A stretch of 64,000 nt of DNA from Sinorhizobium psoraleae (GTDB taxonomy: Bacteria; Pseudomonadota; Alphaproteobacteria; Rhizobiales; Rhizobiaceae). The DNA is taken from contig NZ_JABEKV010000002.1 of NCBI RefSeq assembly GCF_013283645.1, positions 1 through 64,000 of the forward strand, read 5' to 3'. The notes beneath the pieces were generated by a model, which was given only the letters and a program-made list of their open reading frames with translations, had not been told where the DNA came from and ran no database searches. Every line of letters begins with the position of its first letter. The stretch's first letter is position 1. A program made the position numbers and the translations under genes. Shown here piece after piece: positions 1 to 64,000 of this stretch.

Positions 1-30
1 AAGCTGATCGCGTTCCTTGCGGCCGAGCAT
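1..30 (-). mobile_element. IS1182-type transposase, first codons only
   Basis: Reading the minus strand from base 30 to the window edge gives [10 protein letters not shown], which matches the usual opening of IS1182-family transposases from memory. Only ten codons are visible, so this is a pattern match and not a domain call. It would explain why the adjacent IS256 transposase loses its similarity near base 98. Confidence 0.45.
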
Positions 31-97
31 CGTGGAGGCTCCAGAGAATCAACGAGTGCTCCATTGAATCAGATACATAGCACTTCTTCAACAGCCC

Positions 98-589
98 CAC
101 CCGGCACCTCTGCCAGGTAGCGGACAGAACCTTGGAGACGGCGGCCTTGATCCCCTCGTGGGCATCGGAGACGACGAGCTTCACACCGCGCAGACCTCGA
201 CGCGTGAGCCTACGCAGGAACTCTGTCCAGATCGGCTCGGCCTCGGACGTACCGATCTCCATGCCCAACACCTCGCGACGGCCATCGGTGTTGACGCCGA
301 CGGCGATGATGACGGCGACCGAGACGATGCGACCGCCGCGCCGGACCTTCAGATAGGTGGCGTCGATCCACAGATACGGCCAGTCGCCCTCGATGGGGCG
401 GGCGAGGAAGGCCTTCACCTTGTCATCAATTTCCTCGCACAGCCTCGAGACCTGGCTCTTGGAGATGCCACTCATGCCCATCGCTTTGACAAGATCGTCG
501 ACTGAGCGGGTCGAGACGCCCTGGATGTAGGCCTCCTGGATCACGGCCGTTAAAGCCTTCTCGGCCATGCGGCGCGGTTCGAGAAAGCT
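98..589 (-). pseudogene. IS256 (mutator) transposase, 3' part, truncated
   Basis: The minus strand encodes the middle of an IS256-family transposase: [13 protein letters not shown], then [14 protein letters not shown], an IDATYLKV segment carrying a catalytic Asp, [12 protein letters not shown] with a second catalytic Asp, and ATWQRCRV, after which similarity stops. The missing 5' part lies at 2180-2434 in the same frame, separated by an IS110-type insertion. The 3' end, including the catalytic Glu, is absent. The gene cannot make an active transposase. In the intact state it would have mobilised an element of roughly 1.3 kb by a DDE cut-and-paste reaction. Confidence 0.8.
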
Positions 590-2179
590 TCTCTATTCGG
601 CGTGTTGAGGTCAAGCGCTTTCGAGGGTTCCGGCTTGCCGGCATTTGATGTCTTTCGCGGGGTCTTGCTTCTCTACGGGATCGGCGCCTCGGCCCTCCCT
701 CCATGGGATTCAAATGAATGAGGTGGAACAATCTCGGGAGCGTCCTGATGCAAGGGGCATCGGTACAGCTTTCTGCGGCGAACTCACCTCATCCACCGTC
801 CCGCGAAGGACAGGTTTCCACCGGCATGGTGGAACTGTGTCTCACCTTCCATCGGGGTGATAATTGTCACATTTGATGGTAGTTCATATCCGATCTTTTT
901 GTTCGGCCGATTGGGTACCATCTTCTCGTCCCGACCTGATTTCGCGCTGGCCGTCGCGCAGCGACTGGCCCTTGACGGACACGAGCGCCGCGGCAGGCTG
1001 CATCGGTCGGGACGTCAGCCAGCGACCGGCACGAGGTCCTGCCTGGTCGAGCGGAACTGGGTGCCGTCGACCCAGATCCGGTGCATGATCACTGCCAGTC
1101 GGCGGGCAAGCGCGACAATGGCGTTGCGCGCACCACGCCGCTTGGCGACGTTCATCGCCCAGGCCTTCAACCAGGACCATTTCGTGGCCCGCGTCAAAAG
1201 CACCTGCGCCGACTCGTAGAGCAGGGATCGAAGCAAGCCGTCGCCGCACAGTGTGATGCGGCCGATGCGGCGGCTTTCGCCCGACTCATGCAGTACCGGC
1301 GTCAGCCCCAATATCGGCCCTACCGCCTTGGAATTCCTGAACCGCTGAGGAATGTCGATCGTCGCGGTATAGGCCATCGAGGTCACCGGACCGACACCGG
1401 GAATCGACATCAGTCGGCGGCACGTCTCATCCTTCCCGACAAGCATCAGAACCTTGCGGTGCAGGGCGCCAAAGTGCTGGCGTAGCTTGTCGCGTGCGTC
1501 GAGCAGCGGCTCCGGGATCTCGGCCAGTTCGGGCATGTCTTCGGTGAGCTCGGGGATGCGGTGCGCGAATTTGACGGCTCCGACCATGCCGACCTTGAGC
1601 CCGAAATTGCGCAACAGCCCGCGGATGTCGTTGTCGATGGCAATCGCCTTTTCCTGTAGGAGCTTGCGCGCCGTCAGCAAGGCCCGGCGTTTCTGGCTCG
1701 TCAGCGTCTTGACATGCACCGGGCGGAACAGGTTGACCCGCATCATCTGGGCAATGCCTCGGGCGTCAATGCGGTCGGATTTGTTCGGCTGTGCCTTCAA
1801 GAATGCCTTGGTGTGCCGCGTCTCGATGCAGGTCACCGGCAATCCGGCTTCCGCCAGCCCGCTGAATAGCCATTGCGACAAGGGCCCGGCTTCAAGCCCG
1901 ATCCGCTCAAGCGTCCAGGCAGGATCGGTGAGGACCCGCACAAGATCTTCGGGATGGCTCGGCACCTTCCCCTCACGGCAGATCGCGCCCGTTTCGTCGA
2001 CGATGCAAATGGCGGTCTCTTTGACTGCGACGTCCAATCCGGCATAATGTTTCATGCTGCGCTTCCTTTCCTGATGCTTGTGGCTGTTCCAGAACAGACC
2101 ACGGTTACCATCAGCTCGAAGCGCAGCACCTTCATGGCATCGCCGCTGAAGGATGGGGCTCAAGCCGAATACCCCATCT
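590..2179 (-). mobile_element. IS110/IS1111-type insertion sequence, inserted in IS256
   Basis: The boundaries come from rejoining the split IS256 reading frame: removing this segment restores YFP-SFLEPRR. A CT dinucleotide sits at both edges (588-589 and 2178-2179), as expected for the short core shared by IS110-type donor and target. Imperfect subterminal inverted repeats (TATTCGGC followed by TTGAG) lie near both ends, a trait of the IS1111 subgroup. The element has one transposase gene, about 120 bases upstream of it and about 425 bases downstream. The long downstream stretch has no convincing gene and could hold the guide (bridge) RNA known from this family. The RNA itself is inference. 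Confidence 0.75.
1015..2055 (-). CDS. IS110-family transposase
   Basis: 346 residues, full length for the family. The N-terminal RuvC-like DEDD domain shows GLDVAVKETAICIVD near residue 5, an acidic site in the GLEAG segment, and SDRIDARGIAQ with paired Asp. The C-terminal Tnp20 domain shows SIPGVGPVTSMAY and the serine-bearing ESGESRRIG motif. ATG at 2055 was chosen because MKHYAGLDV is the family start; a longer upstream reading lacks similarity. Family members carry out RNA-guided recombination with little or no target duplication. The gene looks intact and sits inside an IS256 transposase that it split. Confidence 0.92.
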   Translation of the reverse strand: MKHYAGLDVAVKETAICIVDETGAICREGKVPSHPEDLVRVLTDPAWTLERIGLEAGPLSQWLFSGLAEAGLPVTCIETRHTKAFLKAQPNKSDRIDARGIAQMMRVNLFRPVHVKTLTSQKRRALLTARKLLQEKAIAIDNDIRGLLRNFGLKVGMVGAVKFAHRIPELTEDMPELAEIPEPLLDARDKLRQHFGALHRKVLMLVGKDETCRRLMSIPGVGPVTSMAYTATIDIPQRFRNSKAVGPILGLTPVLHESGESRRIGRITLCGDGLLRSLLYESAQVLLTRATKWSWLKAWAMNVAKRRGARNAIVALARRLAVIMHRIWVDGTQFRSTRQDLVPVAG

Positions 2180-2434
2180 CGGGAAATAGCTGCCGGTGCG
2201 AAGCTTCGGGATACGCAGCTCCACCGTCCCGGCACGCGTCTCCCAGTCGCCCTCGCGGTAGCCGTTGCGCTGGGCAAGCCGCATCGGGGTCTTCTCGCCG
2301 TAGCCAGCACCGGTCGCGCTGCCGATCTCCAGCTCCATCAGCTTCTCGGCGGGAAAACCGATCATCTCGCGTAGTAAATCCGCGTCCGCACTCTTCTCAA
2401 CAAGCGAGCGCAGGTTCATCATCTCGTCGGTCAT
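2180..2434 (-). pseudogene. IS256 transposase, 5' part
   Basis: Minus-strand start of an IS256-family transposase: [19 protein letters not shown], then [30 protein letters not shown] and [13 protein letters not shown], where it is cut by the IS110-type element. The frame resumes at 589. The terminal part of the IS256 element lies just beyond 2434, with AACCCGACC-N-TACCGG sequence near 2466-2485 that recurs near 3075. A start further upstream at 2467 is possible but leaves the family N-terminus. Confidence 0.82.
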
Positions 2435-2560
2435 CGGTGATCTTTCCATCAGGTTGAGCTTGAACAACCCGACCCTACCGGAAAAACACTGATGGCCGCC
2501 TTCCTGCTACGCCACATAGCGTAATCGCTCAGGGCCTAGCCTTCGAGGCGGCGGCTCTCC

Positions 2561-2806
2561 ACACTGTCCCTCGTGCAGTTCATCGTCGAGGCGCTGGTCG
2601 TTTCCGCTATCGGCGGCGCGATCGGAGTCGCTGCCGGGCTCGGCACCGGAGCGCTTGCCAAGACCTTCGGCATGCCGGTCAGCTTCACACCCGGCCCGAT
2701 CGCACTCGCCTTCGCCTGTGCCTTTTTCACCGGTCTGCTCTTCGGCTTCCTGCCGGCCCGCAATGCCTCACGCCTCCAACCGGCGGTGGCCCTCAGCTCG
2801 GACTAG
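2561..2806 (+). pseudogene. MacB/FtsX-type ABC permease, 3' fragment
   Basis: The frame [19 protein letters not shown], a Gly/Ala-rich membrane segment, a second hydrophobic span ([19 protein letters not shown]) and the ending [16 protein letters not shown] match the C-terminal end of MacB-type (FtsX-domain) efflux permeases. In these proteins the last two membrane helices are followed by a short PARxAxxLxPxxAL tail. Only about 80 codons remain, without the ATPase domain or the periplasmic domain. It is flanked on both sides by IS256 ends, so it is a stranded fragment and not a working gene. Confidence 0.7.
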
Positions 2807-2849
2807 TTAACGCTCGTTTTTTGAGATCGGCATAAAGCATACCGGTCTC

Positions 2850-3105
2850 ATACCAGCGGCCGGTGATCGAGACCGAGCCGTTGGACCATCGGTAAGGTAT
2901 TCTTCTCGCCATAGCCGGCGCCGGTTGCACCAACCGGCAGCTCCATCAGCCGCCCGGCGGCAAAGCCGATCATCTCCCGCAGAATATCGGCGTGGGGCCC
3001 TTCTCTACGAGCCCGCGGAAGTCCATTATGTGGTTGGTCTTCGATGTTTCCTTCGCATCAGATTGGTTCCAGCAACCCGACCTTACCGAAGGGGCATTGA
3101 TGACC
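2850..3105 (-). mobile_element. Second degenerate IS256 end with transposase 5' remnant
   Basis: From 3026 the minus strand reads MDFRGLVEKGP, and after a frameshift continues as [26 protein letters not shown]. It is the same N-terminus as the copy at 2180-2434 but more decayed. The outer sequence AACCCGACCTTACCG near 3075 matches the outer sequence of the first copy. The two IS256 ends therefore bracket the permease fragment in the same orientation. No reading frame of useful length remains. Confidence 0.65.
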
Positions 3106-3343
3106 ACCCACTCAGCCGCTCACTCGCTACAGCGATTGAGGGCGTACTCGCGACCGGGCGCGCTACCGCCGAGCTACACAACCCCCGTGGACACGATCCG
3201 CAAGTTTTACCATCTGCAAATCAGCGGGTCTGGCAGGCTGCCACGGACACGGTCATCGACATGACCGAGTTGTGGGAGGTGGAGAATGGCCGCACTCTTG
3301 CATCGTTAGAGTCTGTCTTAGAGCCATCCCGAAGCGACAAGCG

Positions 3344-3359
3344 TGTCGCGGTTGCGACA
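3344..3359. promoter_or_regulatory. NifA-type upstream activator site
   Basis: TGTCGCGGTTGCGACA is an exact TGT-N10-ACA match. It lies about 75 bases upstream of the sigma-54 promoter at 3431-3446, within the usual working distance. Alone the motif is common by chance (about one per 4 kb); the pairing is what makes it credible. Confidence 0.7.
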
Positions 3360-3430
3360 TTGCAGTGCGACTTATCCTACACGCCCTCCCACTCCCCCAA
3401 AATAACCCGTTGAATTCAAATGTATCCTAC

Positions 3431-3446
3431 TGGCACAGCTCTTGCT
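3431..3446 (+). promoter_or_regulatory. sigma-54 (-24/-12) promoter
   Basis: TGGCACAGCTCTTGCT has GG and GC separated by exactly ten bases and matches the TGGCAC-N5-TTGC consensus at every fixed position. Transcription would start near 3457, about 60 bases before the ATG at 3516. With the NifA-type site upstream this predicts expression in nitrogen-fixing, low-oxygen conditions. Confidence 0.75.
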
Positions 3447-3515
3447 CAGAATAGAGCCGAAGCGGTTCGTTCAACCGCTTCGGATACGGTTATCGAGGCT
3501 TCGAAGGGGCAAACC

Positions 3516-5229
3516 ATGCGCGGTACATTTCTGGACAGCTTGATGAGGCGATGGCCTTGGCGACGGTGACCACCATGCCGGTTTCCGCCCAGCCCCAGAT
3601 GATCACCGTCGCCAAGGCGATCGGTTCCAGCCCCAACAAGGCTCCGGACGAGAACACCATGTATGTCACCCGGGAATGGATGCCTGATGAAGTGGCTGCT
3701 TCCGGCTATGATTACGTCACCAAGGTGCTAAAGCGCGGTCAGAGCCTGGATCAGGCAGTCGAGATTTTCCGCGGCGATAAGGAGGACGTCTCGGCAGAGC
3801 GCAGCGTGCTGCGCGGCATCGACGGCAAGTATGTGATGGACACCTCCTATCGCCGCCTCGACTTCTTCAATACCGAACGAGCCTTCTACCCGAACGGCCA
3901 CACCGATACGCACAAGGTGGTCCTGCCCCTGCCGACAACGGCCACCTTTGGGGGCTACTACAAGGGCCAGGCAATCTACCACTTGAAGTCGGACTGGACC
4001 TCGGCCAAGGGCACCGTCTTCCACAGTGGGGCCATCATCGCTTTCGATCTCAAGGCGGCGCTCGCCGATCCGGCGCACGTCGAAGCGCTTGTGCTGTTCA
4101 AGCCGAACGAGCACCAGTGTGTCAAAGGGACTACCCAGACCAAGAACCGCCTCCTGCTATCCAGCCTGTCGAATGTCACCAGCGAGGTACGCAGCTTCGG
4201 TTTCGGCAAGGGCGGCTGGTCGTCTTTCAAGTTGGCGCTGCCGGAAAATTCGACGCTGTCCCTGACGTCTAGCGACGATGAGAGCGATAGCCTGTTCGCC
4301 TTCTCCGAAGGTTTCCTCGAACCTTCCACACTGTTTTATGCCGATGCTTCTAGCGGCAAAGTCGAGAAGATCAAGTCGACCCCTGAACGCTTCGATGGCC
4401 AAGGCCTGCAAGTACAGCAGTTCTGGGCGACCTCGAAGGATGGCACAAAGGTTCCGTACTTCCTCGCGGCGCGCAATGGCGTCAAGCTGGACGGCACGAT
4501 CCCGCCCATCCTCTCCGCCTATGGCGGTTTCGAAGTTTCAATGCAGCCTAAGTACTCGGCATCGCTTGGCAAGCTATGGCTGGAAAAGGGCGGTGCCTTC
4601 GCGCTGGCCAATATCCGCGGCGGCGGTGAATTCGGTCCGAAATGGCACCAGGCCGGCTTGAAGACCCGTCGTCAGCGCGTCTATGACGACTTCGAGGCCG
4701 TGGCGCAGGACCTCATCGCGAAGAAGGTCACCTCGACACCGCGTCTCGGGATCATGGGTGGTTCGAACGGCGGCCTGCTTATGGGCGTGCAGCTGACCGA
4801 GCGTCCCGACCTGTGGAACGCGGTCGTGATCCAGGTGCCGCTTCTCGACATGGTCAATTTCACCCACCTGTCGGCAGGAGCCTCCTGGCAGGGCGAATAT
4901 GGCAATCCCGACGATCCGGTCGAAGGCGCCTTCCTGCGCTCGAACTCGCCTTATCATAACGTCAGGGCGGGGGTGGCCTATCCGGAACCTTTCTTCGAGA
5001 TTTCGACCAAGGATGACCGCGTCGGCCCGGTGCACGCGCGCAAGATGGCCGCCCTGTTCGAAGATATGGTCTGCCCTTCTACTATTATGAGAATATCAAG
5101 GGCGGTCACGCGGCCGCCGCCAACCTGCAGGAACACGCCCGCCGCTACGCGCTCGAATACACCTACATGTCGCAAAGCTCATGGACAATAAGTGAGTCCG
5201 TAAGCCTTACGCCGTGTGGGCGGATTTGA
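3516..5229 (+). pseudogene. Prolyl-oligopeptidase-family (S9) serine peptidase, frameshifted
   Basis: The long frame from 3551 encodes the beta-propeller part (ending in EFGPKWHQAG) and most of an S9 peptidase domain: Ser nucleophile in GGSNGGLLMG near residue 410 and Asp in STKDDRVGP near residue 490. The His region (NIKGGHAAAAN) is present only one frame away after an apparent one-base loss near 5068; that frame ends at 5229. The 5' end is also damaged: an ATG at 3516 opens a leader in another frame, the secretory leader ending PVSAQPQ lies in the long frame, and the first part of the propeller domain is missing compared with usual S9 enzymes of about 700 residues. Family members cleave short peptides, often in the periplasm. 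The promoter is intact although the gene is not. A sequencing error could explain one shift but not the missing N-terminal domain. Confidence 0.8.
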
Positions 5230-5239
5230 GCAAGATCAA
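5226..5239. promoter_or_regulatory. FNR/FixK-type anaerobox
   Basis: TTGAGCAAGATCAA matches TTGA-N6-TCAA exactly. It lies 238 bases before hemN and overlaps the end of the decayed peptidase gene. hemN genes in rhizobia are commonly controlled by FnrN/FixK, so the position is reasonable, though it implies a leader of about 200 bases. Confidence 0.5.
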
Positions 5240-5476
5240 CCCGGCGGCGAGGGCGGAGCATGGGCGCGCACCACGGGTGGAATCGAACACATGCACCAGA
5301 TGCGCCGACGAAATCCGCCTTCGCCAACAGCGCGCCAATAACGCGCACGCCTCCATGGAGACTTTGTACACAGGCTACTTGGCTTGACGGAAATACAAGT
5401 TGCGCCGCGACAGTTGAAGATCAGAGACATAGGAGAGCGCGGCAGGCAGGGACTAACATCAAGATGAGAGACGGTT

Positions 5477-6796
5477 ATGCTAGAGACAAAACATAGCGAG
5501 GCGCGCCTGCCTTGGTATTTCAATTATCCAACTGCACCGCAGTTCTCCGCAGCGATCGGCGCGGAGGCTTATGGAGAATGGCTCGGCGGCCTATCGGCTA
5601 ACGACCCCGTGTCGCTCTATATCCATATTCCGTTCTGCCGGTCGATGTGCTGGTATTGCGGCTGCCCTACTACCATCACCCAGCGAGACGCGCTGATCCA
5701 AAATTACGTGACGGCGCTGCGCGGCGAGATCCGTTTGGTCTCGGAGCTAACGCCGCAGGCGCTACCCGTGAGCGACGTGCACTTTGGCGGCGGAACGCCC
5801 ACGCTCCTTGAGCCAACGGAATTCCTCGCCTTGATGGAGCTTCTACGCCGCCGCTTCGCGTTCAGGCAAAAGACCGCCATCGCCGTCGAGATCGATCCGC
5901 GCACGTTCACCGCGGAGATGGCCGAAGCCTTAGGAGCAGCCGGGGTGAACCGCGCGAGCCTCGGCGTGCAGAGTTTCGACCCCTTGGTTCAAAAAGCGAT
6001 CAATCGTATCCAGAGTGTAGAGCAGACGGCGACTGCCGTCGAAAACCTGCGCCAGCAGGGAATAAACCGCATCAACATCGATCTCATATACGGTCTTCCC
6101 AATCAGACGATGCAGTCCTGCGTACAGACCGCAACGGTGGCGGTGGCCATGCGCCCGCAGCGGATTGCCGTATTCGGATACGCTCACACGCCGTCTTCTA
6201 ATAAACATCAGCGCCTCATCGAAAAGGCAGGACTCCCAGACAGCGCTGCCCGCGCCGAACAAGCTGCGGCCGTCGCCGAGACGCTGGTTGCCGCCGGCTA
6301 CCGAGAGATTGGATTCGACCACTTCGCCTTGCCGGACGACGAGTTGGCATTGGCTCAGAAAACCGGTCGCCTGCGGCGCAACTCCCAAGGTTACTCTGCC
6401 GATACCTGCAAAACCCTGATCGCCTTTGGTGCGTCGGCTATCGGGCGCGTTGGAGAGGGTTACGTCGAGAACGAAGCCGCGCTGGAGGCCTATAGTCAGC
6501 ATATCGCAGCTGGTCGCTTGGCAACGTCGAAGGGCTACCGTCTTATCGGCGAAGACCGCGTCCGAGGCGCGATCATCGAGCGGCTGATGTGTGATCTCGA
6601 GGCCGACGTACCGGCAATCTGTGCCGCTCACGGATTTGATTGGACCCATCTTCTCGATTCAGCTGAGCGCTTGGCGATGCTGGCCGACGACGGGATAGTG
6701 GACGTCGAGAATGGCTTCATCCGCGTGCGGCATGGCCATCGCATTTTGCTCCGCTCTGTTGCTGCCGCGTTCGACGCTTATCTCGACCACTCGTAG
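5477..6796 (+). CDS. hemN: Oxygen-independent coproporphyrinogen III dehydrogenase
   Basis: 439 residues, near the usual 440-460. Radical-SAM enzyme that converts coproporphyrinogen III to protoporphyrinogen IX without oxygen, in the cytoplasm. The cluster motif is CRSMCWYCGC (Cys54, Cys58, Cys61, with Cys63), preceded by YIHIPF, and followed by HFGGGTPTLL, the SAM-binding GGG segment, and GVQSFDP. The C-terminal HemN domain (RLMCDLEAD) is present. Haem made this way feeds the high-affinity oxidases and leghaemoglobin-era metabolism of bacteroids, which fits the anaerobox at 5226. It stands alone; the gene before it is a decayed peptidase on the same strand. Confidence 0.95.
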   Translation: MLETKHSEARLPWYFNYPTAPQFSAAIGAEAYGEWLGGLSANDPVSLYIHIPFCRSMCWYCGCPTTITQRDALIQNYVTALRGEIRLVSELTPQALPVSDVHFGGGTPTLLEPTEFLALMELLRRRFAFRQKTAIAVEIDPRTFTAEMAEALGAAGVNRASLGVQSFDPLVQKAINRIQSVEQTATAVENLRQQGINRINIDLIYGLPNQTMQSCVQTATVAVAMRPQRIAVFGYAHTPSSNKHQRLIEKAGLPDSAARAEQAAAVAETLVAAGYREIGFDHFALPDDELALAQKTGRLRRNSQGYSADTCKTLIAFGASAIGRVGEGYVENEAALEAYSQHIAAGRLATSKGYRLIGEDRVRGAIIERLMCDLEADVPAICAAHGFDWTHLLDSAERLAMLADDGIVDVENGFIRVRHGHRILLRSVAAAFDAYLDHS

Positions 6797-7127
6797 TCAG
6801 CCACAGCGGGTCACCATGAGCGAAGGCCCGAGAAGGTCGACATCATCTGTTGCAATCCGCTGTGGATCGGAAGTCCTTTGTGTACCCTTTTTTGCAGCAC
6901 CATGAGGTTCAGTGCCCTGTACGAGCAATGCGCGACTTTCCGGCATCACGAGGGTATTTGCAGCGCTCGAGCGGCCGCTTTGGTTCAGTGCGAACACGAG
7001 TAATGTCGGCATGTTCACTTCTATAGGGGGAGATGACCACCTTACGCTGCTCCGTGAACCCTGGGACGTCATCTCGCTTCCGGCAGAGCGCTCAACGAAT
7101 ACGAATTCTAGCTGTTAAGGACATCCC
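6797..7127. other. Intergenic, no gene recognised
   Basis: About 330 bases between hemN and the acetyltransferase gene. Short frames exist on both strands without recognisable domains or good ribosome sites. No sigma-54 or FNR motif was found here. AAGGA eight bases before 7128 serves the next gene. Confidence 0.5.
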
Positions 7128-7940
7128 ATGGCATTCAATATTGCGATCTATCTGAATCGTATCGGCCTTGCTCGAGTGCCGACAACGGTCGACGGTCTTG
7201 TTGCCCTTCAGCAGGCTCAAATGCGCGCGATTCCCTTTGAAAACATCGATGTGCTGTTGGGTAATATACCCAATCTGACGGAAAATTCGATCTGGGCCAA
7301 ACTGATCAATGCCCGGCGAGGGGGGTATTGCTTCGAATTGAACAAGTTGTTTGGCTTGGCGCTCGGAGCACTCGGTTTCACGATCCAGCCCATCCTTTGC
7401 AGAGTGCGTATGGGTGCTGCGGAGGGTGGTCCACGCACGCACCAGGCATTCATCGTAACCATCGAGGGCGTCGACTGGCTCGCCGACTCTGGCTTCGGTG
7501 GTCCAGCACCGATTGCACCGCTACGGATCGATACAGAGGAACTGCAAACAGCTGGCCGTGACGTGTTTCGCCTGCGAGCTGATCCCGCCAGCGGAGAACT
7601 CGTCGTTGAACGCAAGAACGGGAAAGAATGGTTCGCTCTTTTTGGTTTCGATCGAGCCACCGCCTTGCCCTCAGATTTCGAGGGCGCCAACTTCATCTGC
7701 GCTCGCTGGGAGCGTTCGCCATTTCCATCCAGCCTCATGATGAGCGTGCTGACAGCCGAAGGGCCTGCGAACTTGTTGAACAAGGATTTCAGCTTGATTC
7801 GGAACCAAACTGAGGAAACAGAAACACTCAAAACGAAGACCGAGCTGCAGCGAGTCTTGTCCGATGTTTTTCGGCTGCAACTTCCTCGGTCCACAATTGA
7901 TTCGTTATGGGAAAAGCTTGGGTCTTGTGGACGGGTATAG
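7128..7940 (+). CDS. nat: Arylamine N-acetyltransferase
   Basis: 270 residues, the normal size. Transfers acetyl from acetyl-CoA to arylamines and hydrazines in the cytoplasm. The Cys-His-Asp triad is visible: Cys68 in RRGGYCFELN, His105 in RTHQAF and Asp120 in LADSGFGG, in family order and spacing. An N-terminal helical part starts AIYLNRIGL, and the PFENIDV segment typical of NATs follows. AAGGA precedes the ATG. The physiological substrate is not evident; it could be an aromatic amine from the plant or rhizosphere. No operon partner is adjacent. Confidence 0.95.
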   Translation: MAFNIAIYLNRIGLARVPTTVDGLVALQQAQMRAIPFENIDVLLGNIPNLTENSIWAKLINARRGGYCFELNKLFGLALGALGFTIQPILCRVRMGAAEGGPRTHQAFIVTIEGVDWLADSGFGGPAPIAPLRIDTEELQTAGRDVFRLRADPASGELVVERKNGKEWFALFGFDRATALPSDFEGANFICARWERSPFPSSLMMSVLTAEGPANLLNKDFSLIRNQTEETETLKTKTELQRVLSDVFRLQLPRSTIDSLWEKLGSCGRV

Positions 7941-8504
7941 GAAAGAAGGCCGTCAAGCTTTGCCACTGCGGCGGTTTTCAGCAGTCGATTGACCTTTTTG
8001 CAGGCAACGTCTGTGCCATCACTCGAAGCCTTATAAATGACGCTGCTCACTTAAGACCGCTTACGAGCGGTCAGCGGTCGCAGCCAATCGGCATCTCGGG
8101 CAAGATCTCCGGATTGGAAAGGTGAGCGTTGGTTACGGTGTTGCCACAAGCGACAATCATTCCGGTCGACCCAGTATCAGGCTGTGCTCTGCCGCGTCCA
8201 CCGCGCGCTACTCAACAATCATCTCAAATCAGCTGCTCATTCGGCATGCCCAGCCTCCGCCGGTTGTTTGCTCGAATGGTTCAAGGGCGGCGGCGGCCCG
8301 GTCATGAGCGTTGTTGACAGCTTCAATTGCCTGCGCTCTCGAGTGCTCGGAATCACATGATCGGTAAGATGAAGCGGCTTCATTAAAAGCGCTGCCGGCC
8401 GATTGAGTTCCGCAATGCCACGGAGTCGGCACCTTCATCCCATTCGACCCCTAGGCGCGCTCTCAGCTCTCGAAGTCACTTTCTCAACATAACCCCCCAC
8501 GTGT
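7941..8504. other. Intergenic, no gene recognised
   Basis: About 560 bases with only short, unconvincing frames on both strands. The last part leads into the NifA/sigma-54 promoter of the deazaguanine operon. Confidence 0.5.
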
Positions 8505-8520
8505 TGTCGGACATACGACA
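8505..8520. promoter_or_regulatory. NifA-type upstream activator site of the que operon
   Basis: TGTCGGACATACGACA is an exact TGT-N10-ACA match, with its centre about 54 bases upstream of the -24 element at 8566 and near -79 relative to the predicted transcription start. That spacing suits NifA acting with sigma-54 RNA polymerase. Confidence 0.7.
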
Positions 8521-8564
8521 TAGTGATGTCTGCGCAACTTATTGTTCTAACGTGGCTTTTCTGT

Positions 8565-8580
8565 TGGCTCGCTACTTGCT
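8565..8580 (+). promoter_or_regulatory. sigma-54 promoter of the que operon
   Basis: TGGCTCGCTACTTGCT: GG at 8566-8567 and GC at 8578-8579 are ten bases apart, with a single departure (T for A) from TGGCACG-N4-TTGCT. The predicted start near 8591 places a ribosome site (GGAGAG, 8599-8604) and the ATG at 8612 immediately downstream. Confidence 0.72.
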
Positions 8581-8611
8581 TCCTCGTTCGCAAATGCATT
8601 CGGAGAGAAAC

Positions 8612-8942
8612 GATGGGAATAACTACAGAAACTGCCAATGCCCCAGTGAAACTTGCCCCAGTTCCAAGCTGTCGACCCAATACCAGCGCCACTTTCTCAC
8701 GCGGGGTGAACTCCGTTGGATTCGCCTTCGGCAACCCGAACTGCGGGGAAGGCCAGGTGCTCCATGTGGAGGTCCACTGGCGTCGGGCTCCCCGACCAGG
8801 CAAGGCTGGGGCGGTCTTGGTCGCCTCAGCCGCAGTTGAGGGGAGGACCGCTACGGGTCCGTTGGACGCGGACAAGATAAACGAAGTCCATGCCGCTGGT
8901 CATTGTGGTTCGTCAAAGTCGGTTTGTAATCCCGGAGCCTAG
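8612..8942 (+). CDS. Small protein of unknown function, first gene of que operon
   Basis: 109 residues starting MGITTETANAPVKLAP. I recognise no domain. A GGAGAG ribosome site lies about eight bases before the ATG and just downstream of the sigma-54 promoter; the stop codon abuts the queE ATG. An in-frame start at 8523 would lie upstream of the promoter and is rejected. The C-terminal half is rich in Gly, Ala and Cys (for example GNPNCGEGQ, AAGHCGSSKS). It may be a real small protein or a long leader that couples translation into queE. The case rests only on position and ribosome site. Confidence 0.4.
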
Positions 8943-9749
8943 ATGCGCGTGAATAGACAAGCGCCTGAGAAGCGTACGACCCTGCTTCAGCTTGGTCACG
9001 AAAAGCTCGATGTCCATTCGATCTTCTACACCATTCAAGGTGAGGGACCGTTCTGCGGCACCCCCGCAGTCTTTGTCAGGCTGGCCGGCTGCAATCTGCA
9101 GTGCCCCGCGTGCGATACAGACTACACGTCAGGACGTCGCTGGATGGGCACAGACGAAATCTGCGATGAGATACAACGAGTCTACCGGGATTCGCTGCCG
9201 GTACCCAATAACCGTGATGAACGCGTCGATGGCACAACCGATAACTTTCCGATCAAGCGGTTCAGCGGACTTGTCGTCATCACAGGCGGCGAGCCGTTCA
9301 GACAGCAGATCGAAGTCCTGGTGCTCAAACTGATTCAGCGTTTCGGTTGCTATGTGCAGGTCGAAACGAACGGTTTGCTGCCTCCTCCACCGCTCAGCAT
9401 CATCAACAAGAACACTGCTGCTTGCGAGGGTTTATACATCGTGTGCAGCCCAAAGTCGGGCAAAATCAACCCGGTTACAGCTGAGCGAGCGTGTTGCTTC
9501 AAATACGTGATGGCTGCGCACAGCGTCGACGAAAACGACGGACTGCCGGTGCACGCGCTTGACAATAGCCTCGGCAAACTGCGCGTTGCGCGACCTCCGG
9601 TGAACTATACCGGCACAATCCACCTGCAGCCGATGGACGAGCAGAACTCACAGCTCAATGAGCGTCACCTGCAGGCGTGTGTAGAGTCGTGCATGCAACA
9701 CGGTTACAGGCTGCAACTTCAAATTCACAAGATCCTTCGTATGGAGTAA
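8943..9749 (+). CDS. queE: 7-carboxy-7-deazaguanine synthase (radical SAM)
   Basis: 268 residues. Converts 6-carboxytetrahydropterin to 7-carboxy-7-deazaguanine, the third step toward preQ0. The short QueE-type cluster motif is Cys50-x3-Cys54-x2-Cys57 (GCNLQCPACDTDY), preceded by FYTIQGEGPFCGTPAVFVRL, a QueE hallmark, and followed by the glycine-rich VITGGEPF. A GGAG site lies eight bases before the ATG, within the end of the upstream small ORF. First recognised enzyme of the queE-queC-queD-folE-queF run. QueC follows after five bases. Confidence 0.95.
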   Translation: MRVNRQAPEKRTTLLQLGHEKLDVHSIFYTIQGEGPFCGTPAVFVRLAGCNLQCPACDTDYTSGRRWMGTDEICDEIQRVYRDSLPVPNNRDERVDGTTDNFPIKRFSGLVVITGGEPFRQQIEVLVLKLIQRFGCYVQVETNGLLPPPPLSIINKNTAACEGLYIVCSPKSGKINPVTAERACCFKYVMAAHSVDENDGLPVHALDNSLGKLRVARPPVNYTGTIHLQPMDEQNSQLNERHLQACVESCMQHGYRLQLQIHKILRME

Positions 9750-9754
9750 CCCTC

Positions 9755-10522
9755 ATGAAAATCCTTGTCGTTCTTTCTGGCGGGCAAGATTCCACCACCT
9801 GCCTTTTCTGGGCCCGCAGCTTGCTCACCGATAAGGGTGACAAGTTGCATGCTGTAACGTTCGATTACGGGCAGCGGCATCGAATCGAAATCGAAGCCGC
9901 GCGCAAGGTTGCCAGCATGGCAAACGTGGACTCACATGAAGTGATCGAAGTTCCGAACTGCCTACGGTCGGTGTCCCCATTGACTAGCGAACACGAGCTT
10001 GAGAAATACGAGAGCTACGAACAGATGGATCGCGTCATCGGCAGCCGCGTCGAGCTGACGTTCGTTCCCATGCGCAACACCTTGTTTCTCACCATCGCTG
10101 CAAACCGTGCGGTCGCGTTGGGATGCAACCAGATCGTCACTGGGATATGTGAGCAGGACACCGCAAATTATCCTGACTGTCGCCAGTCGTTCCTGTCGCA
10201 GATGGAAGAAGCAATAAACCAGTCGCTCGGGCGCCAGATCGAAGAACGAATCGAGATTCTTGCTCCCCTCGTAAACCTGAGCAAAGCGCAGTCGATTGCC
10301 CGAGCCATGGAGCTCCCCGGTTGCATGCAAGCGCTGGCATACAGCCACACCAGCTATGACGGGAAGTACCCTCCAACAGACATGAACCACTCAAACGTCC
10401 TGCGAGCCCAAGGATTTCTCGAAGCTGGAGTTCCCGACCCGCTGGTCATGCGCGCGTGGCGCGAAGGGCGCATGGAGCTACCTACAACGGCGAACTATGC
10501 CTCGCTGCGTGGTGACGCATGA
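9755..10522 (+). CDS. queC: 7-cyano-7-deazaguanine (preQ0) synthase, lacking the zinc cysteines
   Basis: 255 residues. Makes preQ0 from 7-carboxy-7-deazaguanine, ATP and ammonia. The PP-loop SGGQDSTTC near residue 8 and the TFDYGQRHRIE segment are typical, as are RNTLF and ADNAxYPDCR-like features (TANYPDCRQSF). In usual QueC proteins a C-terminal group of four Cys binds zinc just before LRAxGFxEAGVxDP; here that stretch reads SHTSYDGKYPP then NHSNVLRAQGFLEAG, with no Cys. It is therefore a divergent form, possibly phage-like. Start ATG at 9755 follows queE closely. The stop overlaps the queD start by four bases. Confidence 0.9.
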   Translation: MKILVVLSGGQDSTTCLFWARSLLTDKGDKLHAVTFDYGQRHRIEIEAARKVASMANVDSHEVIEVPNCLRSVSPLTSEHELEKYESYEQMDRVIGSRVELTFVPMRNTLFLTIAANRAVALGCNQIVTGICEQDTANYPDCRQSFLSQMEEAINQSLGRQIEERIEILAPLVNLSKAQSIARAMELPGCMQALAYSHTSYDGKYPPTDMNHSNVLRAQGFLEAGVPDPLVMRAWREGRMELPTTANYASLRGDA

Positions 10523-11004
10523 GCTGGCAGGCGAAGCGTTACCACGATATCAGTTGCGGACACCGCGTTGTTGGGCACGAAGGCAAGTGCAGGCATCTGC
10601 ACGGGCATAACTACCGTGTGCATTTCAGCTGCGAAGCTGATGAGCTCGACAATGTGGGGCGCGTCATCGACTTCAGCGACATGAAGAGCAAGCTCTGTAT
10701 GTGGCTGGAAGAGAACTGGGATCATAAGATGCTCCTGTGGGAGCATGACCCGGTTGCCAATGCGTTGATCGACGACACAATCAAAACCGGTAACGGGACG
10801 TCGATCGGTGATGGCATCGTGCTGGTCCCGTTCAATCCGACTGCTGAAAACATCGCGCAGCATCTTGTGCTCGTGGTCGGTCCGCAGCAGCTCAAAGGCA
10901 CAGGAATCAAGCTGGTACGTTGCGAAGTCGAAGAAACGCGCAAATGCTCCGCCGTGTACGCCCTACAGCCTCAAAAGAAAGATTCCGGGCAGAGGGAGAG
11001 GTAA
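10519..11004 (+). CDS. queD: 6-carboxy-5,6,7,8-tetrahydropterin synthase
   Basis: 161 residues. Converts dihydroneopterin triphosphate to 6-carboxytetrahydropterin. Zinc ligands are seen in CGHRVVGH and in the HLHGHNYRV motif; the catalytic Cys is in GKCRHLHGH, and the NWDHKML and CEVEETRKC segments carry the partner Asp/His and the pterin-anchoring Glu. It belongs to the PTPS fold. Overlaps queC by ATGA and shares one base with folE (TAATG), so the genes are translationally coupled. Confidence 0.94.
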   Translation: MSWQAKRYHDISCGHRVVGHEGKCRHLHGHNYRVHFSCEADELDNVGRVIDFSDMKSKLCMWLEENWDHKMLLWEHDPVANALIDDTIKTGNGTSIGDGIVLVPFNPTAENIAQHLVLVVGPQQLKGTGIKLVRCEVEETRKCSAVYALQPQKKDSGQRER

Positions 11005-11897
11005 TGATCAACAACAGACTATCGTTCAGCGAGTTCGACGCGCTGGCAGCGAAATTGGCCGCAGAACTAAACCGGGTCTACAAGCCGGATATGGATCAAG
11101 CACTCAGGATTTATGCTATTCCTCGTGGGGGCGTGCCTGCAGCGCTCGCAGTGGGCCAGCACATCCCGCTGTTACTCGTCGACAACCCGGACCAAGCGGA
11201 CCTGTTCATCGACGACGTCGTCGATAGTGGTGCAACCCGTGACAAATGGAAGCACGAGTGGCCGGAGAAAGCATTCTACGCGCTCATTGACGAACAAGCT
11301 GGACGCGGGGCGTCAGGCGGCGTCCTATTCCCATGGGAGGGCGATACTATCGGCTCGTTCGGTGACAGTATCGTGAAATTGCTCCAGTTCATCGGTGAAG
11401 ACCCTTCACGCGGCGGACTGAAAGAAACCCCTGCGCGTGTCACCAAAGCCTGGCAATTCTGGTGCGGCGGCTATGGCAAAGATCCGAAGGACATATTCAA
11501 GGTGTTCGAGGACGGTGCTGAAACGCACAACCAGATGATCACCGTCCAGGACATTCCGGTCTATTCGCATTGCGAGCACCACCTTGCACCGATCTTCGGC
11601 ACCTGCACAATAAGCTACGCACCGAATGGCAAAATCATCGGGCTGAGCAAGCTCTCCCGGCTAGTCGACATTTTCGCGCGGAGGCTGCAAGTGCAGGAGC
11701 GTATGACTGGCCAGATCGCGGACGCGCTGTTTACTCACCTTGCGCCGAAGGGTGTAGGAGTAGTCATCAAGGCGCGGCACCTGTGCATGGAATCGCGGGG
11801 GGTGTGCCAACAGGGACACCAGACGATAACCACCGCTCTGCGCGGCGTCATCAAGAACGATGCGACCGCGCGAGCGGAGTTCATGAGTCTGGTGTAA
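11004..11897 (+). CDS. folE: Phosphoribosyltransferase-like domain fused to GTP cyclohydrolase I
   Basis: 297 residues, about 100 more than a typical FolE. Residues 1-115 look like a phosphoribosyltransferase: IYAIPRGGVPAAL, then the PRPP-loop pattern DLFIDDVVDSGATRDKW. Residues 120-297 are GTP cyclohydrolase I: GLKETPARVTKAW, the zinc motif YSHCEHHLAPIFG, KIIGLSKLSRLVDIFARR, the second zinc Cys in RHLCMESRGV, and TITTALRG. It supplies dihydroneopterin triphosphate for QueD. ATG at 11004 is preceded by AGGGAGAGG. The role of the N-terminal domain is unknown; it may recycle a purine base or have become structural. Confidence 0.92.
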   Translation: MINNRLSFSEFDALAAKLAAELNRVYKPDMDQALRIYAIPRGGVPAALAVGQHIPLLLVDNPDQADLFIDDVVDSGATRDKWKHEWPEKAFYALIDEQAGRGASGGVLFPWEGDTIGSFGDSIVKLLQFIGEDPSRGGLKETPARVTKAWQFWCGGYGKDPKDIFKVFEDGAETHNQMITVQDIPVYSHCEHHLAPIFGTCTISYAPNGKIIGLSKLSRLVDIFARRLQVQERMTGQIADALFTHLAPKGVGVVIKARHLCMESRGVCQQGHQTITTALRGVIKNDATARAEFMSLV

Positions 11898-12254
11898 ACG
11901 GCTGTCATGTTTATGGTGCGGCGATCTACCGCGACGGTGACATATTTATAGTGTGGTCAGCCCGCGTGTGCGGTCGCGCGGAGTTGAACAACTGGCGAAG
12001 CGCCTCGGCTCGGACGTTTTCGAGACCGGCCTTCGTCAGCGATCCAGTGGGGCTCTTGGGGTGGCGGTAAGGACGCCCGAAACCATTCCATGCTGGGCGA
12101 ACGGGATATGATAGCCGACATGACAAAACAACTGTCGGGCATGCCCACACAGTCCGGGAGAACGACCGCTCTCAGGTCTCTCTTCGCTCGAACTTGGTGG
12201 AACTGAAGAAGAGATGAGTGACTAGTTCGGTATTCAGGCAAGTAGCTGGATCTT
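11898..12254. other. Intergenic between folE and queF, no gene recognised
   Basis: About 350 bases with no convincing gene. A TGT-N11-ACA near-palindrome near 12134 has the wrong spacing for NifA. Confidence 0.45.
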
Positions 12255-12434
12255 CGGTCTTGTTCTTGCCATCGCCAGGGCGATGCTGGTTGGCGACGGC
12301 CATGATAGTTGCGACCGCATCGAGGATGCGATCCGCGCCTCCATCGGGGCGCCTGTATCGCGATTTATGTCGAGCCGGAAGGCGAAAAGGCGCACGGCGT
12401 GCGTGTTAAAGCTAGTGGAGCACTACGGAAATGA
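12255..12434 (+). pseudogene. Possible cation-diffusion-facilitator 3' remnant
   Basis: One frame gives MLVGDGHDSCDRIEDAIRASIG and, after a shift, IYVEPEGEKAHGVRVK ending in a TGA that overlaps the queF ATG. The pattern of a GHD-DRIEDAIR helix followed by a VEPE strand recalls the cytoplasmic C-terminal domain of CDF metal transporters. The match is weak and only about 55 codons remain. The overlap with queF suggests that queF was once coupled to it. Confidence 0.35.
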
Positions 12435-12895
12435 CAAAGACGGACGTATCAGGACTTTCACAACTTGGAGCAAAGGTCGGTCAGCCTCAAAGCCCGGAGG
12501 AGGCGGTGCTCGAAAGAGTACCGAGCGGCCATGCGGGCACGGAGTTCGCCGTCCGCTTCACAGCACCGGAGTTCACCTCGCTCTGCCCGATGACCGGGCA
12601 GCCGGACTTCGCCCATATCGTCATCGACTACGTGCCGGACGGCTGGCTGGTGGAATCGAAGTCGCTCAAGCTGTTCCTGCATTCCTTCCGCAACCACGGC
12701 GCTTTCCACGAGGATTGCACCATCGACATTGCCAAGCGGCTGGTGGAATTGCTTTCGCCCAAGTGGCTGAGAATTGGCACCTATTGGTATCCTCGCGGCG
12801 GTATTCCGATCGATGCCTTCTGGCAGACGGGCAACCCCCCAGAGGGCGTCTGGCTTCCGGACCAAGGCGTGCCGACCTATCGCGGCCGCGGGTAA
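12431..12895 (+). CDS. queF: NADPH-dependent preQ0 reductase (7-cyano-7-deazaguanine reductase)
   Basis: 154 residues, the single-domain (YkvM-type) QueF. Reduces the nitrile of preQ0 to preQ1, the base inserted into tRNA on the way to queuosine. The nucleophilic Cys is in [13 protein letters not shown]; the [20 protein letters not shown] segment supplies the NADPH and substrate residues. A QueF in the set argues that the operon feeds tRNA modification and not only preQ0-based DNA modification. No tgt or queA is present in the window; those are usually chromosomal. Confidence 0.95.
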
Positions 12896-13182
12896 TTTAT
12901 GCGCTGTTGCGTCGGCCTTATTTCGACGAGGCCGACCGGCGGAGAAGTCATAAACCGTAGGAATGTTCTCGCCCGGACCACCGGACGCGACGTCGGATAC
13001 GCCGACTGCAATTCAACTCGGTTATGCCGGATGTATGATGTAGAGCATCTACAGAATTGCCGTGGAAAGGCGGCCATCAGATCACTCCTCACCAGGCGAA
13101 TGCATAGATGAGGCGCGCAGAGGTCAAGCGAATCGACTGGTGGCGGAACGGGGAATTCTAAGCCGACTTGCGAGCTGGATAG
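12896..13182. other. Intergenic, no gene recognised
   Basis: Some 290 bases between queF and the convergent dcd gene. Only short frames and no clear terminator. Confidence 0.45.
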
Positions 13183-13749
13183 TTATCCCTTCTTCGCGTT
13201 CGTTTGTCCCGCAAACCGGCCCTCATAGCCTCGGACAGGCGTGCCAACTGTCTGTTCAAAGATAAGCTGACATATCTTCATGCCGGGGCGAAGTTTAATC
13301 GGAAATTTGTTGTGGTTCACCATCTCAAGCCGAATCTGCCCCGAAAAACCCGCATGAATGGTAGGCGCTGTCAGATGAATACCTATCCCCAATCTGGCAA
13401 GTGAGCTCTTGCCCTCAACCCTCGCTGCTATGCGCGATTGGGACTTAAGTTCGACATATTCCTTTGTCCATGCCAACAACATCTGGCCAGGCTTAAAGTC
13501 ATATCCTAGTGCGGGATCAATATCGTGGGGGGAAGTAGTCTCCCCTAGTATTTCTTCGTGATTATACTGGACGTCCGAAGGGTCTATTGTTATCGCCAAA
13601 CCGCCCTTTGGCTCTTTGAAAAGAGTTAGCCTTCCGTCAAGCGTCAAATCAAGACTGGTGGAGCTGTAGAAGGATAGATCTGGGTCTGGATCAACAATAA
13701 TGGCGCCAGTCTGTATGGCAATCTGTATTTCGCGGTCAGTCAAAATCAT
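13183..13749 (-). CDS. dcd: dCTP deaminase
   Basis: 188 residues, normal length. Deaminates dCTP to dUTP in the cytoplasm. The trimeric dUTPase-like fold is visible from DREIQIAIQTG at the start, a strand region with STSLDLTLDGR, the substrate loop RVEGKSSLARLGIGIHLTAP, HAGFSGQIRLEM and LRPGMKICQLIFEQ. In Dcd the loop corresponds to GRSSLxRLG; VEGKSSL keeps the essential Ser-Ser-Leu with Lys for Arg. It ends in an unusual KK tail. It lies 24 bases after a small gene on the same strand. Together with the phage-like que genes it suggests a nucleotide-metabolism island. Confidence 0.9.
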   Translation of the reverse strand: MILTDREIQIAIQTGAIIVDPDPDLSFYSSTSLDLTLDGRLTLFKEPKGGLAITIDPSDVQYNHEEILGETTSPHDIDPALGYDFKPGQMLLAWTKEYVELKSQSRIAARVEGKSSLARLGIGIHLTAPTIHAGFSGQIRLEMVNHNKFPIKLRPGMKICQLIFEQTVGTPVRGYEGRFAGQTNAKKG

Positions 13750-13773
13750 TGCGCGTCAGTCCCGGTAACCCAA

Positions 13774-14013
13774 TTATTCAACCACCACCGCTTCAGGGAC
13801 CCAAACACGCCAAGAGCCAGAAATGGTTTCTCTCGGCAATTCAACTAGGAGGCTGTTTCGATCTCGGTTAATCGGGTATCCGATGTCGAGTCCGTTATCC
13901 TTGATGGATCTCTGGTGGACGACCAACTTTTCTGGCCCACTCGTCGTATCGACGGTAACAATCACCTCGCTGGGATGTGTCCCATGACCGACTTGGGTGA
14001 CTTTAACTTTCAT
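13774..14013 (-). CDS. Small conserved-looking protein upstream of dcd
   Basis: 79 residues, MKVKVTQVGHGTHPSEV to WRVWVPEAVVVE. No family recognised; it is rich in beta-forming residues and contains KLVVHQRSIKDNGLDIGYPI. ATG at 14013 was chosen over 14100 because GGAGG lies nine to ten bases upstream and the longer form has no ribosome site. It is the first gene of a two-gene unit with dcd. Confidence 0.6.
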   Translation of the reverse strand: MKVKVTQVGHGTHPSEVIVTVDTTSGPEKLVVHQRSIKDNGLDIGYPINRDRNSLLVELPRETISGSWRVWVPEAVVVE

Positions 14014-14367
14014 AGCCCATATTCCTCCATTTTTGGACATCAGACCGAAAGTCGACTGATTCGCATATCGTGGATTTCTTTCTCCACATCTTTTTCTCAT
14101 AGAGAGAACAAAATGGGAACAAAAATCTGATGCACCTTACTACACTCTCTAATTAGTAAACAAAGCGTTTCCGCCGCGTGGCAAATCACATCCTTTTACA
14201 GAAAGCTTGTCGCACGCTGATCAAGTTCTGACTCCAGATCGGCTGGGCCGACCGTTGCTCGATACCAGCCTGAACAGTTCCACCTTAGTTGTCGGCTTCC
14301 TGACTAAGTCGGACATGAAACACCGACTGTCAGAGCGATCCCATTGATCTAAAATGCTTTCCGGCGT
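14014..14367. other. Intergenic; possible weak NifA half-site
   Basis: AT-richer than its surroundings. A near-match TGT-N10-ACT sits at 14290-14305, about 64 bases before the sigma-54-like promoter at 14368; the last base departs from the NifA consensus. No gene recognised. Confidence 0.4.
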
Positions 14368-14383
14368 CGGCACGGCACTTGCT
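14368..14383 (+). promoter_or_regulatory. sigma-54-like promoter
   Basis: CGGCACGGCACTTGCT: GG at 14369-14370 and GC at 14381-14382 are ten bases apart, matching GGCACG-N4-TTGCT exactly. The predicted start near 14394 is 33 bases before the ATG of a small ORF. Confidence 0.65.
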
Positions 14384-14426
14384 TCGCCCAGTACAACTGA
14401 GCACAGCATTGATTGAGGGGATCTCC

Positions 14427-14507
14427 ATGAACAACTCTGATTTTCTAAGGTTCAGGAGCGCCAGATACCTCAAAAATCTTTATTTTTTTGGAGGAACAGG
14501 AAGATGA
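14427..14507 (+). CDS. 26-residue ORF behind a sigma-54-like promoter
   Basis: Encodes a basic, aromatic peptide starting MNNSDFLRFRSARYLKN and ending FFGGTGR. A GGGG-ATC site lies before the ATG. Its stop overlaps the start of the next ORF (ATGA) and its last codons contain the strong GGAGG of that ORF, so it may act as a leader that couples translation. No homologue recognised. Confidence 0.4.
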   Translation: MNNSDFLRFRSARYLKNLYFFGGTGR

Positions 14508-14707
14508 AAGGAAACCCATGGTATAAAGTCCTTCTCAAGGAACTTATATACAAAACATGCCATTCTCCAATCTACAGAACAGAGGAATACCCTACGAGGC
14601 GAACGTCACTATTCGTGCTCGCTACAGTTACCCTGTCGACATTTAGCACGCCGCTACAGGCTGGCACCCTTCGGGTGATGAGCGACGCCTCCTCCCCGCC
14701 TCAATGA
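14504..14707 (+). CDS. 67-residue ORF with a secretory-type segment
   Basis: Starts MKGNPWYKVLLKEL; GGAGG lies ten bases upstream. After a basic stretch (YPTRR) there is a hydrophobic run SLFVLATVTLSTFSTPLQAG that ends in LQA-G, resembling a signal peptide whose start has been extended, then GTLRVMSDASSPP. It could be the first part of a broken periplasmic binding protein or a short secreted peptide. Function unknown. Confidence 0.45.
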   Translation: MKGNPWYKVLLKELIYKTCHSPIYRTEEYPTRRTSLFVLATVTLSTFSTPLQAGTLRVMSDASSPPQ

Positions 14708-15473
14708 GCACGGTCAACTTTACACGGGCAAAGTAAACCAAGAGAAGGTCGCCGTCCTTGCATCCGCCCATGAGGAAATTAATCTGAAATACATATTCGC
14801 GCGACATTTGTCTATATATCAACAGTCCGGGCGGGGAGGTGGACACCTTAAAACGGCCTCACGACAGGACGATCGGTCCCAGCACGACAGCTCCGACGCC
14901 GATGGCAACGGCGTCATAACGTTAGTCTTCAGGGCGTCTTCGAGTATCGCCAGATAGTTCTCCCATGCGCTCCCTCAAACGCGCCCGAATTGATCAGTAA
15001 GATTTTGAACCCTGGTGGCTCGGTGATCGTAGGACCCCCACGTCGTCATGCCGGATTAAAGCACAAGTCCGAGAAAACGTCGCATCGACTATCATGTTTG
15101 CAGGATTTGCAGGGACATACGAGAAACGTCGGACTGCGCCGTCCCTCAGTGGAGTCAAGTCCCCAACCTGTCAATGGCTGTCCGCGCGGGCACTCCCAAT
15201 TGCGGCCGCCAACATCATCTCGCAACAGAGCTTGTCTTTCCCGTCAGGGACCTCCTTACTACGTCAGCGGCATCGACGAGGGCGTCTCTGATTTCTGCGG
15301 CGGAAAACGTCGCGGGCGCGCTCAGACGCTCTCGGAGGTCTGACGCCACGTCCTACGCCGTGCCGGCGATCCCAATCTGCTCGCGCGTATAGCGTAATCG
15401 ACGGAGCGATCGAGAAGACGGCCGACCTCGTAAGGCGACCGCTTCTCGGGCTCGTTTGAATCGGTTGTGAGAC
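14708..15473. other. Gene-poor stretch, likely old debris
   Basis: About 770 bases with no frame I can assign. The base composition and absence of ribosome sites suggest decayed sequence. Confidence 0.4.
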
Positions 15474-15935
15474 TCATGGACTGTTCTTAGGGTGTGCCTG
15501 AGCCGTTCGATCCTGTTCGGCGAGCACTTTCACAAGGCCAAGGGTCCGGCTCCGCACCTTTTCGTCGGTGATCCGGGAGAAGGCACGAATGAGCGCAAGA
15601 CCTTCATGGGTAGACGCGAAGTCCATGATTTCTGGTTGTAGCGTCTTTTGGCCACTGCGGTCGCCGTCGTCGTCTGCCGTTGCGCCCGGCATATCTTCGA
15701 AGAAGTAGGAAACTGGCGCGTCCAGTGCGTCTGCAATCTGTTGGAGGCGGCTTGCACCTACACGATTGATACCCTTCTCGTATTTTTGTACCTGCTGAAA
15801 CGTCACTCCGATAGCCTCCGCGAGCGCCGTTTGTGTGAACTGCATCCACACCCGGCGCATCCGAATTCGATGGCCGACATGTATATCGACGGGTTCAGGC
15901 TTTCCGCTCGTTTTTTCGGGGTTAGGATTCAGCAT
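15474..15935 (-). CDS. XRE-family transcriptional regulator
   Basis: 153 residues. Helix-turn-helix (HTH_3) at about residues 25-80: RIRMRRVWMQFTQTALAEA, then GVTFQQVQKYEKGINRVGASRL, an alphaproteobacterial pattern shared with PraR-like regulators, and DAPVSYFFEDMPG. The remaining part is a helical tail ending EQDRTAQAHPKN. PraR-type proteins repress biofilm and quorum-sensing functions in rhizobia; applying that here is inference. Transcribed alone. Confidence 0.88.
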   Translation of the reverse strand: MLNPNPEKTSGKPEPVDIHVGHRIRMRRVWMQFTQTALAEAIGVTFQQVQKYEKGINRVGASRLQQIADALDAPVSYFFEDMPGATADDDGDRSGQKTLQPEIMDFASTHEGLALIRAFSRITDEKVRSRTLGLVKVLAEQDRTAQAHPKNSP

Positions 15936-16385
15936 GCACTTCTCCGTGTTGTTCAGCGATAGAAGTTTCCGCTTGTCGCGGCTTCGCTAGTGTCTGTCTC
16001 AGTGCCAACCCCCCGCGATTTGCGATAAACCGCAATAGCAGACCGCACGTCAAGTCAGATAAAGAGGAACGGAACCGCTTGCCGGGGGCAGTCGGTCCCG
16101 GTTTCCGCCCTCAGGCGACTGCTCACGGCAATAATGGGGTTCTCTGATTGCGGAGCTGATTGCAAGTTCCCTTTCGACTTATATGTTCCTGCCGGTTCTA
16201 TGGTTCTCGTCGCGGTTAACACTGGGTCGCCGCATGTTGGCGTTCGGGACGTGGGGACCTCAATGTAATCGACGCAGTACCTTAAATTAGGGCTGGCTCC
16301 CCACGTACAGAGGTCACCGACGCCAATCACCGGCAGGGACATAATACCGCCAGAAGGGCGGATGTTCTACAAGCTTAGCCGGTGA
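15936..16385. other. Intergenic, no gene recognised
   Basis: A minus-strand frame at 16055-16342 has no recognisable family and poor composition; I do not call it. Confidence 0.4.
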
Positions 16386-16475
16386 TCAAGCGGCCGTCTC
16401 CTCCTTCAACCAGCGGAATTCGCTGCCGTGATGCCGATGCATGACCACTGTCAGCTTGGGGGCGACGGCTACAGG
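16386..16475 (-). mobile_element. IS110-type transposase 3' remnant
   Basis: The minus strand reads VVMHRHHGSEFRWLKEE and ends TAA-stop, the typical ending of an IS110-family transposase (compare VIMHRIWVDGTQFR in the intact copy at 1015). Only about 30 codons remain. Confidence 0.55.
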
Positions 16476-16903
16476 GGCTCTCTTGCTTCAGCGCGGGAGA
16501 GCCTGGGCTTAGTGGATGGAAATATGAGGAATCCGTTCGCGAGTTTGCGACCAACAACATCCTGCATGCAGGGTGCGCAAAGCACCGGAATGCATGGCGC
16601 CCTGCTGAGACGACCTGAAGACATTAGAGAGGTGGTGAATGAAGCAATTTCAGAAGTTTGCGCTCCATGAATTTCAGTCGATTTAATTCGTAGAAATAAC
16701 GCTGAAAAGTTGAACAGGGTGGGAAATCCTTCGGCAGCATCCACCACTGGTAGCCCCTCGAGGCGAAGTAAAGCAGAGCGTTCAATTCACCGCAACATGG
16801 ATGTGCAGCCGACACCTGAGATCCGTCTTGGCTACAAATTCAATGTCCTTGCTGATCATCAGGAGATCATTTTTCCGGAAGTGTATCGCGAAGGGGCGCG
16901 CCT
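16476..16903. other. Intergenic, no gene recognised
   Basis: About 430 bases downstream of the oxidase genes; short frames only and no clear terminator. Confidence 0.4.
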
Positions 16904-18292
16904 TTAGTCGCCATAGTGCTTTGTCGACGCAAGTTGTCCGGCTGTCAAAGGGCGAAGCGGCGGCCGCACGCTTGCAGGTTCAAGGCGGCCGAGTTCGGCA
17001 CCCAGTTGTTCGCTCAAGATTGCGGAGGTTGCCATCGAGCACATCTGGCCCCGGCAGACACCCATACCCGCGCGTGTGTGCGCCTTGAGCCGCCGCATGC
17101 CAGAAGCACCGTTTGCGACCGCGGCTTGGATATCTCGTCCTAGGACTTCCTCGCAGCGGCAGAGTATTACGTCGGCATTCGGTCGCAGGAAACTCGCTGG
17201 TGGCCGATAAGCTATATCCATGAATGCCCTCGCGCGGGCAAGCCGCTCATGCTTCCCTCTGAGATCGCGAGCAATTCTGTCTTTCGTTGCTTCCGGTATC
17301 GCCCCCCGCCGATAGGCGATGTTCAAGACACTCAGCCTGCCGGAGATCCCGGCCGCGTCTGCGCCGAAGATGCCACGTCCGTCGCCGGCCACCATCACGT
17401 TCGGAATCGATGTTTCCTGCCAGACATCGGTCACCGGCTGCCAGCATAGTTGGCGATCGTTCCAAACGTGGTCGGCCCTGACCAATTGTGTGATCTGGGT
17501 ATTGGGGACGACGCCAAAATGCAGGAGGACGACATCGCAATTCAGCGCCGCAGTACGTCCACCGACCGTATATTCGACGCCGGTCACGCTGTCTTTTCCG
17601 AGAATTCTTGCGCCTTGCAAAGAGGCGACACCGTTGATTCCAGTCGTGCGACCGAGGAGCCTCAATCCCTGCAACAGAACCTTCGGTGCCAGAAATGCGC
17701 TCGGAAGATAAGGCGCCGCTCGAAGCAAATCGACGAGGGCCGTCGTCTGGAGCAGCGCGACGACGTCCGCTCCTGCGGCCAGAAGCTGCTTTGCAGCAAG
17801 AAGGAGGAGTGGCCCGCATCCCAATAGCGCGACGCGCCCCTCGGGAATGCGTCCAGACGTCTTCAGCATCAGTTGCGCGGCGCCCGCAGTCATCACTCCA
17901 GGCAGCATCCAACCGGGTATCGGCACGGGTCTTTCGAGGGCGCCGGTTGCAACGACAACGGCTTCAGGCCGGACGGAAAAACTGCTGCCTTGGTGCAGAT
18001 AGCTGACCTCGAGTGGATCCGCTGCCACGTCCCAGACCGATGCTTGCGCCAAATAAGTGACACCACTTTCCCGAAAACGCCTGGCGATCAATGCTCCATG
18101 GGCATCATCTTTATCCAAGACACCGCCGTTTCTCTTTGCTTGTCGCTCCGCCATTTCGATGTCTCGAAACCTCTGGCCACCAGGAGCAGGTTGTTCATCG
18201 AGGACCAGCACGGAAAGCCCGAACTCGGCGGCTTGGATCGCCGCAGTCATGCCAGCAGGACCGGCGCCGATGACGATGACATCCGAACTCAT
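16904..18292 (-). CDS. FAD/NAD(P)-binding subunit of amine or opine oxidase (HcnB/OoxA-like)
   Basis: 462 residues. Rossmann FAD motif VIVIGAGPAGMTAA near the start, EQPAPGGQRF, VVVATGALERPVPIPGW, a second dinucleotide fold (VALLGCGPLLLLAA), then AGDGRGIFGADAA. The C-terminal bfd-like [2Fe-2S] domain has CRCEEV and the pair in MGVCRGQMC. This is the alpha-subunit architecture of octopine/nopaline oxidases, HcnB and related dye-linked amino-acid dehydrogenases. ATG at 18292 overlaps the small ferredoxin-like gene by ATGA. With 18289-18603 and 18587-19732 it would form a membrane-associated three-subunit enzyme that oxidises a C-N bond. The substrate is unknown. Confidence 0.88.
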   Translation of the reverse strand: MSSDVIVIGAGPAGMTAAIQAAEFGLSVLVLDEQPAPGGQRFRDIEMAERQAKRNGGVLDKDDAHGALIARRFRESGVTYLAQASVWDVAADPLEVSYLHQGSSFSVRPEAVVVATGALERPVPIPGWMLPGVMTAGAAQLMLKTSGRIPEGRVALLGCGPLLLLAAKQLLAAGADVVALLQTTALVDLLRAAPYLPSAFLAPKVLLQGLRLLGRTTGINGVASLQGARILGKDSVTGVEYTVGGRTAALNCDVVLLHFGVVPNTQITQLVRADHVWNDRQLCWQPVTDVWQETSIPNVMVAGDGRGIFGADAAGISGRLSVLNIAYRRGAIPEATKDRIARDLRGKHERLARARAFMDIAYRPPASFLRPNADVILCRCEEVLGRDIQAAVANGASGMRRLKAHTRAGMGVCRGQMCSMATSAILSEQLGAELGRLEPASVRPPLRPLTAGQLASTKHYGD

Positions 18293-18603
18293 GTCTCTCG
18301 CCCCTTGAGGTGGAGCGACGGGAGTCGATTTTGCCTGCGAATGGTCATGTTTTTCCGCACCCGCACCATGCACGCCCGTTGATTTGCATGGCCGTTTACT
18401 TCCACGAGACACTCGAAACAGATGCCCGTCAGGCAGTAAGGGCTCCGGCGCCGCCCGCTCACCTGGCTAGTGCCGGTGTAGCCCGCCTTGGCAGCAAGAA
18501 GTGCTGTAGCTACGGTCTCTCCTTCCCGGGCGGCAATGACGCAGCCCTCAAAGTTCAAGCTCATGGACGAGAGCCGATTGGTCGTTTCATGCGGGTTGTT
18601 CAT
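18289..18603 (-). CDS. [2Fe-2S] small subunit (HcnA/OoxX-like)
   Basis: 104 residues. A plant-type ferredoxin fold with the cluster motif SPYCLTGICFECLVEVNG and a final Cys in QRACM, plus GCVIAAREGETVATALLAA near residue 25. Small subunits of this kind pass electrons between the two flavoproteins of HcnABC-type or opine-oxidase complexes. ATG at 18603 overlaps the end of the upstream flavoprotein gene by 17 bases. Confidence 0.88.
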   Translation of the reverse strand: MNNPHETTNRLSSMSLNFEGCVIAAREGETVATALLAAKAGYTGTSQVSGRRRSPYCLTGICFECLVEVNGHANQRACMVRVRKNMTIRRQNRLPSLHLKGRET

Positions 18604-19732
18604 CGCGGAACCTTTCCAGTCCAAACGGCTCAAGTAGGCGATCTCTTGCACCCTCCATGATCCACTGCGGCAGGAGACGCGTATGCAGCGCCGCCAGGGT
18701 GATGCCGCTGTGGCATGAAACGACGAACGCTCCCGGCTGTTCGCTCGATTCCTGATAGATCGGATAACCGTCTTGGGTCCGTGGCCTGAGACAAGCCCAG
18801 CACCGGTTGATTTGCACAGATCGCAGTGATGGCAGTCTTTCGACCGCACTTTTCGCAAGCTCCTTGAGGACTTCAACCGTGGTGCGGTCGTCGCGGCCAG
18901 CATACTCACTCGAGCTACCGATCATCACCGTGCCTTCGACGTTCTGTCGCAGGAAGCCGCTGATCGGGTACTTAAACACCTGGTCGATCCGTTCGGTCAC
19001 GATGATCTGGCCGCGTTCCGGACGCACCTTCAACTGGAGCCCGACCTCTTTGGCGAGGGGCGGAATGCCCAGGCCGGCGGCGATGACGACTCTTGGAGCC
19101 GAGAACTGGCCCGCCGGTGTTCTCACAAAAAAAGCGGTCGTATCTCGAACAATGCGGTCGACGATGTGGCCGAAGAGATAGTGACCACCGCGAGCCTGGT
19201 AGGCGCGAAGGAGGCTGGAATAGAATTTCAGGGGATCGACCGCTCCGTCAAGCGGGCTGAAGGATCCCCCGCTTACAGCCTCTCCCAGACCGACATGGCC
19301 CAACAGCGCGTCAACTTCGTCCCTGTCGAGAATCTCGTTCCGGTACTCTGCCCCCGCGCGCTGCGAGAACTCTTCAATGTGTCTTCTTTGCTCGTCGAGC
19401 TCGCGGTCTCCCACGGACAAATAGACCTTGCCGCGCCCTTGGAAACGCGGATCGATACCGGAACACTCACGAAGCTCCTCCGCAAACAAGGGCCACAGTC
19501 TTCCAGACGTCAGCGAAAGGCGGAAATAGGGGATATTGCTGAACCCCTTGTTGGAGACGGAGATCATTCCGAAATTTCCGCGCGAGGCGCTGAAATCGGC
19601 ATCGTTCCCATCTAGTACTGCGACCCTCAGTTGGCACTTGACGAGGCCATATCCAATGCACAGGCCGACGATACCACCCCCTACGATGACGACATCGAAG
19701 GTCCCGGAGCTTTTCGGTCGGCTCATGTTCAT
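18587..19732 (-). CDS. DadA-type FAD-dependent oxidoreductase (HcnC/OoxB-like subunit)
   Basis: 381 residues. N-terminal FAD motif VVIVGGGIVGLCIGYGL, then GNFGMIS, RVVIAAGLG, RPERGQIIVTER and a C-terminal GxxxCHSGIT-like segment (VVSCHSGITLAALH), all typical of D-amino-acid dehydrogenase/sarcosine-oxidase-type catalytic subunits. It would remove hydride from a secondary or primary amine. First gene of the three-gene unit. Next to it, on the other strand, lies a RidA-family gene, and RidA proteins act on the imines that such oxidases produce. Confidence 0.88.
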   Translation of the reverse strand: MNMSRPKSSGTFDVVIVGGGIVGLCIGYGLVKCQLRVAVLDGNDADFSASRGNFGMISVSNKGFSNIPYFRLSLTSGRLWPLFAEELRECSGIDPRFQGRGKVYLSVGDRELDEQRRHIEEFSQRAGAEYRNEILDRDEVDALLGHVGLGEAVSGGSFSPLDGAVDPLKFYSSLLRAYQARGGHYLFGHIVDRIVRDTTAFFVRTPAGQFSAPRVVIAAGLGIPPLAKEVGLQLKVRPERGQIIVTERIDQVFKYPISGFLRQNVEGTVMIGSSSEYAGRDDRTTVEVLKELAKSAVERLPSLRSVQINRCWACLRPRTQDGYPIYQESSEQPGAFVVSCHSGITLAALHTRLLPQWIMEGARDRLLEPFGLERFRDEQPA

Positions 19733-19840
19733 TTGGCGGCTCCACGGTTGTGGAAGATATTTGCCTCGTCATTGTATGCGTCACGAGAAGTTTTCCGCAG
19801 TCAACCCCGTTAAGTAGGTAGTTGTGTCCAATGTCCTTTC

Positions 19841-19856
19841 TGGCATGGTTCTTGCC
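19841..19856 (+). promoter_or_regulatory. sigma-54-like promoter upstream of ridA-family gene
   Basis: TGGCATGGTTCTTGCC: GG-N10-GC spacing is exact; C of TGGCAC is T. No TGT-N10-ACA site was found in the 110 bases upstream, so NifA control is not supported; another sigma-54 activator or a chance match is possible. Confidence 0.4.
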
Positions 19857-19975
19857 GAAAAGAACGCGCGGTAGAACGGCTTTGAATAGCCACGGACGCT
19901 GGTGTCAGGATGACCAACTGCTGCATTGGTAACAGCGCAGCATCCTTGAGCGGGGAATATCGAGAGGAGCGCAAG

Positions 19976-20344
19976 ATGAACGGGTCATTTCCTGTCATGC
20001 GCGCGCCGGGGGTTGCTCCCGGGCGCAGCTCGGGATCCGCATTCGGCAACCTCGTCTGGGCTGTAGCAACGTCGGATGACAAGACTCTCAGCCTGAAAGG
20101 ACAGATCGAGGCGAGTTTCCGCAAGATCGAGCGTGTTCTCGCGCATTTTGAGACCGACAAGCGCTGCTTGATTTCCGTGAATGTCCTGCTGGCGGATGTC
20201 GAGCAGAAGAAGGAGTTCGACGTCAACTGGAGGGAGTGGGTCGGTGATGACCCGGACCATTGGCCCCAGCGCTGCTGCGTCCAGGCCATCCTTTCGGCCG
20301 GGACCTTGGTTGAGATTTCAGTCGTCGCCGCCCGCCCGTCGTAA
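19976..20344 (+). CDS. RidA (YjgF/UK114) family protein
   Basis: 122 residues. Family features: GNLVWAVATSDD, QIEASFRKIERVL, ISVNVLLADV and the ending LVEISVVAARPS. Classical RidA hydrolyses 2-aminoacrylate and other imines released by PLP enzymes or amine oxidases. The Arg that binds the substrate carboxylate in classical RidA (within VARLP) is not seen; the region reads VQAILSAG, so this is a different Rid subgroup. ATG at 19976 is preceded by GAGGAGCG. It converges with palA and diverges from the oxidase genes. Confidence 0.85.
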   Translation: MNGSFPVMRAPGVAPGRSSGSAFGNLVWAVATSDDKTLSLKGQIEASFRKIERVLAHFETDKRCLISVNVLLADVEQKKEFDVNWREWVGDDPDHWPQRCCVQAILSAGTLVEISVVAARPS

Positions 20345-20348
20345 CCAG

Positions 20349-21221
20349 CTACCTCAGGAAGCGCTTTTCGCTGTCTTTTGCGGCTTCCATGTTCTGAAGG
20401 CGGAAGATCTCCTCCACAGAGACAATGTCCCTGCTTGCGTTCAGGGCGCCACCATCGGCGATGATGCGACGAAATGTGTCCCGCATCGCGGTAACGGCTG
20501 CACGCAGCCCGTGATTGCCGTAGATGACCATGGCAATCGTGTTCAGGGCGCGAACGCGCTTCTCGTTCATTTCCGGGTAGGATGTCGGGACGATCACAAG
20601 CGGCACGGCGCCTTTCCAGGTGCGCGCGAAGCTTTCGATTTCGTCCGGTGTTTTCCGTTTCGAGTGAATGAGGATCATGTCGGCGCCCGCCGCCTCGTAG
20701 GCGGCCGCCCGCGCCAAGGCTTCCTCTTCTCCGAGTCCGGCGATCAAAGCTTCGGTTCGCGCGATGACAAGAAAGTCCGGATCACCCCTAGTCGCGATCG
20801 CCGCTTCGAGCTTGCCTTGGAACTCCTCCGTACGGACCAGTTCCTGCCTGCCTCCGGCAACAAGGCTCGTGACCTTCGGAAAGGTCTTGTCCTCGATGAC
20901 GACGGCGCTTGCACCCGCACGTTCATATTCGCGCACCGCGTGTGTGACGTTCAAGGCATTGCCATACCCGGTATCGATGTCGGCGACGATCGGTATCGAG
21001 ACACGGCCGGCCATGGCCCGCAGCATGTCGAGATGCTGGGACATCGAGACGAAACTCATGTCGGGCAGGCCATGCAGCGCCGAAAGCTCGAAACCGGAAG
21101 CCCAAATTCCGTCGAAACCGGCCTCCTCGACGAGAATGGCGGACAAGGGGCTGTGCGCCGCCATGACGTGAATGAGGCCGCGCTCGGCGATCCGATTTCT
21201 GAGGGTTATGGAAGCGCTCAT
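20349..21221 (-). CDS. palA: Phosphonopyruvate hydrolase
   Basis: 290 residues. Isocitrate-lyase/PEP-mutase superfamily TIM barrel that cleaves 3-phosphonopyruvate to pyruvate and phosphate. Evidence for hydrolase and not mutase: GIWASGFELS near residue 39, DIDTGYGNA (metal loop, residues 81-89) and EDKTFPKVTS (110-119), in which Thr118 replaces the Asn of mutases, followed by GRQELVRTEEFQGK. These match the hydrolase from phosphonoalanine-degrading bacteria as I remember it. The start overlaps the palB stop by one base (TAATG). It gives phosphate and carbon from phosphonoalanine once palB has removed the amino group. Confidence 0.88.
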   Translation of the reverse strand: MSASITLRNRIAERGLIHVMAAHSPLSAILVEEAGFDGIWASGFELSALHGLPDMSFVSMSQHLDMLRAMAGRVSIPIVADIDTGYGNALNVTHAVREYERAGASAVVIEDKTFPKVTSLVAGGRQELVRTEEFQGKLEAAIATRGDPDFLVIARTEALIAGLGEEEALARAAAYEAAGADMILIHSKRKTPDEIESFARTWKGAVPLVIVPTSYPEMNEKRVRALNTIAMVIYGNHGLRAAVTAMRDTFRRIIADGGALNASRDIVSVEEIFRLQNMEAAKDSEKRFLR

Positions 21222-22432
21222 TATTTTCCTTCTTCAGTAAGAGCTGCGCAGGCAGCGATAATCCTGTCGCAAGCACGCTCGAGATCAGCCGGTTCTGCGG
21301 CATATGATATGCGGACGTATGGTGCGGCCATAAAGCCGCTCCCGGGAACGACCGCAACGGCGAATTCGCTCAAAAGATACATGGCAAAGTCGGTATCGGT
21401 TTTGATCAGCCGGCCAGCCGGTGTCCGCTTTCCGATCGTCCCCGCGCAATTGGCAAAAGCATAAAATGCTCCCTCTGGCAGCCGGCAGCTTAAGCCCTCT
21501 GCTTGGTTGAGTTTTTCCACCACGAGATCACGACGCGCCCGAAACGCTTCGACGAAACCGGCGACGTACGCCTGCCCGCCGGCGATGGCTTCGATAGCCG
21601 CATATTGCGATATCGAACTTGTGTGGGACGAAGTTTGCCCCTGAATGACATTCATGGCCTTGATCAGCGGCTGGGGTCCCGCGCCGTAGCCGACGCGCCA
21701 ACCGGTCATCGCATTGGCTTTCGAAACGCCGTTGACCACAAGCGTCCGCTCGAACAAATCGGGCGCGACCGAGGCGATGGCCGCGAACGAGGCGTCGTAG
21801 ACGAGCTTTTCATAAATGTCGTCGGACAGCACGAACACCTGCGGATGACGACGCAGCACTTCCGCAAGCTCGGCTAGATCGCCGGCAGAGTAGACAGCTC
21901 CAGTCGGATTGTTGGGAGAATTGAGCATCAACCACTTCGTCTGCAGTGTGATGCACGCCTCAAGCGCATCTGCGCGTAACTTGAAACCGTGGAACTCGGT
22001 GCATGGCACCAGAACGGGCACCCCGTCGGCGAGAGTGACCATATCCGGATACGAGACCCAACATGGCGTCGGAATGATAACCTCATCGCCGGGATCCAGG
22101 CTGGCAAAGAGCGCATTGAAAACAACCTGCTTGGCGCCGCAACCGACGGTGATCTGATCCGTCGCATAATCGAGGCCATGATCGCGCATCAGCTTTTCCT
22201 GGATCGCCTCACGAAGAGGTCCAACGCCGGCAACAGGCGTGTATCGCGTCTTGCCGGCGCGAATGGCGGCGATGCCCGCGTCCTGGATAGACATGGGGGT
22301 GTCGAAGGCGGGTTCGCCCTGGCTGAGCGCGATGACGTCGGCTCCTGCTGCCTTGAGCTCAGCAGCTCGAGCGGTCATTGCCTTCGTTTCGGATGGGCGA
22401 ACAATTTCAAGGCGACGTGCAACAAGGGCCAA
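21221..22432 (-). CDS. palB: Aspartate-aminotransferase-type transaminase, likely phosphonoalanine:pyruvate
   Basis: 403 residues, fold-type I class I aminotransferase. Features: GEPAFDTP, RYTPVAGVGPLREA, GCGAKQVVFNA, NSPNNPTGAVY, the PLP Lys in NGVSKANAMTGWRVGY near residue 240, and the C-terminal Arg in APYVRISYA that binds the substrate carboxylate. TTG at 22432 is the likely start, with GGGAG nine bases upstream. Gene pairing with palA is the known arrangement for phosphonoalanine use, where the transaminase yields phosphonopyruvate. The substrate assignment rests on this pairing. Confidence 0.8.
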   Translation of the reverse strand: MALVARRLEIVRPSETKAMTARAAELKAAGADVIALSQGEPAFDTPMSIQDAGIAAIRAGKTRYTPVAGVGPLREAIQEKLMRDHGLDYATDQITVGCGAKQVVFNALFASLDPGDEVIIPTPCWVSYPDMVTLADGVPVLVPCTEFHGFKLRADALEACITLQTKWLMLNSPNNPTGAVYSAGDLAELAEVLRRHPQVFVLSDDIYEKLVYDASFAAIASVAPDLFERTLVVNGVSKANAMTGWRVGYGAGPQPLIKAMNVIQGQTSSHTSSISQYAAIEAIAGGQAYVAGFVEAFRARRDLVVEKLNQAEGLSCRLPEGAFYAFANCAGTIGKRTPAGRLIKTDTDFAMYLLSEFAVAVVPGSGFMAAPYVRISYAAEPADLERACDRIIAACAALTEEGK

Positions 22433-22617
22433 CGGTTTGCTCCCGGAAACGGCGATCGGCCGTCTGCCCTCGCAGCACTTCCGCCAGAAAACGGAGAGAG
22501 ACTTACCGGCGACGGTGCGGAACGATCAAAACAACTGCCATTCCTATACGTGCCCTGCGTGTGGATCCGCAAACAAGGTTATCGAATTCATCAACAAGAG
22601 TATCGCATTATTCGATA

Positions 22618-23589
22618 TTACCTCGTCTCGACACCATGTTTGCGGAACAGGCGGACGAGCCAACGACAGAACATCCGTGCGAGTTCCGGATTGTTGCCGC
22701 GGTCGACTGCATAGGCACGATAGAGCATTCCACTTGCAACCCGTGTGCCCGGGACCACCTTCAAAAGACCGTCCTGGATGAGGTCGCTAACGATGATTTC
22801 CGGCGCGACCAGAAGGCAATTCCCCTTCGTAATCGCAGGCAGTGCGAGGTAGTGATGATCGTAGCGGGCGCCGGAGTTGATATCACCCGGCGTTAGGTTC
22901 ATCGCCCTGAGCCACGTAGGCAATATGTCCGGACGAGACGTGATGGTGAGGAGCGGCATGGTGCGGACCACTGTTTGACCCTTGCCCGAAATATGGGTGG
23001 ATGATCCGACGCAGACGATGTGTTCGGAGTGGAGCTCCCACTGATCTGCCGGCTCTACGATCGAAAGATCACGTGTGATTAAAACATCGAAACCATCGTC
23101 TGAAGTGGGCGGTGCAAGCGAATTGACGATATCGACGACGGCGCCACCACACTCCTGGGAAAATGCTTGAATATTTGGAACGAGCAAGGTGTAGGCGAGG
23201 GTAGTCAATGAAGTGCGCACTACAATCCGGTTGATGTCCCCTTTTAGCTTGCGCCGCATTCTCTGCGCGGTAAAGCAGATCGTATCTAACGGTTCGGTCA
23301 CCGTGTTGGCAAACAGCCTGCCGAACTCCGTCAGTTCGGTGTTGCGCCCGCGGCGCTCGATGAGCTGAGCCCCGAGGTACTCTTCTAGAACTGCGAGGTA
23401 TCGACTGGCCGAACTCTGGGTCATCCCCAGAGCCTTGGCCGCTCGAGTGACATTTCGCTCCCTCGCTATACTGACGAAGGCGCGGATCGCATTGAGGGGA
23501 ACGTCCTGGTTTTCGCCAGCCAAGGTCGGCTCCTTTGGTATCTTGGATATTTTCGCACTCATAATCGACATACTCGTCCTTGCAATCAC
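22618..23589 (-). CDS. LysR-family regulator of the phosphonate genes
   Basis: 323 residues, slightly longer at the N-terminus than usual. Winged helix at about residues 30-90: LNAIRAFVSIARERNVTRAA, then MTQSSASRYLAVLEEYLGAQLIERR. The LysR substrate domain follows (VVDIVNSL, GFDVLITRD, HYLALPAITKGN). The start could also be the later Met at 23571 or 23562. It sits upstream of palB on the same strand and diverges from the phosphodiesterase-ABC operon, so it is placed to read both. LysR genes accompany palAB in phosphonoalanine users. Confidence 0.88.
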   Translation of the reverse strand: MIARTSMSIMSAKISKIPKEPTLAGENQDVPLNAIRAFVSIARERNVTRAAKALGMTQSSASRYLAVLEEYLGAQLIERRGRNTELTEFGRLFANTVTEPLDTICFTAQRMRRKLKGDINRIVVRTSLTTLAYTLLVPNIQAFSQECGGAVVDIVNSLAPPTSDDGFDVLITRDLSIVEPADQWELHSEHIVCVGSSTHISGKGQTVVRTMPLLTITSRPDILPTWLRAMNLTPGDINSGARYDHHYLALPAITKGNCLLVAPEIIVSDLIQDGLLKVVPGTRVASGMLYRAYAVDRGNNPELARMFCRWLVRLFRKHGVETR

Positions 23590-23672
23590 ATTTCTTGATA
23601 GTTGTCACTTAGCTGTCGCTCTGCGCCGATAGTTGGCCCCCGAAGTCAACTGCAAAAAAATGGTGCGGCCTC

Positions 23673-25190
23673 ATGAAATTTCTGGTTGTCAGCTTCGACG
23701 GTCTACGTCCGGATCTAGTCTCCGCAAGCCTCACACCTAATATTTGCCGCCTTCAATCGCTTGGCATTACATTGTCCCGCCACCGGACGGTCTATCCGAG
23801 CGAGACTCGGGTGGCCTTTCCCAGCCTTGTGACGGGAACGACCTCAAGCGGGCACGGCATGGTCGGCAACAAGTTTGTCGACCGGTCCGTCGTCCCGAAC
23901 CGATATATCGATACTGCCGACGCCGTCCTGCTCGACCGGTTGAACCGGGAAAGCAATGGCAATCTGATGACGGCACCAACGCTCGGAGAATTACTGGCGG
24001 GTTCCTCGAAAACCATGGCGGTTCTTGCGACCAACACGCCAGGAACGACTCGGCTTTTTCATCACAAGGCTGAGGATTTCGGTCACGTCCGGTTCTCCGG
24101 CCACTTCCGCGAGGCGTGCACGCCAACGGCTGTGCTCGCGGAGCTTGAAGCGGGACTCGGTGCGCTTCCCCCTGCGCCCGAAAAGGGCGAACCCGACACA
24201 TCTGGACAGGTGTGGATCACCTCCGCCTTCTTGGATTACGTCTGGCCCAAGCTCAAGCCCGATGTGACGATCCTTTCGTACGGTGAACCGGATACAACGT
24301 CGCATTTTCACGGGACGGCTTCCGCTGTTACGCGCTCCATCACCGAATTTTGCGATGCTCAGTTCGGGCGTGTTCTCGATTGGTGGGAGGCGGAAGGACG
24401 CGATGCGGGCGTGCAGATCGTCATCCTTTCCGATCACGGTCACGTCACCGCACACACACGTGTCTCCGTCACCTATGAACTCAGATCTGCCGGCTACTCC
24501 CCCGGTGCGGCCCCGGAATCAGGCGTCGACGTGGTTGTCGTGCCCGGTCAGGTCGGTGCGCTCTATCTTGCCGATCGATCCCAGGCGAACCTCGCCCGCC
24601 TAGTCGAGACTCTCATGAACCGCCCCTGGTGCGGGCCGATCTTCACCGCACCAAAAAACTCGGTGGAAGGGCTGGCGCCCGGCAGTTTCGCAAGCACGCT
24701 GGTGTTCGCTGACCATCATCGCGCCCCGGATGTCTATTTTTCCTTCAAGACGGACGACAGCATCGACGCCTTTGGAATGCGGGGTGGGACCTTCTACGAC
24801 AACGACCGTGTTCCTGGCCTCGGCGTCCACGGCGGTCTGCATCCGAAGGAGCTTGCCGCCGTTGGATTAATGGCTGGATCGGCTTTCCGGGGCCGAGGGC
24901 TGATCTCGGAGGTTCCCTCCGGCATTTGCGATATCGCGCCGACTATTCTCCATCTCCTCGGTTTGCCCGTTCCAGCCCCGATGACGGGGCGCGTCCTGCG
25001 CGAGGCCTTGTCGGAGGCCGGTCCCGCCACGCCGGAGCTGCGCATCGAATGCGAGACGTTACAGACAGGTTTGAACGCCTACCGACAGGAACTCCACCGC
25101 GTCCGCGTCGACGGCACGACGTATATCGATGGCGCGACCGTGGCCAGCACCAGCTCCACCCACAGGAAAGAATTTGAGGCCGCCGAATGA
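23673..25190 (+). CDS. Alkaline-phosphatase-superfamily phosphodiesterase/phosphonate hydrolase
   Basis: 505 residues, type I phosphodiesterase/nucleotide pyrophosphatase domain. Metal ligands and nucleophile in family order: Asp in SFDGLRPD near residue 9, Thr in YPSETRVAFPS near 44, Asp and His in GEPDTTSHFHG near 207, Asp-His in SDHGH near 255 and His in VHGGLHP near 388. Relatives hydrolyse nucleotide and lipid phosphodiesters; phosphonoacetate hydrolase belongs to the same group. No signal peptide, so it is cytoplasmic. First gene of an operon whose next gene overlaps it by four bases. It may free a phosphonate from an ester after import. The exact substrate is unknown. Confidence 0.82.
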   Translation: MKFLVVSFDGLRPDLVSASLTPNICRLQSLGITLSRHRTVYPSETRVAFPSLVTGTTSSGHGMVGNKFVDRSVVPNRYIDTADAVLLDRLNRESNGNLMTAPTLGELLAGSSKTMAVLATNTPGTTRLFHHKAEDFGHVRFSGHFREACTPTAVLAELEAGLGALPPAPEKGEPDTSGQVWITSAFLDYVWPKLKPDVTILSYGEPDTTSHFHGTASAVTRSITEFCDAQFGRVLDWWEAEGRDAGVQIVILSDHGHVTAHTRVSVTYELRSAGYSPGAAPESGVDVVVVPGQVGALYLADRSQANLARLVETLMNRPWCGPIFTAPKNSVEGLAPGSFASTLVFADHHRAPDVYFSFKTDDSIDAFGMRGGTFYDNDRVPGLGVHGGLHPKELAAVGLMAGSAFRGRGLISEVPSGICDIAPTILHLLGLPVPAPMTGRVLREALSEAGPATPELRIECETLQTGLNAYRQELHRVRVDGTTYIDGATVASTSSTHRKEFEAAE

Positions 25191-26362
25191 GCAGCATTGA
25201 TTTCCATGAGATCGAGAAGTCCTACGGCGCCACGCCGATCCTGAAGAAAGTCTCGCTTTCAATCGCCGACGGGGAGTTCCTGACGCTGCTCGGGCCATCA
25301 GGCTGCGGGAAATCGACGCTGCTCAGGATTCTGGCAGGGCTTGAGCTTCAAAACGCCGGGACGGTATTGATCGGCGGGCGCGTTGTGGACGGGGTCCGTC
25401 CGAAGAAGCGCGACGCGGCGATGGTGTTCCAATCATATGCGCTCTACCCGCACATGACTGTGGCCGACAATATGAGCCTGCCCTTGCGAATGCGACGTCT
25501 GAATGCATGGCAGCGGCTGCCGTTGATCGGGCGCCTGTTGCCGGGCACGCGCGGCGCCTCGCAGGAGATTGCGGCGGAAGTCGCTCGAACGGCTGAAGCG
25601 CTCGGCATCGATCATCTTCTAACCCGCAAGCCGGGGCACCTGTCTGGCGGGCAGCGGCAGCGCGTCGCCGTCGGCCGGGCCATGGTCCGGCATCCCGCGG
25701 TCTTCCTCATGGACGAACCGCTCTCGAACCTCGACGCCAAACTGAGGGTTCAAATGCGGGCCGAGATCAAGGAATTGCACCAGCGGCTCGGCGTCACCTT
25801 CGTCTACGTCACACACGACCAAGCCGAGGCAATGACACTGTCGGACCGGGTGGCGGTAATGCTGGACGGGGAGTTGCTGCAGGTCGCTCCGCCGCAGGAA
25901 ATCTACGCCGATCCAGATGATCGTCGTGTTGCGGAATTCATCGGCTCTCCCAAGATAAACATGATCGAGGGCGTGGTGAGCGCGCCCGGCCGCGTCAGCG
26001 TCGCCGGAACGACGATAGCATCGGACATTCGCGCCGACGTCGGCGCGCACCTGACGCTTGGCATCCGTCCCGAAGCCTTCCGTCTCGGCGCATACTCCGA
26101 ACGGGGCGCCATCAGTGGGACGGTCAGGCTTATCGAGCACATGGGTTCCGACCTTTACGTCCATCTGGACGTCGCCGGCGTGAAACAGCCGGTGGTCGCC
26201 CGCCTGCTGGCTGAGCGAGCAGCAAGCATCTCAATTGGACATTCTCTCAGCCTGTCAGTTGAGCCGGAGCGCGTACTCTATTTCGGCGACGACGGCCGTC
26301 GCATTCGAGCTCACGACAAGCCTGCCAAAGCAGCAGCGGCCCTCGTCCGGGAGACTGCTTGA
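25187..26362 (+). CDS. ABC importer ATPase, CUT1 (UgpC/MalK-like)
   Basis: 391 residues. Walker A GPSGCGKST near residue 39, Q-loop FQSYALYPHM, signature LSGGQRQRVAVG, Walker B VFLMDEPLSNLDA, His switch YVTHDQAEAM, and a C-terminal TOBE/OB regulatory domain (LGIRPEAFRLG). There is an insertion between the Q-loop and the signature (MRRLNAWQRLPLIG) compared with usual MalK-type proteins. Energises the transporter formed by the next three genes. CUT1 systems take up sugars, glycerol-3-phosphate and glycerophosphodiesters. Confidence 0.93.
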   Translation: MSSIDFHEIEKSYGATPILKKVSLSIADGEFLTLLGPSGCGKSTLLRILAGLELQNAGTVLIGGRVVDGVRPKKRDAAMVFQSYALYPHMTVADNMSLPLRMRRLNAWQRLPLIGRLLPGTRGASQEIAAEVARTAEALGIDHLLTRKPGHLSGGQRQRVAVGRAMVRHPAVFLMDEPLSNLDAKLRVQMRAEIKELHQRLGVTFVYVTHDQAEAMTLSDRVAVMLDGELLQVAPPQEIYADPDDRRVAEFIGSPKINMIEGVVSAPGRVSVAGTTIASDIRADVGAHLTLGIRPEAFRLGAYSERGAISGTVRLIEHMGSDLYVHLDVAGVKQPVVARLLAERAASISIGHSLSLSVEPERVLYFGDDGRRIRAHDKPAKAAAALVRETA

Positions 26363-27336
26363 TGGGCAGCGTCACCTCAATCGTCGAGAAGCGGAACCAA
26401 GCCAGCAAGACTCCGAAGCGAAACACCGGACGCGTCGCGTCGTCTTCAGAGCGTCGGCGACATCGTATGTTGGAAATCGCCGCCTCGTGGTTACTTGCCG
26501 GTCCGGCGCTCGTGCTGCTGATCGTCCTGTTCTTCCTGCCGGTCCTGGGGGTCTTCGCGATTGCACTCACCGACTGGCAGTTCGGTGCCAGCTCGCTTGC
26601 CTTTGTGGGCTTAAGCAACTTCCGGGAAGTCTTCGCCGACGAAGGCTTCCGCGTGTCGCTGGCCAATACGATCCTATATGTCCTGATCGTTGTACCTGGC
26701 ACCATTATCCTCGGACTTGTGATCGCGCTGCTCATCGAAAGCGGCAAGTCTTGCCGCGCCTTCTACCGCGCCGTTCATTTCCTGCCCTTCATGGCGACTC
26801 TGACGGCCATGGCCATCGCCTGGGAGGCTCTGCTGCATCCCACGATCGGCCTCGTCAACCAGACCCTTGCCGCTCTCGGGATCCCGACCGCCAATTGGTT
26901 GCGCGACGAGGCTACCGTGCTGCCGGTACTGGCCGTCATCGGCATCTGGCAGAATCTCGGCTATGCGATGGTGTTGTTCCTCGCGGGGCTGAAGTCCATC
27001 CCGCGGGACCTCTATGACGCCGCCGACATCGACGGCGCCGATGCCTGGCTCGACCGCTTGCGCACCGTGACGCTGCCGATGCTCGGTCCCGTCACCATGT
27101 TCGTCTTCATCGTCGTGGCGCTGAAAGCCTTTGAGACCTTCGACACCGTGCAGGTGCTCACCCAGGGCGGGCCGGGCCATTCGTCCGAAATGCTGCTCTT
27201 CACGCTCTATCGCGAGAGCTTCGAATATCTGCGCACCGGCTATGGGGCCTCGGTTGCCGTCGTCTTTCTCTTCATCGTCGTAGCGCTGACGCTCATCCAG
27301 GCCTGCGTCATGGACAAAAGGGTTCACTACCAATGA
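26359..27336 (+). CDS. ABC importer permease (UgpA/MalF-like)
   Basis: 325 residues, six predicted membrane helices after a basic N-terminus (EKRNQASKTPKRN). Starts of helices are seen at LLAGPALVLLIVLFFLP and YVLIVVPGTIILGLVIAL. The EAA loop reads YDAADIDGADAWLDRLRTVTLPML. Overlaps the ATPase gene by ATGA and the next permease by four bases. Together the two permeases form the channel. Confidence 0.93.
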   Translation: MMGSVTSIVEKRNQASKTPKRNTGRVASSSERRRHRMLEIAASWLLAGPALVLLIVLFFLPVLGVFAIALTDWQFGASSLAFVGLSNFREVFADEGFRVSLANTILYVLIVVPGTIILGLVIALLIESGKSCRAFYRAVHFLPFMATLTAMAIAWEALLHPTIGLVNQTLAALGIPTANWLRDEATVLPVLAVIGIWQNLGYAMVLFLAGLKSIPRDLYDAADIDGADAWLDRLRTVTLPMLGPVTMFVFIVVALKAFETFDTVQVLTQGGPGHSSEMLLFTLYRESFEYLRTGYGASVAVVFLFIVVALTLIQACVMDKRVHYQ

Positions 27337-28169
27337 GCATCAATCGCTTCGCCCCACCCGCTGCCATTTTCCGCCACGTGGTGCTTCTCACCACCGGCAC
27401 GCTGATCCTCATCCCCTTCGTGTGGATGGTGTCGCTATCGGTCAAGCCGCCGGGAGAGATCTTTCGAGAGCACTTCTCCCTCTGGCCCGAGCATTTCTAC
27501 GGCATCGCGAACTACACCAAGGCGCTGACGAGCTCGTCCCTGCCGCACTACATGCTCAATGGCGTCATCGTCTGCACCATGATCCTGGCGCTGCAGATCG
27601 CCGTCTGCGCGCCGGCGGCCTATGCGCTCGCTAAGCTGAACTTCCCCGGCCGCAACCTGATCCTCGGTATGGTTCTAATCGCGCTGATCCTGCCGCGTGA
27701 GGTTCTGTCGTTGCCGCTGTTCATTCTCGGCTACCACCTCGGCATTCTTAACACCTATGCAGCGCTGATCTTTCCCTATGTCGTATCACCGTTTGGCATC
27801 TTCCTCTTTCGGCAGTTCTTCAAGACCATCCCCGACGACGTCGTCCATGCCGCTCGCCTCGATGGTCTCTCTGAGCTTGCCATCGTCTGGAAAATCATGG
27901 TCCCGATGGCGCTTCCGGCGATCATCGCCTTTGCCATCTTCTCGGTAGTAGGTCATTGGAACAGCCTGTTCTGGCCACTGATCGCAGTCCGAGACCAGAA
28001 CTTTATGCCGCCCCCGCTCGGCATCATGGCCTTCAAGAATGAAGAAGCAGGCAATGACTATGGTCCGCTCATGGCTGCATCCACGATCGTCGTCGGTCCC
28101 CTAATCATTGCATTTCTCTCAGCCCAACGCTGGTTCGTCGACGGACTATCAGGTGCAGCCGTTAAATAA
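27333..28169 (+). CDS. ABC importer permease (UgpE/MalG-like)
   Basis: 278 residues with six membrane helices: VVLLTTGTLILIPFVWMVSL near residue 17, MILALQIAVCAPAAYALAKL near 85 and LILGMVLIALILP. The EAA loop is HAARLDGLSELAIVWKIMVPMALP. Ends RWFVDGLSGAAVK, a typical MalG-type tail (FVxGLTxGAVK). Overlaps the previous gene. Confidence 0.93.
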   Translation: MSINRFAPPAAIFRHVVLLTTGTLILIPFVWMVSLSVKPPGEIFREHFSLWPEHFYGIANYTKALTSSSLPHYMLNGVIVCTMILALQIAVCAPAAYALAKLNFPGRNLILGMVLIALILPREVLSLPLFILGYHLGILNTYAALIFPYVVSPFGIFLFRQFFKTIPDDVVHAARLDGLSELAIVWKIMVPMALPAIIAFAIFSVVGHWNSLFWPLIAVRDQNFMPPPLGIMAFKNEEAGNDYGPLMAASTIVVGPLIIAFLSAQRWFVDGLSGAAVK

Positions 28170-28194
28170 TCGAACGACATTAGGAGATATACGA

Positions 28195-29448
28195 ATGAGA
28201 CTTCCACGACTCGCGGCGATTGCGAGCCTCTTCACCCTGGTCGCCCCTGCTGCACTCATGGCAGAAACCATTACTCTTTCGGTGATTCATGGCAGCCCCC
28301 CAGGCGTCTATCAAGAAGTTACCAAGCGGTTCATGGAGGAACATCCTCAAATTCAGGTCGAACTCGAAGCGCCGGCACTGACGGCGGAAGATGTTACTCA
28401 GCGGGTGATAAGAGGGTCCCTCATCGGCGCCACACCAGACGTCGCATTCCAGGGATTCAACCAGATCCGCACTCTTGGTGAGCGCGATCTTGCTGTGTCA
28501 TTGGAACCCTTTATCTCGTCAGAAAAGGATTGGAACAGTCTCGGCTACATTCCATCAATGCTCGATCTCGCAAAATTTCGTAGCAAGACTCTAGGGCTAC
28601 CATTCGGTATCTCGACGCCCATTATCTACTACAATGCCGATCTCGTCAGACGTGCGGGCGGCGACCCCAGTAGATTTCCCAGTGATTGGCATGCCATCAC
28701 CGAGCTCGCGAAGAGGATCCAGGCAATTGGCGATGGTACAATGGGCATCTACTTTCAGTACTACGACGTCAGCGGAAACTGGACGTTCTTTTCTTTAATA
28801 CAGAGCCTTGGCGGCGACATCATGTCTAAGGACGAGAAGGCCGTTGCATTTGATGGACCGATAGGTCTGAAAGCCCTTGAGATTATGCGCTCCATTGCAG
28901 AAGCAGGTCAGGTCGAAATGACCTCGGCACAAGCCTCTCAAGCGTTCGAGGCAGGGAAGCTGGGAATATTCATCCGGTCAAGCGTTCGAACCGCCCAACT
29001 AGAGGAAGCCTCCAAGGGGAAATTCACATTGTCCACCGCGCCGTTCCCAATCTTGGCGAACGACGGACGCCTACCGGTTGGTGGTACCGCGGCGGTTATG
29101 CTGACTCAAGATTCGAGCAAACAGGCAGCGGCCTGGGAATACATAAAGTTCGTGACGGGGCCTATCGGGCAGACGATCGCGGCAAAAAGCACAGGCTATG
29201 CGCCAGGAAATATGATCGCAGCGAAGGAGAAGCAATTTCTGGGGGGTTTCTACGCGACGTATCCTAACTACATGACCAGCATCAATCAGTTGCCGGATAT
29301 GACATCTTGGTACGCGTTCCCAGGCGAGAACTCGCTAAAAATAACTGACACAATCCGCGATCACCTCCAATCCGTCATGACACTCAAGTCACAACCCGAT
29401 ACCGCGCTTAAGGCGATGGTCTCGGACATCAAAGCCCTGCTTCCCTAG
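28195..29448 (+). CDS. Periplasmic solute-binding protein of the CUT1 importer
   Basis: 417 residues. Signal peptide with cleavage after LMA (LVAPAALMA-ETITL). Family 1 extracellular solute-binding fold: YQEVTKRFMEEHPQIQVELE, TPDVAFQGF, GLPFGISTPIIYYNADL, VGGTAAVMLTQDS. AGGAGATATACGA precedes the ATG 25 bases after the permease stop. It decides what the importer takes; its pocket cannot be read from the sequence alone. Context points to a phosphonate, or its ester or amine conjugate. Confidence 0.9.
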   Translation: MRLPRLAAIASLFTLVAPAALMAETITLSVIHGSPPGVYQEVTKRFMEEHPQIQVELEAPALTAEDVTQRVIRGSLIGATPDVAFQGFNQIRTLGERDLAVSLEPFISSEKDWNSLGYIPSMLDLAKFRSKTLGLPFGISTPIIYYNADLVRRAGGDPSRFPSDWHAITELAKRIQAIGDGTMGIYFQYYDVSGNWTFFSLIQSLGGDIMSKDEKAVAFDGPIGLKALEIMRSIAEAGQVEMTSAQASQAFEAGKLGIFIRSSVRTAQLEEASKGKFTLSTAPFPILANDGRLPVGGTAAVMLTQDSSKQAAAWEYIKFVTGPIGQTIAAKSTGYAPGNMIAAKEKQFLGGFYATYPNYMTSINQLPDMTSWYAFPGENSLKITDTIRDHLQSVMTLKSQPDTALKAMVSDIKALLP

Positions 29449-29583
29449 CTACATTTTCCCCCGCGGCCCCGTGAAAAACTCGGTCGGGGCCGGTGCGACC
29501 ATACTCAGAGGCAACACTCCCTCGTAACGTTGTGTTGCCAATCGGCGCGACCAACGAGTGACCCAAGAGAGACACAACGGGCA

Positions 29584-30756
29584 ATGAATACAAATAACGC
29601 CAGCGCAAATAATCTTCCGTCAACGACGCCTTTCCCCCTTCTAAGGGACACGACTCTCGACCTGACCCGAAATCTCCCACCGTTCTCTCCTGATTTCAGT
29701 CAACTGACTCATGTTGACCTGAAGGAAACACTCGGGATCGTACAACTTACACAGGTGATGCGTACACCTCGATACGAGGGACTGCCCGGTGATCGAAACG
29801 CAGGTGCTAAATGGATCCGCACCAGATTGGGCCAGAATGTCTCTCCGGAAGATGTTGTCGTTACGAACGGCACCACTATGGCCCTGGCATTGGCAGCGCG
29901 TAGAGTTGTGAAGAGTGGATCGATCGTACTCACGGATCAGCTTGCGTGCTACGGGTTTCAATCGATTCTGCAGTTTCTCGGGATTCCTCTCGTCGGTGTC
30001 GCAATGGACGAGTATGGTCTATTGCCTGACGCGCTCGATGCGGCGTGCCGGTGTCATAAAGCCGCAGCGCTGTTCCTGGTACCAACCCTTCACAATCCTA
30101 CTACCATAACGATGCCCGAACAACGGCGGCTCGAGATCATCGAAGTTGCGCGACTACATGGTCTTGCTATTTTGGAAGACGACATCCTCGGTTTGATCCA
30201 CCATGCGCCGCCACCGGCTTTTGCTTCGCTTGCGCCCGACATTACCTGGTACGCTACAGGACTATCCAAGTGTGTGTCACCTGGAATGCGCGTGGCATAC
30301 CTTCGTCCGCCGAGTCCTGAAGAGGCGGCGAAATTCGTTAGCCATTACAAGACGATGTCGATGTGGTTCGTGGCACCGATTGTCGCGGAAATGGCACAGC
30401 AGCTGATTGAGAACGGAACCGCCGCAAGAATTCTATTAGAGATTCGGGATGAAGCGCGAACGCGCCAAAAAATCGCGCGCAGCATCTTGACTAGGGGGAC
30501 CTTTTCGAGCGCTCCGGAGGCCTTCAATATCTGGTTGGAAATGCCGTTCGGATCATCGTCGGCTGACTTCGTAGAGGCAATGCGCGCACAGCGCATTTTA
30601 TTGCGAGTTGGCGATCCCTACTCAGTAGCACCGTTTGCGCCAATCAGTGCCGCTCGCGTCTGTTTGGGTTCCGCTCCCTCGCGTGACGATTTGGCCTTGG
30701 CCTTGCATAAAATCGCAAACTGGTTGGAGCCCCAAATATCGATCGGAGCGCGATAG
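29584..30756 (+). CDS. Stand-alone MocR-type PLP aminotransferase domain
   Basis: 390 residues, class I/II aminotransferase fold without a DNA-binding domain. Features: VTNGTTMALALAAR, VPTLHNPTTITMP, ILEDDILGLI, PLP Lys in YATGLSKCVSPGMRVAYL near residue 232, and ARVCLGSAPS with the carboxylate-binding Arg. The closest pattern is the C-terminal half of MocR/2-aminoadipate-type transaminases. ATG at 29584 was chosen because the family start begins near LDLTRNLPP. It follows the binding-protein gene by 135 bases. A sister protein sits at 32587-33720 in the opposite cluster. Confidence 0.82.
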   Translation: MNTNNASANNLPSTTPFPLLRDTTLDLTRNLPPFSPDFSQLTHVDLKETLGIVQLTQVMRTPRYEGLPGDRNAGAKWIRTRLGQNVSPEDVVVTNGTTMALALAARRVVKSGSIVLTDQLACYGFQSILQFLGIPLVGVAMDEYGLLPDALDAACRCHKAAALFLVPTLHNPTTITMPEQRRLEIIEVARLHGLAILEDDILGLIHHAPPPAFASLAPDITWYATGLSKCVSPGMRVAYLRPPSPEEAAKFVSHYKTMSMWFVAPIVAEMAQQLIENGTAARILLEIRDEARTRQKIARSILTRGTFSSAPEAFNIWLEMPFGSSSADFVEAMRAQRILLRVGDPYSVAPFAPISAARVCLGSAPSRDDLALALHKIANWLEPQISIGAR

Positions 30757-30822
30757 CCACCGGACGCTGGTGTAACTTTGAGTTGAGGTGTCTCTCGCGA
30801 GCTTCGACGAATCGGCGACTAT

Positions 30823-31698
30823 TTAAAATTCAAAACGGAAGGCCACTGGCAAGTGGTCGGATGCTATCGTTTCAGCCAACACTTCCGCGGACTTGACTTT
30901 GTCCGCCATATCAGGCGACACGAAGCAGTAGTCAATTCTGCGTCCCAAGAATGTGACCCCATCGGAGCTCTGCGTAGCGGCGGTTTCATTACCGCCATGA
31001 ACCAGCGTCCAAGCGTCCATCAGCCCTCCCACAAATGGTGTCATCCTACCGTGTCGCGAATGACGATCGCCAACAATAAGTGAATAGTCTTCCGAGCTAG
31101 GATCGAGATTGAAATCACCCAGCACAATCGAAGAGTTGGGGACGTAAGAGGGACAAGGCTCAGCGGTCCAACTCGTGTCGCTGTGTTCGCCTGCAATAGG
31201 TGGCCCTTCACGCTCCGCGCCCCGAAAAATCTCGAGGAAACGAGATACATGCCCCTGCTTGCATCCCGGCAGAGGATAGCTCAGATGGACTACATAGACT
31301 CGTATAGTACGACCGGCCATATCCACGACGGCCTCGATCATGCCGCGGTGAATGCTCAGCTGCTTTGCGGCTCGGTAGCTTTGAAAGCTATGGTGCCGAA
31401 TAGTAAGTATCGGAAAGCGCGACAGCAGTAGGTTGCCGAATTGTCGACGATTGTCGATCAAATCTTGCGCATCGGGCGACTTCAGAATATCGACAGAAGG
31501 TACCCAAGCTAGATAGTAGTTGGGGAAAGCTTGTGCGAGAAGGGCGACCTGATCGTCGTTGTTTGACCGGTCCCAATGTCGATCAACCTCCTGTAAGGCT
31601 ATCAGATCATACCCCGTGATCGCATCAATAGTCCTTGAAAGATCGTAGACTCCGTCGGTCCCTTTCCCATATCGAATGTTAAACGTTACTACGCGCAT
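30823..31698 (-). CDS. EEP-family (endonuclease/exonuclease/phosphatase) hydrolase
   Basis: 291 residues. All family motifs are visible in order: VTFNIRYGKG, ALQEVDRHWDRS, YVVHLSYP, VLGDFNLDPSSED, RRIDYCFVS and the terminal SDHLPVAF. EEP enzymes cut phosphodiesters in nucleic acids, phosphoinositides, sphingomyelin and similar small molecules. ATG at 31698 starts the family; a longer frame upstream lies in the methyltransferase gene. Last gene of the PEP-mutase cluster, eight bases after the methyltransferase stop. It might trim a CMP or lipid diester, which is inference. Confidence 0.85.
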   Translation of the reverse strand: MRVVTFNIRYGKGTDGVYDLSRTIDAITGYDLIALQEVDRHWDRSNNDDQVALLAQAFPNYYLAWVPSVDILKSPDAQDLIDNRRQFGNLLLSRFPILTIRHHSFQSYRAAKQLSIHRGMIEAVVDMAGRTIRVYVVHLSYPLPGCKQGHVSRFLEIFRGAEREGPPIAGEHSDTSWTAEPCPSYVPNSSIVLGDFNLDPSSEDYSLIVGDRHSRHGRMTPFVGGLMDAWTLVHGGNETAATQSSDGVTFLGRRIDYCFVSPDMADKVKSAEVLAETIASDHLPVAFRFEF

Positions 31699-31705
31699 GA
31701 CAATC

Positions 31706-32521
31706 TCACAGCTCTTTTTGGAACGATTGCGGGGCTGACGGTCGCCGGCCAATGATGGCCATGACGTTGCCGTTCTCAACAAAAACGCCGTCCTTGCTTA
31801 GGTTGAGCAGGAACGATCTCAGCCCAGTTTCAAATTCCGTCTGCTTTAGGCCCAAAACCCCAGGGCACGCGCGTGACGTTGACAACACATAACCTATGAG
31901 GTCATCGACCGTCCAAGACACAGTGTATGGGAACCGGACGAGTTCAACGCTTGAAAATGGAGAGGCCCGCATCACGTCCTCATGACTCCGATCAAGCGGC
32001 AATCTCGTTCCGCTTTTCCCGGCTGGAATTCGATCGCCGTGCCAATGATCCACGAAATTCCAGAGGGGATCGAACCACCCGTTGGGTTGGCAGACCAACC
32101 TCTCCTTGTCGATCACGACGACACCGCCACCGCTATCGACGGAGCGAGAAAGAAGGTGGAGCGTTTCGGCGCGGCTCATATAGTGGAAACTTTGGCCCAT
32201 TGTCACCAGCCGAAACTTCCCGAGGCGGGGACCGACGTCGTCAGAGCGGCCGATCTGAAACTCGACGTTTTCGGCCTTCTCTTCAGCTTGCGCGGCCCGC
32301 GCTTGACCAAGCATGGAAGGGTCTGGATCAACGCAAAGTACGCTAAGAGCGAACTTTGATATTGGAATTCCCACAAGACCGGTCCCTGCGCCAAGGTCCA
32401 GGACATGACCGCTATGCAGATCAAACGCGTTATTGAGGTATTGAAATAACTGCGCCGGATAGGGGCGCCGATGTTTCACATAATATGCCGCAGCGCCCTC
32501 AAATAGATCAGAATTGTACAC
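31706..32521 (-). CDS. Class I SAM-dependent methyltransferase
   Basis: 271 residues. Begins YNSDLFEGAAAYYVKHRRPYP, then motif I VLDLGAGTGLVGIPI near residue 42, an acidic strand end at CVDPDPSML, and ALxLLSRSVDSGGGVVVIDKE after it. GTG start at 32521 with GGAGAG upstream. Related proteins methylate small metabolites. It is the ninth gene of the minus-strand cluster, so it may methylate the phosphonate product or its conjugate. No specific substrate can be read. Confidence 0.85.
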   Translation of the reverse strand: MYNSDLFEGAAAYYVKHRRPYPAQLFQYLNNAFDLHSGHVLDLGAGTGLVGIPISKFALSVLCVDPDPSMLGQARAAQAEEKAENVEFQIGRSDDVGPRLGKFRLVTMGQSFHYMSRAETLHLLSRSVDSGGGVVVIDKERLVCQPNGWFDPLWNFVDHWHGDRIPAGKSGTRLPLDRSHEDVMRASPFSSVELVRFPYTVSWTVDDLIGYVLSTSRACPGVLGLKQTEFETGLRSFLLNLSKDGVFVENGNVMAIIGRRPSAPQSFQKEL

Positions 32522-32586
32522 CTTTTCTCTCCTTGTGCAGGTTGATCGCAGCGCGAAGGCCAGGCCGTAAGTTGTCTGAACAACGG

Positions 32587-33720
32587 CTACCTTGCTTCTC
32601 GCACAACAGTCGCAACCGAACGCAGTCCTTGCTCAAGCTCGGATGTCAACAACGGTCGCCCCAGCGACACGCGGATTGCGGGTTCGATGCGCGCTTTATC
32701 GAGCGTGAACATTGTACTTGTTTGCACGCGCACTCCTCGCGCCAACAACGCATCGTTCACCTGCTGCAAGTCGATGTGGAGTGCTAGCGGGATCCACACA
32801 TGGAGCGCGAATGGTTGTGTTCGATGGTGTGTATCCGATAAAAGTGACTTTGCGATTTTCTGCCTATTTGAAATCTCTTTTCGAATCTCCTCGAGGATCA
32901 CATCTGCTCGACCACTCGATAACCACGATGTTGCTATTTCCGCCGAGAGTGGGGAAACGAACCAACTTGATAGACTTGAGATTGGCGCGAGAACTCTCCG
33001 CATGTCATCGGGCGAGGGAGCCACGACATGCGCCACCCGCAGACCGATGGAGATCGTCTTTGCCAGGCTCATCAAATACCAGGTAATGTCGGGCGCAATT
33101 GCGGCGATCGGTCTAGGCGCATCGGCGAGCAGCAGACTCTGGACGTCATCTTCAACTATTGTGACCTGATACCGACGCGCGATGTCAGCGATCTCACGGC
33201 GGCGAGCATTGGACATTATCGCCGTTGTCGGGTTGTGAACCGTCGGATTGCAGTAGAGCGCTCGTGGCCTGTGGCTCTTACAGACTGACTCGAGACCTTC
33301 AGCCGTCAGTCCCTCTTCATCAATTCGGGTGCCAACCAATTGGATCCCGAGCAGGTCACAGATAGGTTTCACAGCCGGATATGTAATCTCTTCGGTCGTC
33401 AGGACGCCACCAGATCCAACGAGTGAGGCCAAGATAACCAAAAGGGCACTTTGAGTTCCTCCAGATACGACGATTTGTGACAAATCAGGCGCATAACCTA
33501 GACGTCGAGCTGTCCACTGGGCGGCCGCTTTTCTATCCAGCTCGTTTCCGAGATATCGATGATGGCGAAGTAAGGTCTTTGCCATTGTTGGCTCACTAAT
33601 CGCTTCTAGTGCTTCCTTAAGATAGTGCGAAAAGTTTACGGAAGTTGGTGCCATAGTTCGAGTAAGGTCGATTCCATTTGCCATTTCTTTTGCTTCCCGA
33701 ACGTGATGACCCGATATCAT
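32587..33720 (-). CDS. Second stand-alone MocR-type PLP aminotransferase domain
   Basis: 377 residues. IVVSGGTQSALLVILASL, CNPTVHNPTTAIM, TIVEDDVQSLLL, the PLP Lys in YLMSLAKTISIGLRVAHV near residue 224, and IRVSLGRPLL. It resembles the protein at 29584-30756 along its length (shared PTxHNPTT, ITWY, IxxGxRVA patterns), so the two are paralogues split between the converging operons. ATG at 33720 overlaps the EamA stop by ATGA. The fold suggests transamination of an amino acid, possibly an aminophosphonate. Confidence 0.82.
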   Translation of the reverse strand: MISGHHVREAKEMANGIDLTRTMAPTSVNFSHYLKEALEAISEPTMAKTLLRHHRYLGNELDRKAAAQWTARRLGYAPDLSQIVVSGGTQSALLVILASLVGSGGVLTTEEITYPAVKPICDLLGIQLVGTRIDEEGLTAEGLESVCKSHRPRALYCNPTVHNPTTAIMSNARRREIADIARRYQVTIVEDDVQSLLLADAPRPIAAIAPDITWYLMSLAKTISIGLRVAHVVAPSPDDMRRVLAPISSLSSWFVSPLSAEIATSWLSSGRADVILEEIRKEISNRQKIAKSLLSDTHHRTQPFALHVWIPLALHIDLQQVNDALLARGVRVQTSTMFTLDKARIEPAIRVSLGRPLLTSELEQGLRSVATVVREAR

Positions 33721-34658
33721 TTCAAATCTCCCCTCTCGCGCGAAAGAAATGAGTAGGGTTCGACATTGAATCGCGGCACGCGAACGGCGGGCGCGAAGCC
33801 TGAACGTCTGGTGCAAATTGCCACTGATAAGACAATTACAGCCGCGCTTATGAGCGTTTGCGCGGAAAGGCGTTCGGAAAAAAAGAATACACCGACAGCA
33901 GCAGCACAAACCACGCGCAGGTACTCCAACGCTGACGCCTGGCTGAGCGGCAGATACCCATAGCCTCGTGCTAAAGCGACCTGACTCGCCACGAACAACA
34001 ACGAAATCGCTGTTACTATGGCTAAAGCCTGAGTTGTTGGCGGCGTCCATGCAAAACACGCTGACAAGCCCGCGAGAGGGACGATTAGCGTGGTCCTTAG
34101 CCAGGAGGAGAGTATTGCCGGATCCCTCGATCCGAGAAGCTTGAGCAACAGAATTGCGATCGCAGAAAGCAGAGCAGACGCCAACCCTATAAGCAGCCCA
34201 GGAAGTGATAGCCCCTCTTCTCCCGGGCTGAGTAGAACTACTACTCCAATCATCCCGAACATATACCCAGCCCACTGGTGCCAGCTGATTTCCTCGCGGA
34301 GAAAAAATGTTGCCGCAAAAGCTAGGAATAACGACTTGGTGAAAAATACTGTAGTTGCCGTCGCGACAGGTAGCAACGTTATGCTATATATCCATAGAAG
34401 CGATGACATGAACCCGCACACGCCGCAGAGAAGGTAGACATAAAGCCGATTTCTATTGGATGAGATGAAGCAACACCCAATTGGCCCCACCCGGTTTGAT
34501 GCCATAATCAACGATGTTATTTGTGCGGATATTAGAAGCCTTAGGAATAACATCGTTTCGGCCGAGAGGTCGACGCTGGCAAAACGAATTAGGACATTGG
34601 ACACGGTAAAAGTCGCAACCTCAAGCAGCAGCCATGCCAATGCTCGTGATCGTGACAT
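33717..34658 (-). CDS. EamA/DMT-family membrane transporter
   Basis: 313 residues with about ten membrane helices in two EamA repeats (VATFTVSNVLIRFASVDLS in the first, LLIGLASALLSAIAILLLKLL opening the second). ATG at 34658 has GGAGGGG just upstream; a GTG at 34670 would lie on that site. Relatives export amino acids and other small metabolites across the inner membrane. In this cluster it is the natural candidate exporter of the phosphonate product. Confidence 0.88.
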   Translation of the reverse strand: MSRSRALAWLLLEVATFTVSNVLIRFASVDLSAETMLFLRLLISAQITSLIMASNRVGPIGCCFISSNRNRLYVYLLCGVCGFMSSLLWIYSITLLPVATATTVFFTKSLFLAFAATFFLREEISWHQWAGYMFGMIGVVVLLSPGEEGLSLPGLLIGLASALLSAIAILLLKLLGSRDPAILSSWLRTTLIVPLAGLSACFAWTPPTTQALAIVTAISLLFVASQVALARGYGYLPLSQASALEYLRVVCAAAVGVFFFSERLSAQTLISAAVIVLSVAICTRRSGFAPAVRVPRFNVEPYSFLSRERGDLK

Positions 34659-34755
34659 CGCCCCCTCCACTACTCATAACCTATTCGCGACAACCGGCTG
34701 CTAGACCGCATCATGACGTTTAGTAATCCGGCCTTATCGATCCCTCTTCCTCTGA

Positions 34756-35553
34756 TTAGCTGCTGGCCACGAGTCCGCCGTCCACATACAGGACTTGCCC
34801 GGTCACAAACCCTGAAAGCGGTGATACGAAAAACAGCACGGCACCAGCGACATCAGCCGGTGTCGCGAGCCGGCCAAAAGGAATATTGGCGATAGCATTT
34901 TGAATAGCTGACGGATCTTGAAGCGCTTCGTCGTTCTTTCGTGTCCGCACGGCACCGGGAGCAACACCGTTCACTGTGATGCCATATGGGGCGAGCTCAG
35001 TGGCCTGCTGTTTCATTAGAATAGCCAGGCCGCCCTTTGCGGCGCACATTGCGCTGTAGCCCCGGCCGCGGAAGCCGAGGGAGGACCGGACCGAAAGGAG
35101 ATGCACCTGGCTGCCTCCTTTAGCGACGGAGACCTGGTGCTTTGCAATGGCTTGGGAGAGAAACATTCCGACTCTCAAGGTCTTCGCATAGACCTCGTCA
35201 AACGCCTCTTCGGTCACGTCGAGTAGCTTCTGTTCCTTGTGAAACCCGACACAGTTAACGAGAATGTCAATCGATCCGTGCCGTCCTACCAAGTCGCCAG
35301 CGATGTCACGGACTGCCTGAACATCGCAGGCATCGAGCTCGATGCCTTCGGCATCATGGTGCTTCGAGCTCAACGCGTCGGCGAGCCTTCGGGCGAGATC
35401 TCCGTTCCGTCCGGCGATAAAGCATTTCGCACCGGCCGAAGCCAACATCTCAGAAATGGTCGATCCGATCGCTCCATAGCCGCCGACAACAAGTGCGACC
35501 TTGCCGGTGAGATCGAGCAGCGGCAACCGGGAGGTCCGGGCAATGCTAGTCAT
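34756..35553 (-). CDS. SDR-family oxidoreductase with a Met at the usual catalytic Tyr
   Basis: 265 residues. NAD(P) motif VGGYGAIGSTIS near residue 28, NCVG, PYGITVNGVAPGAVRT and VTGQVLYVDGG are standard for the short-chain family. The active-site helix reads GYSAMCAAKGG; four residues before the Lys, where Tyr is expected, there is Met, and a Tyr sits three residues earlier. Activity may be altered, or the Tyr may serve from a shifted position. ATG at 35553 overlaps the end of the SelA-like gene by eight bases. Could reduce or oxidise an intermediate of the phosphonate pathway. Confidence 0.87.
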   Translation of the reverse strand: MTSIARTSRLPLLDLTGKVALVVGGYGAIGSTISEMLASAGAKCFIAGRNGDLARRLADALSSKHHDAEGIELDACDVQAVRDIAGDLVGRHGSIDILVNCVGFHKEQKLLDVTEEAFDEVYAKTLRVGMFLSQAIAKHQVSVAKGGSQVHLLSVRSSLGFRGRGYSAMCAAKGGLAILMKQQATELAPYGITVNGVAPGAVRTRKNDEALQDPSAIQNAIANIPFGRLATPADVAGAVLFFVSPLSGFVTGQVLYVDGGLVASS

Positions 35554-37174
35554 CGAATTGCACCCCGACTGTCGAAGTACCGTCCGCGACCATGGCTTCC
35601 CTGATTTTCGATTGCTCGAGTTCGCCCTCTTTAGTCGTTTCGACTCGACGCGCGCTCCAAGTGGCGGTCCCGAATTGTTGCCGAAAGACAGGGCCGTCGT
35701 TCTCGTTGCTTGCCGCGCCGAGGCGCACGATACCCTCACCGTCCCTGGAAAGAAGGTTGCCCTCGAACGTATAGTAGATCGCCATGGGACTGGCCTCGTG
35801 ACGCGCCTGAAGTGTTAGGGAGTCGCCAATCATCTGCCCGCTGGCATGCCCGACGGATAGCATGGTGCGATGGGTCGCCTGGACAGCGTGCCCATGCTGC
35901 ACGAGCTCCAGTGATTGTTCCGAGAAGTATCGGGGATACTTGATCTTCAAGAGCCAAGATCCCGTTCGCTCGTAGAGGGTCCGCGCTTGGGGCGGGTTTG
36001 GAGCTGAACGGGGAGAAAGTAGTTCGCTCCGAATGGCCTTTCCGACAATAACGGCCTCCTCCTCTGTGAGGTTGAACGGATCAACGACGATCGAGTTGTT
36101 CGTCGCCCAAAAATCATGAATGAGTATTCGCGGACTGCGCGACAGCAGCGCCTCGATCAGCGTCTGCGCATTGACTCCAAGTCTGTTCGCGTCCCAGGAC
36201 AATCGGACCCTGAGGGCCGTGACAGAGTCGGATGGAAGCAGGAACGTCGCGCTGAGGAATGGGATGCTCCCAATGCTGTCCAGCATAAGGTCCAAGCGGT
36301 GACGCCACGCCTTACCCTCGCGCTCTTCAAATCCGTCCGCAAGCCAACGTTCAAGAGCGGCGACCGCGCCGACGATCTCCTCTTTCCCGACCTTGAGCGG
36401 GCGGCATGCGCCCTGATGCGGCGGGCCATTAAACCAAGCCGCTGAGCAAAGTGCTTTACTACCCAGTAGCAGCCCTGTTGATTGCGGCCCACGGAGATAT
36501 TTTCCAGCGGAGTACGCGACCAGATCGGCACCGTTCGACAACCATGGATCAGGATTGCCGGGGCGTAGTCCGGCGGCATCGACCAGAATCGGAACTTGCG
36601 CTTGCCGGGCCAGCGGGACGAGGGACCGCAGGGAGATCGCGCTACCGCCGCGCGCCTTGCGACCAAGGAGAACGATCAGTGCCACTTCACCGCTCTCGAT
36701 CGCCCGTGCCGCTTCACCGACGGTGCTGACGATTAATGGTTTTCCGCCGGCGAGGCGAACGGCTTGGTCGTAGGGAATTCGTTGATCCGAGATCAGAAGC
36801 ACTCTGTTCGGAACGCCGTCCGCGTCCGGCAGCCGTAACATTCGCTCGGGGTCATTACCGGCGAGGCAGGCAGCGGTTGCAAGCGCCAGGCCGCCAGCGG
36901 TTCCAGACGTGACAATCCCCCACTCAGCCCCGGTCAAAGACGCTAGCCGTGAACCGACCGCCTCCGCCAGCTCGTCGAGATCCACGAAGGCCTCCGCGGC
37001 GGCATTCATCGCATTGATGACGTCGTCGGCCGGGTTGCTCGCGCCGTAGTTGGTGCGCACGCCAGCGCAATTGATCAGCGGTGAGACGCTAAGTGAACGG
37101 TAGATCCACCCGGGCGACTTGAGCTCGGGTGGATTCAGAATTGAAGTGCCTGAGGGGAAGGGCAAAACGCGCAT
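35546..37174 (-). CDS. SelA-like PLP enzyme with extra C-terminal domain
   Basis: 542 residues. Residues 25-390 form a fold-type I PLP domain like selenocysteine synthase-like proteins and glucosaminate ammonia-lyases: INCAGVRTNYGAS, VTSGTAGGLALATAACLAG, ILVDAAG and the Lys225 motif AYSAGKYLRGPQSTGLLLG. Residues 410-542 make a second, beta-rich domain (SWLLKIKYPRYFS, MAIYYTFEGNLL) that I do not recognise. ATG at 37174 shares a base with the CDP-alcohol transferase stop (TGATG). Homologues act on beta-hydroxy or phosphorylated amino acids, so an elimination or addition reaction on a phosphono-amino acid is possible. Confidence 0.8.
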   Translation of the reverse strand: MRVLPFPSGTSILNPPELKSPGWIYRSLSVSPLINCAGVRTNYGASNPADDVINAMNAAAEAFVDLDELAEAVGSRLASLTGAEWGIVTSGTAGGLALATAACLAGNDPERMLRLPDADGVPNRVLLISDQRIPYDQAVRLAGGKPLIVSTVGEAARAIESGEVALIVLLGRKARGGSAISLRSLVPLARQAQVPILVDAAGLRPGNPDPWLSNGADLVAYSAGKYLRGPQSTGLLLGSKALCSAAWFNGPPHQGACRPLKVGKEEIVGAVAALERWLADGFEEREGKAWRHRLDLMLDSIGSIPFLSATFLLPSDSVTALRVRLSWDANRLGVNAQTLIEALLSRSPRILIHDFWATNNSIVVDPFNLTEEEAVIVGKAIRSELLSPRSAPNPPQARTLYERTGSWLLKIKYPRYFSEQSLELVQHGHAVQATHRTMLSVGHASGQMIGDSLTLQARHEASPMAIYYTFEGNLLSRDGEGIVRLGAASNENDGPVFRQQFGTATWSARRVETTKEGELEQSKIREAMVADGTSTVGVQFDD

Positions 37175-37782
37175 CAAACCGTTCCCCGTTGAACGAGGAT
37201 CATCGAGGCGGCGACGGCGAAGAGCGTGATCGCCAGGTACATGGCCCGGTTCGGCGATGGTACGCGAACCGATGCGACATGGGCCGCGCTCAAAACAACG
37301 AAGACGACGTTTACGGCCGGCAGGAAAGTTGTCGCGGGCATAATGGGCTGGACGAGAAACAGGGCGGCAATCAGGGGAATGTCGTAGGACAACGGCACAC
37401 CGAAGAACCGGCCGTCATCTGACTTTCCGAAGCTCGCGAAATAGCTCAGGCGAATGGCACCGGCGAGTAGCAACGCCGTGGCGACGAAGAAGGAGACGAC
37501 CGACGCGCCATTCAGCTGAACGAGAACAATCGCCGGGAGGATTGCGCCATAAATGATATCGCCGAACCCGTCGAGGTTCTTGCCCATCTTTGCCATGTCG
37601 GGCGACCGGTTTCGGGTTCTCCTCGCGACCACGCCATCCAGGTGGTCCGCGAGAACGGCCCATAGGGCAGCGCCGACCGCCAGCTCAATGTGCCCCGCGA
37701 CCGCGAAATAGAGAGCAATCGAGGAGCACAGCAGCCCGGCCGTGGAGATGGCGTTGGCGGGGTCAACGAGGTAGCGAAGCAT
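37174..37782 (-). CDS. CDP-alcohol phosphatidyltransferase-family membrane enzyme
   Basis: 202 residues, five or six membrane helices. The family motif is present: Asp49-Gly50, Ala53-Arg54, Gly67, Asp71, Asp75 (DG-x2-AR then GKNLDGFGD), with 12 residues between Arg and Gly instead of the usual 8, a small oddity. Such enzymes move a phospho- or phosphono-alcohol from a CMP-activated donor to an acceptor, often a lipid. Next to the nucleotidyltransferase it suggests CMP-phosphonate to lipid or polyol transfer. Confidence 0.88.
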   Translation of the reverse strand: MLRYLVDPANAISTAGLLCSSIALYFAVAGHIELAVGAALWAVLADHLDGVVARRTRNRSPDMAKMGKNLDGFGDIIYGAILPAIVLVQLNGASVVSFFVATALLLAGAIRLSYFASFGKSDDGRFFGVPLSYDIPLIAALFLVQPIMPATTFLPAVNVVFVVLSAAHVASVRVPSPNRAMYLAITLFAVAASMILVQRGTV

Positions 37783-37806
37783 CTTCTACTCTCCCAAGAT
37801 TGGTCG

Positions 37807-38589
37807 TCAGCAGACGATTTCCCGTGCGGTTAAGAACATGGCCTCGGCGAAACGGAGGTCGGCCTCGTTGTCAATCTCGTACCATTTGAGGCCGTCGCAC
37901 CTGGCGGCCGCGATCTGCAGCCCTCTCCGCCGCACGAGCTTCGACAGAAGCTCTTCAGTGTAGGATTTGACGGCGCCCGCGCTGATGATGATCTCATTGA
38001 GATGCGGAACGATCGTCCGGCGCAGATCCTCCCCGGAAAAGCGGATCAGGTTCATCGTTTTGAAAAGTGGTGGCGAGCCGTCGTTGAGGTTCGCTGCCGT
38101 CTGTTTCATCCGCACTTCGGCGATATATCCGTTGTTCGTCAAGACGACGGCAGAGCCTTCCATCGTCGGGCTGAACGGAGCGACCGCCGCGACATTGTCC
38201 GCATCACCAAGTGTCAGATAGCGAAGCGCGTCGGTTTCGAAAAAGACGTCGCCCTCGAGCAGATAGACGTCGCCGGCCAAAAGTGCGTCGCGCGCCAGCC
38301 ACAGCGAATAGGCGCTTCCTGTCCGGTCGAAGACATCAGATACGACATAGTCGATGTCGAGATTGCCGAAGCGGCGGCCGCAGGAATACTCGATCGCGTC
38401 CTTGCAGTAGCCGACGACGATCGTCACCTCCCGCACGCCGACGGCCTCAAGGTTTCGCAAAGCGTTGTGCAGGATCGGCGTGCCATTGACCTCGACGAGC
38501 GGCTTCGGCCGAAAATCGGTATGCGGGCGCAGGCGCGAGCCAGATCCAGCGGCAAGAATGATCGCCTTTCTCGGAGGAATTGCGTGCAT
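37807..38589 (-). CDS. Sugar-phosphate/phosphonate-type nucleotidyltransferase (PntC-like)
   Basis: 260 residues. NTP-transferase fold: IILAAGSGSRLRPHT near residue 10, RPKPLVEVNGTPIL with the substrate Lys, VVGYCKDAIE, and the metal Asp in YLLEGDVFF; near the C-terminus WYEIDNEADLRFAE supplies the second metal Asp. This pattern fits LicC and PntC, the cytidylyltransferases for phosphocholine and aminoethylphosphonate. In a PEP-mutase cluster the likely role is CTP-dependent activation of the phosphonate. No PLP domain is fused to it, unlike some PntC proteins. Confidence 0.85.
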   Translation of the reverse strand: MHAIPPRKAIILAAGSGSRLRPHTDFRPKPLVEVNGTPILHNALRNLEAVGVREVTIVVGYCKDAIEYSCGRRFGNLDIDYVVSDVFDRTGSAYSLWLARDALLAGDVYLLEGDVFFETDALRYLTLGDADNVAAVAPFSPTMEGSAVVLTNNGYIAEVRMKQTAANLNDGSPPLFKTMNLIRFSGEDLRRTIVPHLNEIIISAGAVKSYTEELLSKLVRRRGLQIAAARCDGLKWYEIDNEADLRFAEAMFLTAREIVC

Positions 38590-38628
38590 GGGTCAAAACC
38601 CCTCTATATGGTTGCGGCGACGAATCCT

Positions 38629-39819
38629 TCAGTTCCAGGTGTTAAGGACACGGACCACCCGTTCGAGGCCCGCCTCGAGTTGTTCTGGCGGAATCCCATA
38701 GGAGAGCCTAATCCCCATGGGATCGCCGAAGGCGGTGCCCGACACGCCGGCGACTCCGGCCTGCGCGAGAAGCGCGGCCACGACGTCATCAGCCGTCTTA
38801 GCGCGACCATTTCCGAGCGTCGGCTGCAAAATGCCCGACAGATCGAGGTAAAAATATAACCCGCCTTGTGCTCCCGGCATCGGTACCCGCTGCAGTTCGG
38901 AGAGGACGGAGAGCCCGGTCTGCCGCGCCGCCGCCAATCGGTCCTTGAGCCGGGTCTCAAAGGCGCCGTCGCCTTCACGGAGGTGGTGAAGCACGGCGTG
39001 CTGGGCGATGACATTCGGGTTCGACGTTGTGTGCGACTGCAGTGCTTTGACTGCCGAGATCAGCTCCTTCGGTGCAGCGAGATACCCGATACGCCAGCCC
39101 GTCAGGGCCAGGCTCTTGGAAAAGGAATTGACGATCACGGTCCGGCCCCGAACATCGGGGCTCAGCGACACGATCTGATGGTGCCGATGACCATCATGGG
39201 TAAACGGACCGTAGCACTCATCGAAAATGATCCAGAGATCCCGCTCCATCGACAGCCTGGCGATGCCGGCGAGGGTTTCTGCGTTATAGACTGCGCCACT
39301 GGGGTTCCCAGGCGTGTTGATGACGATTGCCCGGGTCAGCGGCGTGATGACGCGCTCGATATCTTCGACCCGCGGAACGTAACCATTTGGTCGCGTGTCA
39401 AAATGGACCGGCATACCGCCGGCGATCCGAACCTGCGCCGGGAATGTTGTCCAGTAGGGTGCGGGGACGATGACCTGGTCACCGGGATTGATCAGCGTCA
39501 TCGCCACGTTGAAGAGACCCTGCTTGGCGCCACTCGTCACAGCGATCTCGTCCGCTCGCCAGAGTTGCCCGGTCTCGACCGACACCTTCCGCGCCAGCGC
39601 GTCGCGCAGTTCCATCGAACCAACCGTGTCGGTGTAGCGGTTCAGGCCTCGTCGTATAGCCTCGATCGCTCCATTCCGGATCGTCGGCGCCAGATCGCTC
39701 CAGATCTCGCCAACCGTGAGATCGACAGTGTCCGTGCCGGCATCCGCGGCGGCTTTCGCCGCTTCGCGGGCGGCCGCAGTCCCCGACGATTTGAACAAGT
39801 TTGTCCGTTGCGCCAGCAT
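38629..39819 (-). CDS. Class I aminotransferase, predicted phosphonopyruvate transaminase
   Basis: 396 residues. LTVGEIWSDLAP, NRYTDTVGSMELRDAL, VTSGAKQGLFNVA, NTPGNPSGAVYN, the PLP Lys in VNSFSKSLALTGWRIGYL near residue 236, and MGIRLSYGIP with the C-terminal Arg. It is a homologue of the palB protein at 21221-22432. ATG at 39819 has AAGGGA upstream; the longer frame runs into the intergenic region. It follows the PEP mutase directly, with no decarboxylase between, so transamination of phosphonopyruvate to phosphonoalanine is the simplest role. Confidence 0.84.
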   Translation of the reverse strand: MLAQRTNLFKSSGTAAAREAAKAAADAGTDTVDLTVGEIWSDLAPTIRNGAIEAIRRGLNRYTDTVGSMELRDALARKVSVETGQLWRADEIAVTSGAKQGLFNVAMTLINPGDQVIVPAPYWTTFPAQVRIAGGMPVHFDTRPNGYVPRVEDIERVITPLTRAIVINTPGNPSGAVYNAETLAGIARLSMERDLWIIFDECYGPFTHDGHRHHQIVSLSPDVRGRTVIVNSFSKSLALTGWRIGYLAAPKELISAVKALQSHTTSNPNVIAQHAVLHHLREGDGAFETRLKDRLAAARQTGLSVLSELQRVPMPGAQGGLYFYLDLSGILQPTLGNGRAKTADDVVAALLAQAGVAGVSGTAFGDPMGIRLSYGIPPEQLEAGLERVVRVLNTWN

Positions 39820-39859
39820 GCGCGTCCCTTCTCTTTTTTGCGGACCGCCTGAAGCGGCT

Positions 39860-40792
39860 CTACTCGTGGCCGTGCGCCGCCTGCGGCAGGTATTTGTCCT
39901 CTGCAACTGCGAGCTCGCCGTAGTTCATCAAATCGAACAGCTCATCGAGCGTCGCGACCTCGCCTTCGATACCGGCGATGCTTTCTTCCTGGATGATGCG
40001 GTCGCAGACCTGGCGCATCGCCGAGATCGCGGCGCGCATGTTGTGGTTGGCCCAAATGACCGTCGAAATGGCTGCTGCCCGGTACTCGGCGACGGGCGTG
40101 CGGTAATATTTCGTAGGTACGATCATGACCGGCAGTTTGTTGTTCCATTCTTTTGAGAAAGCGAGGATTTCGTCCGGAACGCTTTTGCGGGAATGGATGA
40201 GGATCGCGTCGGCGCCGGCTTTCGCGTATGCGTGCGCCCGCACCAGCGCCTCATCGAGACTGTGGTCGGCGATCAAGGCTTCGGTGCGGGCGACCAGGAC
40301 GAAGTCGGGTCCAGTGGTGTCCCTCACGGCACTCAGGCGACCGGAGAATTCGTCGATGTCAGCCAGCGGTTGCCTATCGCCGACGAAGGAGTTCATTTTC
40401 GGGAAACCCTTGTCCTCAAGGCAGATGCCGGAGGCTCCACGTTGCTTGAGCTTCCTCGCGACGATTCGGGCATTGTTGAAATTGCCGAACCCGGTATCGC
40501 CGTCGACCAGGATCGGTAGTCCGCTTGCATCGGCCATCCGCTCCACGACGCCCACCACGTCGGTCCAGCTCGCCTCGTTCGCATCGCGATAACCGATCGC
40601 CGACGAGATCGAAAGGCCAGAAGCCCAAAGGCCCTTGAAGCCCGCTTGTGCGGCGATCGCCGACGAAATTCCGTCATGCGCCTCCATGAGAAACGTCAGG
40701 TCACTCGACAGCATCAAATCGCGGAGCGTTGTCGTCGGATCTTCGAGGGTGCCCACCGGTTTGGGCATGTAAACTGTCCGATCCACTGCCAT
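39860..40792 (-). CDS. pepM: Phosphoenolpyruvate phosphomutase
   Basis: 310 residues. Converts PEP to phosphonopyruvate, the committed step to C-P compounds. The mutase signature EDKGFPKMNS is intact, with the diagnostic Asn at about residue 134, and the metal loop reads VDGDTGFGNFNNAR. The C-terminal part includes ARTEALIADHSLDEAL and WANHNMRAA. Start choice: ATG 40792 is only one base after GGAGG, while the GTG two codons later (40786) has ideal seven-base spacing; either gives the same core. The longer frame to 40891 has no ribosome site. First gene of the cluster. Confidence 0.93.
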   Translation of the reverse strand: MAVDRTVYMPKPVGTLEDPTTTLRDLMLSSDLTFLMEAHDGISSAIAAQAGFKGLWASGLSISSAIGYRDANEASWTDVVGVVERMADASGLPILVDGDTGFGNFNNARIVARKLKQRGASGICLEDKGFPKMNSFVGDRQPLADIDEFSGRLSAVRDTTGPDFVLVARTEALIADHSLDEALVRAHAYAKAGADAILIHSRKSVPDEILAFSKEWNNKLPVMIVPTKYYRTPVAEYRAAAISTVIWANHNMRAAISAMRQVCDRIIQEESIAGIEGEVATLDELFDLMNYGELAVAEDKYLPQAAHGHE

Positions 40793-40817
40793 GCCTCCTA
40801 ACGAAAACTCAGAATGA

Positions 40818-40836
40818 ATGTATTTTTCGAGTACAT
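40818..40836. promoter_or_regulatory. Inverted repeat upstream of pepM, candidate operator
   Basis: ATGTA-N9-TACAT lies 26 bases before the pepM ATG in an AT-rich promoter region. Its form suits a dimeric regulator. The GntR protein at 41640 or the MocR protein at 45644 could bind here, but neither is shown. Confidence 0.35.
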
Positions 40837-40989
40837 CAATAGCAAAAACACCGGAGTATGATATATCTTCGCCCATATTAACGCATATCAAAAATCAATA
40901 TTATGAATGCAAACGGAAGTTCTCGGTATATCCCAAAAAATGTTACCGGATATATCGGGACGAGCTCGTCTAATACGAAGCCCGAAGCC

Positions 40990-41500
40990 CATAGTTCGCT
41001 TGGCGGACCAACGGCAATCCTGCGCAGCCAAACCGTTCCGCGCCGTGATTTGGAAGCCGATGCTCAGACCAGTCACCACGCTCGTTGCCAGGATCAAGTC
41101 GTCCCGGCTCGCTCTGCTTTGCAGAGCCGAACACTGACTGGGGACCTCTGATACTCTGACAAAGGTATATTTCGATGATTTGCCAGTTGGTGCGAGGCCA
41201 GCTTGCGCTTGGTCCTTGCACCACCTCGAAACCTTTCAGCGCTTCTGTTGACCGTGGTCGGCATCGCCGAAGACAGTGTCGGATTTCCATCCTTCTGTCC
41301 GGAAAGGACTTCACCAATGGCGTGCGGATCGCCAGCTTGCAAAGATCGATGATGCTCGCTGTGCTTCTCGACAGCGCGGGCGAGATAAACCCATTTGCCT
41401 TTGACCTTTGCGTAGGTTACATCGACCAGCGACTGCGCCGGATCGGAGTGGTGCTTGGCTCCAGAATTATGCGCCTTAAAATGGAAAAGCGGCTCCGTTG
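40990..41500 (-). mobile_element. IS6-type transposase remnant
   Basis: The minus strand contains VDVTYAKVKGKWVYLARAV, a DDE-domain segment of IS6/IS240-type transposases, and further on LKGFEVVQG, which recalls the IKGFEVMRAL tail. The rest is frameshifted and partly deleted. No active element. Confidence 0.7.
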
Positions 41501-41639
41501 GCATTGATGTACATGGTGGTGGGAGTCGAGCGTCATCCCTGCGCTCGCTTACGGCTTGCGATCCGTGCTGTTCTCACCCGGTTAGGAGAAGCCATCCATG
41601 TACTTTCTGACATGTGTAGACGGCCTCGTTTAGAGGACG

Positions 41640-42380
41640 TTGAGAACGGGAGAGCGTGGGATGTGGCTATGCGAAAAGTTGGCCGACTGTCGTGGGACTA
41701 AGATACAGAAACTTTCGGTCGACACTCCAACGCGCGGAAAAGCTGAAGCAGCTTACGACGCGGTGCTTCGATTGCTCAAAAGCTGTGCACTCCTGCCAGG
41801 TCAGCATCTAAGAGAAAACGAACTCTCGTCCAAACTCAGCATCGGTCGAACTCCCTTGCGTGAAGCACTTATCAGACTTGCTGCGGAAGGGAAGATCCTG
41901 TCCCTTTCCAAGAAGGGCTACTTCACGTTGCCTCTGGTCGAGTGGGCGCTGCTGGACTCATATGTCGTGGGGCGCAATGCTCTCAGCCTTGCGTTATCCC
42001 ATGCAAGCGCTGAGCCTGTTTATCGCACCGTCCCCTGCCATGAACTGTCTGCAGCCGAACTTGCAATTCGAACTGAGGCAGTATTCATGGAAATTGGTCA
42101 AAGAGCATCGAATTGCGAGGCTTGCCTGATCATTGAGAAATTCTGCTTTTGCTCCCACCCTTTACGGATGGAAATGGCCGCGTCTGAACTTTCCGCTTCC
42201 TTCAGAACAAGTCTCGCGACTCTAACAGACGCAATGGCGATGCTCGGCAAGGAAACGAGCCTCGTGAAGTCCGCATTGATGAATCACCTCAATTTAGAAC
42301 AGCGAGCGATACCGCACGCTGTTCAAGAAATAAGCAAGAAGAAGCTGGCAGGTCTCTCGTTTATCGCCGGCAGTTTGTGA
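41640..42380 (+). CDS. GntR-family transcriptional regulator
   Basis: 246 residues as read; the true start may be one of the later codons around residue 20 since the first residues (MRTGERGMWL) look unrelated. Winged helix at about residues 32-95: YDAVLRLLKSCALLPGQHLRENELSSKL, then GRTPLREALIRLAAEGKI and GYFTLPL. The C-terminal part is helical and may be a shortened or divergent FCD domain. It diverges from the pepM cluster, with IS6 debris in between, so it is a candidate regulator of that cluster. Confidence 0.82.
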   Translation: MRTGERGMWLCEKLADCRGTKIQKLSVDTPTRGKAEAAYDAVLRLLKSCALLPGQHLRENELSSKLSIGRTPLREALIRLAAEGKILSLSKKGYFTLPLVEWALLDSYVVGRNALSLALSHASAEPVYRTVPCHELSAAELAIRTEAVFMEIGQRASNCEACLIIEKFCFCSHPLRMEMAASELSASFRTSLATLTDAMAMLGKETSLVKSALMNHLNLEQRAIPHAVQEISKKKLAGLSFIAGSL

Positions 42381-42499
42381 GTTAGTTCTACATATTGAGG
42401 GATGTAGATCATGAACGAGTTCTGGTGAAGATGCCTTAAGCTAGCGCAAGTTCACCACATGCGCATGGATGGCGATCATCGTCATAGGAAGGGACCGCT
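42381..42499. other. Intergenic, no gene recognised
   Basis: Short stretch between the GntR gene and IS21 debris; nothing identified. Confidence 0.4.
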
Positions 42500-42960
42500 T
42501 CGAGCGGACGTTTTCTCGTCCATCGCCGTGGCGTGGCGGCGCACGATTCTGTCAAATCCGTGCTCGCTCGGCGGCCGAACGTCGCGCAATACGTCGGTCA
42601 GCGCCGCGTAGCTGCCGGAATAGCAGAGATCCTTCATTTCGCGAAAAACCGCCGCCCCGTCAGGCCGGGATTGGCCTTCACGCGTTCGCTTAGATTGGCC
42701 GCGAAAAGCTCGGTCAACGACGCTCTTGGCTTGCGCGGGCTGGCGAGCGGCCATGTGTTAACGCCAGTGGTCGCTGCGGCGCTTTGCCTGAATGCACGAG
42801 TCAGGCTGACGATCAGTCTCGGCGTTGAAGAAGTTGACCTTACCCGTCGGCACCACGATCCTCGCCTGTTTCCGCCCTCTTCGAGCACGGACAGCCTAAT
42901 GTTCCTGGATTGCGGATCAAGTCGGCAATGCGGGTGCTGGAGCATCAGTTTCCTTTTGGA
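42500..42960 (-). mobile_element. IS21-type (IstA) transposase remnant
   Basis: Minus-strand frames give LSERVKANPGLTGRRFFAK, then in another frame MKDLCYSGSYAALTDVLRDVRP, which match the IstA region (LxxxPxLTxxRLxREIRxLGYxGxYTAVxxFLRxxRP). The rest of IstA and all of IstB are missing. From 42960 to 43240 I see no assignable gene. Confidence 0.65.
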
Positions 42961-43244
42961 CATCGGAACGGCTCCAGGGCTGCAGGATCGTCGCCGGGAA
43001 GTCGATTTGCCAATCCGGCTTCTTTCGAGATGACGCGTTTCACGCGTTCTCCACCGAACTTGCGGACTCTATCAGGTCCCTGATCGGCAGGACCCGAGGT
43101 CGACCGTCGCATGGGCCCAGTCGGGGGCGATCGGGGATCTGTCCGCCGGTAACGCACCGACGCGCGAACGTCATTTCCCAAAACCGAATCGGCGCGAAAC
43201 TGGAAAATGCACTCGGAACATTTTCGTCAACAGATTGTTGATTA

Positions 43245-43262
43245 ATACACACTAGTGTGTAT
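43245..43262. promoter_or_regulatory. Perfect 18-bp palindrome, likely HicB operator
   Basis: ATACACACTAGTGTGTAT is a perfect palindrome ending two bases before the first possible hicA start. HicB antitoxins with a ribbon-helix-helix domain repress their own operon through such palindromes, so this is the expected autoregulatory site. Confidence 0.7.
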
Positions 43263-43273
43263 CTATGCTGGGT

Positions 43274-43462
43274 ATGAGGAGCGGCGACATAATTGCAGCA
43301 TTGCAGGAGGATGGTTGGTACGATGTTGCCAGGAAGGGCAGCCACGTTCAATTCAAGCATCCAGAGAAGCCAGGCCGGGTCACCGTTCCTCATCCGAAGA
43401 GGGATTTGCCAACAGGCACCCTTAGGAGCATTGAAAAGCAATCCGGCCTAAGACTGAGGTAA
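43274..43462 (+). CDS. hicA: HicA-family mRNA interferase toxin
   Basis: 62 residues, normal size. Double-stranded-RNA-binding-like fold with the catalytic His in RKGSHVQFKHP and the ending GTLRSIEKQSGLRL. MRSGDIIAALQEDGWY is the family start; ATG 43265 three codons earlier is also possible, and neither has a clear ribosome site. Cleaves mRNA when not bound by HicB. HicB follows after five bases. Confidence 0.93.
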   Translation: MRSGDIIAALQEDGWYDVARKGSHVQFKHPEKPGRVTVPHPKRDLPTGTLRSIEKQSGLRLR

Positions 43463-43467
43463 CGACC

Positions 43468-43902
43468 ATGCGCAACTATATCGGATTGATCCACAAGGGT
43501 GCCGAGAGCGACTACGGTGTTTCCTTCCCCGATTTTCCTGGCGTCGTAACTGCTGGCACAGACCTCGATAACGCTCGGGCCATGGCTGAAGAGGCCTTGT
43601 CCTTGCATATCGAAGGTCTCGTCGAGGACGGTGACGCGATTCCGGAGCCGTCTACCCTTGAAGCAGTTATGGCCGACCCTGAGAACAGGGACGGTGTGGC
43701 AATTCTCGTGGCGATGAAGACCGAAGCCAAAAAGGCTGTTCGCGTCAACGTTACGCTTCCCGAAGATGTCCTCGAGGAGATCGATGCGTTCGCGGAAGCT
43801 CATGGCTTGACGCGCTCGGGGTTCTTGGCTCGTGCTGCCAAGCACGAGATCGAGCAGGTGAACGACGACTACAACTACGCGGAAGAGCGTCTTTCGGCTT
43901 AG
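43468..43902 (+). CDS. hicB: HicB-family antitoxin with ribbon-helix-helix domain
   Basis: 144 residues. N-terminal partial RNase-H-like fold: YIGLIHKGAESDYGVSFPDFPGVVTAG, then ALSLHIEGLVEDGDAIPEP. C-terminal ribbon-helix-helix: VRVNVTLPEDVLEEIDAFAEAHGLTRSGFL. It neutralises HicA and represses the operon, presumably at 43245-43262. Confidence 0.94.
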   Translation: MRNYIGLIHKGAESDYGVSFPDFPGVVTAGTDLDNARAMAEEALSLHIEGLVEDGDAIPEPSTLEAVMADPENRDGVAILVAMKTEAKKAVRVNVTLPEDVLEEIDAFAEAHGLTRSGFLARAAKHEIEQVNDDYNYAEERLSA

Positions 43903-44565
43903 GAGGGGACCCCGAACATGAGTGCGAGGGCGACGGGAAGGGGTTCCCGAGCCATGTGTCACCTGTCGTTTGGGAGCAAGTGTCTACCATATAGCCAATA
44001 AGAACCCCGCCGGGGCGGGGGTTGTAAGCGCTTGTCCGAGAACAGCCTGTTGCCGGCCACTTGTGTCGAAGGAGGAGCTGGCCTGGCTTCCAGATTTGCT
44101 CGCTGTTCTCCATAGAGAGCGCTTGCGAAATGCTCCCTCAGATGAAAATGCTGCGCGGGTCGAAATACGCTCGCAGCGCCGCGGCATTCGCCTTGGTCTG
44201 GTCTTTCGGTGCGCGCCGCAGAAGCGATCGCGGTAAAGGGCATGTGCAGGCGCCGGGAAAAGGCCTTCGCATAGCCAGAGCCGATGCAGAATAACCAAGG
44301 TTCGGGGAGCGAGGCGTGTCAGGAGCCCCGGAAATGGCGTGCTCACCGCTTTGTAAACACTACACTCTAAAGATGCCAAAATGTGGCGACTCGATGGGAG
44401 CATTGAGCGAAGCACTCACGGCGATTGCGAGCGCGTTTCTGGTGTCGACAGGATCATGAATCCCGTCCCAGATTCAGACGTTGCGCGCTTGATCGCTCCC
44501 TATACTCTCCCAAAATCGACTGTCTCTGACCTGGTGCTCCTGCGCCAAATAAGCGTCTAAGCTCG
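43903..44565. other. Gene-poor stretch with degraded sequence
   Basis: The minus strand around 44140-44220 reads AAALRAYFDPRSIFI, which looks like the end of an unidentified enzyme; no more can be assigned. A GC-rich hairpin lies at 44003-44023. Confidence 0.4.
44003..44023. terminator. GC-rich hairpin downstream of hicAB
   Basis: AACCCCGCC pairs with GGCGGGG-GTT around a short loop, about 100 bases after hicB. The following T-run is weak, so it may be a terminator or a remnant of one. Confidence 0.4.
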
Positions 44566-45045
44566 TAGCCTCCAGCGACATAGAGCTGTTCGCGACAACA
44601 TCGATGCCAGTGATCATTTCGGGAAGGGGTGCTCCACCTGCAGGCGCGTATTGATCTCGAGGAAATAGAACTCTCCGCCATCAACGGTGAATTCGATCGT
44701 GCCTGCGTTTCGACGGTTAGCGGCTCGAGCGATGTCCACGGCAGTTTCACAGATTCTCTCGCGCAACGCCGGGGAAGCGTTGACACCGGGCGCCTCCTCA
44801 ATGATCTTCTGAAATCTGCGCTGGGGCGAGCATTCCCGCTCGAACAAGCGAATAACGTTCCCGAAGGCGTCGCCGAGCACCTGCACTTCGATATGCCGCG
44901 GCTGTTCGATACATCGTTTGATGTGGACCGACCATCCCCGAAGGAGCGCTACGCCTGTGGGCGCTTTGTAGTGCCCCTCAATCTCCCGTATCACGGCCTG
45001 CAAATCTCCCATGGAGCCGATTGGAAACTGATCCCGCGTTGTCAC
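44566..45045 (-). pseudogene. Biotin carboxylase, internal fragment
   Basis: Minus strand: [18 protein letters not shown], then [46 protein letters not shown], the ATP-grasp core of biotin carboxylase subunits (acetyl-, propionyl- or methylcrotonyl-CoA carboxylase). At HPFPK a frameshift occurs, then MITGIDVV continues briefly. Both ends of the roughly 450-residue subunit are gone. The catalytic segment with Arg in NTRLQVEHP remains readable. Confidence 0.8.
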
Positions 45046-45591
45046 GGGCCTCCTTGTAGTTGATGCTCTTATGGCGAGGTGGCGTCATCCGGCCGCACCG
45101 GATTCGGCCGGCCATCGCTGAGGAGCGGCAATGCCTCATTAGCGTTCGCATCGAGCCCAGTTGGGCGCGACACTTGTGGTTGGTGTAATGCTCTCCATGG
45201 TTGGGTAGGTGGACGGCAGACGGAGCGCGCCTGTTCCATGGGTGCCATTTCGCATGCGTTTTTCACTTGAGCCTGTTTGCATGACCTTCTCTCGATCGGG
45301 ACCCGCGGTATCGGAAACGAGTCACTGTGAATTTCACGCCACCATCACGACTTCGGAACGTCGAGCTATTCAGTATAATCTCAAGGAACTGCGATATTGG
45401 CCGTACAGAAAGCCGTGCGTGGACTAACATGCCAAAAATAGGTTGCCTTTCACGTCAATGTCTTAGTAGTGTTGTCTAGTCTTGCGTCGTTAGCCGCCCC
45501 CGCGGTAGCAAGCTTTAATCTGTTCAATCGCGTATAAGCTCCATGATACTCTACGTTACTTACGAACCAACTGAGGAAGCTATACCGGAAG
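45046..45591. other. Intergenic before the MocR gene, no gene recognised
   Basis: About 545 bases. Only short frames without domains; the last 40 bases carry the repeat-rich candidate operator. Confidence 0.4.
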
Positions 45592-45628
45592 ACACTATAA
45601 CGCCACACTTATTGTGTCGCGTGACACT
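45592..45628. promoter_or_regulatory. ACACT repeats and inverted repeat, candidate MocR operator
   Basis: ACACT occurs at 45592, 45605 and 45624, and GTGTC-GCGT-GACAC forms an inverted repeat at 45614-45627. MocR regulators often bind direct repeats upstream of their own gene. The repeat lies 17 bases before the ATG at 45644. Confidence 0.4.
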
Positions 45629-45643
45629 TTTTGGGATATCTGC

Positions 45644-47041
45644 ATGCTGATGAAATCACCTTGGGAACCTTGGATCGCACCTGGCGATGAGCCAGTGTAC
45701 CAGCGCCTGGCGGCCGCCATCGCGGAGGATCTGGTCAATGCCAAAATCGCTCCCGGATCCCGCCTGCCGGCGCAGAGGGACCTGAGCTACCGACTAGGAG
45801 TGGGGTTGGGCACGGTGACAAAGGCCTATGGGCTCTTGGCACGCCAGGGCCTTGCCTCATCTTTCCACGGACGCGGAGTGTTCGCGACGAACAAAATCCT
45901 GACGACCAGAAAAATGGTCGATCTGAGCTTAAACGTGCCTCCCAGCGTCATTTCGGAAAAACTGCTGAGCGGGACGTTGGCCTCGCTTGCGACGACCATT
46001 GACGCCGACACCTTCAGAGCATGTACCTTTCCAAAGGGAACCCTCGAGCATCGTATGGCGGTTGCGGGATGGCTTCAGCGCTATTGCGCCTCGGTCGACG
46101 CCGAACGCATGGTCTTTTGCAATAGCGGTCAACATGCCCTTTCGACGGTGCTGACCGCACTGGTCGCTCCGGACCTTTGTTTAGCAACTGATGAGCTGCC
46201 ATTTCCGGGGCTCGTGAGGATTTCACATTTGCTCGGCATCGAGCTGGTCGGAATTGACGCTGATCGAGAAGGCCTTCTACCAGAAGCCCTCGAGCGGATC
46301 GCATGCGAGGTCGCTTTGAGGAGGAAGCGCCTCGTGTTGTTCACTAACCCAACTGCGCAGAATCCAACCGGCAAGACGATGTCGCAGTCACGGGTCAAGG
46401 ACATTGCCGTTATTTGCCAGCGCCAAGATATATTGATAATCGAAGACGACGTGTACGCAGCCTTCGCTGCGCGTGATCGCATTTGCTTTCTCGATCTAGC
46501 GCCTGAACGAACCTATTATATAAACAGCTTTTCTAAGCTGTTCACACCGGGGCTGCGGCTTGGTGTTCTGATTGCCCCGTCTCATCAGCTGGACAATCTG
46601 GTGCGCGTGCTCCGCGCACAAGGTGCGACAGACTCTCCAATATCCAGGCTTGTCATACACAAATGGATAGCGGATGGAGTGGCATCACATATCTCGAGAA
46701 CCGCAGGCGCGGAAGCGGTTGTTCGAAACAAGGTAGCAGCGTCGATCTTCGCCTCGACAAGCGGTGCGTGGGTCGGCAGCGGGTTCCACATGTTTCTGTC
46801 GATGCACCACTCCGCGGCGGTCGCACTTGCCAACGCAGCCCGCGAACGCGGGATAATGGTCACCGATCCAGCAGTCTCTCTGTCAGACCGAAATGATCAA
46901 AGCGGCATTCGCCTTTGCTTGGGTGGGCCCACGCGCCTCGAACTTAGCAGAGCATTAAGGGAGATTGCCGCGCTGCATGTTCAACTGGGGCAGGGGACGA
47001 AGGCGTCGGCAGAATGCCTCGATGAGAACATATATGTTTAA
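45644..47041 (+). CDS. MocR-family regulator (GntR domain fused to aminotransferase domain)
   Basis: 465 residues. Winged helix at about residues 15-85 (VYQRLAAAIAEDLVNAKIAPGSRLPAQRDLSYRLGV in parts, then GTVTKAYGLLARQGL). A PLP domain follows: FCNSGQHALSTVLTALV, NPTAQNPTGKTM, IIEDDVYAAFA, the PLP Lys in YINSFSKLFTPGLRLGVL near residue 303, and IRLCLGGPT. ATG at 45644 was chosen because the GTG at 45614 lies in the inverted repeat. MocR was named from rhizopine catabolism genes; family members sense PLP-bound amino compounds. The two stand-alone PLP proteins of the phosphonate clusters resemble its C-terminal half. Confidence 0.9.
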   Translation: MLMKSPWEPWIAPGDEPVYQRLAAAIAEDLVNAKIAPGSRLPAQRDLSYRLGVGLGTVTKAYGLLARQGLASSFHGRGVFATNKILTTRKMVDLSLNVPPSVISEKLLSGTLASLATTIDADTFRACTFPKGTLEHRMAVAGWLQRYCASVDAERMVFCNSGQHALSTVLTALVAPDLCLATDELPFPGLVRISHLLGIELVGIDADREGLLPEALERIACEVALRRKRLVLFTNPTAQNPTGKTMSQSRVKDIAVICQRQDILIIEDDVYAAFAARDRICFLDLAPERTYYINSFSKLFTPGLRLGVLIAPSHQLDNLVRVLRAQGATDSPISRLVIHKWIADGVASHISRTAGAEAVVRNKVAASIFASTSGAWVGSGFHMFLSMHHSAAVALANAARERGIMVTDPAVSLSDRNDQSGIRLCLGGPTRLELSRALREIAALHVQLGQGTKASAECLDENIYV

Positions 47042-47283
47042 GGTCGACCCGAATAATGAGCGCTTGCATGCTCGAGCCACCTTTCATTTCGCCCCTCATT
47101 GCCTGGGTGCCCACAAACGTCTTATCTCCGAAGCTGCCATCGGAATTGAGCCCACCAACGGCTCACATCGAGGAGTTGAAGACAGCCAGCCAAGCTGAAG
47201 AACTACCCGTACCTGAAAGTGCGTGGCCTTAACCGCGTCGGAAAAGTCTCACGAGGGTTCCAGACAGAAGGAATAGTTGGCAA
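47042..47283. other. Intergenic, no gene recognised
   Basis: About 240 bases without assignable gene. Confidence 0.4.
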
Positions 47284-48052
47284 TGGATCTCGGCATACTG
47301 ACTGACCGCAATGCGGCGTTTGCTCTAAACAAGCCCGCAATTCATTTCGAGGCGAGACCTTGAGCTACGCCGTTTTGCGCCGACGCATCGAGCACGCCGC
47401 GCGTCCCTTGAATAAAGGGCTCGAAGTCACTAAAGGCGACCGCGTCGCCGTGCTACTGGTGGTCGAGCAGGCGTTTAACGCGGTTCTGCCTGATCTGGCA
47501 CACACACTGCCCGACACCTCAGTCTGGCTGGACTTCACGCCCCCTCGCGGGAGCACATGGTGTAACCTTTTAGACCAAGGCAGCGGCGATAGCCGCAACT
47601 CACATGCTGACTTAAGCTGCCCGCTTCTGATCGTCTACACTTCTGGCACTACCGGGCGACCGAAAGGCGCGGTTCTGCGACAAGAAGCATTGCTCTGGAA
47701 CGGGGTGATGGGTCAGCACATCCATGCTCTGATCTCTGCAGATCTGTGTTGTCGGTATTGCCGTTCTTTCACTTGGGGCGGCCTCAACATCCAGGCCACT
47801 CCGGCGTTGCAACATGGTGCAACGGTCACTATCCATTCGCGATTTGCGGCAGGCGCGACACTTGCTGCATTCGAGCGCGATCGGCCAACGCTTACGGCAT
47901 TGGTACCGACGGCCATCCAAACATTGACTGACCACGCCGCATGGTGGACGGCCGACCTGTCCTCCTTGAAGGCTGTTTCAACCGGCTCGACGATCGTGCC
48001 TCAGCGCCAGATCGAACGCGTTACCGCGGAGCCCAAGTTTTGCTCGAGGTAG
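47284..48052 (+). pseudogene. Acyl-CoA synthetase (ANL family), decayed
   Basis: Opens MDLGILTDRNAAFALNKPA, shifts frame near 47360, then continues SYAVLRRRIEHAARPL. The AMP-binding P-loop YTSGTTGRPKGAV is intact, and TPALQHGATVTIHSRF and STGSTIVP follow. Compared with usual ANL enzymes of about 500 residues there are internal deletions and the whole C-terminal domain is missing. Not functional. Confidence 0.8.
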
Positions 48053-48059
48053 GAACACT

Positions 48060-48662
48060 ATGAAATCACCGTGGAATTTTCTTGTTCAATTGTCGTCGCA
48101 GCGACGACTGGCAAAAGCGCAAGATTCGGTTGCGCATGATGCTGATCCCGAGGCGCTCGATAGCGAAGCGGAAAATACGTTCGACTTGCCGTCCGATAAT
48201 CCAACGGAAACTTCTAGCACATCTGATCACGATGCGGGCGTCCCAGTTGATCAAGTGTCGATGTTATCGGATAAGCCGAACAGCGATTCCAATCTCGCGC
48301 GGGCAATGAGCCCACCGATTGATGCTCAAGAGGCTGATATCCCTGCGCCTGGTCTCCAGCATTCCGGTGCGGAGGCGGATGCAGTGGGGCCGAAAAGCGA
48401 GACGAGCACAAAACCCCAAAGAAAACCGCGGGTTAAGCGGCGAGAACGTTCGAAGAAGACCCGCGTCCACCAGGTTGCGCGAAGCGCCGTGGCCACAAAT
48501 GAAGGTCAAAGCGTACAACCCTCGTCTTCCGAGGATTCTTTCTTCAATGAAGTGGCAATCGTCGAGGAGGAGATCAAAGAACTGCGACGACGCCTGGCTC
48601 AAAAGATTTATCTGCAGAACATCCAGCTCAAGAAGATGCTTGAGCGTTTCGACGTCTCGTGA
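48060..48662 (+). CDS. Charged, low-complexity protein of unknown function
   Basis: 200 residues. The first 90 are acidic and Ser/Asp/Glu-rich (PEALDSEAENTFDLPSDNP), the middle is basic (KPQRKPRVKRRERSKKTR), and the last 40 predict one long amphipathic helix (EEEIKELRRRLAQKIYLQN, then LKKMLERFDVS). AGGTAGGA precedes the ATG. The layout suggests a disordered protein with a coiled-coil tail that binds nucleic acid or a partner protein. I do not recognise the family. Confidence 0.6.
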   Translation: MKSPWNFLVQLSSQRRLAKAQDSVAHDADPEALDSEAENTFDLPSDNPTETSSTSDHDAGVPVDQVSMLSDKPNSDSNLARAMSPPIDAQEADIPAPGLQHSGAEADAVGPKSETSTKPQRKPRVKRRERSKKTRVHQVARSAVATNEGQSVQPSSSEDSFFNEVAIVEEEIKELRRRLAQKIYLQNIQLKKMLERFDVS

Positions 48663-48829
48663 GCCGGCGTCAACTGACGCTGGACCGGGAGATGCTGCAG
48701 GACGTCATTCGTCGGAAGCTCTGCGGCCTCCCCGGAAGCGAGAGCAGGTGGTGTATTAGCAGGTCGGCTACCCGGGAGGTGCAGCACCGAATTCATGTCC
48801 CGCCATCTTGACCTACAGGCCCATGCCAA

Positions 48830-49420
48830 CGTTTGCTATCCTGGACTTCCGCGGCATAGAACGCCGACCCGCACGCCTCCTTCGCTGAACGGTCGCTTTC
48901 TGGCGGAATGTCTGAACCAGCACTGGTTCCGTTGCGAAGCCCGCGAAAAGAAGGAGCTTTGGCGCCGGTACGATATGAAAAGCGGCGACCGGTGTGCGAT
49001 GGCGCCCGACGGCCAGACGCAACGCCTCGCCGCCGACGATCGGCGTCGCATCGGGAGCACCGGGGCGGGCACTGTAGGCAGATCGCGGGCCCGGTCGCGC
49101 GCGATCACCTCGATACGTCGATAGCGTCCCAGCCAAACGGCGACCGTATCGGCATTTCGATCCGGCAGTATATCGCGCACGCCGTTCCGCTCCAGATCGC
49201 AGATGATGTCCCCCGGTGCTGCCCTTGCGCCGGGCCTCGTCGTCGATGCCGAACGCACGCGGGCCTCCGGCGGCTCGAAGGGCTGCGCGGATCATCCGCA
49301 GCAGCTTGTCGACGCTGGCCGGAAGTGCAATTTGCGTGAAAGGCGCGAGCCGCCAACCGCAAAATGGATCGCTACGCCATGCGTGCCGCGCCTCAGGACA
49401 GCCCAGCGACAATACTCAAG
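48830..49420 (-). mobile_element. ISL3-type transposase remnant
   Basis: Minus strand: IICDLERNGVRDILPDRNADTVAVWLGRY, a DDE segment typical of ISL3 transposases, followed by RIEVIARDR with the second Asp and, in another frame, GAPDATPIVGG. The zinc-finger N-terminus and the catalytic Glu part are missing or shifted. Confidence 0.7.
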
Positions 49421-49845
49421 CCCAAGTCGTCGCGAATTCCTGCTTGATGAGCGTTAATCAGCTTTGCGGCGAGCGCTTCAGCTTCTTCAGACTTGCGTGA
49501 CAAAGCTCGCCTTTGCAACTCGTCTTTTTCCGATCATCTCCAACTCGTCAGGCCCAATTGGATCCAAACTCAAGGTTTGAGCTGAATTCATCATTGCCCT
49601 CCCTCCGCCACCCGATGCGACGGAAGACTTTTGTGCCGCTGCGTTTCAGTCTGACTTGGGGTGCAGCTTTGCTGGAGATCTATCGAATATGAGCTCTCCT
49701 TACGGCCGGACGATCCGTATCGGTCCACTGCAGTGCCGCAATGGCGGAGCCGAATAGCAGAGCAGGTATAGCCAGAGCTCCCATGCGCTTCTGGCGCAAC
49801 AGGAGGGTGTCAAAGAACCGTCACCCCGCGCATTGCCGTTGCTGA
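49421..49845. other. Gene-poor stretch, no gene recognised
   Basis: About 425 bases; nothing assignable on either strand. Confidence 0.4.
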
Positions 49846-50299
49846 TTAGTCCAGACCGAGCCTCTTGCGCAGTTCGGCAGTTTACGCTGGCAGCTTCTCC
49901 GCCAGCAGCTTGCGGAGCCTCAGGTTTCCTCTTCGAGCGCTGGATAAGACCTGCCAACTGATCGCCGGCCGGCAGGGACTTGTCCTCTTAGTGTCCTTTT
50001 GCTCGACGGCTTCGCCGCACCCTTCCAATGGTAGTAGGTTTGCTCTGACATACCGGCGCTCTTGATAGAGTCCTTGAGGGTGTCGCCTTCGCTGACTTGC
50101 GTCTCGGCATCAGCCTGGCCTTTCTCACCCTTCTCTAATTCGGTTTAGCCCTGCGTTTGGCGGCCGGCGTCTTCATTGACCTGGTTCGGAAGTCGCCTTC
50201 TGGGCCGTGGCGACCTCCTCGATTTAGCCGTTAGTGCTTTCACTTTGCGTCCGTCGCTACAGCCGCAGCAACCGGTCCCGCATTACTCTCGTCAGCCAT
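49846..50299 (-). pseudogene. syrB-like regulator, decayed
   Basis: Opens MADESNAGPVAAAVATDAK behind a GGGAGG site, then several stop codons and shifts. Readable pieces in order are ETQVSEGDTLKDSIKSAG, MSEQTYYHWKGAAKP, SLPAGDQLA, and NLRLRKLLAEKLPA with ELRKRLGLD at the end. These match SyrB of Sinorhizobium, a small regulator related to IS3 OrfA proteins that lowers syrM expression in nodulation control. The gene is clearly broken. Confidence 0.65.
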
Positions 50300-50928
50300 C
50301 AGCAATTCCCTCCCTTAGTGATAGGCTGTTTTCGGCTGAGTGCTCCACAGAGAAACACAACCATCAGAGTCCTGTTTTACGGATAGTTGATGTTTGGCTC
50401 ACACCTAGAGCCTGACCACCGACGATGAAAGGCTCCCAGCACTCGTTGAACTAAGCGGAGCCCTGCTTACCACTGTCACCTATTTTGAAAATCGTGGCGA
50501 CCCCTACAGGTTGGCGAAGATTCGGGCGGCGCGACCGGTATCGCAGTAGGATGCCGCAGACTACCGCCTTCTAGAGTACGACGCTTTGATCGGGATCATA
50601 TCCGGCTGCAGCGAAGTTACTTGGCGCATTCCTGTGGTTCGAACAGTCTGAATGATGTGACCGCCGGTATTCCACAACGCGTCGACGGAAACGCTCGGCC
50701 TTTGCCCGCAGGAGCGCCTGGAGCTACGAGAAGGCGTTTTCGGTGGATTGAGTCGGGACAATAGCGCGGCAAGAAGAGTAGTTCGCGGTCCGCAGCTTTA
50801 TGTTTGCGCCCCCTTTTTGCATTGCAGCTGCCCCATAGATTACCGCTGCAATATCAGCGTCGGACAAGCCACGGTCGCTTCCCGCCGTGCTGGTGTGTCG
50901 ACGCTCTCCGGCCGATCGCGGCAAATCC
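50300..50928. other. Gene-poor stretch upstream of groESL
   Basis: No convincing gene; the short frames have no recognisable family. Confidence 0.4.
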
Positions 50929-50956
50929 TTGACTCGGTTTGCCGCCAGCCTTATCT
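50929..50956 (+). promoter_or_regulatory. groES: Vegetative promoter of groESL
   Basis: TTGACT at 50929-50934 and TTATCT at 50951-50956, 16 bases apart. The start would be near 50963, just ahead of the CIRCE element. Confidence 0.6.
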
Positions 50957-50964
50957 CGGAGAGG

Positions 50965-50991
50965 CTGGCACTCGCCAGTGAAGAGTGCTAA
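50965..50991. promoter_or_regulatory. CIRCE operator (HrcA site)
   Basis: CTGGCACTC-N9-GAGTGCTAA. The right arm is the exact consensus; the left arm has two changes from TTAGCACTC. Spacing of nine is standard. HrcA would repress at normal temperature. The imperfect left arm may weaken repression. Confidence 0.85.
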
Positions 50992-51048
50992 CACACCTCC
51001 ATCGGATCGATGAAGATCCGCAATGTCACTTGATTGAGGGATTAGACA

Positions 51049-51345
51049 ATGGCAAGCACCAACTTCCGCCCGCTGCATGACCGCGTCGTCGTCCGCCGCG
51101 TCGAGTCTGAGGAAAAGACCAAGGGCGGCGTCATCATTCCGGACACCGCAAAGGAAAAGCCGCAAGAAGGCGAAATCGTGGCTGTCGGTTCGGGTGCCCG
51201 TGACGAAAGCGGCAAGGTTGTTCCGCTCGATGTCAAGGCTGGCGACCGCGTCCTGTTCGGCAAGTGGTCCGGCACCGAAGTCAAGATCAACGGCGAAGAC
51301 CTTCTGATCATGAAGGAAGCCGACATCATGGGCATCATCGGCTGA
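51049..51345 (+). CDS. groES: Co-chaperonin GroES
   Basis: 98 residues. [20 protein letters not shown] at the start, the mobile loop [27 protein letters not shown] and the final [15 protein letters not shown]. Caps the GroEL barrel. Transcribed from the CIRCE-controlled promoter; GroEL follows after 63 bases. Confidence 0.98.
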
Positions 51346-51390
51346 CCGGTCGAGCCACTTCCCACATTCATGACAACCAATGGGCAATGA

Positions 51391-53046
<1,656 letters not shown>

Positions 53047-53279
53047 TAGGGCGAAAGCCTTAGCACGGCGGGTTTATAAAGCTTCGCCATGCTCTTTAAG
53101 CAAGTTCAGGACTTCTCAGTCAGCGGCGCAAGGACCATTGGGCGTACCGATTTTGCCACCAGAGGTTATCTTGGGAAAACTCCGCCCAATCAATTTGTGC
53201 AGAATCTCGCAAAGCTCAGGCCGTCAGCCCGGAACTGCCGAAAGGCAGGATAGACGTGAACACCTCCAGAAGGCCATTT
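53047..53279. other. Intergenic after groEL
   Basis: About 230 bases; no obvious terminator hairpin with a T-run and no gene. Confidence 0.4.
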
Positions 53280-54180
53280 CTATTGGGATGACGCGCACTT
53301 AAGTAGAAGTCGTATCCTTGCTACCCAATACGCTGACCTTCGCGCCCGGCGGCTGCGCGCACTGATGAAAAGGTTTTCGGTTACGCCCAGATCAGGAACG
53401 CGGAAATCAAATACTTGCGTGGCTTGCCAAAGACAGGTGGCTCCCCTTTGGGCATTGCGGGCAATCTCTTCGACCATGAGATCGTCAGTGCGCGGCTGCA
53501 ATATCATTGGAGTGCTCCTTTCAGTTGAATGTGCAGTCTGGTTCCGGATCACGGCACAATGCGCAGGTAGTAAGGTGAGTCGCTCGGGGGGGGTGAAGCC
53601 GCCAAAAACCTGCGCGATAGTGGACTGCGTGTGCTTGTTTGACAGGTTCAGCGACGCCGAGAGCAATGTTGAGGTGACGGCGAGGCCATCCGCGTTTCCA
53701 TGGTCGACCACGGCAAGGCAAATTAAGTACAGATGAATCTCAGCGGAGTCGGATTGATCCAGCATGACGCAATTGAAAGCATTGGGTTCGCCGTATTCGC
53801 TCAGGTAGATCCTGATTGGCTCCGCCAAATCGACGCCTGGTATGCGCTCGTCAGCTGCCTTTGCGCAAATTGACGCAAGGGCACTGGGCAAATCCGCAAC
53901 GGCGGTCGTGCGGGTCAGCGTCCTTGAAGTCGTGGCAATTTCCACCTGGTTCGGGATCATTCGCATGGCATTCTGCCACGCACTAGGATCCCGGTTCCCG
54001 GTTGTGTCATCGGATACCTTCTGAATCAAGGCAAGCAAATACTCTCCGCTTCGAGGGGCGCGCTGCTCTGAGGCGCGATCACAACGAAAAGGCCCGCAGT
54101 TGTTTTTGCAAATGGGTTCATGTTTGCTTCCTCTTTGAGGGAGACACCGGAGTTCGCAGGCACTGGGGCGCGACAGAGCA
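53280..54180 (-). CDS. Unknown protein, 5' end replaced by IS630
   Basis: About 300 codons on the minus strand, from the IS630 end to a stop at 53280. Readable segments are [30 protein letters not shown], split here as [13 protein letters not shown] and [17 protein letters not shown], then [15 protein letters not shown]. The frame runs upstream into the IS630 transposase without its own start, so the original 5' end is lost or lies at an internal Met such as that before [11 protein letters not shown]. No family recognised; probably a truncated gene. Confidence 0.45.
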
Positions 54181-54181
54181 T

Positions 54182-54755
54182 TAGAGCGTTTCCCTTTCAT
54201 GTTGAATCGTATCCGCATGAATTGAAGTAGTTTCTGCATTCGTGGCTCCACGAGATCGACAAGCTTCCCAATCATGTCCCACAGACCAGACACGGTCCGC
54301 TCGGCCGCTTTCCTCAGATGTGCCTTGAGCTTGGAGAAGGCCTTTTCGATGGGGTTGAAGTCGGGACTGTAGGGGCAGGAACACCATCGTTGCGCCCGCC
54401 GCTTCGATCAACGCTCTTGCTGCTGGCCGTTTGTGGCTGGAAAGATTGTCGAGGATCACGACGTCGCCGGGTTTCAATGTCGGGACAAGGACCTGGGCGA
54501 CATAGGCCTCGAACCACTCGCCATTGATCGGACCGTCGATGACCAAAGGCGCGACCATTCCGGTATTTCGTAAACCGGCGAGAAGCGTCGTCGTCTTGCG
54601 ATGGCCATGCGGGAAACCCATCCGTAGCCGCTCACCCCTGGTGCATCTTCATGGGTGCGGGCCATGTTGGTCGCGGTCCATGTTTCGTCGATGAACACGA
54701 GCCGCGACGGATCAAGATCGAGTTGCTCGTCGAACCACCGCTGACGGAGCTCCAA
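54182..54755 (-). pseudogene. IS630 transposase, catalytic part, frameshifted
   Basis: Minus strand: RWFDEQLDLDPSRLVFIDETW with the first catalytic Asp, then in a second frame MGFPHGHRKTTTLLAGL, VILDNLSSHKRPAAR with the second Asp, and after a further shift the FNPIEKA-type end. A first frame change near 54755 could be the programmed shift seen in this family; the later two changes look like damage. The last codons extend to the right end of the element. Confidence 0.75.
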
Positions 54756-54775
54756 GACGTCTGGGCGTGTCTGCT

Positions 54776-55138
54776 CTATCGCGTGGCCAGTCTTTTCTTG
54801 CGCGTCTGATTGTGCCGGACAAGAAAACGGTGCAGCGCCGACTTGCTAACGGCAATGCCCTGAGTTGCAAGGGCATCACGAAGTTCGAACAAGGTGCCGT
54901 CCCGGTGTTCCTCAAGCCACGACATGATCGCGTCGGCGTTGGCTTCGGTTTTGTGCGAATGACGGTCTCCACCCAGCGGACCGGGTCGAACATGGCCCTG
55001 ACGGACTTGCAGATTTCGCCACCGGCTGACGCTGGCCGCACTGACGCCAAAGCGCTCGGCAGCCTCCCGGTGCGACGCTCCGGCAGAGACGGCGGCAAGA
55101 ACACGTGCGCGAAGATCAACGGAAAGGGCTTTCGACAT
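54776..55138 (-). CDS. IS630 OrfA (DNA-binding part of transposase)
   Basis: 120 residues. Helix-turn-helix start MSKALSVDLRARVLAAVSAG, then SHREAAERFGVSAASVSRW and SKSALHRFLVRHNQTRKK, the normal N-terminal module of IS630 transposases. The stop at 54776 is followed by the OrfB frame, which fits translation by frameshifting. Confidence 0.85.
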   Translation of the reverse strand: MSKALSVDLRARVLAAVSAGASHREAAERFGVSAASVSRWRNLQVRQGHVRPGPLGGDRHSHKTEANADAIMSWLEEHRDGTLFELRDALATQGIAVSKSALHRFLVRHNQTRKKRLATR

Positions 55139-55231
55139 TATCTGCCGACCTCCATCGGCAGATAGCTTGAATCAGAACCCATCTGATTTGCAAAGCCCAA
55201 ATGATTCAATCAGTCAGGGAAACGCTCTAGA

Positions 55232-55372
55232 TGTTTAGTCCCGGCATCTGGTGGAGCGGATTGAGGGTAAAGCGTTCGGGGTGCGACGCGCATGCCTTGC
55301 AGACGAATTCGTAAGGGGTGAGGCCCTTGAGCGTCTTGAGCCTGCGGCCGAAGCTGTGGCGGCAAGTCGCCA
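55232..55372 (-). mobile_element. IS481-type transposase 3' remnant
   Basis: Minus strand: RRLKTLKGLTPYEFVCK, then PERFTLNPLHQMPGLNI and stop, the familiar ending of an IS481-type (integrase-core) transposase. Only about 47 codons remain, cut on one side by IS630. Confidence 0.65.
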
Positions 55373-55476
55373 CAAATGAAGACCGTACGATCCTCGTCTT
55401 CTGGAGTGCGCCCCTTGGGGTGGACAGATCGTGATGAGGAATTGACCGGCCTACCGGGTTTTCGGAAAGAAGACCC

Positions 55477-55610
55477 ATGGCAAAACACCGCAGTCACAGC
55501 GTCGAATTCAAACGTCAGGTCGTGCAGGAATTCCTCGCCGGCGAAACGCTGCATGGTCTGGCAAAACGCCACGATGTGTCGCGCAACCTTATCCGCATCT
55601 GGGTTCAGAA
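55477..55610 (+). mobile_element. IS OrfA fragment interrupted by the IS3 element
   Basis: MAKHRSHSVEFKRQVVQEFL, then AGETLHGLAKRHDVSRNLIRIWVQ, split for length, is the helix-turn-helix start of an IS3-group OrfA. It stops where the complete IS3 element begins at 55611, so the second element inserted into the first. Confidence 0.7.
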
Positions 55611-55703
55611 TGACCTGCCACTGAACTTTCATCCAGCGGCGATTAGAGCCCCGGCGGTTTTCGATACGCCATTTGGCGCGGTGGGAGCAACCGGCGGAAA
55701 CGC

Positions 55704-56558
55704 CTAGCCTTCATCTTGCGCAGCGTTGGAGCCGGTTGCGGCGATGGTCCCGGCATAGTTGGCCGGGGTCTGATATCCGAGCGATGAGTGCGGCCGGAAA
55801 TTGTTGTAATCCTCCGCCCATTCGGAAATGGCGCTGCGGGCGTGGCCGAGACCGAAGAACAGGCTCTCGTTCAGCAGTTCGTCGCGCATGCGGCCGTTGA
55901 AGGATTCGACGTAGCCGTTCTGCATCGGCTTTCCCGGCGCGATGTAGTGCCATTCGACCTTGTGCTCCTTTGACCAGGCGAGGATCGCGTTCGACGTGAA
56001 CTCCGTGCCGTGGTCGGAGACGATCATGCCGGGCTTGCCGCGCCGTTCGATAAGCGCCGTCAGTTCGCGGGCGACCCGACGCCCGGAGATCGATGTGTCG
56101 GGGATTGCCGCCAGGCATTCGCGCGTCACGTCATCGACGATGTTGAGCACGCGAAACCTCCTTCCGCAGGCAAACTGGTCGTGGACGAAATCCAGCGACC
56201 AGCGGGCATTGGCCTTCGCTTCGACCAGGATCGGCGCACGGGTGCCGACGGCACGCCGTCTGGCTTTCCGCTTGCGGACCGACAGCCCTTCATCGCGGTA
56301 GAGCCGGTAGATGCGATTGACGCCGGACGGCTCTCCGTCCCGCTTGAGCAGGACGAACAGCCGCCGGTAGCCGAAACGCCGTCGCTCGTTGGCGAGCTCG
56401 CGCAGCCTCGTCCGCAGTTCGACCTCCGGCGGTCGACTGGACCGATAACGGATCATCTTGCGGTCGGCGGATATGATCTGGCAGGCCCGCCGTTCCGAAA
56501 GACCCATCACGGTCTTCAGATGCGCGACGGCTTCGCGCTTGGCGGCAGGCCCTACCAT
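55704..56558 (-). CDS. IS3 OrfB (integrase-type transposase)
   Basis: 284 residues. HTH-like HTH_21 region ([17 protein letters not shown]), then the rve integrase core: [10 protein letters not shown] with the first Asp, [13 protein letters not shown] with the second and [16 protein letters not shown] with Glu. It ends [16 protein letters not shown]. Overlaps OrfA by seven bases in another frame, consistent with programmed -1 frameshifting to an OrfAB fusion. Confidence 0.95.
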
Positions 56559-56818
56559 TTTTTTGCCAGAAGCTCGCGGAGCGCGGCGGCGTCCAGCATC
56601 TGCTCGGCTAACAGCTTCTTCAGCTTAGCATTCTCCTCCTCGAGCGCCTTCAGACGCTTCGCCTCGGAGACCTCCATACCGCCGTATTTGGCTTTCCAGT
56701 TATAAAAGGTCGCTTCCGAAATCCCGTGCTTGCGGCAGAGCTCAGCCACCTTCGCGCCAGCCTCCTGCTCCTTCAGCACCGCAATAATCTGCTCTTCCGT
56801 AAATCTCTGCTTCTTCAT
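56552..56818 (-). CDS. IS3 OrfA
   Basis: 88 residues. Helix-turn-helix [20 protein letters not shown], then [22 protein letters not shown], and a leucine-zipper-like coil ([21 protein letters not shown]). Regulates and targets the element. Confidence 0.95.
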
Positions 56819-56881
56819 GCGTCCGTCCTTAATCTGGCCGGACTCTAATCCAATCTGGAGGAAATTACCCGTGGCAGGTCA

Positions 56882-57111
56882 TCTTCAGCTCAATCGAAAG
56901 CTCCGCCCAGTTCGGCTCCTGACTTCGCCGCTGTCCCTGCTTGACGCCGGTGCGTGCGAATAGCCGGTGCTCGACCACATCGTCGGTCGGGTCGCAAGAG
57001 CTAGGTCGGCCCAGCGGCTATCGCGCGGTCGAGAGGATGGGAAGCATCTGAATTTCAGTTCTCCAGCGTGTATTTTTTTACTTACGTTTGTGACGATTGC
57101 GACTCGGTTTT
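56882..57111. other. Intergenic, no gene recognised
   Basis: About 230 bases between the IS3 element and the LuxR gene. Confidence 0.4.
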
Positions 57112-57951
57112 CTACAGTTCTATAATTCCGAGGCTTACTGCTTTCAAAGCGGCGACCGTTCTGTTAGTGACATCAAATTTTCGCGTTATGTTCTTTATAT
57201 GGAAATTTACAGTGTTTGCGGAGATGTTAAGTATACGCCCTATATCCCAAGACGATTTACCTCTTGCTACCCAGAGAATACATTCTCTTTCCCTTGGAGA
57301 GAGGGTAGGAGATTTTGTGAGGTCGCTCCGGTTCGCAAACTCAGCGACTGTCAGATGGAACTGTATCGCGGCAAATTGCAGGTAGGTGATTGTTTTGTTT
57401 TGTAAGTGGAGGTAGGAGGGTCGAGCAAAGTTCATGATCGCAAAGCCACCGTCGGGGCCATGCAATGGAACACTGACGCCTGACTTTAAGCCGAAAGCCG
57501 CGGCCTCGTCAAAAAAACGCCGTTCCACTTCGGTCGTGCTTACGTCATCGTACACCTCAGTCCATCGAAAGGCGCGCGCTTGCTTACGGCTCTTCTTGAT
57601 GATGGGGTCAATCCTGTCATAACCCATTTTGACATAATGCTCCTGCCATTCATCGGGATAGCTCACGATAGCCGGATTACGTCGGAGCGGCTTGAATGTA
57701 TGATCGGCTGCATAGGGACGATAGGCGATCCACGGAAACTCAAAATTAAGGGCAAAAGCAGACAACGATTCGAACAACTGCCCAGATTTAGCAACACCAT
57801 CAGTCTGGTCGAGGAAGCGGGCCAACTCGACCGCAAACGCCTCCTTGGCTGACTCCGGAGAATGCATCGGCGGTGCGCATGAAACCTGCTGAGATACTCT
57901 GCCTGTTGGCCCTCGAGCTTGGGAGAACGCAATTGTCCGCGGGCGTTCCAT
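57112..57951 (-). CDS. LuxR-type regulator with acyl-homoserine-lactone-binding domain (no luxI nearby)
   Basis: 279 residues. ATG at 57951 has GGAGGAG in ideal position. Autoinducer-binding domain: WIAYRPYAADHTF (Trp and Tyr), YDRIDPIIKKS (Asp and Pro), FRWTEVY (Trp) and GLKSGVSVPLHGPDG. C-terminal GerE helix-turn-helix: LSPRERECILWVARGKSSWDIGRIL, split as LSPRERECILWVARGK and SSWDIGRILNISANTVNFH. Signal-binding residues are conserved, so it probably binds a lactone. No synthase is in the window: a solo regulator. Its target is unknown. Confidence 0.93.
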   Translation of the reverse strand: MERPRTIAFSQARGPTGRVSQQVSCAPPMHSPESAKEAFAVELARFLDQTDGVAKSGQLFESLSAFALNFEFPWIAYRPYAADHTFKPLRRNPAIVSYPDEWQEHYVKMGYDRIDPIIKKSRKQARAFRWTEVYDDVSTTEVERRFFDEAAAFGLKSGVSVPLHGPDGGFAIMNFARPSYLHLQNKTITYLQFAAIQFHLTVAEFANRSDLTKSPTLSPRERECILWVARGKSSWDIGRILNISANTVNFHIKNITRKFDVTNRTVAALKAVSLGIIEL

Positions 57952-58602
57952 AGTCTCTCCTCCCAGGAGCTTGCGCCAAACATTGTCACTGATGGACAAA
58001 AGCTACGGGCTTGAAGGCACTGCTGTTTTGCCCATTGTCCTCCGCGAGGCTGCGGACCCGAATCGATCTGCGCCTCTTGGCGCTCCGTGGCGTTTCAAGA
58101 GTCGTGCCAGCTCAGCAAAGCACCTCAGAAACAATCGCGTGTATGTTTATCAGTGACTTGAATGGCATTACAGCGGGGCCGGGCCGAACACCCTGCGTCG
58201 CGGATTCGACAAATCCCACACAGACGGTCATTGAGAATAAGCCTCGCGCAGCAGCCAGTGGAAAAGTAAGCGGCAAGCCGAGGCCGTTCAGCCGGCGTAG
58301 TTCCATATGTGGACGGCTCCCTGTTGCAAGGGTTTTCTGCAGATATTTTTGATCGGATCGCTTGCTTCCATATGTACGGCCTTTGTGTGTGGTCGCACAT
58401 GACCACTGGCCAAGATGGTTTCCGCAACGCGCGTTCCTAACACGGCAACGACCTTAAAGGGCCACTGGAACTAACGGAGTGTCACGCGTCTTGGATCGTG
58501 AGCGTCCGGTGAGCGGATTTTGCTGAACGAGCCAGTTAGGCGATGTTCTGGCATTAGAACCAGCATTAGTGCTGACACTAATTCCAGATCTGAGAGGTTG
58601 GC
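57952..58602. other. Intergenic, no gene recognised
   Basis: About 650 bases between the LuxR gene and the IS66 element. A chance TGT-N10-ACA at 58384 has no sigma-54 promoter with it. Confidence 0.4.
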
Positions 58603-58964
58603 ATGGCCCGCATGGAGATCATTTCCGGCGTCGAGCGTAGGCGGCGATGGTCGAAAGAAGCTAAGCTGAAGATATTGGCAGAAGCCGACCAGCCTGGCGT
58701 CCGCATTGGTGATGTAGCTCGTCGCCATGACATCTATCCGGCTCAGATCCGTCTATGGCGGAAGACACTTAGCCACTTCGAGGCGTCAACCTCGTTTCTT
58801 CCGGTACAGCTCGTCGACGACGTAAGCCTCGGGCAGACGCCTGCGGCTTCGCCGGCGCCAGTGTTTATCGAGATCTTGCTACGAAAACGGTCGGGGCTTG
58901 AAAGTTCCAGCCGACATCGAGCGAAAGATGCTAGCATCGTTGATCGCCTGTGTGGAGGCAGCAT
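58603..58964 (+). pseudogene. IS66 TnpA, frameshifted
   Basis: MARMEIISGVERRRRWSKEAK, then AEADQPGVRIGDVARRHDI and RLWRKTLSHF form the helix-turn-helix protein of IS66. An extra base in a run near 58885 shifts the tail (the normal ending SLIACVEAA is in another frame and stops at 58964, overlapping the tnpB ATG). Confidence 0.8.
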
Positions 58965-59291
58965 GATCGGGCCTTCGGGGAATGTGCGGGTCTATTTGGC
59001 CTGCGGGGTGACCGACATCTCTCGGCCCTGGCCGAGACAGTCATAAAGGAAGCGCCAGGATCTGGCGCCATCTTCGGGTTCCGTGGCAAGCGCGCGGATC
59101 GGATCAAGCTTTTATGGTGGGATGGCCAGGGGTTCTGCCTGTTCTACAAGGTTCTGGAGCGCGGATATTTTCCTTGGCCGACGGCGAAGGATGGCGTGGC
59201 GCACCTGACACAGGCCCAACTTTCCATCCTTATCGAGGGGATCGACTGGCGTCGACCGGCGTGGACTTCCGCTCCCGGCCGAACGCGGTAA
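58961..59291 (+). pseudogene. IS66 TnpB, with internal deletion
   Basis: MIGPSGNVRVYLACGVTD, then a gap of the DMRKG part and a shift, then GSGAIFGFRGKRADRIKLLWWDGQGFCLFYK in parts and GIDWRRPAWTSAPGRTR. The readable second half is typical of TnpB. The deletion removes several codons, so it is not functional. Confidence 0.8.
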
Positions 59292-59362
59292 AGGCCTTAT
59301 TTTACAAGCGAATCCGGGCAAAATGCTAGCGCTTGAGGCGCAAATCGGCTACGTTTTCTGGC

Positions 59363-60370
59363 ATGAAAACAACGCCGCTGGACAGTCAGGACGAGCTTGC
59401 TGCTTTGCGCGTGCTCGTCGCTGAACAGGCGGTGAAACTTGAGCGACAAGAAGCCGAAGTCACCAAGCGCGACTCCATTATCAGCCTTCTGCGCGCGCAG
59501 TTGGAACTGCTCCGCCATCGACAGCATGGCCCCGCTTCGGATAAGATCGATCGGAAGATCGAGCAATTTGAGCTGATGCTGGAGGAGATCGAGGCCTCCC
59601 GCGCCGACGCTGAGATGCGCTCCGGGAAACTCCCTTTGCCGGAACTGGACGACGCACCGGCTAAGCCGAAGCGCAAACCGCTGCCGGATGGCCTTCCAAC
59701 AGAAGAGCGGGTCTACACAGCGCCCTGCAGTTGTCCGACCTGTGGCGGCACATCGTTCCTGAAGGCGGCTGACAAGGTCGTCAAGGTGATGGAGCACGTA
59801 CCGGCATCCGTAAAGATTGTCCGGCACGTCGAAAAGCGCATGATCTGCAGGGACTGCGATACAACAGTGTCCGGCGAAATGCCGACCTTGCCGATTGAGA
59901 AAGGCAAGCCCGGATCGGGATTGTTCGCCCACATCATGGTCGCCAAGTTCGACGATCACATTCCGCTCTATCGTCTGTCCGAGATGTACGACCGGCTGGG
60001 AATAGACATCTCCCGGTCCGTCATGGCGGACTGGATGGGCCGTGTGTCCGTTCTGCTTTCGCCCCTCATTTTGCTGATCAGAGCCCATATCGCCGCGGTC
60101 GATCGAATACATACGGACGATACCCCGGTTGATGTTCTCGATCCTGGGCGCGGAAAGACCAAAACCGGTAGGGTCTGGGTCTATGTCTTCGATGGCAGTG
60201 GCTATCAAGATCCAACGCCCAGAGCCATAGCCTATTACTATAGCCCCGATCGTAAGGGCGCACGTCCGGCAGACCACCTCGCTGACTTCAGCGGCGTGAT
60301 GCATGCCGATGGCTATGGTGGCTATAAGAAGCTTTACGGCAACCAGATCATCGAGGCTGCGTGCATGGCG
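59363..60370 (+). pseudogene. IS66 TnpC transposase, interrupted by the RIT-like element
   Basis: N-terminal coiled coil (LRVLVAEQAVKLERQEAEV), zinc segment CSCPTCGG and CRDCDT, then the DDE core with VDRIHTDDTPVDVL (first Asp) and MHADGYGGYKKLYG (second Asp). At ACMAH (60370) the frame enters the left inverted repeat of the next element. The remaining part of TnpC, with the catalytic Glu, is not in the window. Confidence 0.85.
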
Positions 60371-60401
60371 CATTATCTCACGTCCGGTTTTATCTGGGGT
60401 A
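60371..60401. repeat. Left inverted repeat of the RIT-like element
   Basis: 31 bases, starting CATTATCTCACGTCCGG and ending TCTGGGGTA. Exactly complementary to 63960-63990. Confidence 0.95.
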
Positions 60402-60531
60402 TTTTCAGCTATGTTATTGCTCGGCTGGAGTTTTCAGCGTGTTGGGCTCCAGATAAAGGTCGCGACCCCGGCGCAGAACGAGAGTGTCCGAGGGGTCGAC
60501 GTTGCAGATACCGTTACGCACCATCTCAACG

Positions 60532-61299
60532 ATGGAGAACTATGTTGCCACGGAAGAATGGAGCCGCGCACAGTTGTCTCGTTGCCCACTTCATCCAAAC
60601 GGCGGCTGCGCATTTCGACGGCATGGCAGCTATGCTCGCTTAACCAGCCCCGGTGTCCGAATCGCTCGGTACTATTGCCCACAAGGGCACATGACGTTCA
60701 GCCTTCTCCCGGATTTTCTCTCCGCTCGGCTGCCGGATTCGCTAGCAGCGATCGAACAGGTCATCGGTGTGGCTGCATCGTCGAGAAGCATCGAACAGGC
60801 AGCAGATGCAGTGCGCGGCCCCGATATCTGCCTTCCAGGCGCAGTGCGTTGGCTTCGCCGCCGCATCGTCGCGGTGCGCAAATCCGTTGCTGCTGTCGGA
60901 GTAATGGCGCCCGGGCTCTCGCACTTGGGAACGAGCGAGATGCTGGCCCTTACGGATCTGCGGCGCGCCCTTCCTCCACAACTGCTGCTCGACATTCCGG
61001 TGCCCGTGGGCTTTCGCCTTGGTCAACGAACGAGTGATCGCCGTGCGCTCGGATGCCTGGCTTCCGGTGATGTCGGACAAAAGGTTTCAATCGTGCCGCG
61101 GACAATCATTACCAACACGATGCGGGGCCTGATCTCACCGTCGCGGCCGGCTACAGCTTCGCCAATCGAGGTGAAGCCATGTCCATTCATAGCAAACGAA
61201 GCAATGCAGCCATCGCTGCCGCGCCCACCACCGATGAGATTCGCCGCATCTGGAGCGGGGAGCGGCGGCTTGGTGCAGGAACGGCGGACAAATATCTGA
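60532..61299 (+). CDS. Zinc-ribbon protein of the RIT-like element
   Basis: 255 residues from the ATG at 60532; a GTG at 60484 is also possible. Cys/His pairs in RCPLHPNGGCAFRRHG and YYCPQGHMTF suggest a zinc ribbon; ARLPDSLAAIEQVIG and GAVRWLRRRIVAVRKS follow. I recall similar proteins (DUF6431-like) beside tyrosine recombinases in mobile elements. Its last 40 codons overlap the recombinase gene in another frame. Likely binds DNA or directs the recombinases. Function is not established. Confidence 0.7.
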   Translation: MENYVATEEWSRAQLSRCPLHPNGGCAFRRHGSYARLTSPGVRIARYYCPQGHMTFSLLPDFLSARLPDSLAAIEQVIGVAASSRSIEQAADAVRGPDICLPGAVRWLRRRIVAVRKSVAAVGVMAPGLSHLGTSEMLALTDLRRALPPQLLLDIPVPVGFRLGQRTSDRRALGCLASGDVGQKVSIVPRTIITNTMRGLISPSRPATASPIEVKPCPFIANEAMQPSLPRPPPMRFAASGAGSGGLVQERRTNI

Positions 61300-62888
61300 T
61301 ATGTATCCAGCAGTTTCGTACCTATTGCAGCCAGCTGGGCCTGATCGAGCGAGAAGAACTGACCTTGGAAGGCGCAAATCGGTTCATCGGCTGGTATGCG
61401 CGGCGCCGGAGCCGGCCTCGACGATCCCACCAGAATTTCCGGAGTGCTCTGCGGTCGCTCGCCCGTGTCTACCACCTGATGGGAATTGCTCCTCCCGACT
61501 GGCAACCACCACGAGCGGTTCAACCTCCGCCTTCACCATTATTCGCGGAGTACGGTGCGTACCTTGTGCAGCATTTGGGTCTTGCTGAGCGAACGATCCA
61601 CAAGGAACTGAACCATCTTACCAAAGTCTACAATTATTTTGGCCGGGCAGGAAAGGAATTGACTTCGATACAACTGACCGATCTCGATGCATTTCTTGTT
61701 GAGTGCTCAACTCAATACTCTCGATCCTATGTCAGCAACATCGCCTGCACGGTACGTTGCTTTTGCCGGTTCCTGCACTGGAGCGGTAAAAGCCCGATCG
61801 ATATCAGCGAAGCCATCGTTGCGCCGATACAGCGACCGTTCGAGCGTCCTAGGCGCGCACTGCCTTGCGAGGATGTGCAGCGGCTGCTGAATGCGGTGGA
61901 TCGGTCGACGCCGGTGGGACTTCGCGATTACGCAATCCTGTTGATGCTAAGCAGCTACGGCCTTGGCGCCGCCGAGAGCTTCGTGACGTTCAAGCGAGCG
62001 ATGGGCTACCGCTATCAACGCGGTGCCTACGAGATCGACCGCTTTCTTGGCTTTTTGGAGCAACAGTGGAACGATGTAGACGCTATCCCGCTGGCCGATG
62101 CGATCAGCAACTGGTGTGGGCGTCTTCCCGGCCGCAAGGCTATCTCGCTCAGTGGCGAGTTCGGGATAATCCGGCAATTTTGCCTGCATCGCCGCCGTCG
62201 TGATCCCACCTGTTATGTGCCCGAGCACGCCTTTGCACCGGTAAAGGAGTACATTTTCAGCCGCGAAGAGATCCTACGTATCCTCGCCGCTGCATCCGCG
62301 CACGAAGGCCATTTCATATGGGCGTCCATGCTGCGGAGGTTGGTCCTCGTGCTCTGTTGCACCGGAATCAGGCTCGGCGAAGCCACGCGCCTCAAGATGG
62401 AGGATGTCGATCTCGAGCGTGGAACGCTGCTGATCCGCAACAGCAAACGACGGACCCGGATAGTCCCCATTCGCGAAGACCTTGTCGGCGAACTGCGCCT
62501 CTACCTTTACGATCGGCGTAGGTTGCTTCTCGACCTCCATCGTGCGGATCACGGTGCCTTCTTCATTCGTCAAAAAGGTGGGCCGTTGGATATCAGTGGA
62601 GCCTCGGTGGCCATTCGAGAGATCTTGCGCCGCCTCGACATCAAACCTGCACGCGGACGCGTTGGAGCGCGACCGCATGAGTTCAGGCACGCCTTTGCTG
62701 TCCACCGCCTCACAGCCTGGGCAGAAGAAGGCGCCGACATCCATGTGAAGCTTCCGTTTCTCTCCGCATATCTGGGTCATCAGAACATCCTCGGCACCGA
62801 GGTTTATCTGAAGGCGACCCCGCAACTGCTGGAGCTCGCCAGCACCCGGTTCGAGCAACATGTACGAAGTGCGAGGCAGCCTCGATGA
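61179..62888 (+). CDS. Tyrosine recombinase, apparent fusion of two
   Basis: 569 residues, too long for one recombinase. Residues 1-265 are a SAM-like N-terminal domain plus the start of a catalytic domain (LRDYAILLMLSSYGLGAAE), where Gly stands in place of the first catalytic Arg and the rest is missing. From SFVTFKRAMGYRYQRGAYEID a second, complete recombinase follows: Arg in CTGIRLGEATRLK, HEFRH for His-x-x-Arg, LGHQNILGTEVYL for His and the nucleophilic Tyr. An in-frame deletion probably joined two genes. It overlaps the next gene by four bases. Confidence 0.82.
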   Translation: MSIHSKRSNAAIAAAPTTDEIRRIWSGERRLGAGTADKYLICIQQFRTYCSQLGLIEREELTLEGANRFIGWYARRRSRPRRSHQNFRSALRSLARVYHLMGIAPPDWQPPRAVQPPPSPLFAEYGAYLVQHLGLAERTIHKELNHLTKVYNYFGRAGKELTSIQLTDLDAFLVECSTQYSRSYVSNIACTVRCFCRFLHWSGKSPIDISEAIVAPIQRPFERPRRALPCEDVQRLLNAVDRSTPVGLRDYAILLMLSSYGLGAAESFVTFKRAMGYRYQRGAYEIDRFLGFLEQQWNDVDAIPLADAISNWCGRLPGRKAISLSGEFGIIRQFCLHRRRRDPTCYVPEHAFAPVKEYIFSREEILRILAAASAHEGHFIWASMLRRLVLVLCCTGIRLGEATRLKMEDVDLERGTLLIRNSKRRTRIVPIREDLVGELRLYLYDRRRLLLDLHRADHGAFFIRQKGGPLDISGASVAIREILRRLDIKPARGRVGARPHEFRHAFAVHRLTAWAEEGADIHVKLPFLSAYLGHQNILGTEVYLKATPQLLELASTRFEQHVRSARQPR

Positions 62889-63901
62889 ACACCGCCACGC
62901 CCAAAGCGCTCTTTGCCCTCGTGGAGTCGTTTTTCATCAGCTATCTGCCGCGGCAGCGTGGTGCAAGCCCGCATACGACACGTGCTTACCGCGATACGCT
63001 GAAGCTTCTATTCCAGTTTGTCGCCCAGCGCCGGGGACGGGAGATCGCCGATCTCGTGCTGGAGGATCTGAACGCCGACACGATTGCCGGTTTCCTCGAC
63101 CATCTTGAAAGCGAAAGATCCAACTCTGCCGCCACGCGCAATTGCCGGCGCGCTGCCCTCCGCAGCTTTTTCAAGCACCTTCTTCGCAATGACCTGGACA
63201 ACGCTCTTCGTTATACACGGGTGCTGGCGCTGCCGGCGAAGCGGATGAAGCAGAAGCCAGTGACCTACCTCGAAGCAGTCGACGTGCGAGCGATCATCGG
63301 CAGCCCCGATCGCAGGACGCACGATGGTTGGCGCGATCACACGCTATTGCTCTTTCTCTATAATTCAGCAGCGCGGGTCAGTGAAGCGACCGGACTCTTG
63401 TGGCGTGATTTGCAGTTGGCACCTCCGCGCCAGGTTCGGCTAAGAGGGAAAGGGCGCAAGGAGCGGCTTGTTCCAATATGGCGCGAGACGGCGGACGCGC
63501 TGGGCCGGCTACGAAAGCTATCAGGTGGCGCGGACCACGAGCATGTTTTCGTCAACCGCCACAACCAGCCTCTGACCCGCGACGGCGTAGCATATATCCT
63601 GGCCAAGCATGCTGCGTCGGTCGCCCGCGAGCGGCCAAGGCTGACACGTGACCGCATTACGCCACACGTTCTGAGGCACAGCGCGGCCGTCGCCCTGCTG
63701 CAGTCGGGCACAGATGTGACTGTCATACGCGATTATCTCGGCCATTCGAGCATTGCCACCACCAACCGTTATATCGCAACGAACCTGAAGATGAGACGCG
63801 ATGCGCTCGAAACGTTCTGGAAACATGCGGGCATCGAAGCGACCCACGACAAGCCGTGGAAACCGAAGCCGGATCTGCTCTCTTTCCTCCAGTCACTTTG
63901 A
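62885..63901 (+). CDS. Tyrosine recombinase (third of the trio)
   Basis: 338 residues. N-terminal SAM-like domain (SFFISYLPRQRGASPHTTRAY), catalytic Arg in YNSAARVSEATGL, Lys in LRGKGRKERLVPI, HVLRHSAAV for His-x-x-Arg, and YLGHSSIATTNRYIA with the nucleophile Tyr. All six catalytic positions are present. Overlaps the fusion recombinase by ATGA. It ends just before the right inverted repeat. Confidence 0.92.
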   Translation: MNTATPKALFALVESFFISYLPRQRGASPHTTRAYRDTLKLLFQFVAQRRGREIADLVLEDLNADTIAGFLDHLESERSNSAATRNCRRAALRSFFKHLLRNDLDNALRYTRVLALPAKRMKQKPVTYLEAVDVRAIIGSPDRRTHDGWRDHTLLLFLYNSAARVSEATGLLWRDLQLAPPRQVRLRGKGRKERLVPIWRETADALGRLRKLSGGADHEHVFVNRHNQPLTRDGVAYILAKHAASVARERPRLTRDRITPHVLRHSAAVALLQSGTDVTVIRDYLGHSSIATTNRYIATNLKMRRDALETFWKHAGIEATHDKPWKPKPDLLSFLQSL

Positions 63902-63959
63902 CTTTATCTGGAGATGTGGCCCCGGGCTTTTCCGGCAATTGACGACGTTCACGAACAGC

Positions 63960-63990
63960 TACCCCAGATAAAACCGGACGTGAGATAATG
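63960..63990. repeat. Right inverted repeat of the RIT-like element
   Basis: 31 bases, perfectly complementary to 60371-60401. Confidence 0.95.
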
Positions 63991-63992
63991 GG

Positions 63993-64000
63993 CATTATCT
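63993..64000. repeat. First bases of a possible second copy of the repeat
   Basis: CATTATCT, two bases after the right inverted repeat, equals the first eight bases of the left repeat. The window ends here. Confidence 0.3.

Follow-up and report, generated by a model that had tools for sequence, protein, structure and literature searches.

A locus of Sinorhizobium psoraleae that may make and recover a phosphonate ester as a rhizopine-like nutrient

Introduction

Why should a rhizobium carry genes for making a phosphonate beside genes for consuming one? In the 64,000-nucleotide stretch of S. psoraleae DNA analysed here (the window) a recovery set at 16904-30756, with LysR-PalB-PalA, a phosphodiesterase and a UgpB-like importer, converges with a making set at 30823-40792, which comprises PepM, an aminotransferase, a PntC-like cytidylyltransferase, a CDP-alcohol transferase, tailoring genes and EamA. 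The preliminary description of this DNA saw in it a possible phosphonate rhizopine. The rhizopine 3-O-methyl-scyllo-inosamine is described as a rhizobial product formed in nodules under NifA, which serves as a carbon and nitrogen source (PMC6668481).

Gene content of the locus

The two convergent gene sets are present as first noted. All named genes of the window's sets, namely palA-palB, LysR, importer and phosphodiesterase on one side and pepM, aminotransferase, nucleotidyltransferase, CDP-alcohol transferase and EamA on the other, are full length. Where nothing else is given, the following assignments are based on a family match.

16904..18292, minus: FAD-dependent oxidase alpha subunit, accessory recovery gene (Pyr_redox_2, Fer2_BFD, sarcosine-oxidase A3; a homologue adjoins PalA in Phyllobacterium phragmitis)
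18289..18603, minus: oxidase 2Fe-2S small subunit (Fer2_4; start predicted)
18587..19732, minus: oxidase beta subunit, DAO-family FAD
19976..20344, plus: RidA-like protein, predicted imine/enamine deaminase (PF01042)
20349..21221, minus: palA, predicted phosphonopyruvate hydrolase (marker EDKTFPKVTS, TIGR02321, 2dua)
21221..22432, minus: palB, predicted phosphonoalanine aminotransferase (33% identical to the making-side aminotransferase)
22618..23589, minus: LysR-type regulator in PalR position
23673..25190, plus: type I phosphodiesterase, NPP/PhnA superfamily (relatives accompany PalA on plasmids)
25187..26362, plus: importer ATPase, UgpC/MalK-like
26359..27336, plus: importer permease 1
27333..28169, plus: importer permease 2
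28195..29448, plus: periplasmic binding protein (nearest solved structures UgpB, 6r1b and 4aq4, UspB, 4mfi, and sugar-binding proteins)
29584..30756, plus: aminotransferase-fold protein, recovery side (resembles MocR C-terminal domain, without HTH)
30823..31698, minus: EEP-family (Exo_endo_phos) protein, at the end of the making set
31706..32521, minus: SAM methyltransferase, predicted tailoring
32587..33684, minus: aminotransferase-fold protein, making side (35% identical to 29584-30756)
33717..34670, minus: EamA transporter, predicted exporter
34756..35553, minus: SDR oxidoreductase
35546..37177, minus: SelA/DgaE-like PLP protein with added C-terminal part
37174..37782, minus: CDP-alcohol phosphotransferase, nearest to phosphatidylserine synthase (aspartates of the motif all present, and unchanged in the 14 aligned relatives)
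37807..38589, minus: PntC/LicC-like cytidylyltransferase (GXGSRX8PK present)
38629..39819, minus: aminotransferase, predicted to convert phosphonopyruvate to phosphonoalanine
39860..40792, minus: pepM, predicted PEP mutase (marker EDKGFPKMNS, TIGR02320, 1m1b)
41640..42380, plus: divergent GntR regulator (E. aridi and S. kostiense have an 87% identical copy next to pepM)

What had been described as one FAD/Fe-S amine oxidase is encoded in three parts (FAD/Fer2_BFD, Fer2_4 and DAO, the first three rows), and RidA is present but stands on the opposite strand to its neighbours. For the suggestion that an opine-type oxidase acts on an N-conjugated phosphonoalanine nothing specific was found, only broad soxA/ThiO/DAO matches under the cut-offs. 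The two large oxidase subunits recur in one other of the 23 panel loci (see below), that of P. phragmitis.

Six proteins were missing from the earlier gene list: the SelA/DgaE-like PLP protein, the SDR, the methyltransferase, the EEP-family protein and the two aminotransferase-fold proteins. The latter are related and occur one per set; against the rhizopine MocR model they score 62.7 and 56.1, far under the cut-off of 650.

Mutase and hydrolase were told apart by marker residues, EDK-NS for the mutase and EDK-TS for the hydrolase. PalA scores 374 against the phosphonopyruvate hydrolase model TIGR02321, just under the cut-off of 374.4, and its best solved relative is the phosphonopyruvate hydrolase 2dua, which we take to be the enzyme of Variovorax sp. 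Pal2. PepM scores 341.9 against TIGR02320, over the cut-off of 319.55; its marker fits EDKXXXXXNS and its best solved relative is the PEP mutase 1m1b. The EDK-NS marker is not matched in 15 of 76 PepM relatives. PalB and the LysR regulator adjoin PalA in the window, and a LicC-like predicted cytidylyltransferase with the motif GXG(T/S)RX4-8PK lies close to pepM. To judge by sequence, PalA and PalB belong to the right families for the phosphonopyruvate and phosphonoalanine use first assigned to them.

Comparison with known systems

The rhizopine genes mos and moc, as in S. meliloti L5-30, are closely linked. Linkage of making and using genes in one strain is found here in 23 paired loci, with functions predicted from families. 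The chemistry differs, since it is that of inositol there and predicted C-P chemistry with cytidylyl activation here; no inositol enzyme is among the family matches in 16904-40891. The locus would work like a rhizopine system and is not a member of that group in the strict sense.

The pal operon of Variovorax sp. Pal2 (palA, palB, palCDE, palR) likewise combines a LysR regulator, PalB, PalA and transporter genes; as far as it is described in PMC10574752 it serves degradation only, whereas our locus also has a phosphodiesterase, its importer is UgpB-like and a making set lies beside it. Clusters of the PntC/LicC type also have pepM close to a LicC-like cytidylyltransferase. Those studied lead via a decarboxylase and an AEP transaminase to 2-aminoethylphosphonate, presumed to be destined for cell surfaces (PMC6697681), in contrast to the phosphonoalanine-type aminotransferase, PssA-like transferase and importer found here. 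The Streptomyces phosphonoalamide genes (pnaABCD) share the route through PepM and an aminotransferase to phosphonoalanine (PMC11867202), but are described with peptide ligases, while our locus has cytidylyl activation and a recovery set.

Distribution of the two gene sets

Among 394 genomes of the family PepM was found in 12, PalA in 13 and both in six (P=2.9e-7); in four of these six the markers lie on the same contig within 25 kb. For the genus alone the overlap (3 of 33 genomes, P=0.24) shows no excess over chance. These counts leave out G415 and G086, with 30-35% identity to either enzyme, as well as PepM-like second copies in G023 and G177; before the residue and identity checks PalA had been counted in 15 family genomes (P=8e-7), and the genus had four overlaps (P=0.11).

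Of the 36 plasmid records with PalA, at least 14 encode PepM within 34 kb of it (two look like duplicates), and 10 of 30 genomes chosen for PepM have PalA within 26 kb on the same contig; AR07 falls in both samples (the 14 and the 10). Our panel comprises 23 paired loci from seven genera, and in 21 of them the importer and pepM operons are convergent. The AR07 locus (L091) duplicates that of M. huakuii 583; both the panel and the set of 76 pepM upstreams count the two as one. Coordinates had suggested a further pair in A. vitis CG78 (G438), which was dropped as no PalA or importer was seen. Plasmid records with a relative of the phosphodiesterase have PalA too in 25 of 26 cases. Each set also occurs alone, many plasmids having the recovery set without PepM among the matches listed, and both sets are mobile and patchy. 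The test proposed at the outset, co-occurrence on the same replicon in related rhizobia, thus came out in favour of the pairing, and nifH and both sets share one plasmid in four named strains (AR10, AR07, M. huakuii 583 and R. indigoferae).

The type of making set corresponds to the type of importer. Making sets with AsnB/HisC are paired with peptide-type (Dpp-type) importers in 8/8 loci and the other making sets with sugar/glycerophosphodiester-type (CUT1) importers in 14/14, one paired locus with both types being set aside. The match has a P of 3e-6, or 0.008 once collapsed by our judgement to 10 types, under a module grouping drawn post hoc after inspecting the loci and with statistics that ignore kinship. 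M. loti UFLA 01-765 contains one make-and-recover pair of each type. An EamA or MFS exporter was recognised in 7 of the 23 paired loci.

Symbiotic replicons and NifA-sigma54 sites

In the strain studied nifH is located on contig C4, nodA on C27 and repC matches on other contigs, and the window on C12, which has no nifH, nodA or repC match; therefore nothing places the locus of this strain on a symbiotic replicon. In eight Sinorhizobium genus-mates pepM shares a contig with nifH, in five of them within 45 kb; these eight have no PalA match. Five of 17 paired-locus genomes are without a nifH match (Chelatococcus asaccharovorans, Phyllobacterium phragmitis, Xaviernesmea oryzae and two Mesorhizobium), which means that the nodule can be only part of the explanation.

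A NifA UAS paired with a sigma54 site precedes pepM in 11 of 76 upstreams, which represent about four site families, come in eight cases from named Mesorhizobium and are far from independent. With the pepM of M. tianshanense, scanned by hand outside the ORF-based set, the count is 12/77. The pair was found in none of 81 recovery-gene upstreams, in 4/1764 background pieces and in 23/2304 pieces of a second background, which includes seven pepM upstreams and nif-region DNA. The sigma54 scan by itself was uninformative, and only the joint UAS-promoter rule discriminated. Five of the loci with pairs have a linked recovery set, and a pair is also present on the nifH plasmid of Mesorhizobium 131-3-5, which has no record among the PalA plasmid records; one of the 11 precedes a PepM-like gene without the marker motif (L028). 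In the window's own pepM upstream the scan revealed no NifA UAS and no good sigma54 site, and no pair in the eight Sinorhizobium pepM upstreams on nifH contigs. As the sites belong to few families, mostly from Mesorhizobium, and are absent at these eight near-nif genes, our confidence in the rhizopine reading is lowered a little.

In M. loti R7A lacZ fusions of pepM, aatA and asnB gave 827, 2456 and 862 Miller units in bacteroids, 7.7, 16 and 22 in a nifA2 mutant, and <20 in broth (PMC3538637). The authors regard direct NifA activation as highly unlikely and report the pepM mutant to be fully effective; in the available part of that article the cluster (msi323-msi327 with asnB, aatA and pepM) is not interpreted as phosphonate or nutrient genes. 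It is probably orthologous to the pepM cluster type seen here. Its gene order fits that of Mesorhizobium 131-3-5 (L078), which has one more gene between, and whose R7A-type PepM reads EDT, not EDK. The available parts of two bacteroid transcriptome studies (PMC3973600, PMC6421345) yielded nothing on pepM or palA. The parallel to rhizopines drawn at the outset is supported by the pairing in many rhizobia, by the NifA pairs and by the probably orthologous, nodule-specific R7A cluster, but not by the window's pepM or by the carriers without nifH.

Proposed pathway and alternatives

We consider it somewhat better than an even chance that the locus makes, exports, re-imports and digests one phosphonate ester as a private, rhizopine-like nutrient. 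PepM, for which family and marker are observed, would convert PEP to phosphonopyruvate, from which the aminotransferase would form phosphonoalanine and the PntC-like enzyme CMP-phosphonoalanine. The CDP-alcohol transferase may then carry out the transfer to a small alcohol, perhaps serine, as its nearest relative is phosphatidylserine synthase. Tailoring specific to each locus and export via EamA or MFS proteins would follow. For recovery, the families suggest UgpB-like import and ester cleavage by the phosphodiesterase, after which PalB and PalA would yield pyruvate, amino nitrogen and phosphate. In several Mesorhizobium the NifA-sigma54 pair stands ahead of the making set only, so that nodules would be the place of production, and free-living kin with the recovery set would feed on the compound.

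Because of the predicted cytidylyl activation, the CDP-alcohol transferase, the PalA-associated phosphodiesterase and the UgpB-like binding protein, the travelling compound is probably a phosphonate ester, not free phosphonoalanine.

The making set could instead supply a phosphonate antibiotic or signal, with PalAB protecting the producer or recycling the product. The phosphonoalanine products known are tripeptides with antimicrobial activity (PMC11867202), amides could arise through AsnB-type enzymes, and the recognised exporters would fit; we nevertheless hold this to be unlikely, for a resistance function does not call for an importer of its own, whereas here the type of importer matches the making set, and many plasmids have the recovery set without PepM among the matches listed. 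A use as cell-surface or lipid head group (phosphonolipid or glycan), with the recovery set for turnover, appears quite improbable. Surface phosphonates are proposed to be built by way of cytidylyl activation (PMC6697681), phosphonoalanine occurs in phosphonolipids (PMC10574752), the transferase comes from a membrane family and an exporter was recognised in a minority of loci, but no glycosyltransferase is among the family matches of the window's set, the transferase resembles phosphatidylserine synthases, which use a small acceptor, and the importers possess periplasmic binding proteins.

A make-and-recover nutrient may also have no tie to the nodule and be a plasmid-borne, kin-private carrier of phosphorus and nitrogen in soil or on plants. 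The five paired genomes without a nifH match and the lack of a NifA pair in the window, at the eight near-nif Sinorhizobium sets and at most loci speak for this, and the pairs in five recovery-linked loci and on the 131-3-5 nifH plasmid as well as the nodule-specific R7A expression against it, which leaves it an unlikely account as well. That scavenging and biosynthesis islands are unrelated chance neighbours on accessory DNA would agree with their mobile, patchy and often separate occurrence; this reading is already disfavoured and very improbable in view of the family co-occurrence and of recurrent convergence with matched module types in 23 loci of seven genera.

Returning to the rhizopine-like ester, a wider and more tentative proposal, to which we give rather less than an even chance, is that phosphonate rhizopines form a whole class in rhizobia. 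A shared PepM-aminotransferase-PntC-transferase core would be combined with interchangeable tailoring cassettes to give different phosphonate esters or amides made in nodules under NifA, and each locus would have a matching importer and hydrolase through which free-living kin regain the carbon, nitrogen and phosphorus. In the open-licence literature on phosphonates with rhizopines, opines or nodules, and on phosphonoalanine, no proposal of a phosphonate rhizopine was among the matches listed.

Implications

The compound is likely a private food from nodule bacteria to their free-living kin, as the pairs recur in many rhizobia and a few relatives, and in some Mesorhizobium a predicted switch of the nitrogen-fixation type precedes the making genes but not the recovery genes. 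If this is true, it would account for pepM clusters on symbiosis plasmids and for their silence in broth in R7A, and matched maker-importer pairs would be usable for orthogonal plant-microbe signalling. Phosphorus would join the currencies which symbionts may pass from the nodule to relatives in the soil, and the old question of who benefits from terminal bacteroids would become testable with 31P NMR.

Gene content and layout of the locus

The window represents the first 64 kb of C12, a 1.5-Mb contig in a draft genome of 7.4 Mb, whose nifH and nodA genes are located on contigs C4 and C27, respectively. The making set (predicted synthesis and export of a phosphonate) and the recovery set (predicted uptake and breakdown) lie tail to tail with their junction at 30.8 kb:

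16904-30756, recovery set, one strand: LysR regulator, PalB (predicted phosphonoalanine aminotransferase) and PalA (predicted phosphonopyruvate hydrolase; 20349-21221, minus strand)
Recovery set, divergent from LysR-PalB-PalA: type I phosphodiesterase, UgpC-like ATPase, two permeases, UgpB-like binding protein, aminotransferase-fold protein
Past PalA: oxidase trio and RidA gene
30823-40792, making set, first part: PepM (predicted PEP mutase; 39860-40792, minus strand), aminotransferase, PntC/LicC-like cytidylyltransferase, CDP-alcohol transferase, SelA/DgaE-like PLP protein
Making set, remainder: SDR, EamA transporter, aminotransferase-fold protein, methyltransferase, EEP-family protein

The aminotransferase-fold proteins of both sets share about 31% identity with a full MocR-type regulator encoded at 45614-47041. 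Away from the window, the same genome contains an additional, shortened PepM-like frame of 268 aa (contig C9, 27893-28600; records L029 and L071), which is 75% identical to PepM of the window over 241 residues.

Assignment of mutase and hydrolase

Since PepM and PalA of the window are 40% identical, it is important to tell mutase from hydrolase. PepM exceeds the mutase cut-off and comprises the motif EDKGFPKMNS. PalA carries EDKTFPKVTS, its nearest solved structure is the phosphonopyruvate hydrolase 2dua, and it scores 374 against TIGR02321, for which the cut-off is 374.4. The TS residues are present in 21 of the 22 PalA relatives (SS in the remaining one), and EDK together with NS in 61 of 76 PepM relatives. 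Nine of the 15 deviating PepM relatives were inspected; eight are EDT or EDS variants that retain NS, and one (L028) is without the motif.

Co-occurrence of PepM and PalA

The preliminary description proposed that both sets should be found together in related genomes, which is borne out at the family level. Counting PepM over its cut-off and residue-checked PalA proteins, 12 of 394 family genomes contain PepM and 13 contain PalA, with both present in six (P=2.9e-7). In four of these six both genes are located on the same contig less than 25 kb apart. In the fifth (G041) recovery genes adjoin the making set and PalA is found near the end of another contig, and in the sixth (G177) the two are on different contigs. 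Within the genus alone (33 genomes; PepM in 12, PalA in five, both in three) the overlap is not significant (P=0.24); in all three the two genes are at most 25 kb apart. Among plasmids, 36 records encode PalA (E<=1e-60), and at least 14 of these have PepM inside 34 kb. Ten of 30 genomes selected for PepM have PalA on the same contig, not more than 26 kb away.

Matching of modules across paired loci

We read 23 paired loci from seven genera, selected for the presence of both sets. In 21 of them the operons of the importer and of pepM are convergent. The exceptions are R. indigoferae and S. meliloti M162, where PalA instead of the importer is turned towards the making set and genes for a Na/Pi symporter and PhoU lie in between. 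Na/Pi symporter and PhoU-domain genes separating making set and PalA were noted at 24638-26031 of L007 and at 24.2-25.9 kb of L084, as if handling released phosphate.

All loci with AsnB (four) or a HisC-like enzyme (four) contain dipeptide-type importers, and the remaining 14 contain CUT1-type importers; P. phragmitis, which has both types, was left out. Importer type is associated with making-set type (P=3e-6, or 0.008 when collapsed to 10 types of our own grouping), the modules being grouped post hoc and the P values given without tree correction. The AsnB gene of E. aridi shares its strand with the importer, and M. loti UFLA 01-765 has two pairs, one of each module type. With EamA and MFS probes, an exporter was recognised in seven of the 23 loci. 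Locus L008 encodes on its recovery side (24054-25397) a 447-aa protein with no Pfam match, whose relatives in genomes G012 and G442 are 64-66% conserved.

The phosphodiesterase (E<=1e-60) is found with PalA in 25 of 26 plasmid records, the two being far apart on at least two of them. Because it accompanies PalA, the travelling compound is likely a phosphonate ester, which the CDP-alcohol transferase would form and the phosphodiesterase would open. The nearest solved relatives of the transferase are phosphatidylserine synthases (7pow, 7b1k) and the aspartates of its motif do not vary across the 14 sequences aligned; therefore our guess is that its acceptor may be a small molecule. A pepM-PntC-CDP-alcohol transferase cluster is also present on a Ti plasmid (pTi_CFBP1905, 15743-31999). 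It holds ornithine cyclodeaminase, alanine racemase and cysteine synthase-like genes, adjoins an ABC importer, and possibly leads to another phosphonate product.

NifA-sigma54 sites upstream of pepM

We looked for a NifA UAS (TGT-N10-ACA) followed by a sigma54 site 50-180 bases downstream; this rule also recovers the nifH promoter of G023. Such pairs are predicted at 11 of 76 distinct pepM upstream regions versus 4 of 1764 background pieces (P=3e-13) and none of 81 recovery-gene upstream regions (P=2e-4); an earlier, dirtier background including nif-region DNA had 23 pairs in 2304 pieces, seven of them pepM upstream regions, and the contrast to it without these seven gives P=1.5e-10, all these P values being overstated because the 11 pairs represent about four site families (six are closely similar, all from Mesorhizobium). 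The pepM of M. tianshanense has a further pair, additional to the 11. The sites of AR10 and G177 have an A at -12 (TTGA), which is described as normal in nifH of M. loti and R. etli (PMC3538637).

Five loci with a site pair have a linked recovery set: AR10, M. huakuii 583, M. amorphae, M. kowhaii and M. tianshanense. The distance of the paired locus to nifH is 36 kb in M. amorphae, and to a nifH fragment 28 kb in M. kowhaii. Among the matches listed, nifH shares the plasmid with the paired locus in AR10, 583 and R. indigoferae, and this is also the case in AR07. For five of 17 paired-locus genomes no nifH match was obtained. No site pair was found at pepM of the window, from which a GntR gene diverges, and eight genus-mates with pepM on the nifH contig have neither PalA nor a NifA pair at pepM.

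Elsewhere in the window, NifA-type site pairs are located upstream of an S9 peptidase gene (3344-3446, plus strand; gene at 3551) and of a radical-SAM gene (8505-8580, plus strand; gene at 8943). The latter gene opens a close cluster (8943-13749) that also has QueC-like, GTP cyclohydrolase I and dCTP-deaminase-like genes and possibly encodes a 7-deazapurine pathway preceded by this site pair.

For M. loti R7A, Sullivan et al. (2013, PMC3538637) report bacteroid activities of 827, 2456 and 862 Miller units for fusions to pepM, aatA and asnB; the values were 7.7, 16 and 22 when nifA2 was mutated, and less than 20 in broth cultures. The mutants, that in pepM among them, were fully effective, and direct activation by NifA was judged highly unlikely by these authors. 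The gene order of Mesorhizobium 131-3-5 (L078) agrees with that of R7A except for one gene, and a UAS plus CGGCACG-N4-TTGCT pair precedes its pepM. This suggests that direct NifA control may have gone unnoticed in R7A. The R7A-type PepM of L078 is an EDT variant, which calls for caution in taking it as evidence.

Relation to rhizopine systems

The two sets were previously interpreted as a possible phosphonate rhizopine system. As the compound, a phosphonate ester or amide is more likely than free phosphonoalanine; the paired loci would resemble rhizopine systems in their working but differ in chemistry, and are not rhizopine loci in the strict sense. For the symbiotic members, a rhizopine-like function is the best reading of the paired loci.
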